From: Asparagopsis taxiformis
Lineage: Eukaryota; Rhodophyta; Florideophyceae; Bonnemaisoniales; Bonnemaisoniaceae
NCBI GenBank assembly: GCA_030407315.1
Contig: JALQPE010001931.1
Span: 1-64,000, forward strand
Reading direction: 5' to 3'
Length of the DNA stretch: 64,000 nucleotides
The translations under genes and the position numbers were made by a program. The notes below the pieces were generated by a model. The model was not told the DNA's origin. It made no database searches and saw only the letters and a program-made list of their open reading frames with translations. Positions 1 through 64,000 of this stretch are shown here, piece after piece (position 1 is the first letter of the stretch; every line of letters starts with the position of its first letter).

Positions 1-808
1 GGTAGGACCAGCCGGGATGGCGGTCACTAAGAGAGTTCTAGAATCGCTTGCCTTGTCAGGGCGTGTTGAACCGTAACGCGCTCGTGAACTTGCGTTTCGC
101 ACGTCGCTCGGTCGCGGAGGCGATCGGGTGGTACAACGGCGGAACGCGCAGGGTCGATCGCAACACGGGATTCGCGGGCCGGCGCAAGCCGTGATCTCAG
201 GGGGAGATCACCGAGTAAACTCGAGCTCAACACGATCCACGCAGGGGTCGTAAATCCCTGGCCTAGCGGTAGGCGACGCAACGCGCGGTCTCGCGGTGCG
301 ACGCAATTCGACGGTCGGTAAACGCGGCGCGCGCGCACGTATGTCGGCGATCGTGAGCAATCCGCACGCAACGTTGTAACGCAATCGGTCCTCGCGACGC
401 GCTCAACGCTTAACTCGTAGCTGCGAAAGTGCTGACTGTTTATTGGTAGGGTGCGAAGCCATGCGACCACTAATAGCTAACTTACTTGGGACAGGCTGTC
501 CTTGTGTGGCCGGCCGGCGGCGGCCGCACGCTCGCACGCAAAAAGGGAAATATTTGGGAAAAAGACTTTCGTCATAAAAAACCCAAAAAAGGGAAATAAA
601 GGGAAATTCGCGGAAATCGCTACACGTGGCGCGGCTCGCGGTTTCGTGGCAACGTACGCGCGCACGCGCTCGCATTGACGCTCCGTGACACGTAATCAAG
701 GCGCCACGCGTACGCTCGCTTACTAAACTAACTCAAACGGATGCTTGCGGACTAACGTAAACGCGCGCGCTCGCATCGGTTCCATCGACCAACTTAAATT
801 GCGCCACA
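1..808 (-). repeat. 3' LTR of element A
   Basis: Matches 12668-13475 almost base for base; differences seen at 1 (G instead of T), 218, 445 and 510. On the plus strand the right-hand copy starts TGTAGGACC and ends GCGCCACA, giving TG..CA ends. The window begins exactly at the outer LTR base, so the terminal T-to-G mismatch may be an edge effect. An A/G-rich island of repeated GGGAAA motifs (about 541-617) stands out in an otherwise GC-rich LTR and, read on the element strand, is the most TATA-like part. Spurious ORFs in the LTR are not genes. Confidence 0.92.
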
Positions 809-820
809 CTCCCCCCGACT
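809..820 (-). other. Polypurine tract of element A
   Basis: Directly inside the 3' LTR the plus strand reads CTCCCCCC, i.e. GGGGGGAG on the element strand, the expected plus-strand-synthesis primer position. It abuts the LTR terminus at 808. Confidence 0.6.
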
Positions 821-865
821 AACTCCACAGCGCGTCCTCGCGCGTAACGTTCTTGTGCACACTTC

Positions 866-982
866 AGCTCTCTTCTGTCTTCTTCTCTCTTCTTCTCTGC
901 TTCTCTTCTCTTCTCTTCTTCCATCTTCTTCTCTCTTCTCTTCTCTTCTCTTCTGCTTCTCTTCCATCCTTCTCTCTCCATC
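866..982. repeat. (TTCTC)n polypyrimidine tract
   Basis: About 115 bases of almost pure C/T on the plus strand, built from TTCTC/TTCTT units, between the 3' LTR of element A and its antisense accessory ORF. It lies upstream of that ORF in its reading direction, so it could be part of its promoter/5' leader or simply an expanded microsatellite. Confidence 0.85.
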
Positions 983-1444
983 CGTCTCCATTCCGCGCGC
1001 GCTCGCTCCGTTAACGCCACACGCGCTCGCGCTTCGTGATGTCGCGCGATAATAACGCTCTGCCGAGTTGGCTTCGCGCCGGCGCTGCCTCTCGCGACGA
1101 ACCGTCGACGCCCACGAACGCGTCTCCTCGCCCTGCGCGCATCGCGTTTCCTTCTCTTTCAAGCCCGGAGAGTCCCTATTACATGTCCATGGCGCAAGCA
1201 TCCTCTTCAACCGTACCCGTAACCGCGAGCGGCCGTGGCGGCAGTGGCGTCGTCGCTCGTCTGACGTTGTCGCTACGGTAGATGCGACCGCGACTCCAAC
1301 TTCGCGTCAGCTGCGCGTTCTGGGAGCGGCATCCCGCTTCGTTCGGTTCCTGCGCCTGCGTCCGTTTCGCTTCCGTCGGCCGCGCAAGACGCTCCCGAGT
1401 CGATTCCGCGCGCGCGCTACGACGACCCGATCGCGTTCCGATTT

Positions 1445-3994
1445 ATGCCACGCCCTATGCCGACGTGGGCGGAGTTGGGCCGTCGCCACTTCTTCCCGCA
1501 GCGCTTTCAATGGACGCGCATCGCTGACGTATCGCGCTATGCCGTTTTACCCGGCCACAAGGACGCGCAAGCGGTGTGGGACGCGCGGCGCGAATCGGCG
1601 TCGTGTGACTTGGCGGTCCCCGCGAACTTACCGTGCGACGCGTACTTTCTCGAGGACGAAGCCGACGAACGACTCGTACGCCACCTGGCCCGGTTGCGCG
1701 TGATGCGTCGCGACGAATTTGCGCGAGTCGATCCATGGGCCGCGGCGCCCAGTGCGGGCTTCTTACTTGACGGCGGCGTTCCGTGGAACGACGTGAGCAC
1801 GAAGGGGAGGCGAGCGTGCCATGGTTTCTTAACGCGGATATGCGCCCGGAAGCGCGGCGCGAGTTGCGTTTTGCGGCGCACGTCGGGCTACTTCGTTACG
1901 TATCGCGATATCGAATTTCGCGAGTTTCCTGATGACCGCGTCGCCGCTTTCTTCCCGCGTTACGATGCGCGAGATTGGCCGGAAGCGCCCGACTCGTTGT
2001 CGGTGCCGCTCCCCTGCGTGTTCCACTACGCGCCGTCGGTATTGCTCGGGCGCGACGTTCCGGTCGAGGCTCGTTCGTATTTCTGGGCTATCGCTCTGAG
2101 CGAGTGGGTGGTGATGGTTGCCGCTGCGTGGCTTCACGTCGCTTACGTCGAGCGCCGCTTCTTGCGCTTGAACGAGAAATTGATCGCGGGAATCGAGCGC
2201 GTCGGCGTTTCGGCGATCGTGCGGGGCGGAACGTATACGGCGGCGCATCTCGAAAGTCTCTTGACGGAGCATCGCGCGTGCGCGTGGGACGAAACTCCGG
2301 TTTTCGACCTCGCGCCTGGTATGGACTTCAAGGAGGGCGGGCAATGGTTGCCCTGGAGCGCGGAGCGCGGCGTCGTCGACTGGGCGCATGGTTCGCTTGG
2401 CGTGCACCGGCACACCGAAATTCCACATCTCCTTCTCAAGTCGCCGCGCAATCCGTCGCGCGACGCGTTTGCGCATTTAGAGGCGCGCGATGTCGTTACC
2501 GTTGATGCCGTGTTGTCCGCGCTATCAACTAACGAACTGCACGTTATGCGCGCGACCGATTCGCGCGAGTATGCGCAGTATCTTGGCATGGCGGCTTTGT
2601 TGGCGATCGAACGTCGGCGCTTCCGAGACGGCCGATATTCTCTTTTCTCCGAGCCACCGCGCGCTCCTATCGACGTCGAGCGACTCGACGCGGCGCTGCG
2701 CGCGGAGTACGTGAAGGTTTACAACGAGTTGCAGGCCTTGAAAGCGGCGTCTTCCGTTCACGGCGGGCCTGCAGCGTTCAGCAGTGCGGGCGACGGCGGG
2801 GCGGCGGTCAGCAGCGCGGCGAAGAGCGGCGCGGGTGACGGTGCTGCTGCGGGCAGCCGCGCGGGCGCAGGCGACGCAACGGCTGATAACGTGGCGGAAA
2901 GTGACGCGGCGGCCGTTGTCAACGAGGCGGGTGATGTTTTGGCCGAATCAGACGCGAACGTGTTGCGGGACCGGCTTGCCGCCGCCGAAAAGGGCCGGGA
3001 GGAGGCGTTGGCGCGCGTGGCATTGCTCGAAGGGGCTCGCGATGACGCTTTGGCGCGAATGGCTTCCGCCGTGGAGGGCCGCAGCGAAGCGCTGGCGCGT
3101 CTGACATCGGTCGAGCAGAGCCGTGACGAGGCGCTGGCGCGGGTGACGACGATTGCGCAAGCGCGCGACGACGCTGCGGCGCGCCTTACCAAAGCGAACG
3201 CAACGCGCGACGAAGCGGTGAGTCTCGTGCACGAGGCTGAGAAGACACTTAAGGACGCGGCTGGACGCGAGGCGACGTTAGAGCGCAAGGTCGGGGAAGA
3301 TGCGACGCGGATCGAGCGGATGCACAAGGACATCGGTGACTTGCAAGAGCGCGTGGCGAATTACGAGCGGGCTGCCAGCGGAAATCGCGCGATGATCACG
3401 ACCCTCCAAGAGCGCTGCGAGGCTGCTACTTCGGCGCAGGAACGAGCGGAACGCGCGCTTAGCGATTTCGAAGCGAACCTCGCGGGCGAACGTCAACGGG
3501 GCGCGGAGCGTGTTGCGGCGGTGCGTCGGGTGTATACTGCGCGTGAACGGGAGACCGTTCGTAGGATCCAGGATACGATCGAGCGCACGCATCGCCTCGG
3601 CACGACGCTGAATGATATCGTTGGCTTAGTGCAGCGGTCGCCCGAAACGTCCGCGGCGGGGGTGGTGTCTAACAGCGAGACGCAGTCGGTCAGCGGACTT
3701 AACGAGGGAGCGGAAGGGGGAGGTGATGCATCGGTCGCGGTGGGAAGCGACGGGGCTGGTCGCGGAGGTGCGCGCCCAACGACTCGCGCTCGCGCGGCGG
3801 CCGCAGCGTCCGCACGTCCCAGCGTTCCTCCCTTGCGTCTTGGCGTGCAAGACGGGCGCGTCGTGCGCGTGCTGAATCCCGAGCGACGACGCAATCACCA
3901 AGCAGACACGGCTTCAAGTCGTGCTCGCGCGCGCGGCGCAACGGGCAGTTCTTCGAGCCGACGCACGCGCCGCGAGGATAACGCACGCGAGTGA
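1445..3994 (+). CDS. Antisense accessory protein of element A (849 aa)
   Basis: Long ORF on the strand opposite to gag-pol, between pol and the 3' LTR. I recognise no named family. Residues about 58-230 contain segments also found in the accessory proteins of elements B and E: VPANLPCD near 58-65 and an FHY segment near 193-195, followed by acidic/aromatic helices and an ERRF motif. Residues about 503-680 form a long heptad-like coiled coil rich in E, A, R and D. The C-terminus is Ser/Arg-rich and basic. The start is the ATG at 1445; the same frame is open back to about 1265 without another ATG, and a separate ATG ORF at 1036-1281 lies just upstream in another frame, so an upstream spliced exon is possible. 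Function unknown; long retention beside pol suggests selection. Confidence 0.8.
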   Translation: MPRPMPTWAELGRRHFFPQRFQWTRIADVSRYAVLPGHKDAQAVWDARRESASCDLAVPANLPCDAYFLEDEADERLVRHLARLRVMRRDEFARVDPWAAAPSAGFLLDGGVPWNDVSTKGRRACHGFLTRICARKRGASCVLRRTSGYFVTYRDIEFREFPDDRVAAFFPRYDARDWPEAPDSLSVPLPCVFHYAPSVLLGRDVPVEARSYFWAIALSEWVVMVAAAWLHVAYVERRFLRLNEKLIAGIERVGVSAIVRGGTYTAAHLESLLTEHRACAWDETPVFDLAPGMDFKEGGQWLPWSAERGVVDWAHGSLGVHRHTEIPHLLLKSPRNPSRDAFAHLEARDVVTVDAVLSALSTNELHVMRATDSREYAQYLGMAALLAIERRRFRDGRYSLFSEPPRAPIDVERLDAALRAEYVKVYNELQALKAASSVHGGPAAFSSAGDGGAAVSSAAKSGAGDGAAAGSRAGAGDATADNVAESDAAAVVNEAGDVLAESDANVLRDRLAAAEKGREEALARVALLEGARDDALARMASAVEGRSEALARLTSVEQSRDEALARVTTIAQARDDAAARLTKANATRDEAVSLVHEAEKTLKDAAGREATLERKVGEDATRIERMHKDIGDLQERVANYERAASGNRAMITTLQERCEAATSAQERAERALSDFEANLAGERQRGAERVAAVRRVYTARERETVRRIQDTIERTHRLGTTLNDIVGLVQRSPETSAAGVVSNSETQSVSGLNEGAEGGGDASVAVGSDGAGRGGARPTTRARAAAAASARPSVPPLRLGVQDGRVVRVLNPERRRNHQADTASSRARARGATGSSSSRRTRREDNARE

Positions 3995-5317
3995 GCTCCT
4001 TCGTACGCATCCGGGCTAGCCGGTAGTCCATTCTACTCCCTTGATTAAACCTCTTGTGTTTTTGTTAACTTTGCCTTAGCCATCCTTCCTTTCGTACGCG
4101 CGGCGCGAATTGCGTTTGCGGCGCATGCGTAGGCGCGACGGTGTACCGCGCGCGACTGCGGCCGCGTCCAACGGTTCCTCGGAGTGTCGTGCGGACGCCC
4201 GGGTGGAGGAGCTACTAGCCAAGGTCCGTTGCGAATTTCGTCGCGCGAGTCGCCGCTTGAAGCGGTGGTTGCCCAGTGACCGCGTCGACGCTCGGGATTC
4301 GCGAGCGACGCGGTTAGGGGCGCGTGGGGCGAGGCGGGAGAGGGGGAGATGGGGCTGTTGGCCGGTAGGCATGCGGGACGGGTGCGTTCTCGTCGCTCGT
4401 ATCGTTTGCGTTTCAACGCGTGTACATTCGCGTTTCGTTCGCGCTTCGTTCGCGTTTCATTCGCGCTTCGTTCGCGCCTTGTCGCGTCTCGTTCGCGCTT
4501 CGGGGGCTGGGTCTCTAATTCCCCTCGTTTTTAGCAGGCGTCTAGGTGGGTTCCCGCCCCCGGAGTTGGGGTTCGCCATGGCCTTCCTGGACGAAGAGGA
4601 CGGGCGTGTGGGTGGCATCCCTTCTTTCCAGCGGAGGCTTTCGCTTGCTGGTATTCTGCGTCGTTCCCTGCCACCCGTATGGTTCGTCGCGTGCGCGCGT
4701 ATGTGAACAGCCAATCCGGGGGCGCCATCAGGAAGCATCTCGCCACGGCGTCGGGGCAGATCGGCGCCGTCCATTTTTGGCCTGCCCCGGCCTCGGCTCG
4801 TTTTTGGCCTATCATATTCCAGCCCCGTAAATGGCCATGCTATATGGGCCAATCCCTCCCCCGCAACGACCAATCCAGTGTGCGTGCCTCCCTTTTTCGC
4901 GCGTAATTGCGCTGTCGGGCGTGCCCACTCCTGGGGATCCTGGCGTTGTCGGCATAGGGGATGGGAAGCGGACGGCACGTGGACTCCCGGCGACGGTTGT
5001 CGCTCAGGTTCGCGCAGGCGCGGAAGACGGACGGTGGAACGCGATAGTTGCGCGACGAAAACGATTGCGTGGTGGCGCGACGAAGTGACGCTTGGCGATT
5101 GCGCGGCGAAAGACGAACGTGATTGCGTGGCGAACGGTCAGGCGCGATCGCGTTGCGTCGAACGGTTGCGCGGCATACGACAGAAGCGATTGCGTGGCAA
5201 ACGGTGGCGCGGTTGCGTGGCGAAAACGACAAGCGGCGATGGGAGGCTTGGCCCGCGTGTTTATCTACGCGTCGGTTCCGCTGGGCGGAACTGGCATGTT
5301 CAGCCCCGTTCCGCGCG
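3995..5317. other. Noncoding spacer between convergent pol and accessory ORF of element A
   Basis: No convincing gene. It contains short tandem arrays: repeats of the type TTCGTTCGCG at about 4420-4503, and imperfect GATTGCGTGGCGAA-type repeats at about 5085-5235. It separates two converging ORFs, so both transcripts must end or overlap here. Short ORFs in this stretch are repeat-derived. Confidence 0.5.
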
Positions 5318-8300
5318 TCAATTGCGCGGTGCATGCGAAGGCGCCCGTCGACTCGCGATGCGCGCGCTCGCGCGGCTAGGTGCCGTTATACGTGGGGCGT
5401 CGCCGCGTGCCGGTCGCTTTCTGCGATTGCGCGGTGACGTGGCGTCAATCTCGGCGTTGCGCGCAGTGTTTTCAGAGGCGGCGCGTCCGCGGTCGCGGCG
5501 GAAACGGGCAACGATGGGCGCGGGTAGCGAACTTTCGGGCTCCCAAGTGTCGTCGCGCGGAGAGAAGCCCTTCCAGCGTACACGGAATACGGGCGCTCCG
5601 GTGTCGTCGACGCCTTCAGCCGTCAGTTTGTCAATCATGAACTCCCGCGTTCCATATCCTGCTTCAGGATTGACTTTGCGTGCGTCATCAAGTACGCGTT
5701 CGTCACGTCGCGCTGCGTCGCTTGTGTCCTCCGCGTCAGTCGCCCCTTCTTCGCCGCTTGGCGTAACCGGCGCGCGCGTCGCGTTGCGCGGTGCTAGGCG
5801 AATACGGTCGGAGCTGACGAGTTCGGGCACACCGTCGATTATGATTTCGTAAGTGTGCCCGCGGCAGCTTGTGACCGGGAAGGGTCCCGACACGGGATAG
5901 TCCAACTTCGAAGGGCGCGTTCCGTCGTCGCGCTGCGTTCGTGTCGTCGCTCCCGCGCGAGTGTCCAGATATACCTGGTCGCCAACCTTGATGCTCTTGT
6001 TCACCGTGCGTGCGCCGCGATCGAAGTCGCGTTTGTATCTCGCTTGCGCTTTCTTCAGCGCGTTCGCGGCGCGCGCGTACGCGTCGGATAGCTTCGCAAG
6101 AAACTCCATGCGGAGGAACGGCGTGCTGCGAATCGTGTCGACCTGCTCCGTCCCCAGCGATACGGGGTAGCGCGTTAGCGTGAGTTCGAACGGCGACGTA
6201 TTTGTCGAGCGGTGTATCGCGCGGTTGTATGCGTACGCCAGCGCGTCTAGGTGCTCGTCCCAATCCTTTCGCTCTTCGTCGACGTAATGGCGCAGCGTCG
6301 CGACGATAGTACGGTTCATACGCTCGACCTGCCCGTTCGACTGCGGGTGATAGGTAGTCGTGAATATGTTACGCGTTCCCATTAGCGCGCACTTTTCCTG
6401 AAACAGCTTCGAGCGGAACTGCGGTCCGTTATCTGAAAGTAGCGTGCGCGGCGGTCCGTAAACGAAGACCCAATCTCGGCAAAACGCTTTTGCAACGGCG
6501 AGCGCGGATACGCGTCCGAGCGCGATGAGTCGACAGAGCTTGCTGTAGCGATCGGCGATTACGAGTACGAAGCGGCGTTGGCGCGGGGTCTCGGGCAGCG
6601 GTCCCAGAATATCGATAGCGACGTCTTCGAGCGGGCGCGTGGCGGGGAATAGCTTCAGGGCGTTCGTATGGCGATATTGCGTAACGCGGTTGCGCGCGCA
6701 CGCATCGCATTGTCTCACCGTGGTGTAGACGTCTACGCTCATCATCGGCCAGTAATACGCACGTCGAATTGCGTCGTACATGCGTCGCGCGCCCGGGTGC
6801 CCTGCAGTTACCGCGTAATGGTTCGCTCGCAGAATACGTCCTTTTATCGCTTCGGGCACAACTATCTGCGTCGCGTCGTCGAGCGGAGCGGTCCTCATTA
6901 GTATCCCGTCGGGGGACAGGTGGAAGCGTGAACGCGGCGCGGTTTCGACGTCGCGCTTCGCGTTCTGGCAGAATTCGTCCGTCGCTTGTTCTCGGATCCA
7001 CTCGTCAGTGGACACGGGCGGTTCGATGCACGACCGAGTTGCCAGTAGGCAGTCCAAGCTCGGGTAGTATTCTGCGTAGTCGCATAGTAGCGCGGTATCG
7101 GTTCGCGCATAAGCGTCCGCGTGCGGTTCGACGATATTCGTGGCGTCGAAGCAGGGTATCTCGTCCGGTATGACCGTCTCGTCGCAGCTTCGCGTGGCCA
7201 TTCGCGAGAGCGCGTCGGCGATAACGTGGCGTTTTCCCTTCTTGTATTCGACGTCGAATTCGAACTCGGCGAGTCGCAATCTCCAGCGCGCGAGTCGTCC
7301 TTCTGCGGATGTCATGTTCAGGATCCAACGCAACGAATTATGGTCGGTGCGAACCGTGAACTTTCGTCCTTCTAAATATGCGCTTAATAGCAAGACTGCC
7401 CATACGACAGCGAGGCACTCGCGTTCCGTCGTCGAATAGTTGCGCTCCGCGTCGTTAAGCGTGCGCGACCAGTATCCGACTGGATGTAGTACGTCGTCGT
7501 CCGCATCTAGCTGAAGTAGCGCGCATCCGATTTGCCCTTGCGACGCGTCTGTATCGAGCACATACGGGTGTCCTTCGCGCGGTAGACGGAGGATTGGCGG
7601 AGACAACATTGCTTGTCGCAATGATTCGAACGCGCGCGTTTGCTCCGGCGTCGGCGCGGGTAAGTTGTCTCCTTGGTCCTTCTTTAGTAACTGCGTAAGC
7701 GGCGCCGCGACGAACGCGAATTTTTCGACGAATCGGCGGTACACGTTGCAAGTTCCTAGGAAACTTCGCAGCTGCGTCTTCGTCGTCGGGTACGTCGCAT
7801 CGCGCAGCGCGTCGCACCTCGTCGTCGGCACGGAGAGCTTCCCAGGCGAAATAGTATGTCCCAAGTAGTCCACCGAGCGTTTGAAGAACTCAGTCTTCGC
7901 GAATTTCAGCGAAACGCCTGCGCGTCCGAGGATTCCCAGTATCTCGTCGACGTGGTGCACGTGCGCGTTTACGTCAGCGGAGAAGATGGTTACGTCATCC
8001 AGGTAGACAAGGCAATGTTGCCACTTCACGTTCGCGAGCAAAATGTCGAGCGCGCGCTGAAACGTCGCGGGCGCGTTCGACAGTCCGAAAGGCATGCGGC
8101 GAAAGCGGTACGTACCGACGTGCGACGTAAACGTAGTCTTATCGCGGTCGGCGTGCGCTACCGGGATTTGCCAGTATCCCGAATTACAGTCCAGTGTAGT
8201 GAAAACCGTCGCGTTACCGAGCGAATCGACGCAGTCGTCCATGCGCGGAATCGGATACGCGTCCTTCACGGTAGCGGCGTTCAAGCGGCGGTAGTCGATG

Positions 8301-9178
8301 CAGAAGCGGGAGGTCCCGTCCTTCTTAGGCACGACCACGACCGGGCTCGCCCATTCCGACGTAGCGGGTTCGATTACCCCAGCGCGGAGCATCTTCTCCA
8401 CTTGCGTACGGATAATTTCGCGCGACGCGTGTCCGGCGCGATACGGCGGTTGGTTCACGGGGGTCGCCCCCGGAACCAGCTCGATGCGGTGCTCCGTCGG
8501 GTGAATGGCTCCCAGCGTGCCGCTCCACATGCGCTCATGCTTTCGTAGCATCTCGATAATTTCCGCGTGCAGGTCGTCGTTTACTCGCTCGTCGCGTAGC
8601 GTCGCGCGTAAGAGTTCTTCCCAAGACGGCGTCGCGCTCGCAGTTTCGTCGGTCTCGCGCGGGTCCGGCGGTGTCGTAACGTTGCGTCGCGTCGCGTCGT
8701 CGGGCGGTCGGTCTTGCGGGTCCGGCGCTTCCTGAGCGACTTGTAGACATCCCACGGGGTTGGGCACGGCGGTGCCTACCTTCATGCCTTTGGGCAATAC
8801 TTGTAGACGAGTGCCAGCGTTGTGTACCTGTACTCGGAAGGGTACATTCCTTCGAACCAGCGTCTCCCCGTTGGTTAAACGGAGTAGTTTCTGCGCGTAG
8901 AGGTTAGTCGCGGGAACTATGATGCAGCGCCCTTCAGCGCTCGTGGTAACGTCGATCGCTTGCGTCGCGTTCGGCGGAATCGATGTGCGGCGCGCAGCGC
9001 GAATAGGCGCGAAGCTTGTGGGTCGGGTCGTCTTCGCGGTCGGCGCGCGGCGCGGTTTCGTCGGCGTACGCGGAAGCATCGGGACGTGGTCGCCATAGCG
9101 GGTTCGCAACGCGCGCTGCGGTCCAGTGTAGATAATCTCGACTACGCGGTCGATGAAGTCTGCTCCCAAGATACATGG
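5318..9178 (-). CDS. pol: Pol of element A, main part (end of PR, RT, RNase H, integrase, chromodomain)
   Basis: Reverse transcriptase, RNase H and integrase of a Ty3/gypsy element. Counting from the first in-frame ATG (9187, inside the inserted LTR), RT starts near residue 265 and has YLDD near 394; RNase H has VLDTDAS near 544 and TERE; the integrase zinc finger (HYAVTAGH, CDAC) is near 790-835; catalytic residues lie in IDILGPL, LLSDNGPQF and NGQVERMN; a GPF module is near 1100 and a chromodomain (RVRWKGF, DTWEPES) near 1180-1225, followed by a basic Arg/Ala-rich tail. No stop or frameshift occurs within it. The true N-terminal half of the protease is cut off by the solo LTR at 9179-9661; on either side of that insertion the frames join exactly if LTR and one TSD copy are removed. 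Confidence 0.95.
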   Translation of the reverse strand, partial: PCILGADFIDRVVEIIYTGPQRALRTRYGDHVPMLPRTPTKPRRAPTAKTTRPTSFAPIRAARRTSIPPNATQAIDVTTSAEGRCIIVPATNLYAQKLLRLTNGETLVRRNVPFRVQVHNAGTRLQVLPKGMKVGTAVPNPVGCLQVAQEAPDPQDRPPDDATRRNVTTPPDPRETDETASATPSWEELLRATLRDERVNDDLHAEIIEMLRKHERMWSGTLGAIHPTEHRIELVPGATPVNQPPYRAGHASREIIRTQVEKMLRAGVIEPATSEWASPVVVVPKKDGTSRFCIDYRRLNAATVKDAYPIPRMDDCVDSLGNATVFTTLDCNSGYWQIPVAHADRDKTTFTSHVGTYRFRRMPFGLSNAPATFQRALDILLANVKWQHCLVYLDDVTIFSADVNAHVHHVDEILGILGRAGVSLKFAKTEFFKRSVDYLGHTISPGKLSVPTTRCDALRDATYPTTKTQLRSFLGTCNVYRRFVEKFAFVAAPLTQLLKKDQGDNLPAPTPEQTRAFESLRQAMLSPPILRLPREGHPYVLDTDASQGQIGCALLQLDADDDVLHPVGYWSRTLNDAERNYSTTERECLAVVWAVLLLSAYLEGRKFTVRTDHNSLRWILNMTSAEGRLARWRLRLAEFEFDVEYKKGKRHVIADALSRMATRSCDETVIPDEIPCFDATNIVEPHADAYARTDTALLCDYAEYYPSLDCLLATRSCIEPPVSTDEWIREQATDEFCQNAKRDVETAPRSRFHLSPDGILMRTAPLDDATQIVVPEAIKGRILRANHYAVTAGHPGARRMYDAIRRAYYWPMMSVDVYTTVRQCDACARNRVTQYRHTNALKLFPATRPLEDVAIDILGPLPETPRQRRFVLVIADRYSKLCRLIALGRVSALAVAKAFCRDWVFVYGPPRTLLSDNGPQFRSKLFQEKCALMGTRNIFTTTYHPQSNGQVERMNRTIVATLRHYVDEERKDWDEHLDALAYAYNRAIHRSTNTSPFELTLTRYPVSLGTEQVDTIRSTPFLRMEFLAKLSDAYARAANALKKAQARYKRDFDRGARTVNKSIKVGDQVYLDTRAGATTRTQRDDGTRPSKLDYPVSGPFPVTSCRGHTYEIIIDGVPELVSSDRIRLAPRNATRAPVTPSGEEGATDAEDTSDAARRDERVLDDARKVNPEAGYGTREFMIDKLTAEGVDDTGAPVFRVRWKGFSPRDDTWEPESSLPAPIVARFRRDRGRAASENTARNAEIDATSPRNRRKRPARGDAPRITAPSRASARIASRRAPSHAPRN

Positions 9179-9661
9179 TGTAGACATTCGAGCACTTCAA
9201 GCAATGTGGAAATATCTTGGTACAACACAACTGAAAATCAGCTGACATTATCTTCAAGCTGAAACGTTCAATAACATGAACGTTGAAATAATTAAGGGGT
9301 TGAACAAATTAGTACGTTCATACATTACTGAATCACAATGGATGTGAACCTCAGAATAGCACACAACAATGATGAACAGCTAGAATACAAAATAGTATAT
9401 TAGATAGAGAATGCTGAAGGTTGCAAGAGAGAGCATGAGGGACCATCAGCGATCATCAGCGATCATCAGAACAACTTCATCAGAGAGAGAGCAATAGCTC
9501 TTGCAAACTGAAGCAAGTGATAACTTGCCAAGATACAAGTCCATAACTTGTATACACATTAAACCTGCTGGTGATAACCAGTTTACATTCACCTGGTATT
9601 ATTACTGCCGCATTCAATCAACGCCCAACGATCGGACTGGATGTCACCGAGACAGTCTACA
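9179..9661. mobile_element. Solo LTR inserted in element A protease
   Basis: A 483-bp block, clearly more A+T-rich than its surroundings, with termini TGTAGAC and GTCTACA (7-bp inverted, TG..CA type) and a 4-bp target duplication ATGG (9175-9178 and 9662-9665). It interrupts the protease just before its conserved ILGADF segment. No internal coding region is present, so a solo LTR made by LTR-LTR recombination is the simplest reading; a short-TIR MITE is the alternative. It contains a repeated GATCATCAG motif near 9450-9470. No other copy is in this window. Confidence 0.75.
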
Positions 9662-10075
9662 ATGGGACTGATAAGCGTGGCATCACCAAAAAGGTTTGGA
9701 GATGCGCTCGGGCACCTAGAAAAACGCTAAGTCGCAGCGACGCGTTTGGCGCGAGGCGTCGTCCGTTCGCGTCGATAATCGCGCAGCGCAGCGTCGGCGG
9801 CGTAGCGTGGCGCTTCCAGTCGGCGCCTAGTACGTTTTCGCGAATGAGGCTCGGGCCTGCGCCAGTATCAAGCACGGCGGTCACCGCGGTGGCCGTGCGT
9901 TGATTATACCCGACGCGGGTCTCGAGTTTGTAGTTCGCGGTAGGGGTCTGAAGCAGGACCACTGTTTCGGGTGGTAACGGAGGCGGTTTTTCGCGCGGTG
10001 GTTGCGTCGTCGCGCGTCGCGTATCCGTTGAGTGAGGAGGAGCCGGCCCACCCGCTACGGCTCCTCGTAGGCGTT
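9662..10075 (-). CDS. pro: Protease N-terminal part of element A pol, cut by solo LTR
   Basis: Retropepsin-like aspartic protease start, entered by -1 frameshift from gag near 10073-10079. It shows the active-site motif VLDTGAGPSLI (DTGA) in the expected position, followed by a DANGRRL segment also present in elements B and E (DANG). Translation would stop at a TAG created at the junction with the inserted LTR (9661), separating this part from RT and making the present copy unable to produce a full Pol. An in-frame ATG at 9962 exists but is not needed if the frameshift is used. Confidence 0.85.
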
Positions 10076-12091
10076 TCCCGGGTCTTCTGCAAAACGAACC
10101 GAGTGGGGCGTGAGCTGCTCGCCGTCATGCGCGTCGTATTCGCGCGTCCGATCGTTTTCGCGCTCGCGCTCGCGTGCACCCTCGTTTTCGCGCGTTCGCT
10201 CGTTACCGTCGACGCGCTGTCGCTCGCTCTCGTTCGCGTCGGCGTGCGCAGAGACTTCGAAGACCTGAACGTTGCGCTGCAGGTTCAGTTCTTCGGGCGT
10301 TAGGCGCGCGTGGCTATGCATTTCGCGGATCGCGGCCTGCTGCTCGGACGAGAGCAGTGGGCAATTCACCATCGGGTGCCCGAACTTCCTGCATAACAGG
10401 CATCGGAACGCTGCCGTGCGAGACGTGTCGGCCGGTGCCGTCTGCCTCACGATAGGCGGTGGGTAAGTCGCGCGCGGTATGTGCGCCGTGTACGGTCCCG
10501 CGCGTTCGCGTTCCCGGTCTTCGGTATGCGCAGTGCGTCGTGAGCGGTCGGCGGGCGAGGCGTCGCGCGAGCGCGGCGTGCGGTAATTCGACGAAGGAGT
10601 GCCAAGCGAGGTCTGACTTCGCATGGGGCTCGGAGTCGAGAACTTCCGTTCGCGCGAGGCGTGCGGTGTCGCGGCGGAGGTGGAGACGTTTGGCGATGAG
10701 AAGCCTGATGGCGGGGTGTGCCCCACGGTCAGAGCTTGCATCATCGGGGTCTCATCCTCGTCTACGTAGAGCGCAGGCGTTCGTCGCAGTAGCGGTCGCG
10801 CGCTCGTTGTCGGCGTCATCGATCGGTGCGTGTCCCCGTGGCTCTGCGCCATAGAGACTAGCTCTCGAAAGGTGTATCGCCGCGGGTCACGAGACAGCGC
10901 GTCCCGCACGAGGTGTTGCGCGTAGGGGCGTAGACCATCGACGAAAATAGAGACAAGCGTTCGCTCGCTAAACGCGTCGCCGCAGCGCAGCGCTCGTCGT
11001 CGTAATCGCGTAGCGAATTGCGTTTCGGTTTCCTTCGGGTCTTGCGTTTGTTGCGCCACGTCGCGGTATGCTTGCGCAACGTCGCCTTCGCGCGCGTAGG
11101 TTAGTAAAAGCCACTGAACGGCTTCCGCGTAGCACGTAATCGAATCGACGCCCGCGCGCGCCCCTCGGAACGTTCGTCCCACGTACGTTTGGAACGTGTC
11201 GCGCGCCTCGTCGGCGAGGAAATACTTGAGAATCGGCAATGCTGCGCCTTCGGATACGCCGGTGTCGTCGCATGCGCTCTTGAAATACTTCAGGAACGAT
11301 AGCACGGCGATTCCGTCAGCGCCCGTGAAATTCTCTCCCTGCATCAAATGGCGCACCATCTTCGCGGTGTTAGCCAATTCGCTCGCAATTGCTCGGTTAA
11401 ACGCGCGGTCCGTATTCCGCAAGCGATACGTGCGATACGAAAGCGCGCGCGTGAACAGCTCGTTCAACGGCTGGATCTCTACCAGCCCGGGATGCGCGGG
11501 TCCATTGTCGCTGTCCGAAGGCGGGTGGTCGTCGAATGACAGGTCTTGGCGCGCCAGTTCCAGCCATCCTTCGGGGTCCGCGTCGCGCGCGTAGTTCGTA
11601 GGGGTCGCGCGCGCTGCGGTTCGCGTTCGGTTTTCGCGCGCAGCGACGTTCGCGCGTTCAATATTTTGCTCCTCGCGGGAGTCCATCGTAGTGACGATTA
11701 GGTTGTGGACTTGCGCCCTCATCTGAGCGGTTAGTCCACGTGATTGGCCCTTGATAGCGCGGTCCACTGCAGCTCGTACTTCAGCCTGGAGCATGCATTG
11801 GAACGTAGGGTCGTCCACTACTTGTCGAACCAAGCTCGGAAGCGTTGCGGACGGCGTAGCGTGCACGTCAGAAACGCGGAACTCGGCTTCGCGCTTCGTT
11901 GCGGCGCCATCGTCGGACGCTTGCGCGTCGTCGTCGATGCTCGCGAGCGCTTGCGTCGGTAACGGCGGCCACGGAGAAGCGGTAGGGTCAGGGATATGTG
12001 AAGCGACCAGCGCGTCGACTGCGTGCGTTTGCGACGCGACTGGCGGCGGTTCGGTCGGCGCGTTCGATCGCTCGGGCGCGGATGGGTCCAT
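10055..12091 (-). CDS. gag: Gag of element A (678 aa)
   Basis: Structural Gag protein. It has an Ala/Pro-rich N-terminus, a helical region, and a capsid-like core (YRTYRLRN, LSFLKYFKSACDDTGVSEG) closely matching the core of the B and E Gags. A single CCHC zinc knuckle C-LLC-RKFGH-PMVNC lies near residue 560. ATG at 12091; stop at 10055. The end overlaps pol in the -1 frame and carries the slippery heptamer GGGAAAC in the correct phase (10073-10079). 5' leader 12092-12647 contains no gene; it has short GGGAAAAG/GGGGAAA stretches. Confidence 0.93.
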   Translation of the reverse strand: MDPSAPERSNAPTEPPPVASQTHAVDALVASHIPDPTASPWPPLPTQALASIDDDAQASDDGAATKREAEFRVSDVHATPSATLPSLVRQVVDDPTFQCMLQAEVRAAVDRAIKGQSRGLTAQMRAQVHNLIVTTMDSREEQNIERANVAARENRTRTAARATPTNYARDADPEGWLELARQDLSFDDHPPSDSDNGPAHPGLVEIQPLNELFTRALSYRTYRLRNTDRAFNRAIASELANTAKMVRHLMQGENFTGADGIAVLSFLKYFKSACDDTGVSEGAALPILKYFLADEARDTFQTYVGRTFRGARAGVDSITCYAEAVQWLLLTYAREGDVAQAYRDVAQQTQDPKETETQFATRLRRRALRCGDAFSERTLVSIFVDGLRPYAQHLVRDALSRDPRRYTFRELVSMAQSHGDTHRSMTPTTSARPLLRRTPALYVDEDETPMMQALTVGHTPPSGFSSPNVSTSAATPHASRERKFSTPSPMRSQTSLGTPSSNYRTPRSRDASPADRSRRTAHTEDRERERAGPYTAHIPRATYPPPIVRQTAPADTSRTAAFRCLLCRKFGHPMVNCPLLSSEQQAAIREMHSHARLTPEELNLQRNVQVFEVSAHADANESERQRVDGNERTRENEGARERERENDRTREYDAHDGEQLTPHSVRFAEDPGNAYEEP
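10073..10079 (-). promoter_or_regulatory. -1 ribosomal frameshift site GGGAAAC (element A gag/pol)
   Basis: On the minus strand the sequence is G GGA AAC in the gag zero frame, six codons before the gag stop. A -1 slip places ribosomes in the protease frame, which is open from here. This heptamer fits the X XXY YYZ rule used by retroviruses. Confidence 0.75.
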
Positions 12092-12647
12092 CGGCGCGGT
12101 TGCGTTCGATCGTCGCCTAGGGAAAAGGGGAAAAGGGATGATGGGGAAGGAGAAAGGGGAATTCGGCGCGCGTCAAAATCTCGCGTCGGCGCGTCGAAAA
12201 ATTGGCAAGTAAAAAGGGAAGCGCTTCCCGAAAATTGTCTGCGTATCGGGCGCGCGTAGTAAGGGTGAGGGGGACGAGTTCGCTCGCAGGAGGGCTTCTT
12301 CCTCGCTCGGAACGCGCAAGGACGGGTCTCGATCGTCCGCGAACCCAATATTTTCGGCACCGCCGAACCCGCGTTAGGGTTGCGAACTAGCGCGCGCACG
12401 CGCTGCGTCTTCGATCGCGTCGTTCCGCGCTGCGAATCGTCGTAGTAGAGGTAGGGTAGTTATACAAACCAGAGAGGCTATAGCACCGCTTCCGGGATAG
12501 CGATACGCGCGCACACGTCAATCGCCCTCGCTGTCGCGCACGACGAACGGATAAAAGAAGAATTAGAGTAAGCGATAGGTTTGGCATCCCGTGTTTCCCC
12601 AAGCGGAGTTTCTGTTCTTCGCTGAGTTCGCACGTCGGTTCGCGCAA

Positions 12648-12665
12648 TTCTAGGTCGAGAGACCA
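12648..12665 (-). other. Primer-binding site of element A
   Basis: Minus strand TGGTCTCTCGACCTAGAA, 2 nt inside the 5' LTR. The same 18 nt follow the 5' LTRs of B1, B2 and E. The complementary tRNA 3' end would be ..UCGAGAG-A-CCA with a G72, implying C1:G72 and discriminator A, features of eukaryotic tRNA-Tyr; the tRNA assignment is inference. Confidence 0.8.
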
Positions 12666-12667
12666 GT

Positions 12668-13475
12668 TGTAGGACCAGCCGGGATGGCGGTCACTAAGAG
12701 AGTTCTAGAATCGCTTGCCTTGTCAGGGCGTGTTGAACCGTAACGCGCTCGTGAACTTGCGTTTCGCACGTCGCTCGGTCGCGGAGGCGATCGGGTGGTA
12801 CAACGGCGGAACGCGCAGGGTCGATCGCAACACGGGATTCGCGGGCCGGCGCAAGCCGTGATCTCAGGGGGAGATCACCGAGGAAACTCGAGCTCAACAC
12901 GATCCACGCAGGGGTCGTAAATCCCTGGCCTAGCGGTAGGCGACGCAACGCGCGGTCTCGCGGTGCGACGCAATTCGACGGTCGGTAAACGCGGCGCGCG
13001 CGCACGTATGTCGGCGATCGTGAGCAATCCGCACGCAACGTTGTAACGCAATCGGTCCTCGCGACGCGCTCAACGCTTAACTCGTAGCTGCGAAAGTGCT
13101 GACTGTTTATGGGTAGGGTGCGAAGCCATGCGACCACTAATAGCTAACTTACTTGGGACAGGCTGTCCTTATGTGGCCGGCCGGCGGCGGCCGCACGCTC
13201 GCACGCAAAAAGGGAAATATTTGGGAAAAAGACTTTCGTCATAAAAAACCCAAAAAAGGGAAATAAAGGGAAATTCGCGGAAATCGCTACACGTGGCGCG
13301 GCTCGCGGTTTCGTGGCAACGTACGCGCGCACGCGCTCGCATTGACGCTCCGTGACACGTAATCAAGGCGCCACGCGTACGCTCGCTTACTAAACTAACT
13401 CAAACGGATGCTTGCGGACTAACGTAAACGCGCGCGCTCGCATCGGTTCCATCGACCAACTTAAATTGCGCCACA
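12668..13475 (-). repeat. 5' LTR of element A
   Basis: 808 bp, TGTAGGACC...GCGCCACA on the plus strand; matches 1-808 with about four differences. Its inner end lies 2 nt from the primer site, its outer end abuts the gag-like ORF of element F. As the element runs on the minus strand, transcription of gag-pol should start within it. Confidence 0.93.
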
Positions 13476-14193
13476 CTTAGAGCCGTCTTGAGTCGCGTGT
13501 AAACGCGTTCGGTCACGACCGACTCCAATTGTCTGGTCACGATGGGAACGATTTCGGAGATAAGCGAGGCGCGCATATCGTCATAAGCTGCCTGCGGGTG
13601 AATGGCGCGGTTGATACGCACCTCCTCGCGAGCGATTTCACGGGCTACCTCCCGTGCGATAGCCCGGATCTCCTGCGGGGCAACTGCCGTGGCCGGCGGC
13701 TGCTTCAAAGCCGCACTGGCAGGGGCAGTGGCCGTGCTTGGCATCCGTGGGGCCTGTCCGAAAACAGTCCTGTGGATGGCAGTGTGGTCAAGCCGAGGCT
13801 GGGAAGCGGGTCAATATGGATAGAGGGCTCGCGAAGCACTCTCTTCCCCTCGCTTCTGCCGTTCGCTGCAGCAGGCGTCGGCTCTTGAGCCACCGATAGT
13901 TCATCACCTCTAGGGGTAGGCGCCACTACAGGAAGTGTAAGTGGCCTAGCGCCCATCCCTGAGTCCACGCTTGACAGCGAGTGGACGTTTTCCGCCAGGG
14001 GCGGCGACTTTGGAGGTGTCGCCGCTGAAACTGCCGAGGCAGTCTTCTTTCGCGCGTTTGCGCGAGTTCGGGGAGGGGAGCTTCGCGGCACGCTGGCTGC
14101 CCTCCCTTTTCTACGACTAGTAGTCGTAGTGGCCGAGGATTTTCGCTCCTTGGCTAGTGAGCTGGCCGTCGGCTCATCGATGCCGGGGGCCAT
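13476..14193 (-). pseudogene. Gag-like N-terminal fragment of an older element F
   Basis: From ATG 14193 the minus strand encodes a Ser/Pro/Ala/Arg-rich low-complexity N-terminus (to 13705), then in another frame (13744-13476) a helical, charged segment with IAREVAREIAREEV and VTRQLESVV motifs, similar in style to the helical N-terminal parts of the Gags in this window. The two frames overlap at 13705-13744, indicating a frameshift. The second frame runs straight into the 5' LTR of element A, which therefore interrupted it. The rest would lie left of position 1. Assignment as gag rests on style and position, not on the capsid core or zinc knuckle, which are missing. Confidence 0.45.
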
Positions 14194-14474
14194 TCTGTTC
14201 GCTCACCGAAATGAATATAAATAATTTGGTTGAGATTATGCTCCTCCGAGCTACGGTGTTTAACGTCTGTCGACGGTTACCTCACACGAATCTTCGTCGA
14301 TTTACAGGGCCTGCAGCTCCGGACGTACCCGTTCTGACTTTCTTCGTACCTCGCGTACGGTATACTTTCCTTTCCTTTGTTACTTTCCTAGTTTTTGACG
14401 CTGACAAAGCGGTGTACGATGCTCACCGGCGGAGATGTTTTAGCAACCAAGGTTGATCAAAAGGGTCCCGAACG
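14194..14474. other. Unassigned stretch between F fragment and element E
   Basis: 281 bp with no ORF of note and no copy of the shared primer site. It is probably the 5' leader of element F. Its right edge (CCCGAACG) is the outer flank of element E's 3' LTR; the matching target duplication on the far side of E cannot be found because E's right LTR is truncated. Confidence 0.4.
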
Positions 14475-15159
14475 TGTAGCAGGTAGAAAATCCGCTAGAG
14501 CGGCAAACCACCCGACAGGTGTCCCGAGCCGCGGTAGAGGAAGTGGTAGAGCAGATGAACCTTATGGGTACCCAGCGGGTAGTCTCGTGAGAGAGAAGGT
14601 GTCGTTACCCGGAGGGGGTTGTGTGACAAAGGGGTGCTCACGCGAGAGGCGTATTAATGGAGCAAGATGACGTAATCCGTCGAGCTGTTGGCTAACCCTA
14701 AGGTTTTCCCGGAGAGGGGTTGAACAATAGGTATGCGAACACTGTTCCTGTGGGTCGTAATTCCACTTGAGTTTACGTTACTCTAGAAACCGTGCCTACT
14801 GGCTATTCCAGTGGCAGTTTTATACTAAGTCTACTGTAAGCTAGGGTTAGTGGTTAGGAATAAATATCCAGTTAGTGACCAATCAGAACCCAATTACTGG
14901 CGCTCGCCTACCCGCGAGGTCATTCCCAATAGGCTTACATTGTAATGTATGGCTGATCAGCCTAAGTTAAAATTTGCCCCTTGTGGGGTCTTGGCCGGGG
15001 CCGATAGGCCCGGGTGGGGTTATTTGTCAGCCTTAGCTTGTCCTAAGTATAGGAAACACGCCAGTTGGCTGGTGCCTTCTGATTGGCACATCCCGTAAGT
15101 GGGTACCCAATAGGGAAGCGACACGGCTCGATCAGCGAGGACCGCCAGGCGGTACGACA
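14475..15159 (-). repeat. 3' LTR of element E
   Basis: Starts TGTAGCAGG at 14475, identical to the LTR start beside the primer site at 52815. The inner end is placed at ..GTACGACA (15159), because the plus strand then reads CGGCCCCCTCC, i.e. a purine-rich tract on the element strand. The 685-bp length fits the LTRs of the B elements (659-667 bp). The inner end is inferred, since the right LTR is truncated and cannot confirm it. Confidence 0.7.
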
Positions 15160-15659
15160 CGGCCCCCTCCTGAGAGATTTGTCGTCCCGACAAAATTTGA
15201 TCAAATAAAAATTACAATTTTTGGCTGTGGCCGTTGCATTGTGCAATTCAAAATTTTCCCGCGCGCGGCGTGTGCACACTAAATGTGTTGTCCATCCGAC
15301 TCTTCCCGAGTTCCGCCCGACCGTTTCCTATTGGAATTCATACCTGTTCCAGGTTCATCCTCATCCTAACGCGACACAGCGTATTCACCCTTTCGGTGTC
15401 CAACTGCATCCACGCGTTCGCGTCCTTTCCACTATCCCTCAAAGGGTTTTTGCGTCCATCTGCTAAATAATTAGCCGCGTGATCGCACGAGCGGTGCCAA
15501 TTCGAGGCTTGCATTCGCCGTTTCGGCCCATTGCCTCGCGATCCCCTTCCTGGGTTGAATAACGCAGCTCCCTCCCGGAGACTTAAGCCAATAGGCCGCT
15601 CATTCGTCCCGCTTCAGGGTTTTTATCAACGTCCGTCACCGCCTCTACTGGCTTCCAGG

Positions 15660-17836
15660 ATGTCCCCTCGAGCTCCGATACAATTCGAATCCTCTGAAGA
15701 GGAAGGAGACAATATGGGTTCGCCCAACCGTCCTACCACACGCTCCAGCGTTCGCCGTCCCACAACTCGCCACCAGGCTTCCTCTTCCCGCACCGGGGTC
15801 CCGCCTACACCGGCTAAGTCTTCGTCGACTTCAGCGCCACGCGTGCCGTCAGCCACCGCGGCTCAATCGCAAACGCGAACGCGTTCGACTGCCGCCAAAG
15901 GCACCGCTGATCCAGCGTCGCCTGCTGGCAAGGTTGCGAGTGCGCAAGCACGTTCCGAAGAGACGGTCCCCCCTACCAGGGCTAGCGCACAAGAGCGCGA
16001 CTCTGTTCCGGCTGAATCGCCTGCTTCCCCGAAGCCTTCCACCCCAGTGGCAAGTGTCAAACCGTCATCGGTTAATCCGCCGTCACGCGAAGGTGAGTCA
16101 TCGAAGGCCGCCGGCCCGTCCTCAAGGGGAGCCATGCCGGCCGACACCGAGGAGGTGATAGAAGTCGTCGCCGAGGGAGGCGCTACGCCCAGGCCAACAA
16201 GGCAGCCGAATGTCAGGCCTTCGCCAAGTTCGCGTCCGATTACTTCCCGTCCTTCCGCCCCAGCGGCTCGTACCTCTTCTGGTCATGACGCGTCAGCGAA
16301 TCCCTATGAGGACTATGGTCGCCGCAACCAGCAAATTCTGGCGGACGCTCGGAAGCGTAGAGAAGAAGAGTTGCGCGGCGCGGCTGCTCGGGCAGAAGCC
16401 GAGAAGGCTAATGCTCAACCTGTAGAGAAGGTCCTAGACCCATATGCCTCTACTGGCAGAGTTACCCGAAGTGGGTCTGGTGCGGCTACCGCCGATGCCT
16501 CTGTAGGCGTAAGACCGTCGGGCACCGCCCTAGTTGACCCTTACGCGGTTGCGTCTGCCTCAGCACCAGCTGCTCCGTCTCACGACACTCCCCCTCGGGC
16601 ACCTAAGCCGACTGCCAATTGGCGCTCCATGGGAGAATTCTATCCAGCAAATGCTGATGAGTTGGTGGTATTCGACTCGCAAGCCTTGCCTTTCAGGCGT
16701 GAGCTCGCCGCTCCTTGGGAACACTACCCGTTTGCGCGACTCCCTCGTAGGGACTTTACGGATCGCCCGAGAAGCGAATTACGTCGCGATATGCTTCTCA
16801 TGAGCTCCCTCCGGGGTCAAAACCATCAGGTTCAAAACGAATGTTGGTCGGCTTACGCCCGTCTCCCTTCGAGTCGCCCTATGCGTCACTTCCGTGTCCC
16901 CATACGCTATGCAGCGACAGGACTTTCCTGCTCCATCCCGGAGATGCGCTCTACGTCGAACGTATGAATCGTCGCTTGTTCCAAGAAGGATCGTACCAAG
17001 GTTCCGTAGCGGACATGCCGATGATTCGGTCTCGCTGGTTTGCGTATCCTCCACGTCCCGATACGGGTAGCTATGAGCACCATATGCGTTTGCACGCTAG
17101 GGTCACTTCCCGAAGGATGGGGCGCCAGGTGACGGCGAACGATTATCGCGTGTTCGCGCACCGTCATGGTAGCTCTGCTGAGCCGGCCACTAGGCCCATG
17201 AAGGTAGCTAGGGAAGCTTTGGACCCGCTATGGGATGATCCCACTTGGGAAGGCAAGTCATCTCCACCGATGTGTTTGCCCGTTGCCGACCCTCCGTCGC
17301 TGGTGTACTTCCATAATTCCGCTCTTCGCGACGCGCCCGAATGGCGAATGGACAGGTTCCGATCGTACCTCGAGTTGGAGAGGGATATCCTTATAGGGAT
17401 CGAGTTGGCTCGTACTGCCGAGACGCGGGGCTTTGTGCCGGTGATGGCGGAGGAACTCCTCAATAGGGTGAGCAGTACTTGGTACGATATCCCGAAGGTT
17501 CCGGTGTCGGACTTGGTCCCCTATAGTCGGGAATTACCTGGTTCGGTAGTGCGTCGGTTGCTGAAGGTGGCCCTTGGGGGTGATGATTATCCGCAGGAAT
17601 TGGTCAGTACCAACATCACGGGAGTGGCACCGGAGAAGGTGGTTATCTACAGGACTGTTGACTTGCCGGTGAGGGCGTTACGTATCAACGTGTTAAACCA
17701 TCGAGATGGTACAGTCGCAGAGCTGCCGCCTTATCGCAGAGATGGTGAGTTCACCGAAGATGGGTATTACGGCGTGGAGCCTGACAGGTATTCCGACGGT
17801 CACCCCGACTCTTACAAATATCAGCCTGTTGGCGAG
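15660..17836 (+). pseudogene. Antisense accessory ORF of element E, N-terminal part
   Basis: From ATG 15660 the ORF encodes about 350 residues of Ser/Pro/Thr/Ala-rich low complexity including a charged helical stretch (ARKRREEELRG), then the shared core. A one-base frameshift near 16905-16930 moves the frame: the first frame ends at 16967, the second continues from about 16911 (GDALYVERMNRRLF) to 17836. The core shows the pattern of the B protein (NDAIYVDRMDAYL) and a YFHNSALRDAPEWRMDRF segment matching VHYFTDAVKDAP in B. At 17836 the ORF is cut by B1 and resumes in the same frame at 44420. Function unknown. Confidence 0.75.
17832..17836. repeat. TSD of element B1, left copy (GCGAG)
   Basis: GCGAG immediately before the LTR start at 17837 and again at 44415-44419 immediately after the LTR end. 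A perfect 5-bp duplication; the host reading frame is continuous across it. Confidence 0.9.
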
Positions 17837-18503
17837 TGTAGTATACGTGGCAATTCCGAAATTGCAAATATTTACGTTTTCCGCGGAATTCGAATTTCGG
17901 CGGATACGACCGGCGACAGCAATGAACGAACATTGCTGGCGCATGCGCGCGCGCAACCGGCACATGTGTGCAACGAACGTACTGGCAACGGCCAACGGAC
18001 CAACGGGTCCCTACGTGTGGCCCACAAGGTCCTTTCCCATTCGGGGACGTTACGAACAGTGTTTACACTGTAAAGCGATGCCATCGTGGCCATATAGGTA
18101 TTGGCATCGTGCCGGGAGGGAAAGGGGACAAGACAACGATCGAGCAACGGCTCTAGTCTACGACTGACTTCTACGTTTACGTTTACGTTTTGCCTAGCGA
18201 GGCTTCGTCTCCGTCGAGCTGCGTACTCCCTACCCATCGCCGCACGTAAGGCTGATTGCGTGTAGTGCCTCCGGGCTTGGTCGAGAGCGCCTCCGGTGAC
18301 GTGCCACCTCGTTTATTAAACGTAATCCTCGCGTGGATTGTTGCGTCGTGACGCTCGTGTCTACTCGCTAACCTATCTCTACCTTCCTACCTACCAATAC
18401 AGTCAAACACCAGCGGGTGGACTGCTCGTTTCGTTTCGTTTCGTAAGGACAGCGTGTCCACTGGCTCGTACCAGCTACTTCGTCACCGAACTATCGTTCC
18501 ACA
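17837..18503 (+). repeat. 5' LTR of element B1
   Basis: 667 bp, TGTAGTATACGTGG...CGTTCCACA. Matches 43748-44414. Contains a short (ACGTTT)n run near 18172-18190. Followed by one C and then the primer-binding site. Confidence 0.95.
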
Positions 18504-18504
18504 C

Positions 18505-18522
18505 TGGTCTCTCGACCTAGAA
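18505..18522 (+). other. Primer-binding site of element B1
   Basis: TGGTCTCTCGACCTAGAA one base inside the LTR; identical to the site in A, B2 and E. Confidence 0.85.
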
Positions 18523-18602
18523 GTTGCTACGAGCATAACGACAACCAACGAGGTTGAGCTCTTTTACGTCAACGAAAAGCTACGTGCTACAGACGACGGT
18601 CT

Positions 18603-21005
18603 ATGAATTACGCTGTGTCGAATTCCAGCGCGTCGCCCAGGCAACCGTTGCCAACGTCAGCGGACGCCGAAGCCGACGTGGCCTTGTCAGCAGAAGCGAT
18701 CTTCGCGACTGATCGATCTATCCCGCCGGATATCGAGGCGATCGGCCAGCTACCACGTACGGTAAGCCCGTTTGAGTCCGTGAGTATGGACCCCGCAACG
18801 CGCGGTCAGCTCAACGAAGGGAACGTGACTCCCACGGCACTACGTGTAGTGTACGAAGACCTTCGAGGTCACATCGAAAGGGCGAGCGACGCGGCCGTCG
18901 ACGAAGCCGTAAGGCAGAGACTCGGAGTCTCGGAGCGCGAAGCTCGTGCGTTACGTGAACGCTCAGCGACCCTCGAACGGGAAAACGAAGACTTACGAAA
19001 CCGCCTCTCCGCCGTGGAGGGAAGACTCGACTCGTTTGTCGTAGTATTCAACGAAATCGTCGCCGGACGTTCCGCTCCGCCGAGCGGAAGCGATCCGAAT
19101 TACGAAGGCTCGCGCGCCTATAACTCGCAATCCTCCCCGGCCGTTCCGGGAGGATACCCACCAACACCTGGTCCGACGACCCCGACAACGTACGGAAGGG
19201 GGGCGACAGTGCAACGAGCCATCGCCAACCCCAACGAGACGCCACGAAGGCAATTACGTTTTAACGATACGCCAGACCACGCGCGGTCGGCGGACGCAGC
19301 ACGAGCTGCGCAATTCGATACGAGAGCTCCCCCGCCACGTGAAACGTACATTCCGTGGCTGGGTACGTTCGGCACGACGGACACGCGAGTCCACGAAAAC
19401 GAACGTGCCGACGCGGTACGCTTACCAGGGAACGCCCTCGGACCCGTTTGCCACGCGTTGGCAGAGCACACGACAATGCTCGACGCATTTGCGAACGTGG
19501 TATCGTACCGCATGTACCGACTTAACGATGTACGTGAACATCTCTACGTGAACGAGAGTCAAAGCGTACATAAGCTCAAACGTGAGCTGGAGGGACTTTT
19601 CCCTACGTTGAAGCCGTTCTCCGGCCGGAATCCGATTACGTTACTCGGATTCCTCGCCCAAATACGTGATGGGTTCAGCACACTCGGAGTGTGCGAGGGA
19701 GTGGCAGTACGTGCGCTGCACTTCTTCCTCGAAGGGGACGCCCGACGGTTCTACGATTCCCAGTGTACGACTGGTGTGATCACGACTGATCCGACGAAGA
19801 GGTTCTCGTGGCCTCACGTAATCAACGCGTTGATCAAACGATACCTGCAAGACGACGTGCTGCAGGAGGCCTACGAAAAGGTCACGATGATCACGCAGAG
19901 TCCTAACGAGGACGAGAATCAGTACGCTGATAGACTCGACACCGCCACGCGGGCGTGCAACTACGTGTTTACGGATCGACTCCTCGTTCACCACTACGTA
20001 CGTGGTTTACTGCCCTCGACGCGGGCAGCAGTGACGGAACGACTCCGGTCACTCCCCGAACGAGAGAGGAACGACCTCACCGTTGTGAGACGATTGGCGA
20101 CGGCCGAAGGAACGACCTTCCGTGCACGTACGGCAGCTGTCGCGTCAGCCGCGAAACCGAAGGTGCGGTTTCCGGTGAAGCCTACGTTGGCTATTTCCGA
20201 CCACGAGTCGAGGAAGTTCGCGGACTACGATGAGTCCGCGTACTTACGTAACGAACGGGCTAGCGAGCCCAGTTACCACGATGGTAACCCGAACATCCCC
20301 ACGAGGGACGATGACGACGTGTCGCTCGCTGCGGTTCACGTTGCCGAGAATTTGGAGGCGATACTCTTCACGAACGGGCCGCCGCCCAACGATACGAAAA
20401 CGGCAAACGAAAAGCCGGACGAGCTCGAAGCTCGATTGAACCGTCCATGCGAGGACGTACCGAAGCTCACGAGCGAGCAAACGCAATTGGCGCATTCCGT
20501 AATCCCGAATGATTACTGGACGCTATCGTGTTGGTCATGCCGCGAAGATGGCCACTCGACGTTTACGTGTCCGCGTCTGACGCCAGATCAACGGATCTTT
20601 TTCGCGTACAAGTACTACCTCTTCCACGTGAAGAGCAACCCACGTCAGGCTGAGTACTTCCGCCAACGAATGGCTAAACGTAACCAGGAACGACCTGATG
20701 AGCGAGGGAACGTGACCCCGCGGAGGTACGGCACGCCGCCTACGATACTCCGAAACCCCAATCGTGACGGGGGAAGGCCCTTCGACAGGCGCCGCGGCGA
20801 CTTTCGTAATGACCGACGTGACCCCCGCCCGTGGGCGAACGAACGACATGGCCAGCGTAATGGCCGCAGCGGAGTCTACGTGACGACCTCCGCTGACGAA
20901 ACACCACTCGAGGTGGAAACGAGTCACGATGACGAACGAGCTTCGTGGGCTCACGACGACAACGTGTCGAACGGCCCCGCGCCGGAAAACGACCAGGCGA
21001 TGTAG
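18603..21005 (+). CDS. gag: Gag of element B1 (800 aa)
   Basis: Gag of the B family, nearly identical to the B2 Gag. ATG at 18603, 80 nt after the primer site. A coiled-coil segment (residues about 87-147) precedes a Pro/Thr-rich linker and a capsid-like core (YRMYRLNDVREH, LLGFLAQIRDGFSTLGVCEG). One CCHC knuckle C-WSC-REDGH-STFTC lies near residue 643, followed by an Arg/Asn/Asp-rich tail. The ORF is open throughout. The slippery site at its end is altered relative to B2 (GGAAAAC instead of GGGAAAC), with Glu in place of Gly. Confidence 0.93.
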   Translation: MNYAVSNSSASPRQPLPTSADAEADVALSAEAIFATDRSIPPDIEAIGQLPRTVSPFESVSMDPATRGQLNEGNVTPTALRVVYEDLRGHIERASDAAVDEAVRQRLGVSEREARALRERSATLERENEDLRNRLSAVEGRLDSFVVVFNEIVAGRSAPPSGSDPNYEGSRAYNSQSSPAVPGGYPPTPGPTTPTTYGRGATVQRAIANPNETPRRQLRFNDTPDHARSADAARAAQFDTRAPPPRETYIPWLGTFGTTDTRVHENERADAVRLPGNALGPVCHALAEHTTMLDAFANVVSYRMYRLNDVREHLYVNESQSVHKLKRELEGLFPTLKPFSGRNPITLLGFLAQIRDGFSTLGVCEGVAVRALHFFLEGDARRFYDSQCTTGVITTDPTKRFSWPHVINALIKRYLQDDVLQEAYEKVTMITQSPNEDENQYADRLDTATRACNYVFTDRLLVHHYVRGLLPSTRAAVTERLRSLPERERNDLTVVRRLATAEGTTFRARTAAVASAAKPKVRFPVKPTLAISDHESRKFADYDESAYLRNERASEPSYHDGNPNIPTRDDDDVSLAAVHVAENLEAILFTNGPPPNDTKTANEKPDELEARLNRPCEDVPKLTSEQTQLAHSVIPNDYWTLSCWSCREDGHSTFTCPRLTPDQRIFFAYKYYLFHVKSNPRQAEYFRQRMAKRNQERPDERGNVTPRRYGTPPTILRNPNRDGGRPFDRRRGDFRNDRRDPRPWANERHGQRNGRSGVYVTTSADETPLEVETSHDDERASWAHDDNVSNGPAPENDQAM
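20984..20990 (+). promoter_or_regulatory. Altered frameshift heptamer GGAAAAC in B1
   Basis: Occupies the position of GGGAAAC in B2 and in the same phase (codons GAA AAC). It breaks the X XXY YYZ rule, so -1 frameshifting in this copy is likely weaker. Element E shows the same GGAAAAC. Confidence 0.55.
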
Positions 21006-24000
21006 GTCACGAGCCACCCACATCGCCTGAACCCTTACGTAAAAGGGGGACGACCGACGTCGATGATTGGTCCTCCGCAGGCTCACCGATGAACGAGAGT
21101 TACGTAAAGCTCACGGCCGCGAAGGCCAACTCGAGTCACACGACACCCGACGTGGGGGAAGAAACGAAGTCCGACGGGACAAACGAACCTCACACGAAGA
21201 GGAAGCCTCGCAGACGAGCGAGTCGCGCTATCCGGAAGCACGACGCTTCCAAGCGCGAGAGAGCCAAGCACGCGGCTTATACGAAGCGTGTCGACGCAAA
21301 AGAAGCCATACGGGCTCACGCAGTGAAGCGACGAACCGCTAACGAAGACGTGGACCGCGCGCCGGTCAGGACCGAACCGTTGGTCCTCGACGGGCATACG
21401 TGCCTACTTGCGTCGAAGCATTATATCGTGTCCGGAACGATCGGACTAGACCTCAACGTGATGAGGGCGATTACCATCGCGATGGATACGTGCAGCGGCT
21501 ACAACTTGATACGAACAAGTTTACTTCCCTACGACTGGGTCGACCGCTGTCTACGTGACGAAGAGCTACCGAAGCTCGGGGACGCCAACGGGCGACGTTT
21601 GCCTATCGAAGGCGCCATCCTGCTTCGTGTCAGGTTGGGGAACTCGCTGTTCCGCGTAAAATTCTTCGTAGCCAACACGCTGGCCGTCCCCGTTATAATG
21701 GGCACGTCGTTCATGTCGAAGCATATCGATGCTATACGCTGTCGAGCGCAGACAATCGACCTCCATCGGGGGGATACGATACCCATTATCGCGGAGGGTG
21801 ATACGACGGCTCCGTACGAGGAGGGGGAAGAGACGAACCCAAACGTGGAGCCCCCGAAACGCCGCGAGCGTAACGCGGCCTCGAATAGGCCGAGCCGAAC
21901 GTTCTCGGTTCGCCTGACGAAGTACACGCGTGTACCGGCGATGTCGCAACGGACCGTCAACGTGGCGACGGATGCGACCGGACTCGTGTTCCTCGAACCG
22001 AAAGCGTCGGTGCAATTCCGGCATGGGCTGCGCATAGCCAACGGAGTGGTCGACGTAGGACCGAGAGAGACGTTCTCTATCATCGTGTCGAACTTCACGA
22101 AGAAGGACCGCGAATTGCCGAAAGGCGCAACGATTGCGTACGCGGTACGCTCCCCGTTGGGAATCGTCCCACTCAAGCGTGAGGGCGGCGAAGCCCTCGC
22201 GAAGGTTTTGAACCTACCGCTAGTCGACGCGACGACGCGGACAAATACGAACGGGTTGGGCGACGAAACGCCAGACCCGTTGGTCAACGAAAAGGGGAAC
22301 GACCCCGCCACGGATTGGCAGTCGACAATCGATTTGTCGCACCTCGACGACGAGGATTTACGAAAGCGCATCAACGAGATGCTAGCCACACATTCGTCAA
22401 TGTGGACGAGCGGACGCCTCGGCGAAATCAATGCTACGGAGCATCGAATCGAACTCGAACCGGGCACGCGGCCCATACGTTCAATGCCCTATCGTCAGGG
22501 TCCGGCTCTACGTACGATAGCCGAGGAGCAGATCACGAAGATGCTCAACGAAGGGGTTATCGAACCCGCGTCCAGCGAATGGGCGTCACCAATCGTGTTG
22601 GTGCCGAAGAAGGACGGATCCTTACGTTTCTGTGTCGACTACAGAGGTTTGAACGCGAAAACGATCGCTGATTCGTACCCGCTTCCTCGTATGGAAGATT
22701 GCCTCGATTCGCTTGGCGACGCCGCCATCTTCACGACACTCGATTGTAACGCCGGTTACTGGCAAGTGCCCGTCTCCGCCGAGGACCGTGATAAGACAAC
22801 GTTTACGTCTTTCATGGGAACGTATCGCTACGTGCGAATGCCATTCGGGCTACGAAATGCCCCCGCTACGTTTCAGCGGACGTTGGACATCATCCTCTCC
22901 GGAGTACGTTGGCAATCGTGCCTGGTCTACTTAGACGACGTAATCGTCTTTTCGAAAGACCTCGAGTCTCACCTGGGTCACGTTGACCAGGTGCTTTCCC
23001 TGCTACGCGCAGCGGCGGTAACGTTAAAGCTCACGAAATGCTCGTTCTTTCAACCACGAGTTGACTACCTGGGGCACGTGATCACCCCAGGGAAGCTGCA
23101 CGTCGCAGCTCGGAACAAGGAAGCCTTTCGTACGGCTACGTTCCCACGCGACAAGACGCAATGTCGATCGTTTTTGGGCGCGGCCAACGTTTACCGCCGT
23201 TTCGTAAAGGCGTATGCCGAGATCGCTCGGCCACTCAACACGATGTTGAAGAAGGACGCTTCCCCCGATTGGACGAACCCAACGGACGCGCAAACGAATG
23301 CGTTCGAAACGTTGAAGACAATACTGGTGTCGCCACCAGTATTGCACCTTCCGAAGGCGGGACGTCCGTTCATGATCGATACCGACGCGTCGGCGTATCA
23401 GCTGGGAGCTACGTTGCTCCAACAGCAGAACGAAGATAAACCCAACGAATGGGTTCCGATTGGGTACTGGTCGAAGACCCTTAACGAAACCGAACGTGGT
23501 TATTCGGCGACCGAGCGCGAGTGCTACTCCGTCGTTTGGGCGATAACGTCGCTCCGACCCTACGTAGAAGGTCAACGATTTACCGTACGTACGGATCACG
23601 AAGCCTTACGTTGGCTGATGACGTTGACGGACGCGTCCGGACGACTACTACGATGGAGGCTCCGCGTTGCCGAATTCGATTTCAAAGTCACGTACAGGCA
23701 TGGGCGCGTGCACCAGGTACCTGACGCTTTATCACGTGTGATATCTACGTATGACGACGGTCGACCCGTCGACGATGACGTACCATCGTACGGGGACGCG
23801 GTCCTCGTGACGACTCGCAGTCGGCGACAACCCACACGAAATGGGCAAGGACGAACGACGTCCGTACGTAAAAAGGCAACGAATGCCAGGGGTCACGACG
23901 ACCCGTCGGACGAGACTCGGGATGAACGAACATCAGCCACGACGGCTGGCCGCGATGGCCTCGAGTTCAACCGCGACGCGTCGCTCGATGACGTTCTTGA

Positions 24001-25533
24001 CGAGGAACCGGATTTCCTCGACGAACAGCGCGCTGCTGAAGACGATTCGGCACGCGTGCCACCAGCTGACGTTCAGCTTCCCATTACGAGGGACGAGCTT
24101 ATCGAAGCTCAACGCGAGGACGCGTTCTGTCAAACGATACTGATACGACAGTCCGAGACGCAGGACGCTGCATTCTTCGAAGGCCACGATGGCTTACTCC
24201 GACGCCGGAACCCTCACGATGAGGAACGTACACAAATCGTTGTGCCGGCTTCGTTACGGCCGCGGCTGCTGGAGTTAACGCACCACCACGTCCTCGCTGG
24301 ACATCCCGGGCAAACGCGTATGTACTATACCCTACGGAGGACGTACTACTGGCCCGCGATGGCCGCCGACATCCACGCAACGGTACGAAACTGCGTTGGA
24401 TGTGCGAAGAACCGCGTGAAGCTTCGCAAACGGACGAACCCGTTACGTTATTTCCGGCTACGGAGCCTCTGCGAGACCTATGTATCGACATACTAGGTCC
24501 GCTTACGAAGACCACGCGTGGTAACCGATTTATTCTCGTGATAACGAACCGCTTCACGAAGCTAACCAGAGTCGTACCTCTACGTAATATCGATTCCGCC
24601 AACGTGGCGAGCGCGTTCGTCAACGCGTGGGTCTTCTCGTATGGACCCCCACGGACGCTCATAAGCGATAACGGAAAGCAGTTCGCTGCTAAGTTTTTCC
24701 AGCGCGTCTGCAACGAAATCGGCGTGACGAACGTCTTTACGTCGACGTACCACCCCCAAACGAACGGGCAGGTGGAGCGCTACAACAGGACGATCCTGGC
24801 GATGCTGCGCAATTACGTGAACGAAAACCAGAACGACTGGGATCGATACGCATCGGCGTTAACGTTTGCGTACAACACGCATGTGCATTCGAGCACGGGC
24901 ACGACGCCCTTCGATTTGATTCTCACGAATCCACCGCCACCGTTGGCGCTACACACGTCGGTAACGAACCGCGAACTACCCGACGGGGGAGGGCGAGCCA
25001 CTTACGTTCGTGAGCTCTCCACAACGATGGACAATGCGTATCGAACGCTGAAGGCCGCGCAGGCACGTTATAAACGAAATTTCGACAAACGAGTCCGTGT
25101 CTCGAATCGAAACATCCGCGCGGGAGAATACGTATTCATCGACCCGACGGACGGGACCACGAAGGGCACGAAGCTCGGCAACCACGCGTTGGGACCGTTC
25201 CGCGTACTACGTAACGACGTACGAACGTTCGTCATCCAACGAGGAGACGTAGTTGAACGTGTCAACTCGGACCGCGTTGCGTACGCGCCAACGCCGGCGA
25301 ACGCGCCCCCGCCGGAGCCATACGATGCCACCGAGGCAGACCTCGACAAGAACCGCGACGGTCCAGCGTATGTAGTAGACGACCTACTCAACCACCGCGT
25401 GAACGAGGACGGAACGTTAGACTTCCTCGTGAAGTGGGTCGGGTATCGTAACCCTACGTGGGAACCCCGCCGGAACGTATCTGAAGAGAGCGTCTCTCGA
25501 TACTTCGCACGCGTGCGACGAGCAACAACGTGA
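20984..25533 (+). pseudogene. pol: Pol of element B1, broken by a 1-nt deletion
   Basis: Protease with AMDTCSGYNLI, RT with YLDD, RNase H (MIDTDAS), integrase zinc finger (HHHVLAGH, CVGCAKN), integrase core, GPF module and chromodomain (FLVKWVGYRNPTWEP). Compared with B2, one T is missing near 24448 between the integrase zinc finger and core, so the first frame stops at 24496 and the rest is in frame 24400-25533. Further changes at conserved places are R-to-G in VDYRRLN (VDYRGLN) and D-to-N in ITDRFTKL (ITNRFTKL). The copy therefore cannot encode a full integrase. Confidence 0.93.
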
Positions 25534-27484
25534 AAGGCCACGACGGCCCCCGAAAACGCACACGAGCGTCGGGTTAAGCGCACGCGTGCGCGACGTTGCA
25601 CGATGCAACAAACGAAGGCGACGAGCCGCACGAACGAGAAGCGAAGGCACAACGAGTGGCCGGGACGTCCACCCTTGCGTTGGGGGGGCGCGATGCGTGC
25701 TAGAGCCGTCGCTCTTTTCGTTTTCGACACCATACGTTGGTTGAGGCACGAGCGCCAACGAAAGATTGGACGACGAGTCCACGCGCGGACGATTCACACG
25801 ACGTGAAGAGCCACGACTGGCTCGACAGTGTTGACCGTCCCACGGGCAAAAGGTGACGACACCACGGGCCACGGACGGACAACACGTCAGATTTTTCGCG
25901 CGAAAAATTATACTTGGGCCAACGGGCCATGGACGCACGGTACGAAAAATCGGGCCGATTACAGTGCGTTAATCCGGCCAAATCTCGGGACACGCGTGCC
26001 CCGAAAATTTCGTAATTTCGGCATGTCACGTGAGCCATCGTACGTCCCCGTGGACAGCCGCTGACAACGAGTCGCATCGACCAACGAGGTCAACGCCAAA
26101 CAGCTCGCGAGCTAACGGCTACGTGACGCCGGTAGGCGGAGAAACGACGTAGGACGGACGCGTCCCCAGCGAAGATGGCAACGGCCTCATTACGAAACTC
26201 CCCGCACGAAGCGGAACGAAGCTATACGTTAGCCGACGAATTAGACCAACGCGTCTCAGCGCACGAAGCGCGCGATTAAAGCGTGCGAACGACGAGCCAA
26301 CGAGGCCGCGAAGACGGACGGCGAACCGTATCGCCATCGTGAGGCACGACGCCGAACGCGGTAGCCACGTACGGCAACCACGGAACGACACAACGGTGTC
26401 CTGCCACGCGGGCATAACGAACGACGCGCGGAAGCGAAAAGCCCGCCGGCCAGTCGAACGCACGTAACGAAACACGAATACGCAACGGCGTACAAGCTGG
26501 TAGCCAAAGTGAAACGGCGCAGCCGAAGGCGACAAGCCGACGAAAAGTTGGCTCACGTAACAGCCTCAAACGCCCGCGGGATGCGAAACGACTTCGTCAA
26601 TCGCGTCCCCGTCGGGTTCGCAAGTCGAATGAACGAAATTACGCAACGGCGTAGAGGGCGAGCATTACGTATGCCCAGGTGCATGTCGCACCACATAACG
26701 AATGAGCCAACGAAACGCTCCTCGGACGCCGCGGCGGACGGCGCCACCACGCGAAGTGGACTATCGCAACGATTGCGCCACCGGCTAACGTGAAGCCGCG
26801 GGAGCGTGAAGCGCGACGGCGCTAACGGTGTTAACGGCTATACGAAAAGCCAAGCCCGCCGGCCACCACGTCGTCAACGAAACCGCAACGTACTGCGACG
26901 AACTACTGCGTACACGCCACGGCGTAGAACGTCAAACCGACTCACGCGCGCGTCGGTCTGACGTTCGACGGAATTTCCGCCAAGCTCATCGGAGCAAAAT
27001 TAAAATTGGCACCGACGTGCTACGCGCTAAGGAGCTCGAATGCTCAACGAAATCCGACACCCGACGGGGTTATCCGGACGAGGAACGACGGCGGAAACGA
27101 TTCCTGAGTTAGTTACTAAATGATACGCACGCCAACGGGCTCTAAGATCGAGGTTAACGTACCACTCGCAGTGAAAAGCCGCCGCTACGCGCCGCCGCTT
27201 TGCCGAATAATTGCGTGTGTTACGAACCTGCCAACGGGCACGCGCCGCCGCGAACTCGAAGCACGGGCTACGTAAGCCATACGACACCCGACGGGGTAGA
27301 CGCCACAACAAAAAAATTGTGGGGAGGGGCTTAACGCTAAACCCCTCCTCTGCTGCAGACGACCTGCCAAACGCAAATTACGAAGCTCAACGGAGCCATG
27401 CGATTACGCAAAGAAACAAGACGAAGTTTACGAAGCAATACGATGCTAGAGCCGACGTGGCCTACGAACTAACCTAGGAACGAC
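25534..27484. other. Noncoding region of B1 between pol and antisense ORF
   Basis: About 1.95 kb without a supported gene, corresponding to 36012-38310 in B2. Contains a perfect palindrome ATTTTTCGCG/CGAAAAAT near 25891-25908, one copy (26777-27126) of a unit that is tandemly doubled in B2, and the conserved GGAGGGG..CCCCTCC hairpin near 27322-27350. Short ORFs on both strands are not maintained between the two copies. Confidence 0.6.
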
Positions 27485-28316
27485 CTAGTAGCGACGAGAA
27501 CGCTTGCCCGCAGGGTCATACGGACCAGGGCCTTCGCCGCGGCTATCGTGGCTGCGGCTGCGACTGGGCTGAACGAAGCCCGGCGCGTACGGATCGACGG
27601 TCTGCGTGACCACGGGGGCTCGCTCGCGACGCGACGCGGGATCCCTAGCGTAAGGATCCGCAGTCCCGTGACTGCGCGTATCCGAAGGGTACGCCGCCGC
27701 GTGGCCATACCCAACGGGGTTCCCGTAGCCGCCGCCACTTGCGTATCCATAGGGATCATTACGAACGCCAACGGGCGGCGCGTAACTACGAGTCGCCGCG
27801 GCGAGACGCTCGGAAATCGCGCGTTCCGTTGCCAAGCGGGCAGTCAGGTCCAACGTCTGGGCCCTGAACTCTTCGGCTGCGCGAGCCACGGATGAGATGA
27901 GGGAACGAATAACCCAGCCGTCCGCACGGGGCGGAGCGGCCATCGACGTACCGAGAAGCCGACGGGCATCCTCATCGGAGACGCGGTCGTCCAGGCTCAC
28001 GAAGCGTGGCGCACGTTCGGCCGGCGTGGCCACATCCGAGCGACCGACACGGGCAACGACGCCCCCTTCCGTGGCCTCACGAGGCACAATTTCACGAGGA
28101 TCCGGCGCACGCGGCGCTTCATCTTGCTGGCCACGACGGCCAGAACGTGACCCGCGAGGTCGATTACTGCCACCGAGGCCGCCGTAGTAGCCAGAACGAT
28201 TGCCACGACGGCGTTCGACTCGGGAAACGTCCCGCGGTACGTACGCGCCGTCGCTGCGTACCTGGACGAACTCTTGGTTGTCCCCGGTCGCGTAATCCGG
28301 GCACACAACGCGATAC
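27485..28316 (-). pseudogene. Antisense accessory ORF of B1, C-terminal part
   Basis: C-terminal about 275 residues of the B-family accessory protein, cut at its 5' side by the B2 insertion. Contains a Gly/Arg-rich segment (RRRGNRSGYYGGLGG), a helical segment (RAAEEFRAQTLDLTARL), a Tyr/Gly-rich part and a Ser/Arg tail ending GKRSRRY. The N-terminal part is at 41799-43147. Across the insertion the protein reads from GALALGPEY to RVVCPDYATG, as in the uninterrupted B2 copy. Confidence 0.85.
28312..28316. repeat. TSD of element B2, left copy (GATAC)
   Basis: GATAC directly before the LTR start at 28317 and again at 41794-41798 directly after the LTR end. Perfect 5-bp target duplication. Confidence 0.92.
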
Positions 28317-28975
28317 TGTAGTATACGTGGCAATTCCGAAATTGCGAATAATTACGATTTCCGCGGAATTACGAATTTCCGCGGACCCGAGCGATGACAG
28401 CAATGCACGAACATTGCTGGCGCATGCGCGCGCGCAGTCGGCACACGTGTGCAACGAACGTATTGGCAACGGCCAACGGACCAACGGGTCCCTACGTGTG
28501 ACCCACAAGGTCCTTTCCCATTCGGGGACGTTACGAGCAGTGTTTACACTGTAAGCGATGCCATCGTGGCCATATAGGTATTGGCATCGTGCCGGGAGGA
28601 AAAGGGGACAAGACAACGATCGAGCAACGGCTCTAGTCTACGACTGACTTCTACGTTTACGTTTACGTTTTGCCTAACGAGGCTTCGTCTCCGTCGAGCT
28701 GCGTACTCCCTACCCATCGCCGCACGTAAGGCTGATTGCGTGTAGTGCCTCCGGGCTTGGTCGAGAGCGCCTCCGGTGACGTACCACCTCGTGTGCTAAC
28801 GTAATCCTCGCGTGGATTGTTGCGTCGTGACGCTCGTGTCTACTCGCTAACCACTCTACCTTCCTACCTAACAATACAGTCAAAACACCAGCGGGTGGAC
28901 TGCTCGTTTCGTTTCGTTAAGGACAGCGTGTCCGTGGCTCGTACCAGCTACTTCTAGAACTAACGTGGTTCCACA
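28317..28975 (+). repeat. 5' LTR of element B2
   Basis: 659 bp, TGTAGTATACGTGG...GGTTCCACA, about 99.4% identical to 41135-41793. One C separates it from the primer site. Confidence 0.95.
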
Positions 28976-28976
28976 C

Positions 28977-28994
28977 TGGTCTCTCGACCTAGAA
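28977..28994 (+). other. Primer-binding site of element B2
   Basis: TGGTCTCTCGACCTAGAA, identical to A, B1 and E; likely primed by a tRNA with C1:G72 and discriminator A (tRNA-Tyr-like, inferred). Confidence 0.85.
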
Positions 28995-29079
28995 GTTGCT
29001 ACGAGCATAACGACAACCAACGAGGTTGAGCTCTTTTACGTTAACGAGAAGCTACGTGCTACGCTACAGACGACGGTCT

Positions 29080-31482
29080 ATGAATTACGCTGTGTCGAAT
29101 TCCAGCGCGTCGCCCAGGCAACCGTTGCCAACGTCAGCGGACGCCGAAGCCGACGTGGCCTTGTCAGCAGAAGCGATCTTCGCGACTGATCGATCTATCC
29201 CGCCGGATATCGAGGCGATCGGCCAGCTACCACGTACGGTAAGCCCGTTTGAGTCCGTGAGTATGGACCCCGCAACGCGCGGTCAGCTCAACGAAGGGAA
29301 CGTGACTCCCACGGCACTACGTGTAGTGTACGAAGACCTTCGAGGTCACATCGAAAGGGCGAGCGACGCGGCCGTCGACGAAGCCGTAAGGCAGAGACTC
29401 GGAGTCTCGGAGCGCGAAGCTCGTGCGTTACGTGAACGCTCAGCGACCCTCGAACGGGAAAACGAAGACTTACGAAACCGCCTCTCCGCCGTGGAGGGAA
29501 GACTCGACTCGTTTTTCGTAGTATTCAACGAAATCGTCGCCGGACGTTCCGCTCCGCCGAGCGGAAGCGATCCGAATTACGAAGGCTCGCGCGCCTATAA
29601 CTCGCAATCCTCCCCGGCCGTTCCGGGAGGATACCCACCAACACCCGGTCCGACGACCCCGACAACGTACGGAAGGGGGGCGACAGTGCAACGAGCCATC
29701 GCCAACCCCGACGAGACGCCACGAAGGCAATTACGTTTTAACGATACGCCAGACCACGCGCGGTCGGCGGACGCAGCACGAGCTGCGCAATTCGATACGA
29801 GAGCTCCCCCGCCACGTGAAACGTACATTCCGTGGCTGGGAACGTTCGGCACGACGGACACGCGAGTCCACGAAAACGAACGTGCCGACGCGGTACGCTT
29901 ACCAGGGAACGCCCTCGGACCCGTTTGCCACGCGTTGGCAGAGCACACGACAATGCTCGACGCATTTGCGAACGTGGTGTCGTACCGCATGTACCGACTT
30001 AACGATGTACGTGAACATCTCTACGTGAACGAGAGTCAAAGCGTACATAAGCTCAAACGTGAGCTGGAGGGACTTTTCCCTACGTTAAAGCCGTTCTCCG
30101 GCCGGAATCCGATTACGTTACTCGGATTCCTCGCCCAAATACGTGATGGGTTCAGCACACTCGGAGTGTGCGAGGGAGTGGCAGTACGTGCGCTGCACTT
30201 CTTCCTCGAAGGGGACGCCCGACGGTTCTACGATTCCCAGTGTACGACTGGTGTGATCACGACTGATCCGACGAAGAGGTTCTCGTGGCCTCACGTAATC
30301 AACGCGTTGATCAAACGATACCTGCAAGACGACGTGCTGCAGGAGGCCTACGAAAAGGTCACGATGATCACGCAGAGTCCTAACGAGGACGAGAATCAGT
30401 ACGCTGATAGACTCGACACCGCCACGCGGGCGTGTAACTACGTGTTTACGGATCGACTCCTCGTTCACCACTACGTACGTGGGTTGCTGCCCTCGACGCG
30501 GGCAGCAGTGACGGAACGACTCCGGTCACTCCCCGAACGAGAGAGGAACGACCTCACCGTTGTGAGACGATTGGCGACGGCCGAAGGAACGACCTTCCGT
30601 GCACGTACGGCAGCTGTCGCGTCAGCCGCGAAACCGAAAGTGCGGTTTCCGGTGAAGCCTACGTTGGCTATTTCCGACCACGAGTCGAGGAAGTTCGCGG
30701 ACTACGATGAGTCCGCGTACTTACGTAATGAACGGGCTAACGAGCCCAGTTACCACGATGGTAACCCGAACATCCCCGCGAGGGACGACGACGACGTGTC
30801 GCTCGCTGCGGTTCACGTTGCCGAGAATTTGGAGGCGATCCTCTTCACGAACGGGCCGCCGCCCAACGATACGAAAACGGCAAACGAAAAGCCGGACGAG
30901 CTCGAAGCTCGATTGAACCGTCCATGCGAGGACGTGCCGAAGCTCACGAGCGAGCAGACGCAATTGGCGCACTCCGTAATCCCGAATGATTACTGGACGC
31001 TGTCGTGTTGGTCATGCCGCGAAGATGGCCACTCGACGTTTACGTGTCCGCGTCTGACGCCAGATCAACGGATCTTTTTCGCGTACAAGTACTACCTCTT
31101 CCACGTGAAGAGCAACCCACGTCAGGCTGAGTACTTCCGCCAACGAATGGCCAAGCGTCACCAGGAACGACCTGATGAGCGAGGGAACGTGACCCCGCGG
31201 AGGTACGGCACGCCGCCTACGATACTCCGAAACCCCAATCGTGACGGGGGAAGGCCCTTCGACAGGCGCCGCGGCGACTTTCGTAATGACCGACGTGACC
31301 CCCGCCCGTGGGCGAACGAACGAAATGGCCAGCGTAATGGCCGCAGCGGAGTCTACGTGACGACCTCCGCTGACGAAACACCACTCGAGGTGGAAACGAG
31401 TCACGATGACGAACGAGCTTCGTGGGCTCACGACGACAACGTGTCGAACGGCCCCGCGCCGGGAAACGACCAGGCGATGTAG
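29080..31482 (+). CDS. gag: Gag of element B2 (800 aa)
   Basis: Start chosen at the ATG giving MNYAVSNSS, the same as in B1; an upstream extension of the frame has no ATG. N-terminal coiled coil, Pro/Thr-rich linker, capsid-like core (SYRMYRLNDVREH) and CCHC knuckle C-WSC-REDGH-STFTC near residue 643. The end overlaps pol by about 60 nt in the -1 frame. Full length and open; only a few residues differ from B1. Confidence 0.95.
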   Translation: MNYAVSNSSASPRQPLPTSADAEADVALSAEAIFATDRSIPPDIEAIGQLPRTVSPFESVSMDPATRGQLNEGNVTPTALRVVYEDLRGHIERASDAAVDEAVRQRLGVSEREARALRERSATLERENEDLRNRLSAVEGRLDSFFVVFNEIVAGRSAPPSGSDPNYEGSRAYNSQSSPAVPGGYPPTPGPTTPTTYGRGATVQRAIANPDETPRRQLRFNDTPDHARSADAARAAQFDTRAPPPRETYIPWLGTFGTTDTRVHENERADAVRLPGNALGPVCHALAEHTTMLDAFANVVSYRMYRLNDVREHLYVNESQSVHKLKRELEGLFPTLKPFSGRNPITLLGFLAQIRDGFSTLGVCEGVAVRALHFFLEGDARRFYDSQCTTGVITTDPTKRFSWPHVINALIKRYLQDDVLQEAYEKVTMITQSPNEDENQYADRLDTATRACNYVFTDRLLVHHYVRGLLPSTRAAVTERLRSLPERERNDLTVVRRLATAEGTTFRARTAAVASAAKPKVRFPVKPTLAISDHESRKFADYDESAYLRNERANEPSYHDGNPNIPARDDDDVSLAAVHVAENLEAILFTNGPPPNDTKTANEKPDELEARLNRPCEDVPKLTSEQTQLAHSVIPNDYWTLSCWSCREDGHSTFTCPRLTPDQRIFFAYKYYLFHVKSNPRQAEYFRQRMAKRHQERPDERGNVTPRRYGTPPTILRNPNRDGGRPFDRRRGDFRNDRRDPRPWANERNGQRNGRSGVYVTTSADETPLEVETSHDDERASWAHDDNVSNGPAPGNDQAM
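31461..31467 (+). promoter_or_regulatory. -1 ribosomal frameshift site GGGAAAC (B2 gag/pol)
   Basis: G GGA AAC in the gag zero frame, 15 nt before the gag stop codon at 31480-31482. After a -1 slip the pol frame reads GKRPGDVGHEPP and stays open to 36011. The same heptamer and phase occur in element A. Confidence 0.78.
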
Positions 31483-34400
31483 GTCACGAGCCACCCACAT
31501 CGCCTGAACCCTTACGTAAAAGGGGGACGACCGACGTCGATGATTGGTCCTCCGCAGGCTCACCGATGAACGAGAGTTACGTAAAGCTCACGGCCGCGAA
31601 GGCCAACTCGAGTCACATGACACCCGACGTGGGGGAAGAAACGAAGTCCGACGGGACGAACGAACCTCACACGAAGAGGAAGCCTCGCAGACGAGCGAGA
31701 CGCGCTACCCGGAAGCACGACGCTTCCGAGCGCGAGAAAGCCAAGCACGCGGCTTATACGAAGCGTGTCGACGCAAAAGAAGCCATACGGGCTCATACGG
31801 TGAAGCGACGAACCGCTAGCGAAGACGTAGACCGCGCGCCGGTCAGGACCGAACCGTTGGTCCTCGATGGGCATACGTGCCTACTTGCGTCGAAGCATTA
31901 TATAGTGTCCGGAACGATCGGACTAGACCTCAACGTGATGAGGGCGATTACCATCGCGATGGATACGTGCAGCGGCTACAACTTGATACGAACAAGTTTA
32001 CTACCCTACGACTGGGTCGACCGCTGTCTACGTGACGAAGAGCTACCGAAGCTCGGAGACGCCAACGGGCGACGTTTGCCTATCGAAGGCGCCATCCTGC
32101 TTCGTGTCAGGTTGGGGAACTCGCTGTTCCGCGTAAAATTCTTCGTAGCCAACACGCTGGCCGTCCCCGTTATAATGGGCACGTCGTTCATGTCGAAGCA
32201 TGTCGATGCTATACGCTGTCGAGCGCAGACAATCGACCTCCATCGGGGGGATACGATACCCATTATCGCGGAGGGCGATACGACGACTCCGTACGAGGAG
32301 GGGGAAGAGACGAATCCAAACGTGGAGCCCCCGAAACGCCGCGAGCGTAACGCGGCCTCGAATAGGCCGAGCCGAACGTTCTCGGTTCGCCTGACGAAGT
32401 ACACGCGTGTACCGGCGATGTCGCAACGGACCGTCAACGTGACGACGGATGCGACCGGACTCGTGTTCCTCGAACCGAAAGCGTCGGTGCAATTCCGGCA
32501 TGGGCTGCGCATAGCCAACGGAGTGGTCGACGTAGGACCGAGAGAGACGTTCTCTATCATCGTGTCGAACTTCACGAAGAAGGACCGCGAATTGCCGAAA
32601 GGCGCAACGATTGCGTACGCGGTACGCTCCCCGTTGGGAATCGTCCCACTCAAGCGTGAGGGCGGCGAAGCCCTCGCGAAGGTTTTGAACCTACCGCTAG
32701 TCGACGCGACGACGCGGACAAATACGACCGGGTTGGGCGACGAAACGCCAGACCCGTTGGTCAACGAAAAGGGGAACGACCCCGCCACGAATTGGCAGTC
32801 GACAATCGATTTGTCGCACCTCGACGACGAGGATTTACGAAAGCGCATCAACGAGATGCTAGCTACACATTCGTCAATGTGGACGAGCGGACGCCTCGGC
32901 GAAATCAATGCTACGGAGCATCGAATCGAACTCGAACCGGGCACGCGGCCCATACGTTCAATGCCCTATCGTCAGGGTCCGGCTTTACGTACGATAGCCG
33001 AGGAGCAGATCACGAAGATGCTCAACGAAGGGGTTATCGAACCCGCGTCCAGCGAATGGGCGTCACCAATCGTGTTGGTGCCGAAGAAGGACGGATCCTT
33101 ACGTTTCTGTGTCGATTACAGGCGTTTGAACGCGAAAACGATCGCTGATTCGTACCCGCTTCCTCGTATGGAAGATTGCCTCGATTCGTTGGGCGACGCC
33201 GCCATCTTCACGACACTCGATTGTAACGCCGGTTACTGGCAAGTGCCCGTCTCCGCCGAGGACCGTGATAAGACAACGTTTACGTCTTTCATGGGAACGT
33301 ATCGCTACGTGCGAATGCCATTCGGGCTACGAAATGCCCCCGCTACGTTTCAGCGGACGTTGGACATCATCCTCTCCGGAGTACGTTGGCAATCGTGCCT
33401 GGTCTACTTAGACGACGTAATCGTCTTTTCGAAAGACCTCGAGTCTCACCTGGGTCACGTTGACCAGGTGCTTTCCCTGCTACGCGCAGCGGGAGTAACG
33501 TTAAAGCTCACGAAGTGCTCGTTCTTTCAACCACGAGTTGACTACCTGGGGCACGTGATTACCCCAGGGAAGCTGCACGTCGCAGCTCGGAACAAGGAAG
33601 CCTTTCGTACGGCTACGTTCCCACGCGACAAGACGCAATGTCGATCGTTTTTGGGCGCGGCCAACGTTTACCGCCGTTTCGTAAAGGCGTATGCCGAGAT
33701 CGCTCGGCCACTCAACACGATGTTGAAGAAGGACGCTTCCCCCGATTGGACGAACCCAACGGACGCGCAAACGAATGCGTTCGAAACGTTGAAGACAATA
33801 CTGGTGTCGCCACCAGTATTGCACCTTCCGAAGGCGGGACGTCCGTTCATGATCGATACCGACGCGTCGGCGTATCAGCTGGGAGCTACGTTGCTCCAAC
33901 AGCAGAACGAAGATAAACCCAACGAATGGGTGCCGATTGGGTACTGGTCGAAGACCCTCAACGAAACCGAACGCGGTTACTCGGCAACGGAGCGCGAGTG
34001 TTACTCAGTCGTTTGGGCGATAACGTCGCTCCGACCCTACGTAGAGGGTCAACGATTTACCGTACGTACGGATCACGAAGCCTTACGTTGGCTGATGACG
34101 TTGACGGACGCGTCCGGACGACTACTACGATGGAGGCTACGCGTTGCCGAATTCGATTTCGAAGTCACGTACAGGCCTGGGCGCGTGCACCAGGTACCTG
34201 ACGCTTTATCACGTGTGATATCTACGTATGACGACGGTCGACCCGTCGACGATGACGTACCATCGTACGGGGACGCGGTCCTCGTGACGACTCGCAGTCG
34301 GCGACAACCCACACGAAATGGGCAAGGACGAACGACGTCCGTACGTAAAAAGGCAACGAATGCCAGGGGTCACGACGACCCGTCGAACGAGACTCGTGAT

Positions 34401-36011
34401 GAACGAACATCGGCCACGACGGCTGGCCACGATGGCCTCGAGTTCAACCGCGACGCGACGCTCGATGACGTTCTCGACGAGGAACCGGATTTCCTCGACG
34501 AACAGCGCGCTGCCGAAGACGATTCGGCACGCGTGCCACCAGCTGACGTTCAGCTTCCCATTACGAGGGACGAGCTTATCGAAGCTCAACGCGAGGACGC
34601 GTTCTGTCAAACGATACTGACACGACAGTCCGAGACGCAGGACGCTGCATTCTTCGAAGGCCACGATGGCTTACTCCGACGCCGGAACCCTCACGGTGAG
34701 GAACGTACACAAATCGTTGTGCCGGCTTCGTTACGGCCGCGGCTGCTGGAGTTAACGCACCACCACGTCCTCGCTGGACATCCCGGGCAAACGCGTATGT
34801 ACTATACCCTACGGAGGACGTACTACTGGCCCGCGATGGCCGCCGACATCCACGCAACGGTACGAAACTGCGTTGGATGTGCGAAGAACCGCGTGAAGCT
34901 TCGCAAACGGACGAACCCGTTACGTTTATTTCCGGCTACGGAGCCGCTGCGAGACCTATGTATCGACATACTAGGTCCGCTGACGAAGACCACGCGTGGC
35001 AACCGATTTATCCTCGTGATAACGGACCGCTTCACGAAGCTGACTAGAGTCGTACCTCTACGAAATATCGATTCCGCCAACGTGGCGAGCGCGTTCGTCA
35101 ACGCGTGGGTCTTCTCGTATGGACCCCCACGGACGCTCATAAGCGATAACGGAAAGCAGTTCGCTGCTAAGTTTTTCCAGCGCGTCTGCAACGAAATCGG
35201 CGTGACGAACGTCTTTACGTCGACGTACCACCCCCAAACGAACGGGCAGGTGGAGCGCTACAACAGGACGATCCTGGCGATGCTGCGCAATTACGTGAAC
35301 GAAAACCAGAACGACTGGGATCGATACGCATCGGCGTTAACGTTTGCGTACAACACGCATGTGCATTCGAGCACGGGCACGACGCCCTTCGATTTGATTC
35401 TCACGAATCCACCGCCACCGTTGGCGCTACACACGTCGGTAACGAACCGCGAACTACCCGACGGGGGAGGGCGAGCCACTTACGTTCGTGAGCTCGCCAC
35501 AACGATGGACAACGCGTATCGAACGCTGAAGGCCGCGCAGGCACGTTATAAACGAAATTTCGACAAACGAGTCCGTGTCTCGAATCGAAACATCCGCGCG
35601 GGAGAATACGTATTCATCGACCCGACGGACGGGACCACGAAGGGCACGAAGCTCGGCAACCACGCGTTGGGACCGTTCCGCGTACTACGTAACGACGTAC
35701 GAACGTTCGTCATCCAACGAGGAGACGTAGTTGAACGTGTCAACTCGGACCGCGTTGCGTACGCGCCAACGCCGGCGAACGCGCCCCCGCCGGAGCCATA
35801 CGATGCCACCGAGGCAGACCTCGACAAGAACCGCGACGGTCCAGCGTATGTAGTAGACGACCTACTCAACCACCGCGTGAACGAGGACGGAACGTTAGAC
35901 TTCCTCGTGAAGTGGGTCGGGTATCGTAACCCTACGTGGGAACCCCGCCGGAACGTATCTGAAGAGAGCGTCTCTCGATACTTCGCACGCGTGCGACGAG
36001 CAACAACGTGA
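31461..36011 (+). CDS. pol: Pol of element B2 (PR-RT-RNaseH-IN-chromodomain), intact
   Basis: Counted from the frame opening at 31422 (1529 aa): protease active-site region AMDTCSGYNLI near residue 179; RT from about 537 (VIEPASSEWASP) with YLDD near 662; RNase H MIDTDAS near 810 and TEREC; integrase zinc finger HHHVLAGH..CVGC near 1113-1150; catalytic residues in IDILGPL (1180), ISDNGKQF (1239) and NGQVERYN (1273); GPF module near 1416; chromodomain FLVKWVGYRNPTWEP near 1475-1520. Produced by -1 frameshift from gag. Oddity: the protease motif is DTC rather than DTG, also in B1. No lesion is visible. Confidence 0.96.
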   Translation, partial: GKRPGDVGHEPPTSPEPLRKRGTTDVDDWSSAGSPMNESYVKLTAAKANSSHMTPDVGEETKSDGTNEPHTKRKPRRRARRATRKHDASEREKAKHAAYTKRVDAKEAIRAHTVKRRTASEDVDRAPVRTEPLVLDGHTCLLASKHYIVSGTIGLDLNVMRAITIAMDTCSGYNLIRTSLLPYDWVDRCLRDEELPKLGDANGRRLPIEGAILLRVRLGNSLFRVKFFVANTLAVPVIMGTSFMSKHVDAIRCRAQTIDLHRGDTIPIIAEGDTTTPYEEGEETNPNVEPPKRRERNAASNRPSRTFSVRLTKYTRVPAMSQRTVNVTTDATGLVFLEPKASVQFRHGLRIANGVVDVGPRETFSIIVSNFTKKDRELPKGATIAYAVRSPLGIVPLKREGGEALAKVLNLPLVDATTRTNTTGLGDETPDPLVNEKGNDPATNWQSTIDLSHLDDEDLRKRINEMLATHSSMWTSGRLGEINATEHRIELEPGTRPIRSMPYRQGPALRTIAEEQITKMLNEGVIEPASSEWASPIVLVPKKDGSLRFCVDYRRLNAKTIADSYPLPRMEDCLDSLGDAAIFTTLDCNAGYWQVPVSAEDRDKTTFTSFMGTYRYVRMPFGLRNAPATFQRTLDIILSGVRWQSCLVYLDDVIVFSKDLESHLGHVDQVLSLLRAAGVTLKLTKCSFFQPRVDYLGHVITPGKLHVAARNKEAFRTATFPRDKTQCRSFLGAANVYRRFVKAYAEIARPLNTMLKKDASPDWTNPTDAQTNAFETLKTILVSPPVLHLPKAGRPFMIDTDASAYQLGATLLQQQNEDKPNEWVPIGYWSKTLNETERGYSATERECYSVVWAITSLRPYVEGQRFTVRTDHEALRWLMTLTDASGRLLRWRLRVAEFDFEVTYRPGRVHQVPDALSRVISTYDDGRPVDDDVPSYGDAVLVTTRSRRQPTRNGQGRTTSVRKKATNARGHDDPSNETRDERTSATTAGHDGLEFNRDATLDDVLDEEPDFLDEQRAAEDDSARVPPADVQLPITRDELIEAQREDAFCQTILTRQSETQDAAFFEGHDGLLRRRNPHGEERTQIVVPASLRPRLLELTHHHVLAGHPGQTRMYYTLRRTYYWPAMAADIHATVRNCVGCAKNRVKLRKRTNPLRLFPATEPLRDLCIDILGPLTKTTRGNRFILVITDRFTKLTRVVPLRNIDSANVASAFVNAWVFSYGPPRTLISDNGKQFAAKFFQRVCNEIGVTNVFTSTYHPQTNGQVERYNRTILAMLRNYVNENQNDWDRYASALTFAYNTHVHSSTGTTPFDLILTNPPPPLALHTSVTNRELPDGGGRATYVRELATTMDNAYRTLKAAQARYKRNFDKRVRVSNRNIRAGEYVFIDPTDGTTKGTKLGNHALGPFRVLRNDVRTFVIQRGDVVERVNSDRVAYAPTPANAPPPEPYDATEADLDKNRDGPAYVVDDLLNHRVNEDGTLDFLVKWVGYRNPTWEPRRNVSEESVSRYFARVRRATT

Positions 36012-37253
36012 AAGGCCACGACGGCCCCCGAAAACGCACACGAGCGTCGGGTTAAGCGCACGCGTGCGCGACGTTGCACGATGCAACAAACGAAGGCGAC
36101 GAGCCGCACGAACGAGAAGCGAAGGCACAACGAGTGGCCGGGACGTCCACCCTTGCGTTGGGGGGGCGCGATGCGTGCTAGAGCCGTCGCTCTTTTCGTT
36201 TTCGACACCATACGTTGGTGGAGGCACGAGCGCCAACGAAAGATTGGACGACGAGTCCACGCGCGGACGATTCACACGATGTGAAGAGCCACGACTGGCT
36301 CGACAGTGTTGACCGTCCCACGGGCAAAGGTGACGACACCACGGGCCACGGACGGACAACACGTCAGATTTTTCGCGCGAAAAATTATACTTGGGCCAGC
36401 GGGCCATGGACGCACGGTACGAAAAATCGGGCCGATTACAGTGCGCTAATCCGGCCAAATCTCGGGACACGCGTGCCCCGAAAATTTCGTAATTTTGGCA
36501 TGTCACGTGAGCCATCGTACGTCCCCGTGGACAGCCGCTGACAACGAGTCGCATCGACCAACGAGGTCAACGCCAAACAGCTCGCGAGCTAACGGCAACG
36601 TGACGCCGGTAGGCGGAGAAACGACGTAGGACGGACGCGTCCCCAGCGAAGATGGCAACGGCCTCATTACGAAACTCCCCGCACGAAGCGGAACGAAGCT
36701 ATACGTTAGCCGACGAATTAGACCAACGGGTCTCAGCGCACGAAGCGCGCGAGTAAAGCGTGCGAAAGACGAGCCAACGAGGCCGCGACGACGGACGGCG
36801 AACCGTATCGCCATCGTGAGGCACGACGCCGAACGCGGTAGCCACGTACGGCAACCACGGAACGACACAACGGTGTCCTGCCACGCGGGCATAACGAACG
36901 ACGCGCGGAAGCGAAAAGCCCGCCGGCCAGTCGAACGCACGTAACGAAACACGAATACGCAACGGCGTACAAGCTGGTAGCCAACGTAAACGGCACAGCT
37001 GAAGGCAGCAAGCCGACGAAAAGTTGGCTCACGTAACAGCCTCAAACGCCCGCGGGCATGCGAAGCGACTGCGTCAATCGCGTCCCCGTCGGGTTCGCAA
37101 GTCGAATGAACGAAATTACGCAACGGCGTAGAGGACGAGCATTACGTATGCCCAGGTGCACGTCGCACCACATAACGAATGAGCTAACGAAACGCTCCTC
37201 GGACGCCGCGGCGAACGACGCCACCACACGAAGCGGACTAGCGCAACGATTGC

Positions 37254-37950
37254 GCCACCGGCTAACGTGAAGCCGCGGGAACGTGAAGCGCGACGGCGCT
37301 AACGGTGTTAACGGCTATACGAAAAGCCAAGCCCGCCGGCAAAAACGTTGTCTACGGAACCGCGACGCACCACGACGCACTACCGCGTACACGCAACGGC
37401 GTGAAGCGTCAAGCCAACTCACGCGCGAGTCGGCCTGACGCTTAGCGAATTTTCCGTCCAGCTCACCGGAGCGAATTAAAATTGGCACCGACGTGCTACG
37501 TGCCAGAGAGCTCGAATGCTCAACGGAATTCGACACCCGACGGGGTTATCCGCACGAGGAACGACGGCGGAAACGAATTCCGAGATAGTTACAAAATGAT
37601 AACGCCACTGGCCAACGTGAAGCCGCGGCAACGCGAAGCGCGACGGCGCTAATGACGTCAACGGCTATACGAAAAGCCAAGCCCGCCGGCCACCACGTCG
37701 TCAACGAAACCGCAACGTACTGCGACGAATTACTACATACACGCCACGGCGTAGAACGTCAAACCGACTCACACGCCCGTCGGTCTGACGTTCGACGAAA
37801 TTTTCGCCCAGCTCATCGGAGCAAATTAAAATGGGCACCGATGTGCTACGCGCTAAGGAGCTCGAATGCTCAACGAAATCCGACACCCGACGGGGTTATC
37901 CGAACGAGAAACGACGGCGGAAACGATTTGCGAGTTAGTTACTAAATGAT
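37254..37950. repeat. 350-bp tandem duplication in B2
   Basis: Two direct copies with period 350 bp, starting GCCACCGGCTAACGTGAAGC (37254) and GCCACTGGCCAACGTGAAGC (37604). Both contain AACGGCTATACGAAAAGCC and AGCTCGAATGCTCAACG. B1 has only one copy (26777-27126), and the second B2 copy looks closer to it than the first does. Confidence 0.8.
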
Positions 37951-38148
37951 ACGCACGCCAACGGGCTCTAAGATCGAGGTTAACGTACCACTCGCAGTGA
38001 AAAGCCGCCGCTACGCGCCGCCGCTTTGCCGAATAATTGCGTGTGTTACGAACCTGCCAACGGGCACGCGCCGCCGCGAACTCGAAACACGGGCTACGTA
38101 AGCCTTACGACACCCGACGGGGTAGACGCCACAACAAAAAAATTGTGG

Positions 38149-38174
38149 GGAGGGGCTTAACGCTAAACCCCTCC
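38149..38174. terminator. GGAGGGG/CCCCTCC hairpin between convergent ORFs
   Basis: Inverted repeat GGAGGGG-12 nt-CCCCTCC, preceded by an A-run and ACAA/TTGT, about 140 nt beyond the accessory ORF stop and on the pol 3' side. The same structure is kept in B1 (about 27322-27350). Possible transcript-end or RNA structural element; no direct evidence of function. Confidence 0.35.
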
Positions 38175-38310
38175 TCTGCTGCAGACGACCTGCCAAACGC
38201 AAATTACGAAGCTCAACGGAGCCATGCGATTACGCAAAGAAACAAGACGAAGTTTACGAAGCAATACGATGCTAGAGCCGACGTGGCCTACGAACTAACC
38301 TAGGAACGAC

Positions 38311-40539
38311 CTAGTAGCGACGAGAACGCTTGCCCGCAGGGTCATACGGACCAGGGCCTTCGCCGCGGCTATCGTGGCTGCGGCTGCGACTGGGCTGAAC
38401 GAAGCCCGGCGCGTACGGATCGACGGTCTGCGTGACCACGGGGGCTCGCTCGCGACGAGACGCGGGATCCCTAGCGTAAGGATCCGCAGTCCCGTGACTG
38501 CGCGTATCCGAAGGGCGCGCCGGAGCGGGGTCGCGTGGCAGGTACGCCGCTGCGTGACCATACCCGACGGGGTCGCCGAAGCCGCCGCCACTCGCGTAAC
38601 CGTACGGTTCATTACGAACGCCAACGGGCGGCGCGTAACTACGAGTCGCCGCGGCGAGACGCTCGGAAATCGCGCGTTCCGTTGCCAAGCGGGCAGTCAG
38701 GTCCAACGTCTGGGCCCTGAACTCTTCGGCTGCGCGAGCCACGGACGAGATGAGGGAACGGATAACCCAGCCGTCCGCACGAGGCGGAGCGGACATCGAC
38801 GTACCGAGAAGCCGGCGGGCATCCTCATCGGAGACGCGGTCGTCCAGGCTAACGAAGCGTGGCGCGCGTTCGGCCGGCGTGGCCACACTCGGACGACTGA
38901 CCTGGGCAACGTTGCCCCCTCCCGTAGCCTCGCGTGGCACGACCTCTCGAGGACCCGGCGCACGCGGCGCTTCCTTTTGATGGCCACGACGGCCAGAACG
39001 CGTCCCTCGGGGGCGCTCGTTGCCCCCGAGGCCGCCGAAATAACCGGCACGATTGCCACGACGGCGTTCGGAACGGGAAGCGACCCGCGGCACGTAAGCC
39101 CCATCGCTACGAACGGAGACGAACTCCTGGTTATCGCCGCTTGCGTAATCGGGACGTATAACCCGATACTCCGGCCCCAATGCAAGGGCGCCGCGAACCT
39201 CAGCCAACGCGCTGGTGACGGAGACAAACGTGTCGGAACCGTCAACCGGGATTGCACGAAGCATCTCGTAATCGGCCAGGAAGTCCAACGTGGACTCCGG
39301 CAGTAGGCACGCGCGCCCGAACACACGACGTTCCACGAATAGCGAGCACGCGAGCATCGCTGCGTGTTCGATGTCCACGGCCATAAGGAAACGTTCCTTC
39401 ACGGGGGCAGGCGCGTCCTTCACGGCATCGGTGAAATAATGTACCACGCGTGGTAATAACGTGGACGACCCACGGGGGTACGGAAACTCCTCGACTACTT
39501 CCGGCAACGGCGGGAAGTAGAGCTCGCTCGGGACGACCCACGGAGCTGACGCGTGCGACACACGATAGTCGTCCGCGTTCACGTGGCGGAGAGCGAAGTG
39601 GTCATCGTACGACACGACGCTTTTGGAGATGACGCTCAACGAAAGAGCAGTCTTCCATTCGGCACGTTGCCTTTCGGAAAGTGTCCGCGGACATACGAAT
39701 ACGGACGACACCGAGATGAACGGCGGTTCCTCGGGCGTCCCCTTCCATAAGTATGCGTCCATACGGTCGACGTAGATCGCGTCGTTGACGTCACGCAACC
39801 ACGAGCGGTCGCAACGTATCGACGCCGGGATCTGGTAACGTTCCGATCCCGGCGGCCCGTTGGCGAAACGACGCCCGGCTGCTCGCCCCCACGTATCTTC
39901 GGCGGAACGCATATAGTCGACGACCGCGCGGGCGTCCAGACGATCTCTGGCCAACGTGGCGAGATCGTCATCCGTGATACCCACGCGGGGCAACGCAGCC
40001 CACGCGTGGGTCAGGACGCCTACGTTTAGCGCCGCCCCGCCACGTGAGGCGGTGCCGACCGTCCCAACGGGGTCACCACCCTCCGGCGAGGGGTCCTGGC
40101 GAGGAGAACGCGGCGAGCCATCACGACGAGGCACGCCCGTGCGGGCCGCCGCCACAGCACGACGCGAACGAGCGGCCGCTGCCATCGCGGCTACACCCGT
40201 CGACGGGGCCGCGGCATCCGGAATGATGGGTGACGAATTCCCCGAGTCGGACGCCGTTGCGTCATCATCACGTGTGGCGACGGCCCTAGCAGCCTCGGCA
40301 GGCGTCACGGAAGCCACCAGGCGAGACGGAGCCATCGGGCGAGACGAAGAGGCGACGGCCTGCGAAGCAACGGCTTCTCCCGCCCTCACGGATGGGGCGG
40401 GCGCGACGGACGCTTCCGTCGCTGGCGGCGCACCGGCCCCGACGAGGGAGGGAGCGCCCTGCGAAGGGGTTCTCGCTCCACCTCCAGCAGAGCCGGCGGG
40501 CCGCGGGGTGTTAGCATCGGTACTGCGAGTCGTAACCAT
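38311..40539 (-). CDS. Antisense accessory protein of element B2 (about 742 aa)
   Basis: Intact ORF on the strand opposite gag-pol. First ATG in frame is 40539 (MVTTRSTDANTPRPAG); the open frame continues upstream to 40683 without ATG and would encode a hydrophobic stretch (FRLARVALVVVLVALVV). Residues 1-230 are Ala/Pro/Ser/Arg-rich; the core begins near 235 with IPASIRCDRSWL, then NDAIYVDRMDAYL, VSSVFVCPRTL and VVHYFTDAVKDAPAPVKERF near 366, followed by ERRVFGRACLLPEST. A shorter helix region (AAEEFRAQTLDLTARLATER) and a Gly/Tyr then Ser/Arg tail end the protein. The core matches accessory proteins of A and E. No known family recognised. Confidence 0.85.
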   Translation of the reverse strand: MVTTRSTDANTPRPAGSAGGGARTPSQGAPSLVGAGAPPATEASVAPAPSVRAGEAVASQAVASSSRPMAPSRLVASVTPAEAARAVATRDDDATASDSGNSSPIIPDAAAPSTGVAAMAAAARSRRAVAAARTGVPRRDGSPRSPRQDPSPEGGDPVGTVGTASRGGAALNVGVLTHAWAALPRVGITDDDLATLARDRLDARAVVDYMRSAEDTWGRAAGRRFANGPPGSERYQIPASIRCDRSWLRDVNDAIYVDRMDAYLWKGTPEEPPFISVSSVFVCPRTLSERQRAEWKTALSLSVISKSVVSYDDHFALRHVNADDYRVSHASAPWVVPSELYFPPLPEVVEEFPYPRGSSTLLPRVVHYFTDAVKDAPAPVKERFLMAVDIEHAAMLACSLFVERRVFGRACLLPESTLDFLADYEMLRAIPVDGSDTFVSVTSALAEVRGALALGPEYRVIRPDYASGDNQEFVSVRSDGAYVPRVASRSERRRGNRAGYFGGLGGNERPRGTRSGRRGHQKEAPRAPGPREVVPREATGGGNVAQVSRPSVATPAERAPRFVSLDDRVSDEDARRLLGTSMSAPPRADGWVIRSLISSVARAAEEFRAQTLDLTARLATERAISERLAAATRSYAPPVGVRNEPYGYASGGGFGDPVGYGHAAAYLPRDPAPARPSDTRSHGTADPYARDPASRRERAPVVTQTVDPYAPGFVQPSRSRSHDSRGEGPGPYDPAGKRSRRY

Positions 40540-41119
40540 CGTGGTTACGCTGTACACGATAATTACGACGAGTGCAACGAGCACGACGACGAGAGCCACG
40601 CGGGCTAAACGGAACAAGAGAACGAAAGGAACGGAGGTAGTAGTACCCAGCGGGGGAAGAGGATAAGGGAGAACGAAAGGCAACGGCCTGGATGACGATG
40701 GTGAGAGGAAGGGTGAGCGACGATCGCTATCACGTTAAGCCGCCGCTTAAATATCCTTCGGACGACCGTTGTCGACATGCCCGCTGGCAGATTCACGAAA
40801 AGGCCGCGGCCTGCGCTCGTATCGCGCTGAATTGAAGCACACCCGCGTGGTGGAATTGGACACTGCATCCGTTGCAGGAAAACGCCTAAGCGAGGCATTG
40901 ACGTACGACGCCAACGGGCGGGCCGCGATGATTACGAAAGAGCCGGAGCGCACGCGCGCGCTCCGGCGCCGTGGCGATTCGATCAGCCAACCGGGCCATG
41001 TACGTTTCAACGAGATTTTTCGGGACAACTGCCACGTCCGCAGTTGTACCCGAAAAGGCGCCACGGCCCCGTGTCTCAGGCGCGTCCTGACGGGCCTCGC
41101 GTGGCCGGGACGTCCACGT

Positions 41120-41134
41120 GTGGGGGTGGGGCTG
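41120..41134 (+). other. Polypurine tract of element B2
   Basis: GTGGGGGTGGGGCTG directly before the 3' LTR start (41135). The identical tract precedes the B1 3' LTR at 43748. Confidence 0.65.
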
Positions 41135-41793
41135 TGTAGTATACGTGGCAATTCCGAAATTGCGAATAATTACGATTTCCGCGGAATTACGAATTTCCGC
41201 GGACCGAGCGGCGACAGCAATGCACGAACATTGCTGGCGCATGCGCGCGCGCAGTCGGCACACGTGTGCAACGAACGTATTGGCAACGGCCAACGGACCA
41301 ACGGGTCCCTACGTGTGACCCACAAGGTCCTTTCCCATTCGGGGACGTTACGAGCAGTGTTTACACTGTAAAGCGATGCCATCGTGGCCATATAGGTATT
41401 GGCATCGTGCCGGGAGGGAAAGGGGACAAGACAACGATCGAGCAACGGCTCTAGTCTACGACTGACTTCTACGTTTACGTTTACGTTTTGCCTAACGAGG
41501 CTTCGTCTCCGTCGAGCTGCGTACTCCCTACCCATCGCCGCACGTAAGGCTGATTGCGTGTAGTGCCTCCGGGCTTGGTCGAGAGCGCCTCCGGTGACGT
41601 ACCACCTCGTGTGCTAACGTAATCCTCGCGTGGATTGTTGCGTCGTGACGCTCGTGTCTACTCGCTAACCACTCTACCTTCCTACCTAACAATACAGTCA
41701 AAACACCAGCGGGTGGACTGCTCGTTTCGTTTCGTTAAGGACAGCGTGTCCGTGGCTCGTACCAGCTACTTCTAGAACTAACGTGGTTCCACA
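41135..41793 (+). repeat. 3' LTR of element B2
   Basis: 659 bp, matches 28317-28975; outer end ..GGTTCCACA followed by the GATAC duplication (41794-41798), after which the interrupted B1 accessory ORF resumes. Confidence 0.95.
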
Positions 41794-41798
41794 GATAC

Positions 41799-43147
41799 TC
41801 CGGCCCCAACGCGAGGGCGCCGCGAGTCTCCGCCACCACGCCGGTGACGGAAACGAACATGTCGGAGCCTTCGACCGGCATTGCACGAAGCAATTCGTAA
41901 TCTGCCAGGTAGTCCAGCGTGGACTCCGGCAGTAGGCACGCGCGCCCAAACACACGCCGCTCCACGTAGAGCGAGCAAGCGAACATCGCTGCGTGTTCAA
42001 CGTCCACCGCCGTGAGGAAACGTTCCTTCACCTCCGCAGGCGCGTCCTGCATCGTTCCGGTGAAGTAATGTACCACGCGAGGTAATAACGTAGATGACCC
42101 GCGGGGATACGGATACGCGCCTACCACGTCTGGCAGCGTCGGGAAATAATCCCTACCCGGAACACCTAGCGAGGTGGACGCGTGCGACACACGAAAGTCG
42201 TCCGCGTCGGCGTAACGGAGCGCGAAGTAGTCGTCGTACGATATGACGCGGTTGCCCATAACGCTCAACGAGAGCGCGGTTTTCCACTCGGCACGCTGCC
42301 GCTCCGTCAATGTCCGCGGACACACGTACACGGACGCCAACGCAGTGAACGGCGGTTCGTCGGGCGTCCCCTTCCATAAGTATGCGTCCATGATGTCTAC
42401 GTAGACCGCATCGTTAGCGTCGCGCAACCACGAACGGTCGCAACGAATTGACGCCGGGATCTGGTAACGTTCCGATCCCGCGGGCCCGTGGGCGAAACGA
42501 CGCCCGGCACGACGCCCCCACGAATCTTCAGCAATGCGCATGTACTCGAGTACTGCGCGTGCGTCCAAACGATCTTTGGCCAGCGTGGCCACGTCCTCGT
42601 CCGACACAGCCACCCGAGGCAGCACCGTCCACGCGTGGGATAGGGAACTCGCGTCGAGCGCGACGCCGTTGCGATCGGAGGTTCCGACGGTTCCCGTGGG
42701 AACGTCCAACCCCGACGAGTCCCGACGGGGAGACTGGGGAGAACCCTCACGACGAGGTTCGCCAGCGCGCGACGCTGCCCCGGCACGACGTAAACGAGCG
42801 GCCGCGGCCATCGCAGCCACTCCACGACCAGAGGGCACGACCTCCGGCACTATCGGTGACTCCGGACTCGAGACAGACGCCGCGGCGTCGCCATCAGTAG
42901 GGGCAGCGGCCCCTACAGCCTCGACAGGCGGAACGGGAGCCGTCGGGCGTGACGATGAGGCAACGGCCTGCGGAGCAACGGCTTGAACCGCCCCAACGGT
43001 CGGGGCGGGCGCGACGGACGCTTCCGTGGCTGGCAGCGCACCGACCCTGGCGAGGGAGGGAGCGCCCTGGGAAGGGTTCCTCGCTCCACCTCCAGCAGAG
43101 CCGGCGGGCCGCGGAGTGTTAGCATCGGTGCTACGGGTCGTAACCAT
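41799..43147 (-). pseudogene. Antisense accessory ORF of B1, N-terminal part
   Basis: N-terminal about 450 residues of the B-family accessory protein, cut by B2 at its 3' side. ATG at 43147 (MVTTRSTD) matches the B2 start; in this copy the frame also stays open upstream to another ATG at 43510, which would add a hydrophobic segment (FRLARVAFVLVLVALVV). Contains the shared core: IPASIRCDRSWLRD, NDAVYVDIMDAYL, VVHYFTGTMQDAPAEVKERF and ERRVFGRACLLPEST. The C-terminal remainder lies at 27485-28316. Confidence 0.87.
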
Positions 43148-43747
43148 CGTGGTTACGCTGTACGCAATATTCACGACGAGTGCAACGAGCACAAGGACGA
43201 AGGCCACGCGGGCAAGACGAAACGAGAGAACGAGGAGAACGGAAGCAGCAAGGAGTACCCAGCGGGGAAAAAGGGAGTGCGGAAAGGAAAGGCAACGGCC
43301 TGGATGTCGATGGTGAGAGGAAGGGTGAGCGACGATCGCTAACACGTTAAGCCGCGGCTTAAATAGACGTCCGACGACCGTCGTCGTAATGCCCGTTGGC
43401 AGATTCACGAAAAGGCCGCGGCCTGCGCTCGTATCGCGCTGAATTGAAGCACACCCGCGTGGTGGAATTGGACACTGCATCCGTTGCAGGGAAACGCCTA
43501 AGCGAGGCATTGACGTACGACGCCAACGGGTGGGCCGCGATGATTACGAAAGAGCCGGAGCGCACGCGCGCGCTCCGGCGCCGTGGCGATCCGATCAGCC
43601 AACCGGGCCGCGTACGTTTAAACGAGATTTTTTCGGGACAGCTGCCACGTCCGCAGTTGTACCCGAAAAGGCGCCACGGCCCCGTGTCTCAGGCGCGTCC
43701 TGACGGGCCTCGCGTGGCCGGGACGTCCACGTGTGGGGGTGGGGCTG

Positions 43748-44414
43748 TGTAGTATACGTGGCAATTCCGAAATTGCAAATATTTACGTTTTCCGCGGAAT
43801 TCGAATTTCGGCGGATACGACCGGCGACAGCAATGAACGAACATTGCTGGCGCATGCGCGCGCGCAACCGGCACACGTGTGCAACGAACGTACTGGCAAC
43901 GGCCAACGGACCAACGGGTCCCTACGTGTGACCCACAAGGTCCTTTCCCATTCGGGGACGTTACGAACAGTGTTTACACTGTAAAGCGATGCCATCGTGG
44001 CCATATAGGTATTGGCATCGTGCCGGGAGGGAAAGGGGACAAGACAACGATCGAGCAACGGCTCTAGTCTACGACTGACTTCTACGTTTACGTTTACGTT
44101 TTGCCTAGCGAGGCTTCGTCTCCGTCGAGCTGCGTACTCCCTACCCATCGCCGCACGTAAGGCTGATTGCGTGTAGTGCCTCCGGGCTTGGTCGAGAGCG
44201 CCTCCGGTGACGTGCCACCTCGTTTATTAAACGTAATCCTCGCGTGGATTGTTGCGTCGTGACGCTCGTGTCTACTCGCTAACCTATCTCTACCTTCCTA
44301 CCTACCAATACAGTCAAACACCAGCGGGTGGACTGCTCGTTTCGTTTCGTTTCGTAAGGACAGCGTGTCCACTGGCTCGTACCAGCTACTTCGTCACCGA
44401 ACTATCGTTCCACA
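43748..44414 (+). repeat. 3' LTR of element B1
   Basis: 667 bp, matches 17837-18503 with about two substitutions. Followed by the GCGAG duplication (44415-44419) and the resumed accessory ORF of element E. Preceded by the polypurine tract GTGGGGGTGGGGCTG. Confidence 0.95.
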
Positions 44415-44419
44415 GCGAG

Positions 44420-45493
44420 GCATTTGTGCCGCGTCCGTGGTGGACAGCCGCCGAGGCGGGAGGCCCAGCTGGGCGTTCGCCTTACGCAGGACGGAGCTTC
44501 GCTCCCGTTGCTTCCTTACCACCCAGTGGTGCTGATGACTTGTACGAAAGTCAGGTCCCGATGACCGTCGCGCCTACCGCGCCAACCCCTCAGCCTGCAG
44601 CTGCCCCTTCATCCCAAGTGGGTCCCGCCATGGAGGCGCTTCTGACATCAGACCAAGGCTCTGAGCCATCCGTGAACGGTGATGATGTAGTCACGCGTCA
44701 GCCTCCTGCTGTTGATATCCTACGTGGGGAATTGTCGAGTCGCGAATTGCTATCGATTCCGCATGTGCGACGGTTGGCCGATGATCTCGGGGATGGTACG
44801 GTGGCTTCAATTTTTGCCTCTGCCAATGGGCGTTACATCGTAAGATCCGCGTTGGATGGACTCGCATTGTCGTGCATCACGTTAGCTGCTCGCTACAAAC
44901 AAGGACGCGAACAGCGTAACATCGCCCGAGAGCGTCGCCGCACAGCGGATAGGGAGGTTGAGGCCGCACGCCTGGAGGCAACAGAATTGCGAACCCGGGT
45001 TGGGGAATTAGAAGGTGAGTTGGAGGACGCCAGGCGTCTATTGCAGCAAGCAGTTATTCCCGAAGAGGGTGGCGAGGAGGCAGTTCAGCCTGGTTACTCG
45101 CGTCGTCGCGCTCGATCTCCCGATGAGGGTCTTCCCGAACGCAACGTGCGTACTCGTCTTCATTCCCCCGTGGGTGCTGCGGATGCTAGTAATCCTCTGC
45201 TTGCGCGTCTTGATGCCCGGTTGGGGTCGCCTGAGTCACCAGATGTTTCTCCGCCTCCCGCGTCCATCCCAGCAGTTGGGTTATCCGCTTCTGCGGTTGC
45301 GTCTTCGCATGGCCCTGTGCCTGCCCGTCGTCGGGGTTCTAGTGCAGTTCCGCAACGCGGTTTGCGTCGTAATCCTACCTTCGCAAGGGTTGCACCCCGC
45401 CATCCTCGTCCTTCGACGAATGTACGCGCTCCTGCCCCTACGGCACCGTCTGCCTCTCATCGGCCTCGGCCTTCTAGCCATTATCGTCGCTAA
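44420..45493 (+). pseudogene. Antisense accessory ORF of element E, C-terminal part
   Basis: Continues the reading frame of 16911-17836 exactly once B1 and one TSD copy are removed. It encodes about 358 residues: a Pro/Ala-rich part, a folded-looking segment (SRELLSIPHVRRLADDLGDG), a coiled coil (VEAARLEATELRTRVGELEG) and an Arg/Ser/Pro-rich basic tail ending before the TAA at 45493. The order core, coiled coil, basic tail is the same as in element A's accessory protein. The ORF extension left of 44420 lies in the B1 LTR and is not native. Confidence 0.8.
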
Positions 45494-45799
45494 GGACTGG
45501 CAATTGCCTTTGGGAAAATAACCTCTAACGGTAGTTTGAACACGCTTTTGCGTTGCGCCATTGTTCATCAGGTAGTCCTGAGGCACCTCTGAGGTACATT
45601 AAAGATGCATCATCACGATGACGTGTGAACTTGTTTGTTGAACCCCTATTGGCCAATTTTTTTCATTTCCTGAAATCTAAATTTCCACAGTGGCTCCGGT
45701 TGGCGGTGATAAAGTGCGCCCTTTTTGTCTTGACCCTCCGAGGTTTGGTAGCTCCACCCAGTGGGTACCTTGTTAGGTTCTTATCCCTGTGGGGTTACT
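45494..45799. other. Short spacer between E accessory ORF and pol
   Basis: About 300 bp separating convergent ORFs; A+T-richer than either side, with the tract GGCCAATTTTTTTCATTTCC near 45650. No gene seen. Confidence 0.5.
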
Positions 45800-48700
45800 C
45801 TACTTCTTCCCTCTCTTGGGTTTGCGCGTGCGCGCTCGGCGTGGTTGCCGGTCACCTTCGCGGTGTTGTCTTCGACGGAAGTACCTTGATGCCCATTCAG
45901 GGGGGACGTTCGCGCGTTGCGTCCATGTCGGCTTTCGGTAGCCATACCACTTTACCAGGAACCATTGTTCCCCGTCGTCATCAGTGACGTAATCTAGGAG
46001 ATCATCGATGGGATATTCCTCCTCTGAGGTTGCGCGTTCGGCGTCGCTACTCCCCTCTGGGGTTTCCTTCGTCCCTTCAGGGAGAGTTACTCGTTCCAAG
46101 TTCGGTTGCGTGCCCTGTGGCGCTTTCTCTTGTTCCCCATTGGGGGTGGCTTCCAAAGACCTTACGGGGTTTGCCGTGGCTATCTTCTTCGCACTTGAGC
46201 GAGTGTGTCGACCCGGTTTGGGTTTTGCCAAATGGGCGGGTGCTTGACTTGCTTGGTTAGCTATGCGAAGTTCGGCTCCCGATGGAGGGTTCGCGTCCCG
46301 TTGAGGGGAACTCGGCGTCTGTACGCATGACCTGGATGGTTGTCTTCTCGTCGCAATTGTGCGGTTTGAACGTCTTCGGGCGGCTTCAGCAGCGTCGACA
46401 TCTGTCGTGTCTTGTCGCAACGTTCGCTTGTGCGATGTAGGAGCCCGGTCTGGGTTGACGTCTTGGTCTTGGTCTGCATTGGCAGAGTTGTCATGGCGCC
46501 TTTTTTGGCCTCTTCGCAATTGTGTGCGATTGCGGTTGGTAGTTACCGGCTGGGTGGGTGAACGACTTGGGTCGTGTGCGTCGTTCCCAATTGTGGGTGA
46601 GTTACCGAAGGGTGAAAGACTACAATGTTCATTCCGAGAGGGAGTTGCAAAATTTTCGCTTACGCGCACAGCGTCGGGGCCCCCTCCTGAAGGGTGGTTT
46701 GTCCCAAACCACTACTTCTAGGTGTTATCCTAATTGTAGGTTGTCGTGGGGACGATGGTTGATCCCTGCAGGGGTATTCCTGATTAGGAGTTGGCGGAAG
46801 TAATTCGCTTTGTGCGTTCTGTTGGCCTTCGCCCGTCGGTTGGCGTGATTGTGTATTTGGCGCGAGGGCATCTGCACCTGATGGTGACGCTTGTGCGTTA
46901 GCGGCATGTAGCCTAGATGCTAAGGTTGGTTCCTCGGTTGGTCGCGGAGCGAGTGCAACTCTATCGAGACTAACCTTTTCGGTGATACCATCGCGGTCGA
47001 TGTAAACCGTTCGCCGTCCGGCACGGATAACCCTATAGGGACCTTGACCTATTGGAGTTAGCTTGTTCCGTTCACGGACTTCTGGATTATCCAGATAAAC
47101 GTAATCATCGGTAGTGATGAGTCGTTTAGACTTCCGGATTGACCGGTCGAAGTTACGCTTGTAGCGTGCTTGCGCGCTGTGAAGGCGTTTACCTGCCATA
47201 TCAATGGTATCCGTAATACGGCGCAAGAAGTCTTGCTTCGTGAACGCGTCTGGCGTTGCCCTCCTTTTCACCGAATGGTGTGTCGCATATGGCGGTGGAG
47301 GTCGGCTTAGGATGAGGTCGAAGGGTGTAGTTCCCGTTGTGCGATGCACGTGCGTGTTGTACGCATAGGTTAACGCTGATGCGTAGACATCCCAGTCGTC
47401 CTGGTTATCATTAACGTAATTACGTAGCATGCTCAATAGAGTACGGTTATACCGTTCGACTTGCCCATTTGTCTGGGGATGGTAAGCCGTCGTGAAGACG
47501 TTCTTCGTTCCTAACTGGAGGCAGACAGCCTGGAAGAACTTCGACGCAAATTGCGGACCGTTATGATAGTAATGTCCGTGGAGGACCATACTTAAACACC
47601 CAATGTGTACAAAAGGCTACTGCCACATGGTAAGCCGTAATGCTTCGCAGGGGCACCACTTGGGTGAGCTTGGTAAAGCGACACGAAATCACCAGTAGGT
47701 GCACGTTACCTTTCTTGGTACGAGGTAGAGGACCGAGGAGGTCAATTGCAACGTCATCCAATGGTGTGGTAGCTGGGAACAGCTGGAGGGTACTCGCATG
47801 TTTGCGCAACCGTAATCGGTTTCTCGCACACGCTGAACAGCGTTCAACCGTTCCGGTTAAGTCCGCAGCCATTGCAGGCCAGTAGTAAGATAGGCGCATC
47901 GTGTCGTACATGCGGTTCTGACCAGGATGTCCTGCCAATATGCCGTGGTGGCACATCGTCAATAGACGTTGCCGTAAGGCTTTAGGTACTACGATTTGGG
48001 ATGACCCATCCAGTCTGGACTTCCTACAAAGGACACCGTCTTCATCTTCGAAGAAGAGAGAGTCAGACTTCTGCGAGGCCAGGGCCTGTTGACAGAAGTC
48101 GTCCGTTCGTTGCTCTTCGAGCCACTCTTGGAGAGTTATCGGGCTGAAGCTTTCCGTTCGCGGATGAGTTGTCAAGACGGGTGTACCGTTGCGATTAGGC
48201 GCCTCCTTGGCGTGATCTCTTGCTAGAGAAAGGTCGTAGAACCAAACATCAGTATCATCATCCAAGGATGTTTCACCTTGCGGTGCGTGCGTGGCCAACA
48301 GAGTTGGTATTTCATCGTCAATAGTGACGGGCGTCTCGCCGTTAGTTTCAACACGCGAAAGGGCGTCCGGTAGTTGGTGAACCCGACCGGGTCGATAGAC
48401 TATTTGATAGTCAAATTCCGCAAGTCGGAGGCGCCAACGGCAGAGTCTCCCTGAAGGGTCGTTGATGTTCATGAGCCAACGCAGTGCGTTATGGTCCGTC
48501 CGGACTACAAACTTTGTTTGCTCCAAGTATGGACGTAGGATAGTGACAGCCCATACGACGGCTAGACACTCACGCTCCGTAGGGGAGTAACCTCTTTCAG
48601 GTTTAGTCAAGGTCCGCGACCAATAGCCAATTGGCTTGAGATCGTTCTCTTCCCCTTGCTGCTGAAGCAGAGCGCATCCTATTTGGTATGCGGAAGCGTC

Positions 48701-50812
48701 CGTGTCTACGGTGTAGGGTTGACCCAACTTGGGTAGAGCCAGTATCGGCGGTTTGATCATGACCTCTTTGAGAGCGTTGAACGCGCGCTGTTGGTCCTCG
48801 GTAGGAGGTTCTTTCCCGAATTTAGGAAGGCTGTCTTTGGTCAGCATTTCGTTCAAGGGGTGCGCAATTGCGGCATACCCTTTGATGAATCGTCGAAAGA
48901 CGCCACAGCTTCCGAGGAAGGATCGCATTTGCGTAGGCGTTTGCGGAAAGATCGCGTCAGCGATAGCCGAAATGGCGTTCTGTGCAACAGCTAGCTTTCC
49001 TGGCATCACGACATGCCCCAGGTAATCAACCTTCTTTTCGAAGAAATGACACTTTGTCAACTTCAGGGTGACACCTGCTTCCCGTAGGAGGGGAGTACTT
49101 GGTCCACATGGTGGAGATGTTCGGCCTCGTCCCGAGAGAATACGATCACATCGTCTAAGTAAATCAGACAGGTCTGCCAGCGAACGCTGCTAAGAATAAT
49201 GTCGATGGCACGTTGAAACGTTGCCGGAGCATTCTTTAAGCCAAAAGGCAAACGCTTGAAGCGATATGTCCCCAAATGGGAGGTAAATGCCGTTTTGTCA
49301 CGGTCGTCCTGTGCAACAGGGATCTGCCAATAGCCAGAATTACAATCCAATGTGGTGAATACTTGAGCATCTCCGAGGGAGTCAATACAATCATCCATTC
49401 GTGGAAGGGGGTACACATCATTGACAGTTATGTCGTTAAGACCCCCTGTAGTCGACGCAAAAGCGTAATTTACCATCCTTCTTCGGGACAAGAACCACTG
49501 GGCTAGCCCATTCGGAGGTCGACGGTTCGATCACTCCTTTTTCCAGCATGCTGGTTATTTCCTTACGGGCAATCTCTCGGCGAGCGGGTCCCATCCGGTA
49601 GGGTTGTTGCCGTCTAGGCTTGCTCCCTTCGACTATGTCGATTCGGTGTTCCGTAGCGCGGATGTCCCCTAGGGATCCATCCCACATAGACTCGTGTCGA
49701 GATAGCATGCTAAGGATGCGTTCCCTCAACGGGATTTGACCAAGGTGGTCCAGAGAGACTTCTTGCTTCCAGCTTGATGGTTGGGTGGCCTCGGCCTCTT
49801 GCTCCTGATGGAGAGTAGTCACCATAGTGGAGGCCTCTTGGGAGGAAGGGGTAGAACGGCTGAGAGCCATGGGGCGCATTGGCCGTTCGGGTGCCCGAAG
49901 GGCATAGCCTATAATTGTCCCTTTAGGGAGGTACTTGTCGGATGTACCGAAGTTAGTTAATATAGTCAGGAATTCCTGTCGCGGGATGACTTCCGCAACC
50001 CCATTCGGGATAGAGACACGATGTCGGTGAAGGATCCGATCTCTCGGAGAGAGTATACTCAAGCCGCCACCGGCGCATACAACAGTAGTTGTTACTTGAC
50101 TCCGCGGGGGAACATTCACACTTTGTGACAATCGAATGCCATGAGGCTGGCGGTCTAAGTTAATCCCATTAGAGGGTCGCGAGGCATCCACGTAGCACGA
50201 AAGGGTGGGGGATGTTTTACGCGTAGGCGACATCACTAGGATAGCTATCGACCCGCCGTCGTGAATATCAATTCGTTGGGCCCGGCACCTAATTGCGTCT
50301 ACGTGGGTATTCATTGCCCCAGTTCCCAAGATGAGGGGTACGGCCAACTTAGGCGCGACGAAGAATTCTTCCTCAAAGGACTTGTGGCCTAACTGTAAGG
50401 ACAGTATTATCTTGCCTTTTATCCGAAGAGGATTGCCGTTAGCATCGGCCAGTTGCGGAACTTTCCCCGTAGGGACTTGGAATTGTTCCCAATTTTGGGG
50501 TAAGCTCCTTTCATGGATGACCGATGGTCCGGACCCGGTGTCCATCACCATACGCATGGGCGTGAGAATTGACGGATCGAGTCCGATGGAACCCATTACT
50601 ACGTAATGGGCGGCCTTAAGCAAGCATGAGGCTTTCGGCCTTGAGGTTCGAGTCCCTGTGGGGGAACCCGAAGGGGTTGGTGTCTGGGAAAGACTTTGGT
50701 TCCTAGAGGGAGTTGCAGCCTTTTCCTGCGGAGGTGGTTGTGGTGAGATGTCCACCGAGTAGCGTAATCGCTCCACCTCCTGACGGGAGTGCGACACCTC
50801 ACTCCCCGTCAT
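45800..50812 (-). pseudogene. pol: Pol of element E, multiple frame breaks
   Basis: PR (VMDTGSGPSVI), RT (YLDDVIVFS), RNase H (TVDTDAS, TEREC), integrase and chromodomain (FLVKWYGYRKPTW) are all recognisable, in five frames: 50812-49436, 49491-49063, 49060-47561, 47589-46660, 46669-45800. Breaks: an extra base in a G-run at 49442-49446 within the conserved RT motif after VDYR; a 1-base change near 49075-49095; loss of about two bases near 47561-47566 that removes the catalytic Asp of LLS(D)NGPQF; a 1-base change near 46665. The copy is dead. The start ATG (50812) overlaps the gag stop as TAATG. Confidence 0.92.
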
Positions 50813-52737
50813 TAGTTTTCCGACGACGTGTCGGAGTCGTCGGAGGTTTCCAAGGCGTCGGCAACGTCTTGAGCCGTTACGGAAGATCCGTTACGTTCTA
50901 AAACGCCTCGCCTCAGAGGACCCAATTTGGGATGATTTTCGTCATCGGCGAACGCAACCATGCGTGTTGGAGGGTTTGACCGTTGGAGCACGGCTTTAGG
51001 GTAATCCCTTTTTCGGTTGAACCGATTGGACTGGCGCTGTTGGCGGCGCATAACCTGCTCCGGTTCTTGCTGGTAAGCGTAGTTCGCAAAGGCGAAGTAA
51101 GTTCCCACTGAGGGTGGTAGGTAAGGACAAGTGTATAACACGTGCCCCGGTTGGCGACAGCCAGAGCATCTCCAAGTAACAGCCCCTTCGGGGATCATAC
51201 TCTCAGCGAGTTTAAGATGTTCTCCCGTTAGGGTAGGGGCCTGCATTGGCGCGCCCATTGGGTTCCCGGTAGGGGAAGGTAAGGTCGGCGGCGGGGTCCG
51301 CGGTATCACAGCCGGTTCTCCGGGTACGGTAGCGAGCAACGCTTTGCGTTTCCGGTCCGCGATTTCCCGAGTAGGGTAAGCCTTAGGTTTCGCGGGTAGC
51401 GATGCTCGTAAAGAGTCCCCGAGTCCTTTAGCAAGGTTACGGACAGCAAGAAAATCTTCTCCGCCACTGCGGCCTATAGTCACCTTGACGGTGTGTTTAA
51501 CCTCTGGGCGTAGGCCCTTGAGGTAGTAGTTGACCAAGTCTCTTTCCGAGAAGACGTTCGCACACAGTAGTGCAGCGTCCTGCAGTCTGTCTGCGTATGC
51601 AGCTTCGTCTTCATCCGGCCCTTGCCGTATACGCGTTACTGCGTCATATGCGTCCGCTAGGACATTGTCCGTCGCGTAGCGAGCCAGAAGGGCGTTAACG
51701 GCTTGAGGCCACGTGATCTGCTGATGCAGGTGGTTGAGAAGCTTGCGTTTTCGCGCCTCAGCGGCGATAAACCGTTGAGGTTCTCCTTCCAGGAAATACT
51801 TGAGTAACTTGGTAGCTTCTCCCTCCGAGACTCCGCATGAATCACATGCATCTTGAAATTCCGCGAGGAACCGGAGGATATCGATGGGTTCCGTACCATC
51901 GAACGGCGTGAATGACGCGTTGAAATTACGGATCTTCTCCGTTAGCTTATACAAGCTTCTTGATTTACCCGTTGGGGTATCAGTCGTTAGGGACTTGTTC
52001 TTGAGTCGGTAGTACCGATAGGAGACCACTAGGTCGAATGCGGGTTCGCGGGCCTTCAAAGGCACTAAGCCTTCCTCAAGAGGTCCTTCTTCATCATCCC
52101 ACGAGGGGTTTTCCGATGCAGATCCGGTGGGAAGAGTGAGCTGTCTCGTGCGAGAGATATTCCCTGTTTGGGATAGTGATTCGGCGAGGGCGTCGACACG
52201 GTCCGACAGGTGTCGGGTTGCTTCTGCGACTTGATCCAATCGGGGATCTTCTTCTTCCTCCCTACCGGATGTAGGGTCAGGGAAGTCAGCCGATCGGATG
52301 CGGCGAGCAGGAAACTCCTGTTGTCCTAATGGACTGGCACTAAAGCCGTGAATCGAAAGCTCCTCCAGACGAGTTTCCAAAAGAGATACGCGCTTAGCGA
52401 ATTCGGCTTTGACCTGATTCCAGGTTTCCACTAGGAACTCGGCGTCCCGATCTTGGGTGGCTTCTCGGCTGGCGGCCATCAGCTTTGGCTCGACCAGTTC
52501 CATGACGGTTTCGACCGTAGCGTCTACGATTTCCGCCCTGCGGTCTTGAACAGTCTTCTCGACGACGGTGCTGAATTCAGCCTTGAACTCTTCCAACCGT
52601 TCGTTGAAGATTCGGTCGGCTCGGTCTTGCAGGGTGTTAATCACCACGCCTTCTTCGGCGATCAGATCCGAATCGGATAAGTCGCTGGCAGGCGCTATGT
52701 CCTCACTAGAGGGTCCCGCTGTAGGGTTACGAGGCAT
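50812..52737 (-). CDS. gag: Gag of element E (641 aa)
   Basis: Open Gag frame with acidic helical N-terminus, capsid-like core (YRYYRLKN, ILRFLAEFQDACDSCGVSEG) and one CCHC knuckle C-SGC-RQPGH-VLYTC near residue 520. ATG at 52737, about 60 nt from the primer site. The end reads GAA AAC TAA TGA: the pol ATG shares the A of the stop, and GGAAAAC lies in the same phase as the frameshift heptamer of the other elements. Either -1 slippage or UAAUG re-initiation could give Pol. Confidence 0.93.
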   Translation of the reverse strand: MPRNPTAGPSSEDIAPASDLSDSDLIAEEGVVINTLQDRADRIFNERLEEFKAEFSTVVEKTVQDRRAEIVDATVETVMELVEPKLMAASREATQDRDAEFLVETWNQVKAEFAKRVSLLETRLEELSIHGFSASPLGQQEFPARRIRSADFPDPTSGREEEEDPRLDQVAEATRHLSDRVDALAESLSQTGNISRTRQLTLPTGSASENPSWDDEEGPLEEGLVPLKAREPAFDLVVSYRYYRLKNKSLTTDTPTGKSRSLYKLTEKIRNFNASFTPFDGTEPIDILRFLAEFQDACDSCGVSEGEATKLLKYFLEGEPQRFIAAEARKRKLLNHLHQQITWPQAVNALLARYATDNVLADAYDAVTRIRQGPDEDEAAYADRLQDAALLCANVFSERDLVNYYLKGLRPEVKHTVKVTIGRSGGEDFLAVRNLAKGLGDSLRASLPAKPKAYPTREIADRKRKALLATVPGEPAVIPRTPPPTLPSPTGNPMGAPMQAPTLTGEHLKLAESMIPEGAVTWRCSGCRQPGHVLYTCPYLPPSVGTYFAFANYAYQQEPEQVMRRQQRQSNRFNRKRDYPKAVLQRSNPPTRMVAFADDENHPKLGPLRRGVLERNGSSVTAQDVADALETSDDSDTSSEN

Positions 52738-52795
52738 CGTGAAGATGATTGTGAAGGAAAATTTCTCTCAAAGAGACTTACCCGAGGGTACAAGG

Positions 52796-52813
52796 TTCTA
52801 GGTCGAGAGACCA
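52796..52813 (-). other. Primer-binding site of element E
   Basis: Minus strand TGGTCTCTCGACCTAGAA one base from the LTR start (52815); identical to the sites of A, B1 and B2. Confidence 0.85.
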
Positions 52814-52814
52814 A

Positions 52815-52884
52815 TGTAGCAGGTAGAAAATCCGCTAGAGCGGCATACCACCCGACAGGTGTCCCGAGCCGCGGTAGAGGAAGT
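52815..52884 (-). repeat. 5' LTR of element E, truncated
   Basis: First about 70 bp of the LTR match 14475-14544 with one difference, then similarity stops abruptly at 52884 (..GAGGAAGTG). About 615 bp of LTR, its promoter region and the outer flank are missing, so a deletion or rearrangement joined E to the unrelated DNA at 52885. Confidence 0.8.
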
Positions 52885-53200
52885 GCGTCTGTGTTCTCGG
52901 AAATGGACGCGGACGTCCACAACCTCTAGTACACCTAGTATTACTAGGCGGACGTCCATGTTGTCCAGTATTTTTGGATGTCCGCCTAGAACCGGACGTC
53001 CATGCGGTCTAGTACGTCTAGTATTACTAGGACGACATTCATTGTTTCTAGTACCACGGATGTCCTCCTCGGGATGGACTTCCACCATGTCTATGTCCGC
53101 CTAGGACGGGCGCCGGTTCAGAAATTCAAAAATTTCGACCCCAGAAATTTCTGCCGCCGTGCTCGACATGGATGTCCGCATCCATCACGGCGACCACTCT
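52885..53200. repeat. Palindrome-rich imperfect repeats
   Basis: CTAGTATTACTAGG occurs at 52935 and 53018 (period 83 bp), and GGACGTCC palindromes recur between them (three copies), together with GGATGTCCGCCTAG variants in both orientations. No coding potential. The GGACGTCC motif is also present in the repeat units at 54565-62410, which may link the two regions. Confidence 0.6.
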
Positions 53201-53204
53201 AATT

Positions 53205-54240
53205 TTCCTTGTCGGTCGACTCCAATTTCGTCTTTAATTTTTTCATCCTCTCGCTCACACCCCCTTCCTGTTGGTGCTCACCTCCCCCGTACTGTACCTC
53301 AAACACCCCCAATACCACTCTAGCGCGCATTTTCAGCTACCTGTCCCCGCTTCCACGGTGCACACCTCCATTCCATACCTACTTTTCGGCTTTACCGTAC
53401 AGATTTCGTATAACCAGTCCTCATACTACCTCAGAATAAGGAAAAACACCCCTAACTCCTCGACCATGCTCTCCCCCATCACCTTTGCAACGTATTGTTC
53501 TTCAATACCTCTCTCCTCTACCTTCAACCCCTCTCCTTCGCCCTCTCCACAAACTTCCCCTGCAGCTTACTCTTCGAAAACCTCTCACTCCCCATCCCGT
53601 GCCCGACCTGCTCCATCCCCTCCCTCCCTCAGCTGCTCCATGCCCCCCACGCCATCCGCATCTTAGATACCGTATACAGCACCACCACCGGCCCACACTC
53701 CCGCTCCCCCGCCGTCTCCTCAGAAACATCCTCTCTCTGAGCCACATATCAACTTGATAAGGGTTGAACCCCCCACTTCGCACCCTTCCTCCCACTCCCC
53801 TCCCTCCCCAAATACAATAACCCCCTTCTTCTCCATCACATCCCCACTCACCACAGCCAGAACAGACGCCACCCCCCTCCCCCTCTTTCTCCTCACTTTC
53901 CTAAAACCCCTCCTCTCGGCGCCTTCAACCACAGCCTCCTACGGTCCCACCTAAACACCTCCTCCGCCCTCACTACCCCCAACACCCCGCAGCGTCTCTC
54001 TAATCCCCATAATATGCTCGTCAGCACTCCTCTCCGAATCACATTCCAGTCTAAACCCGCACTCCGTACATTTCCACCTCCCCCTGTACCATCCCAAGAT
54101 TCCATCCAACCCCCCCTACAGAACACATCCTCATACCAAAGAAGAATTTTCTTCCTCCCATACATCATCCTTAAAACCTCCATCAGCTCCATGTAAATTT
54201 CGATGTAAATATTTTCTCCACTATGCAATCTCAAACATGT
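53205..54240. other. Strongly C-over-G skewed region, possible decayed gene
   Basis: About 1 kb in which the plus strand is C/T/A-rich and G is scarce, in contrast to everything around it. ORFs occur on both strands but none is long or recognisable. The minus strand contains short protein-like segments in changing frames, one with a CxxC..H pattern (53951-54116). Could be a degenerated gene or a low-complexity spacer. Confidence 0.4.
53951..54116 (-). pseudogene. Possible zinc-finger-like remnant
   Basis: A 55-codon stretch between stops on the minus strand encodes RWKCTECGFRLECDSERSAD followed by EHIMGIRETL. The Cys-x2-Cys, further Cys and His spacing look zinc-binding. A neighbouring frame upstream (MYGRKKILLWYEDVFCRGGW) could be the preceding part of the same broken protein. 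Very tentative. Confidence 0.2.
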
Positions 54241-54391
54241 ATGAGCGTATGCCTTTCCGCTTTGTCAACCCTGAATATTTGTATTCATGTATTCATAAAA
54301 TAGGGCCACCCACATCCCTATCCCGTTCTGCAAGCTTTACAAACCACCAGACGCATACTCCACAACTATACAACAAACACTACTCGCTATT

Positions 54392-54450
54392 TCAGACGAC
54401 GCGGTACACAAGTAGCATAGGCTATGCTACTTGTGTACCGCGTTGTCTGA
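54392..54450. repeat. Near-perfect 29-bp inverted repeat with 1-nt centre
   Basis: Arms 54392-54420 and 54422-54450 around a single G (54421). The arm contains GCGGTACACAAGTAGCATAG; one mismatch only (54398/54444, G:T in RNA). It is followed by a second small palindrome GAGACT-G-AGTCTC (54449-54461). It lies at the boundary between the skewed region and the repeat array. Confidence 0.85.
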
Positions 54451-54928
54451 GACTGAGTCTCAACCTTCCGTGACGCCTTCCCTGATGCGTACAAGTGCGA
54501 AACACGTCTAGACGTATATCAGAAGTGAGTGCGGGAATTTTCGGCACAGGAGATGCTGGGCCAACAAATTGATTTTTCGGAAATTTTAGAATTTCTGGGC
54601 TGGCCAGCAACGCAATCGAGCTGGACATCCACCGGACGTCCATTTCAGGTTGGTCGTGAGAGAGTGGGGCGGGACCATGATGAAACAAGGACCAAGACCT
54701 TTCCCTGACGTATTGAGCCTGAAATCGACCCTTCGTGAGACGCCATTTTGGCTTACAGTTGGTGCTTATAGAAGCCAGTGATAGCCCCGATCGGGGCGGT
54801 GGCCGGTTCCGGCTTACAGTTGGTGCTTACAGACGCCAGTGATAGCCCCCGATCGGGGCCGGCGGTCGGTTCCTGGGGCCGTTGTGGCCAAATTAGACAC
54901 CCTGATTAGAATTAAAATTTGGGCTATT

Positions 54929-54984
54929 CTCAAAAACATGCACATGTGAACATGTTTTTGAGATGGGGGTGTGCCGTACGGCAC
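54929..54984. repeat. Invariant palindrome pair, copy 1
   Basis: Inverted arms CTCAAAAACATG / CATGTTTTTGAG with a 10-nt centre (54929-54962), then the perfect palindrome GTGCCGTACGGCAC (54971-54984). The same block, unchanged, occurs at 55431-55486, 60206-60261, 60707-60762, 61206-61261 and 62240-62295. Confidence 0.9.
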
Positions 54985-55430
54985 AATCGACCGCCCAAAT
55001 CGTTGATTTTTGCAAGATTTTTTGTGCCCGAAATTGTAGAATTTCTGGGCTGGCCAGCAATGCATCTGAGCTGGACATCCGCCGGACGTCCAATTCAGGT
55101 TAGTCGTGTGCTGCCTACATCCACGCATTGCAGTAACTAAGCAGGCGGGATCACTACTAATATAAAGTGCACGGAATATGAGTAACGTGATGGGTGAGTA
55201 GTGTTTGTGTTGAGGGAGTAAGGCGGGACCATTATGAAACACGGAAGAAGATGCGTACCTAGCATAACTTAGGCTTGAAGCCTGGAATCGACCCATCTTT
55301 CGGCGCCATTTAGCCTCACAGTTAGTGCTTACAGAAGCCAGTGATGACCCCGCTCGGGGCGGCGGCTCCGGTTCCTGGGGCCGTTGTGGCCAAATTAGAC
55401 ACCCTGATTTGAATTAAAATTTGGGCTATT

Positions 55431-55486
55431 CTCAAAAACATGCACATGTGAACATGTTTTTGAGATGGGGGTGTGCCGTACGGCAC
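55431..55486. repeat. Invariant palindrome pair, copy 2
   Basis: Same 34-nt inverted repeat (55431-55464) and GTGCCGTACGGCAC (55473-55486) as copy 1, about 500 bp away. Confidence 0.9.
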
Positions 55487-55650
55487 AATCGACCGCCCAA
55501 ATCGATGTTTTTTGCAATATTTTTTTGTGCCCGAAATTGTAGAATTTCTGGGCTGGCCAGCAATGCATCTGAGCTGGACATCCACCGGACGTCCATTTCA
55601 GGTTGATCGTGTATCGTGCACGTCCACACATTACCGGAAGCAAGTAGGCG

Positions 55651-55879
55651 ATGAAGCACGTACATACCCAATTGTTCTGCTATTTCTAGCATAGACCATC
55701 GAGTCTAGAGATGTGAGGGAATCGTCCTGGAAATCATGCTCCAACCCACGAGGGAATGGACAATCTAGTTTGAAAGCATGGAACGGAAGTACATTATACT
55801 AGGTTCATAGATTGGAAGTGATAAAGGAGATGATTATATTCTCGATAATTGTTTACCAAAGTAGTAGTTGTTAAGCTAT
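55651..55879. other. Unassigned flank downstream of the large gene
   Basis: About 230 bp, A+T-rich, no repeat unit and no ORF of note; probable 3' UTR of the gene at 55880-59835. Confidence 0.4.
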
Positions 55880-58800
55880 CTAGCCGTCGGAAAATTCTTC
55901 TTCGTCTTCGTCCTCACTATATTCAGGATCTCCCGGCAGAATAGGCGTTATCGGCAACTGTGGAGTTGATCTGCTCAAGATGAATTCTTCACCCGGTGTG
56001 AGGGTTCTCTTCTTGGGAGCTTCTGTCGTCTTCATCCGCATGATTCCGAGCTGCCCTGTCTTCGGCCTACGATCTTTCTTGACCGGGATGGGAACAACTG
56101 TCTTGTGGCGAACATTGACAGGTGCCGGTTGACTTTGCCTGGCAGACCGGCGCGGAGCATTGGCGATTACTTCTTCTTCGAATCCCAACCGCCTGATGAA
56201 ACCAAACGAAACATTGTCGGGAATCGGATACGACGCATTCCTGAAATACGTGTGATACCTCGTTGTCGTGTGTGACACAACTCTGTCGACATGCCCTGCC
56301 CCGGCATGTTGTACATGGCCGTGACCGATGAAGACTGAACGTGGCGGAACGATTACCTTCTTCAGCTTCATCGTCTTGGCGTACATATCTAATTCCAGCG
56401 CTTTGGAAAAGACGTACTTGTGGGACCCTGGACACACCCAGATAGGGAATGGGTCATCTCCGTTGGCAATAACAAAGTAACCCGGAAGTTGATCTTTGCG
56501 GTCGCGAGGAGGAACAGGGAAATCATTGTGTGGGACCTGCCGAGGACACCCCTTTCCCGTTATCAAAAACCGTCCCCCAGATGCCGGCATGACAAGTTTT
56601 TCTCCCGGTAAACCGCACTCCTCCAGCCCTATCAGCCGGACAAGGATTCCCAACCACACATCCAGCAGGGCTCGCCGCGTCACAAACTTGAACCGGTCGA
56701 TATGCGTCTCATCGTTCTCGGCATAGTCAACCAGGCAGTGGCGCGTAGACGTGAAGCGAGCCCTCCCTCATTCCGGTTCTTCTCATCTGTTTCATCGTCC
56801 CCCGTATTGACAATGGGACTCCACAGCTGCCGGTTCCCAGGGTCCTTGTGCACCTCCTCCCCCTCCCACGTTCCCAAAAAGTACCGAAACAATTCCTGGT
56901 TAGGAATTTCTTCCATGAGACCCAAGTCAAATGGGAACTTGTCCGACGCATCGAGGTAGCTTACATCCGCGAAATTGTGCATCACCGTATACCCTCGCTC
57001 GTTGATTTCCGTTCGGCAATTGTGGAAGTACGCCATACCAGTGCCGGCCTCATACGAATCCTTCCAGCTTGTAGACATTCGCGCAACCTGGGCGAAGTCC
57101 AGCCTCGAGGGTAGAAACGTCGATGTAGGCTCACACATCGCCTTGGCAGCCATCTTCCACGCTGCGAAAAACATCGGATAGATGGTGTCGATCTCGAAAA
57201 CAAGATGACGAGCCCGATGTTGTTCCGGAATATGCAGCCCCTCAAACACAGGGTCCATCGCCACTTGTTTCAAATACCTCACCTCTCTGCCCTCCTCATC
57301 GATTTCCACACTCTCCAATAACAACCTGAGCTCAATCGGGGGCAGACAGCCAACCCTCACCGATGCGATGACGTCCGCGGGACGCTGCGCCAGATGATGC
57401 CCTTCAGCTCGGTCTTTGACTTCGAAATCGTCGGGAAGAGATGGCATCCGGTCGTCGAACAGGAGGTCGTGTTCAGAAGGAGAGTCACGAACGATGTAAC
57501 CGTCTTCATCGACTTCGACTCCTTCCGGAACAGTGAGTGTAATTGTCACTTCGCGGACCCCCTTGCTTTCGACTTGGCCCTCGTCTGCACTGTTGTTTTC
57601 TTCCTCGTCCGAAACGTTATGGACAGATTCTTGGTTGGAGGGAGTCGCACCAGCACGTTGGTTATCTTGGGGGACAATCTCAACGGCAGAATCGGGGGAA
57701 CGGGCGGAGTCTTCGTCAACCTCATCACCGGAAGCAGTGGCTTGTTGTTGATCGGTGGGTTTATCAACAACGGCCTGCTCTTCTTCCCCGGCGGATTGTT
57801 GTACCACAACCGGCTCTTCTTCCTCGAGGCGTGTGCTCCCCGTCGAGCGAAGTCGCTGTGAACGGCGGCGGATGCCATGCGAAGCAGGCTCATGTTCGAC
57901 ATTCCGCTGCTTCTTGTGAGTGAGTCTCACATTGGCAGCAGAAGGGCGGCGTTTGCGTCGAGCCTTAGTCTTCTTCTTCAATGTCGGATTGAAAAACTCT
58001 TTCAAGTTCGTTTCCAAATCCTGTAAACGCGTGGCTCTCCGTCGCATTCGAACCTCACTGCTCCGGTCGTCCCCTCTATACATTGCAATGGCATTGGTGA
58101 GATGCCATTGCAACTCCTTCGGCTGCTTAACCGACCCAATTGCCATCTCTGTGCTCAGAAATGACTTGCGCATAATACTCTTTGGGCGCCCATACGCAGC
58201 GTACAGAGAATTTGCTATTGCAGTCACGCGACGGACGTATGTATAGAAGTCGTTCACGTCAAAGCGTCCATCCGGACGTCCACCATGAGCAGGGTTCAAG
58301 TACTCCGAAAGACCACGCAAGACGAAGACAAAGTTTTCTTCCAGCAACTCGCGCACTATCTTGTGGTCCAGGTGCGTTATCCCAATCTCGTTGCGGCGCT
58401 CGGAATTGTTCAGCTCACGCAACACTTCGTCGAGAACAGGATGCTTCAGCGTTGCTATAGCCAAACGCGTCCACCGCCGGGCCGTGTTCGTTGAATTCAT
58501 CATCCCCATGAACTGCGCCTCGAACAATGTTCGGATGACATCAGACTCACGCAAGTCGCCAGCGTTTTCCACGTTATTTGCAACAGCAATCGTACGGATG
58601 AACTGCTGGATGGACGACAAGATTCGAACCAGGGAGCGCTCCGTCAGTTGCGTCCCAGTCGTATGGTTCGACTCTGCACTCTTGTGGATGATCTCATGAG
58701 GCTGAAGATCACTGTCGTCCTTGCGGCGAAGGTAGTACACATCCAGAGGCTGAGTAACCCAGCGCAAGCGGTTTGCGTCCTGTGGCAGCTTGGTTCTGTG

Positions 58801-59835
58801 CATACGGGTGAGGCGCGTGAAGTCATCGGCAATGCTATGCATAGCATTGAGACGATGCAGTCCGTCGATCACGGTCACGTTCGCATTGGCATGGAATTTG
58901 CCATTCTGGAACAGACGCGTGTCGGCGGGCAGATGCGTGTTCTGCGACCTCAGCACCGTCACAGTGATACGCGAAGAGCTCACATACCCCACAGCCAACA
59001 TATTGTTGCGCAGGTCCTCCACGTGGTCTTCTTTCACATCCCGAAGGGTCACGGCCGGTTCCACTAGCTGCCTCACCAGCACAGTCGCTCCTTCTCCGAC
59101 GTAATCCGACGTCACAAACTTGGGCACCGTAATTTGCGTCCCCTGCTGCTCACGAATGCTTTCCGCCACCTCCGGTTCGTCGTCCACTTCGGTTACGTCC
59201 TGCGTAGTAGCTTCGGTGACGTTGGAGCGAGCAGGGTGCTTCGTGCCTCCACTGGAGGGTCTTGCAGAGCGAGCAGGGCGCTTCGTGCCTCCCGAAACCG
59301 GAGTGGAGCGTGCTGGATGCTTCGTACCCCCCGAACCAGTGATTTCGCCTGCCGGACCGGTACTGGGCATCCGTCCCGAGCTGGCCTGGTTCGTCGCTGC
59401 GTTGAAGTTTGACGCTGCAGCAGGGGTACGAATGTCGCTAGGGCCATCCTCCGCAGCGGGGCGCATCATCCGAGTATCCCAAGGGTAAAACGCCGCGGCG
59501 TATGCTCCACCCATCGTCTCCGGCGGTCCCTCGGCGCCATCAAACATGTACGGGAACGGGAGGTCCTTGAACTTGTCCTTAGTCGCAATGTTGCGCACGA
59601 CGATATAGTCCGCCTCGTCGGTTTCCGGCAGCTGGTGGTTGTGCAGCGTGCGCGGAAGGCCAACATCGCCACCAGCAGTGCTCACCGAAGCCGTCCCAAT
59701 ATGCACAGCCGCACCGTCCACGTCCGCAAACAAATTGACATCGACGCCGCGCTTGAGTCCGCGCGACTCCGCTGACGCGCTCACTTGATCGCCGCAAACC
59801 GTTGAAAACAAACTGCTGAAATGCGTATCCGCCAT
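55880..59835 (-). pseudogene. ParB/sulfiredoxin-like plus 2OG-Fe(II) dioxygenase gene with one frameshift
   Basis: Start at ATG 59835 in a strong context (CAACCATGG). Residues 1-235 are low complexity with three GGTK(H/R)PARS repeats. From about 236 there is a ParB/sulfiredoxin-like region with IDGLHRLNAM at about 323-332 (the DGxHRxxA pattern), then a long helical part to about 590, a basic Lys/Arg patch (GIRRRSQRLR) and an acidic linker to about 790. The C-terminus is a phytanoyl-type dioxygenase: INERGYTVMHNF near 944, then, in the frame 56767-55880, HND (metal H and D), IWVCPGSH, VQHAG (distal His) and RYHTYF (2OG Arg). The two frames do not join: a single-base change in the G-rich run near 56763-56770 is the simplest cause; the downstream frame's first start-like codon is GTG at 56683, overlapping the upstream TGA. 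An intron or programmed shift is possible. Host gene or transposon gene is unresolved. Confidence 0.7.
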
Positions 59836-60164
59836 GGTTGTTGAGTTGGAAAGGAAAAGAGATGGTTGACGTTGACGTATTCGAGTGATGTGGATGGTAT
59901 GTTTCACGTTGAAGAATGGTCGTGAACGCCAATCGCTGGAAATAATAACACAATACAACCGAAATTTTGTTAGGTACACACCTATCGTGACCGCTGGAAT
60001 GCAAGACAGGCAATCGAGATGTGAGTGTCCGTTCGGAATGGGCCCGAGTCGGGCTCTCGAAACCTGACGAGGTGGCGTGAAGCAGGCAGTGTCCTTGATG
60101 TGTAATGTGTTAAAATTACAGCTGTCAAGCTAGGCGGGTTTTGGGCGGCTGCGAGCACCCCTTT
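59836..60164. other. Upstream region of the ParB-like/dioxygenase gene
   Basis: About 330 bp, probable 5' UTR and promoter of the minus-strand gene. No recognisable TATA position can be assigned with confidence. The repeat array starts about 330 bp upstream of the ATG. Confidence 0.4.
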
Positions 60165-60205
60165 ATCCGGGGAACACCCTGATTTGAGTTAAAATTTGGG
60201 CTATT

Positions 60206-60261
60206 CTCAAAAACATGCACATGTGAACATGTTTTTGAGATGGGGGTGTGCCGTACGGCAC
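60206..60261. repeat. Invariant palindrome pair, copy 3
   Basis: Inverted repeat 60206-60239 and GTGCCGTACGGCAC 60248-60261, identical to copies 1, 2 and 4-6. Confidence 0.9.
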
Positions 60262-60706
60262 AATCGACCCGCCCAAATCGTTGATTTTTGCAAGATTTTT
60301 TGTGCCCGAAATTTTAGAATTTCTGGGCTGGCCAGCAATGCATCTGAGCTGGACATCCGCCGGACGTCCAATTCAGGTTAGTCGTGTGCTGCCTACATCG
60401 ACGCATTGCAGAAACTAAGCCAGCGGGCTCACTACTAATACAAAGTGCACGGAATATGAGTAACGTGATGGGTGAGTAGTGTTTGTGTTGAGGGAGTAAG
60501 GCGGGACCATTATGAAACACGGAAGAAGATTTCTCCCTAGCATAACTTAGGCTTAAAGCCTGGAATCGACCCATCTTTCGGCGCCATTTAGCCTCACAGT
60601 TAGTGCTTACAGAAGCCAGTGATGGCCCCACTCGGGGCGGCGGCCGGTTCCTGGGGCCGTTGTGGCCAAATTAGACACCCTGATTTGAATTAAAATTTGG
60701 GCTATT

Positions 60707-60762
60707 CTCAAAAACATGCACATGTGAACATGTTTTTGAGATGGGGGTGTGCCGTACGGCAC
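60707..60762. repeat. Invariant palindrome pair, copy 4
   Basis: Inverted repeat 60707-60740 and GTGCCGTACGGCAC 60749-60762, identical to the other copies. Confidence 0.9.
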
Positions 60763-61205
60763 AATCGACCCGCCCAAATCGTTGATTTTTCACAATTTTT
60801 TCTGCCCGAAATTTTAGAATTTCTGGGCTAGCCAGCAATGTAATTAAGCCGGACATCCACCAGACGTCCATTCTGGGTTGTTCGTGTGCTGCTCACATCC
60901 ACGCATTACAGCAACCACGCAGGCGGGCCCACTGCTCATACGAAGTGCACGTAGTATGTGCAGCACGATGGATGAGTAGTGTTTGTCGTGAGAAAGTGGG
61001 GTGGGAGCATGTCGAAACAAGGACCAAAACTTTGCCCTGGCGTATTGAGCCTGAGCCTGGAATCGATCCTTCGTGAGATGTGGCTTTGCTTACAGTTGAT
61101 GCTTACAGAAGCCAGCGATGGCCCCGCTCGGGGCGTCGGATGGCTTCTTCTGGGGCCGTTGTGGCCAGATTAGACACCTTGATTTGAGTTGAATTTTGAG
61201 CCATT

Positions 61206-61261
61206 CTCAAAAACATGCACATGTGAACATGTTTTTGAGATGGGGGTGTGCCGTACGGCAC
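61206..61261. repeat. Invariant palindrome pair, copy 5
   Basis: Inverted repeat 61206-61239 and GTGCCGTACGGCAC 61248-61261; the bases just outside differ (CTTTCG instead of AATCG). Confidence 0.9.
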
Positions 61262-61510
61262 TTTCGACCGCCCAAATCGATGTATTTTTGCATTTTTTTT
61301 CTGACTGAAATTTTAGAATTTCTGGGCTCGCCAGCAATGCAATTGAGCTGGACATTCACCGGACGTCCATTTCAGGTTGGTCGAGTATTGCACATGGATA
61401 CAGTTTTGCAGCTATTTCTCAGCCCAACATTTTAGAATTTCAGGGCTGACCAGCAATGTAACCGAGCCGGACTTCCACTGGACGTCCATTTCAAGCTAGG
61501 CGAGTGCTGC

Positions 61511-62189
61511 ACATTTGCTCGCATCGCAGCAACTAAGCAAGTGTTGAGAGCACCGAGATGCCATGCAGACAAGAGGGAATCGGCTGCAAACGGCTTCCCT
61601 GGTCGGCGGCTGGATGTCTGGATGTGAATGGCTGCAAGCATGGAAATCTTGCTACCGCACGGCGCATACACACTGCAGCAGCACATCACTGACGCATGCG
61701 AAAGTTGGGTGCTGCAGTGCGTGGTTGTTTGTGTGTTTGTGTGTGTATGACGAACCTTGTGGTATCCCTAGGCGTGCACTGGTGCAAAAAGTTTGGACTG
61801 CCCCATCGGTCGTACTTTGACGCATTTACATGCATCGGAGAACGACCAAGGAGGTAGAGCAGCAATCGCTGTTGGCTGAGCGTCCAAACTAGAGGGCTTT
61901 GGGCAATGGTTCTATAGCAGTCATTTAAAGGACGCCCACCGTTGATGACTGAGATCCACGGTGTGTTTAGTATTCATGGTGTTGTCCTGCATTGGCGGAC
62001 GTCGAAGACGAGTACTTCCAGTGAGCGTCCAAGGTGAACAGCTCAGCAGAGGATTATGATGTGGATGTGAAGGCATGGATGAGGCCAGCAGGAACGTTTC
62101 TGCAAGATGGGCGTGAGTGGGTAAGTGAGCGGGGAGGGGCCGCTCGGGGCGCTTGGTAGCCTCTGGGGCCGTTGTGGCCAAATTAGAAT
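61511..62189. other. Unassigned stretch inside the right array
   Basis: About 680 bp with no recognisable gene; short ORFs on both strands show no motif. It ends with CTGGGGCCGTTGTGGCCAAA, the usual start of a repeat unit. Confidence 0.4.
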
Positions 62190-62410
62190 CAAGCCTATGT
62201 CCGGCGGACGTCCTGAATTGCTTTATTTTTTGGGCTATTCTCAAAAACATGCACATGTGAACATGTTTTTGAGATGGGGGTGTGCCGTACGGCACTTTTG
62301 ACCGCCCAAATCGATGTATTTTTGCATTTTTTTTCTGACTGAAATTTTAGAATTTCTGGGCTCGCCAGCAATGCAATTGCGCTGGTCATTCATCGGACGT
62401 CTATATGTGC
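62190..62410 (+). repeat. Last repeat unit of the right array (partial)
   Basis: About 220 bp with inverted repeat 62240-62273 and GTGCCGTACGGCAC 62282-62295, then ATTTTAGAATTTCTGGGCTCGCC. Most similar to the unit at 61161-61395. Confidence 0.85.
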
Positions 62411-62568
62411 TCAAGCGATTGCTGTCTGCTTCAAATACTTGAGACATTATTGCCCCACACGACATAAAGTCCCCAACATGCGACGCCCATCAAACATAAA
62501 CAATTTCATCCTCTTACTACATTCTAGTCGCACACATACATCCATCTCCAAAAAAAAATGTCATTTAA

Positions 62569-62985
62569 ACACCACCAGTTCCGCTTCATCGTACGCCAAT
62601 ACCGCCCAGTCGCCCAGCAGACAAGCTAGCCGTGCAGAAAATAAGCACCGCCATCTACGACGGAAACGACTGGATCTCATCATCGCTCTCAGCATTTCCA
62701 ACAAGCCCAACATGTTTCCCCTACGTCACCCTCCAAAACGATACCATTGTATACTTCTGCATTCTCCGTCAATTGCATTCATTCAATCTGCGCAATGAAT
62801 TCTTCAATCTCGAAGCCGGCCGGGTTTTCTGCCTATCCTGCAATAATGGCATTGGAGAAAGTTCTCTAGCAATGGCCACTAAAGCCTTGATGCAACTACA
62901 CGGTGCTGATTGCTTCTATCGCTTCCTCAAATCTGTCGACATTTACAACATACCATCCATCCGACACATTTCCAAACTAAAATAG
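62569..62985 (+). CDS. Hypothetical ORF, possibly an exon or gene fragment
   Basis: 139 codons open before TAG at 62983-62985, with ordinary amino acid composition (YDGNDWISSSLSAF, GRVFCLSCNNGIGESSLAMA). There is no ATG at its start (first start-like codon GTG at 62632). An ATG at 62558 after an A-run opens a different frame (MSFKHHQFRF) that stops soon after 62620, so a frameshift or a splice is possible. No family recognised. Confidence 0.3.
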   Translation, partial: TPPVPLHRTPIPPSRPADKLAVQKISTAIYDGNDWISSSLSAFPTSPTCFPYVTLQNDTIVYFCILRQLHSFNLRNEFFNLEAGRVFCLSCNNGIGESSLAMATKALMQLHGADCFYRFLKSVDIYNIPSIRHISKLK

Positions 62986-62989
62986 ACTG

Positions 62990-64000
62990 TTCATTGACAA
63001 ACTCGTGTGTAGCCCCATTTAGACCACTCACCACTGGTATCTGCTGAGTCACCGCGCACTGCCCTGGTGCTCCCTCCTGAATTCGCTTGGGCTGTCTCAA
63101 TACATTCCGTACTATGCCTATGAAGCAGTCCCGTTATGGATCAGCGTTCTGCGTGTTCAGCACATCATCCCCACGTTACCAGAGCTGCAATTTCTCAGCG
63201 GTACGGGTATCATCAATCCTTAGCACAGATGTGATACAGCAGCCGATGCAGGTCAATTTCTAGACTCATAATTTTGCACTCAAGAAGGGAGATCGGTATG
63301 GAAATTGTCCAGGCATAACAAACCGCCTGTCCTGCTCTCCTGCAGAGCAAGCTCCATCGATCCAGTTGATCAGGAACCTGGCGACATGTACTCGGCGTTC
63401 GTTCCGGACGCGGAAAGGGCAAATTGTTGTGTGGCGTTTGCAGATTCAGTCGCAACGGGAAGCGATGAAACTTTCCGCATGGCGTTTGACGGCGGTTTAT
63501 CTGAGACAGACATCGCGCGATCGGTGTTTCTGTCCAGATGAAGCTGGAGATCAATGCCGTATTTGAGCTGATAATTGGAGCAAAGATTTGAAACAAATTT
63601 TCTGTGCAAATTTACGACGCGACACGGCAGAGGGTGGATAACTCAACGTTAGATGTTATTGGTTGAGCCAACATTACAAGACCGTACCGACGACACGCGC
63701 AATCATTGATTTTTCGCTCATTGCTTAGAGAGCAAAACTGTCCAATGGTCGTATCAAGTTAGACCAGCACATATTTCCGCAACATCTTGGTGGAACGAAG
63801 TCGGTGCTCACGAAAGCCTGAGAGCTGCCTTGAGTCGAGGCTTTTGTACGCCGCCTTATCTGTGGTAGTTTCATACTGCGTTGTTTCACCATTGGACTTG
63901 TGCCACGCACACTTGGATCTCTCTCCATACGTACGTGTAGATAAGATGTGAATTGAGCTACAATAGCATACCAAACTGGAAACCAGTATCTACATGCTTT
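62990..64000. other. Right end of window: only unrecognised short ORFs
   Basis: No repeat unit, LTR or recognisable gene. The most protein-like short ORF is 63305-63541 on the plus strand (GDMYSAFVPDAERANCCVAF), 78 codons, no known motif; the overlapping minus ORF 63213-63596 is equally unsupported. Confidence 0.3.

What the first reader, a model, noticed from the sequence alone, without database searches (positions are those of the whole stretch)
1445..45493. A conserved antisense accessory gene in three distinct chromovirus lineages
Elements A, B1/B2 and E each have a long ORF (about 740-1080 aa) on the strand opposite gag-pol, between pol and the 3' LTR: 1445-3994, 38311-40539 (and 27485-28316 with 41799-43147), and 15660-17836 with 44420-45493. 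By eye the proteins share a core: [IV]PA-x3-CD-x3-L in A and B, NDAxYVxRM in B and E, and an (F/V)HY..DAP..(R)F segment followed by ER-F motifs. They also share order: low-complexity N-terminus, core, coiled or helical part, basic Ser/Arg tail. Antisense additional ORFs are known in some plant Ty3/gypsy (Tat) elements, but I do not recognise this family. Retention across lineages suggests a selected function (antisense control of the sense RNA, nucleoprotein, or targeting).
Basis: partly seen in the sequence, partly recalled or inferred. Interest (0 to 1): 0.88.

Follow-up and report, generated by a model that had tools for sequence, protein, structure and literature searches.

The report
Antisense accessory gene in algal retrotransposons
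Several related jumping genes in what is probably a red alga's genome carry an extra, backward-facing protein gene that natural selection has kept working and that seems to change much faster than the rest of the element; its job is unknown.

Summary
The ORFs are real protein genes. In element A, 188 pairwise comparisons of 20 genomic copies give a median dN/dS of 0.16, and the other five frames average 12-25 stops. Stop-free matches: B 57 of 57 scored, E's core part 95 of 102. A fourth family (F), found here, has the same layout; its protein matches A's (E 7e-20). B and E cores are homologous; E has a 42%-identical relative in a metagenome. The A/F to B/E link is suggestive only (hhalign probability 10%, p 0.003; 11 of 2000 shuffles). 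These are not three separate chromovirus lineages: their RTs are 68-77% identical, against 41-43% for another chromovirus of the same genome. The layout is the known plant aORF-3R/eORF-3'R kind; known-family searches gave only sub-cut-off, mostly coiled-coil hits. Inner and outer B are 94-100% identical except for an island of 67-89% over the N-terminal half and core of this gene; 94 scored matches fall into two subtypes. Best reading: a fast-evolving, exchangeable, nucleic-acid-associated regulatory protein. Mechanism untested.

The parts
1445..3994 (+). Element A antisense accessory ORF (849 aa here; 971-988 aa in 17 of 29 other fetched copies, whose N-terminus corresponds to about window 1037-1444, which contains stops here)
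2..810 (.). Element A LTR, 3' side (gag-pol on - strand)
   Evidence: 99.6% identical to 12669-13477
12669..13477 (.). Element A LTR, 5' side
5318..9187 (-). Element A pol (RT, RNase H, integrase, chromodomain)
   Evidence: Pfam PF00078, PF17917, PF17919, PF17921, PF00665, PF00385
10055..12091 (-). Element A gag-like ORF
   Evidence: no Pfam match; 33% identical to E gag over 250 aa, E 6e-32
41799..43147 (-). Outer B antisense gene, N-terminal half and core (cut by inner B)
27485..28316 (-). Outer B antisense gene, C-terminal part
17837..18503 (.). Outer B 5' LTR; TSD GCGAG at 17832-17836 and 44415-44419
43748..44414 (.). Outer B 3' LTR
   Evidence: 99.7% identical to 5' LTR
38311..40539 (-). 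Inner B antisense gene (742 aa from Met; 790 aa from the upstream TTG)
   Evidence: 57 of 57 scored matches without a stop
38712..40764 (.). Divergence island between inner and outer B (67-89% identity per 159-300-base window)
28317..28975 (.). Inner B 5' LTR; TSD GATAC at 28312-28316 and 41794-41798
41135..41793 (.). Inner B 3' LTR
   Evidence: 99.2% identical to 5' LTR
31422..36011 (+). Inner B pol with chromodomain
29080..31482 (+). Inner B gag
   Evidence: Pfam PF03732 was found in the near-identical outer copy 18603-21002
15660..17836 (+). E antisense gene, N-terminal part and core (cut by outer B)
44420..45493 (+). E antisense gene, coiled-coil-like and basic C-terminal part
50812..52737 (-). 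E gag (Retrotrans_gag)
   Evidence: PF03732
45800..50812 (-). E pol region (frame broken in this copy; no Pfam scan made)
14475..14545 (.). 71-bp terminal repeat of E (98.6% identical to 52815-52885; the full LTR length was not determined, the 5' LTR is probably truncated)

Best explanation
Shown: a group of related chromoviruses of a probable red alga carries a protein-coding accessory gene antisense to gag-pol, between pol and the 3' LTR, under purifying selection. Seen in the sequence: a low-complexity Ala/Pro/Ser/Thr/Gly-rich N-terminus, a core conserved within families, a coiled-coil-like segment and an Arg-rich tail. Inferred: it is transcribed from its own promoter in or next to the 3' LTR; the coiled coil makes it oligomeric; the basic tail binds nucleic acid; the core gives specificity for the element's own RNA or DNA. 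It then acts as a regulator of the element (protection from host silencing, or control or export of its transcripts). Fast divergence between families and the subtype island in B would reflect specificity changes acquired by recombination.
For: Codon-level purifying selection: A median dN/dS 0.16, pooled 0.19, residues 201-400 of the window ORF 0.05-0.06, other frames 12-25 stops per copy; B inner/outer 0.31 N part, 0.25 C part, ten inner copies pooled 0.27; two E copies 0.21. Matches without a stop, some of them partial, counted by eye: A 36 of 54, E core part 95 of 102, B 57 of 57, F 36 of 51. Similar layout in A, F, B and E and, from the core on, P0004; SMC-like coiled-coil hit in A, E 5.5e-6, below the curated cut-off. 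Fast change: RT A-B 68% and A-F 77% identical, gag A-B still found at E 1e-18, antisense proteins A-F 27% and A-B not significant by BLASTP. Island in B, dS 0.41-0.70 in its segments against 0.028 in gag; two subtypes, 26 and 68 of 94 matches. 350-bp tandem repeat in the B noncoding region, 11-bp repeat in A's.
Against: No expression, localisation or binding data. No known domain, and structure models are unusable (pLDDT 32-34). Family G, 87% identical to F in RT, shows no such ORF in the 3.5 kb examined beyond pol, in one copy, so the gene may be dispensable or that copy damaged. Selection is weak in the linker of A (residues 401-600, pN/pS 0.41-0.53), and the two closest pairs picked out gave dN/dS 1.10 and 0.73. 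The heptad scan had no control. Tail and coil fit a structural nucleoprotein equally well.
Confidence: 0.45

Rival explanations
1. Structural accessory protein: an extra Gag-like nucleoprotein that co-assembles with Gag or packages the RNA, expressed from the opposite strand.
For: Coiled-coil-like segment and Arg-rich tail in the five proteins examined.
Against: Each element of the window already has a gag ORF; Pfam PF03732 matches it in outer B and E. The antisense cores do not resemble the two gag capsid stretches tested (AF-gagB 271 of 500, BEP-gagA 245 of 500 shuffles reach the observed score). Antisense expression is an odd way to make a stoichiometric structural protein (inference).
Confidence: 0.2
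2. The antisense RNA is what matters: noncoding control of the sense RNA, with the ORF a by-product.
For: Orientation and position; antisense transcripts as regulators are discussed for plant elements (PMC7264820, passages).
Against: Selection preserves amino acids; protein homology at 27% (A-F) and 42% (E-P0004).
Confidence: 0.07
3. Env-like or movement protein (membrane-associated).
For: Position between pol and the 3' LTR; rapid divergence. Peak 19-residue hydropathy in A and B (1.70, 1.71, both in a core helix) just passes the usual 1.6 mark (mark recalled); B's frame upstream of Met 49 reads a hydrophobic stretch.
Against: Peaks in F, E and P0004 are 1.15-1.37; the A and B stretches hold charged residues; antisense, not sense. 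No TM or signal predictor was run.
Confidence: 0.07
4. Unrelated genes captured independently by A/F and by B/E.
For: A/F to B/E similarity is only suggestive; plant eORFs are said to have been acquired independently from several sources (PMC6317226, passages).
Against: Same place, strand and domain order, and one aligned PA-x3-[CS]D stretch (2 of 2000 shuffles, chosen after seeing the data), in elements of one RT group; A, B and E share a primer-site sequence (F not read there).
Confidence: 0.25

Closest known systems
Antisense aORF-3R / eORF-3'R of plant Tat/Retand elements (Grande gene23, RIRE2, Retand; Transposase_28 PF04195)
   Same: [quoted passage not shown] some encode Smc domains; tandem repeats in the same region (PMC11963269, abstract and passages; PMC7264820, passages).
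   Different: Those are non-chromoviruses of flowering plants; PF04195 does not match here; these are chromoviruses of a probable red alga.
Plant mobile domain (PF10536) eORFs of Ogre elements
   Same: Extra ORF of a Ty3/gypsy element (PMC6317226, passages).
   Different: No PF10536 match.
HTLV antisense genes (HBZ; the name is recalled)
   Same: Antisense gene of a retrovirus, with an antisense promoter in the 3' LTR (HTLV is named so in passages of PMC7264820 and PMC11963269).
   Different: No sequence comparison was made; promoter not testable here.
VANC anti-silencing proteins of Arabidopsis VANDAL transposons
   Same: Possible analogy only: related proteins with changing targets, and targets in tandem repeats that vary between related TEs (PMC5735166, abstract).
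   Different: Different class of transposon (recalled: DNA transposons); no sequence comparison was made.

Membership tests
Antisense additional ORF (aORF-3R / eORF-3'R) as a structural class | ORF of at least 250 codons, between pol and 3' LTR, antisense to gag-pol | tested here: met
   Read by eye from capped lists: an F ORF lies within 10 kb of an RT on 12 contigs, on the opposite strand and downstream in 12 of 12. For E there are 7 such contigs, 7 of 7 on the opposite strand, 4 downstream and 3 on the upstream side of an RT of another score class (neighbouring element, inferred)
Antisense additional ORF (aORF-3R / eORF-3'R) as a structural class | Present in most copies of the family | tested here: inconclusive
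   Many copies of A, B, E, F carry it, but total element numbers were not counted and the lists are lower bounds; absent in the one G copy examined
Transposase_28 (PF04195) proteins of Retand | Match to PF04195 | tested here: not met
   not among the hits for A, B, E, F or P0004 with the limit at E 10 (HMMER's filters drop most weak matches)
Plant mobile domain proteins (PF10536) | Match to PF10536 | tested here: not met
   same limit
Chromovirus (Ty3/gypsy) | Chromodomain at the C-terminus of integrase, RT-RH-IN order | tested here: met
   A and inner B pol: PF00078, PF17917, PF00665, PF00385 in order; E and F chromodomain by eye only
HTLV-type antisense gene | Antisense promoter in 3' LTR | not testable with these tools
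   no RNA data
VANC-type anti-silencing protein | Binds motifs in its own element and causes loss of silencing | not testable with these tools
   only an analogy

The most novel reading that the evidence does not exclude
A previously undescribed family of retrotransposon proteins, encoded antisense, works as the specificity module of each element, recognising its own nucleic acid to escape silencing or exclude relatives, and is swapped between elements by recombination while gag-pol stays nearly constant.
Probability: 0.2. Interest if true: 0.85.

Novelty: new variant of a known kind. Interest (0 to 1): 0.58.

Why it matters
In the papers seen here, antisense accessory genes of LTR retrotransposons are described from flowering-plant non-chromoviruses, with function unknown. 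Here the kind occurs in chromoviruses of a probable red alga, in many stop-free, very similar copies and with clear purifying selection, so it either arose more than once or is old. The contrast of almost constant gag-pol with a discrete variable island in the accessory gene gives a direct handle on what the protein recognises.

Tried and rejected
Noncoding or chance ORF: rejected by codon-level selection and stop counts; of the five other frames one, on the opposite strand, also has pN/pS below 1 (0.27) but carries 12.4 stops per copy. Known domains: Pfam, NCBIfam, PHROGs and PDB sequence searches gave sub-cut-off hits only, mostly to coiled coils. Structure prediction of the E/B and A/F cores gave pLDDT 32-34, so no fold search was run. 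Viral contigs: no relatives of E or A. Protein database: E found one relative, A one 100%-identical entry, B none. Other chromovirus families: C65 shows none of the genes in the stretch fetched; C2425 was cut off by the contig end; a region meant for another family (L058) turned out to hold B and E pieces. The island therefore rests on one complete pair plus the bimodal antisense list. Alignment A6 held a wrongly placed row (L036) and was replaced by A8; one search translated a wrong stretch of L036 and was not used. One search missed the A RT and included out-of-frame letters of E, and was replaced. For one search, 20 of 30 fetched A copies were used (those of equal length; 5 of the 20 hold stops). 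In one search the outer B C part, and the E query, run a few to about 75 codons into the inserted LTR.
Full report
What is there. The window lies in a 141.5-Mb genome. It holds 13 phycobilisome-linker matches on 10 contigs and 10 chlorophyll-binding matches on 8 contigs; together with the eukaryotic-type elements these point to a red alga (inference; no species name was available). The window holds A (2-13477), E (14475-52885, ends marked by a 71-bp repeat), outer B (17837-44414) inside E, and inner B (28317-41793) inside outer B. The B insertions have 5-bp target duplications (GCGAG, GATAC). The LTR pairs of A and both B are 99.2-99.7% identical, so these insertions are young. A, both B and E share the sequence TGGTCTCTCGACC just after the 5' LTR.

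The antisense genes are genuine. Each lies opposite gag-pol and downstream of pol. The split ones are single genes cut by nested insertions. For A I used 20 of 30 fetched copies (equal length; 5 of them hold stops). Of 190 pairs, 188 with dS above zero give a median dN/dS of 0.16 (5th-95th percentile 0.10-0.36), pooled pN/pS 0.19; the eight pairs with the largest dS (0.38-0.41) give 0.11-0.17. Two of the eight closest pairs run high (1.10 and 0.73). Variable sites by codon position are 141, 108 and 328. By 100-residue block pN/pS is 0.05-0.53, lowest at 201-400, highest at 401-600. The five other frames average 12-25 stops; four of them have pN/pS 1.4-2.5 and one, on the opposite strand, 0.27. 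B inner against outer: 0.31 for the N part, 0.25 for the C part; ten inner copies pooled 0.27; two E copies 0.21. Matches without a stop, some partial, counted by eye from lists that are lower bounds: A 36 of 54, E core part 95 of 102, B 57 of 57, F 36 of 51.

A fourth family. Looking downstream of pol in other chromoviruses gave family F (contig C3, locus L056) with an antisense ORF of at least 1,043 aa, open at the end of the fetched stretch; 44 candidates were scored genome-wide. Its protein matches A's at 27% over 320 aa, E 7e-20. On 12 contigs an F ORF lies within 10 kb of an RT, on the opposite strand and downstream in 12 of 12. For E 7 of 7 such contigs have opposite strands, 4 with the ORF downstream and 3 on the upstream side of an RT of another score class.

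Homology among the proteins. B-E: hhalign probability 88, E 3e-6 on full-length profiles, 63 and 7e-5 on cores, 0 of 500 column shuffles. E also has a relative, P0004, in a metagenome: 297 of 715 aligned columns identical, 42%. A-F: probability 97.7. Between A/F and B/E: hhalign probability 10%, p 0.003; score 29.1 against a maximum of 21.2 in 100 shuffles, reversed profile p 0.28; 11 of 2000 shuffles in an independent score, reversed 22.0 against 28.2. Smaller pairings were weaker: A-E p 0.33 and A-B p 0.022; on cores 0.011 to 0.56; AF-BB 54 of 500 and AF-EP 72 of 500. Two gag controls gave 271 and 245 of 500. The signal sits around the PA-x3-[CS]D block (2 of 2000); the rest gives 128 of 2000; that split was made after seeing the data. 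I therefore call the deep link suggestive.

Architecture. In A, F, B and E the first 100 residues are 56-68% Ala/Pro/Ser/Thr/Gly (P0004 starts inside the core). In all five the best heptad-like stretch lies after the core and the last 60 residues have net charge +4 to +15 (the heptad scan had no control). Peak hydropathy is 1.70-1.71 in A and B and 1.15-1.37 in the others. Known-family searches gave only hits below the curated cut-offs, the strongest an SMC coiled-coil hit for A at E 5.5e-6.

Evolution. RTs of A, B, E and F are 68-77% identical (E on a 117-aa piece of a broken copy), G is 87% identical to F, and all are 41-43% identical to the C65 chromovirus, which shows no such gene in the stretch fetched. 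The accessory protein changes faster than RT and gag. Inner and outer B are 97-100% identical in most windows and 94-97% in the LTRs and a few others (among them the tandem-repeat stretch), but drop to 67-89% in every window from 38712 to 40764, the N-terminal half and core of the antisense gene. dS of the N part is 0.41-0.70 by segment, against 0.25 in the C part and 0.028 in gag. In the scored list the N part falls into two sets with a gap: 26 of 94 matches at 87-100% and 68 of 94 at 74-75%. Recombination with a diverged relative explains this most simply (inference). I could not phase more copies.

Result against. Family G, 87% identical to F in RT, has no ORF over 165 aa and no similarity to the proteins at E 1 in the 3.5 kb between its pol and the E piece next to it. 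One copy was seen.

How it may work. Shown: a selected protein gene. Inferred: its own antisense promoter, oligomerisation, nucleic-acid binding and element-specific regulation. Compared with the literature: the layout is the aORF-3R/eORF-3'R kind of plant Tat/Retand elements (PMC7264820 and PMC6317226, passages; PMC11963269, abstract and passages). PF04195 and PF10536 were not found here. Five searches of the paper library listed no paper whose title or abstract start names such a gene in red-algal chromoviruses; three of them listed only a part (20 of 31, 12 of 19, 12 of 118) and subscription papers are mostly not held, so this is weak evidence of novelty.

Noticed in passing
17837-44414, 28317-41793 and L058 (C1790) around 2700-3400: B elements inserted in antisense accessory genes three times: in E's gene at two different places and in another B's gene. 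Could be chance in repeat-rich DNA or a preference.
   Followed up: partly
37253-37951 and 4427-4502: Tandem repeats (350 bp x2 in inner B, where outer B is shorter; 11 bp x7 in A) in the noncoding stretch between pol and the 3' end of the antisense gene.
   Followed up: partly
56680-59979 with repeats at 54649-55650 and 60151-62425: A 1,099-aa ORF with no Pfam match, flanked on both sides by related copies of a roughly 500-bp repeat.
   Followed up: no
L057 (C2451) 1594-5142: Family G, close to F by RT, has no long antisense ORF in the examined stretch beyond pol.
   Followed up: partly
L039 and L042: Two E antisense genes differ far more in residues 761-1088 (dS 0.51) than in the first 340 residues (0.09), another mosaic-like pattern.
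   Followed up: partly
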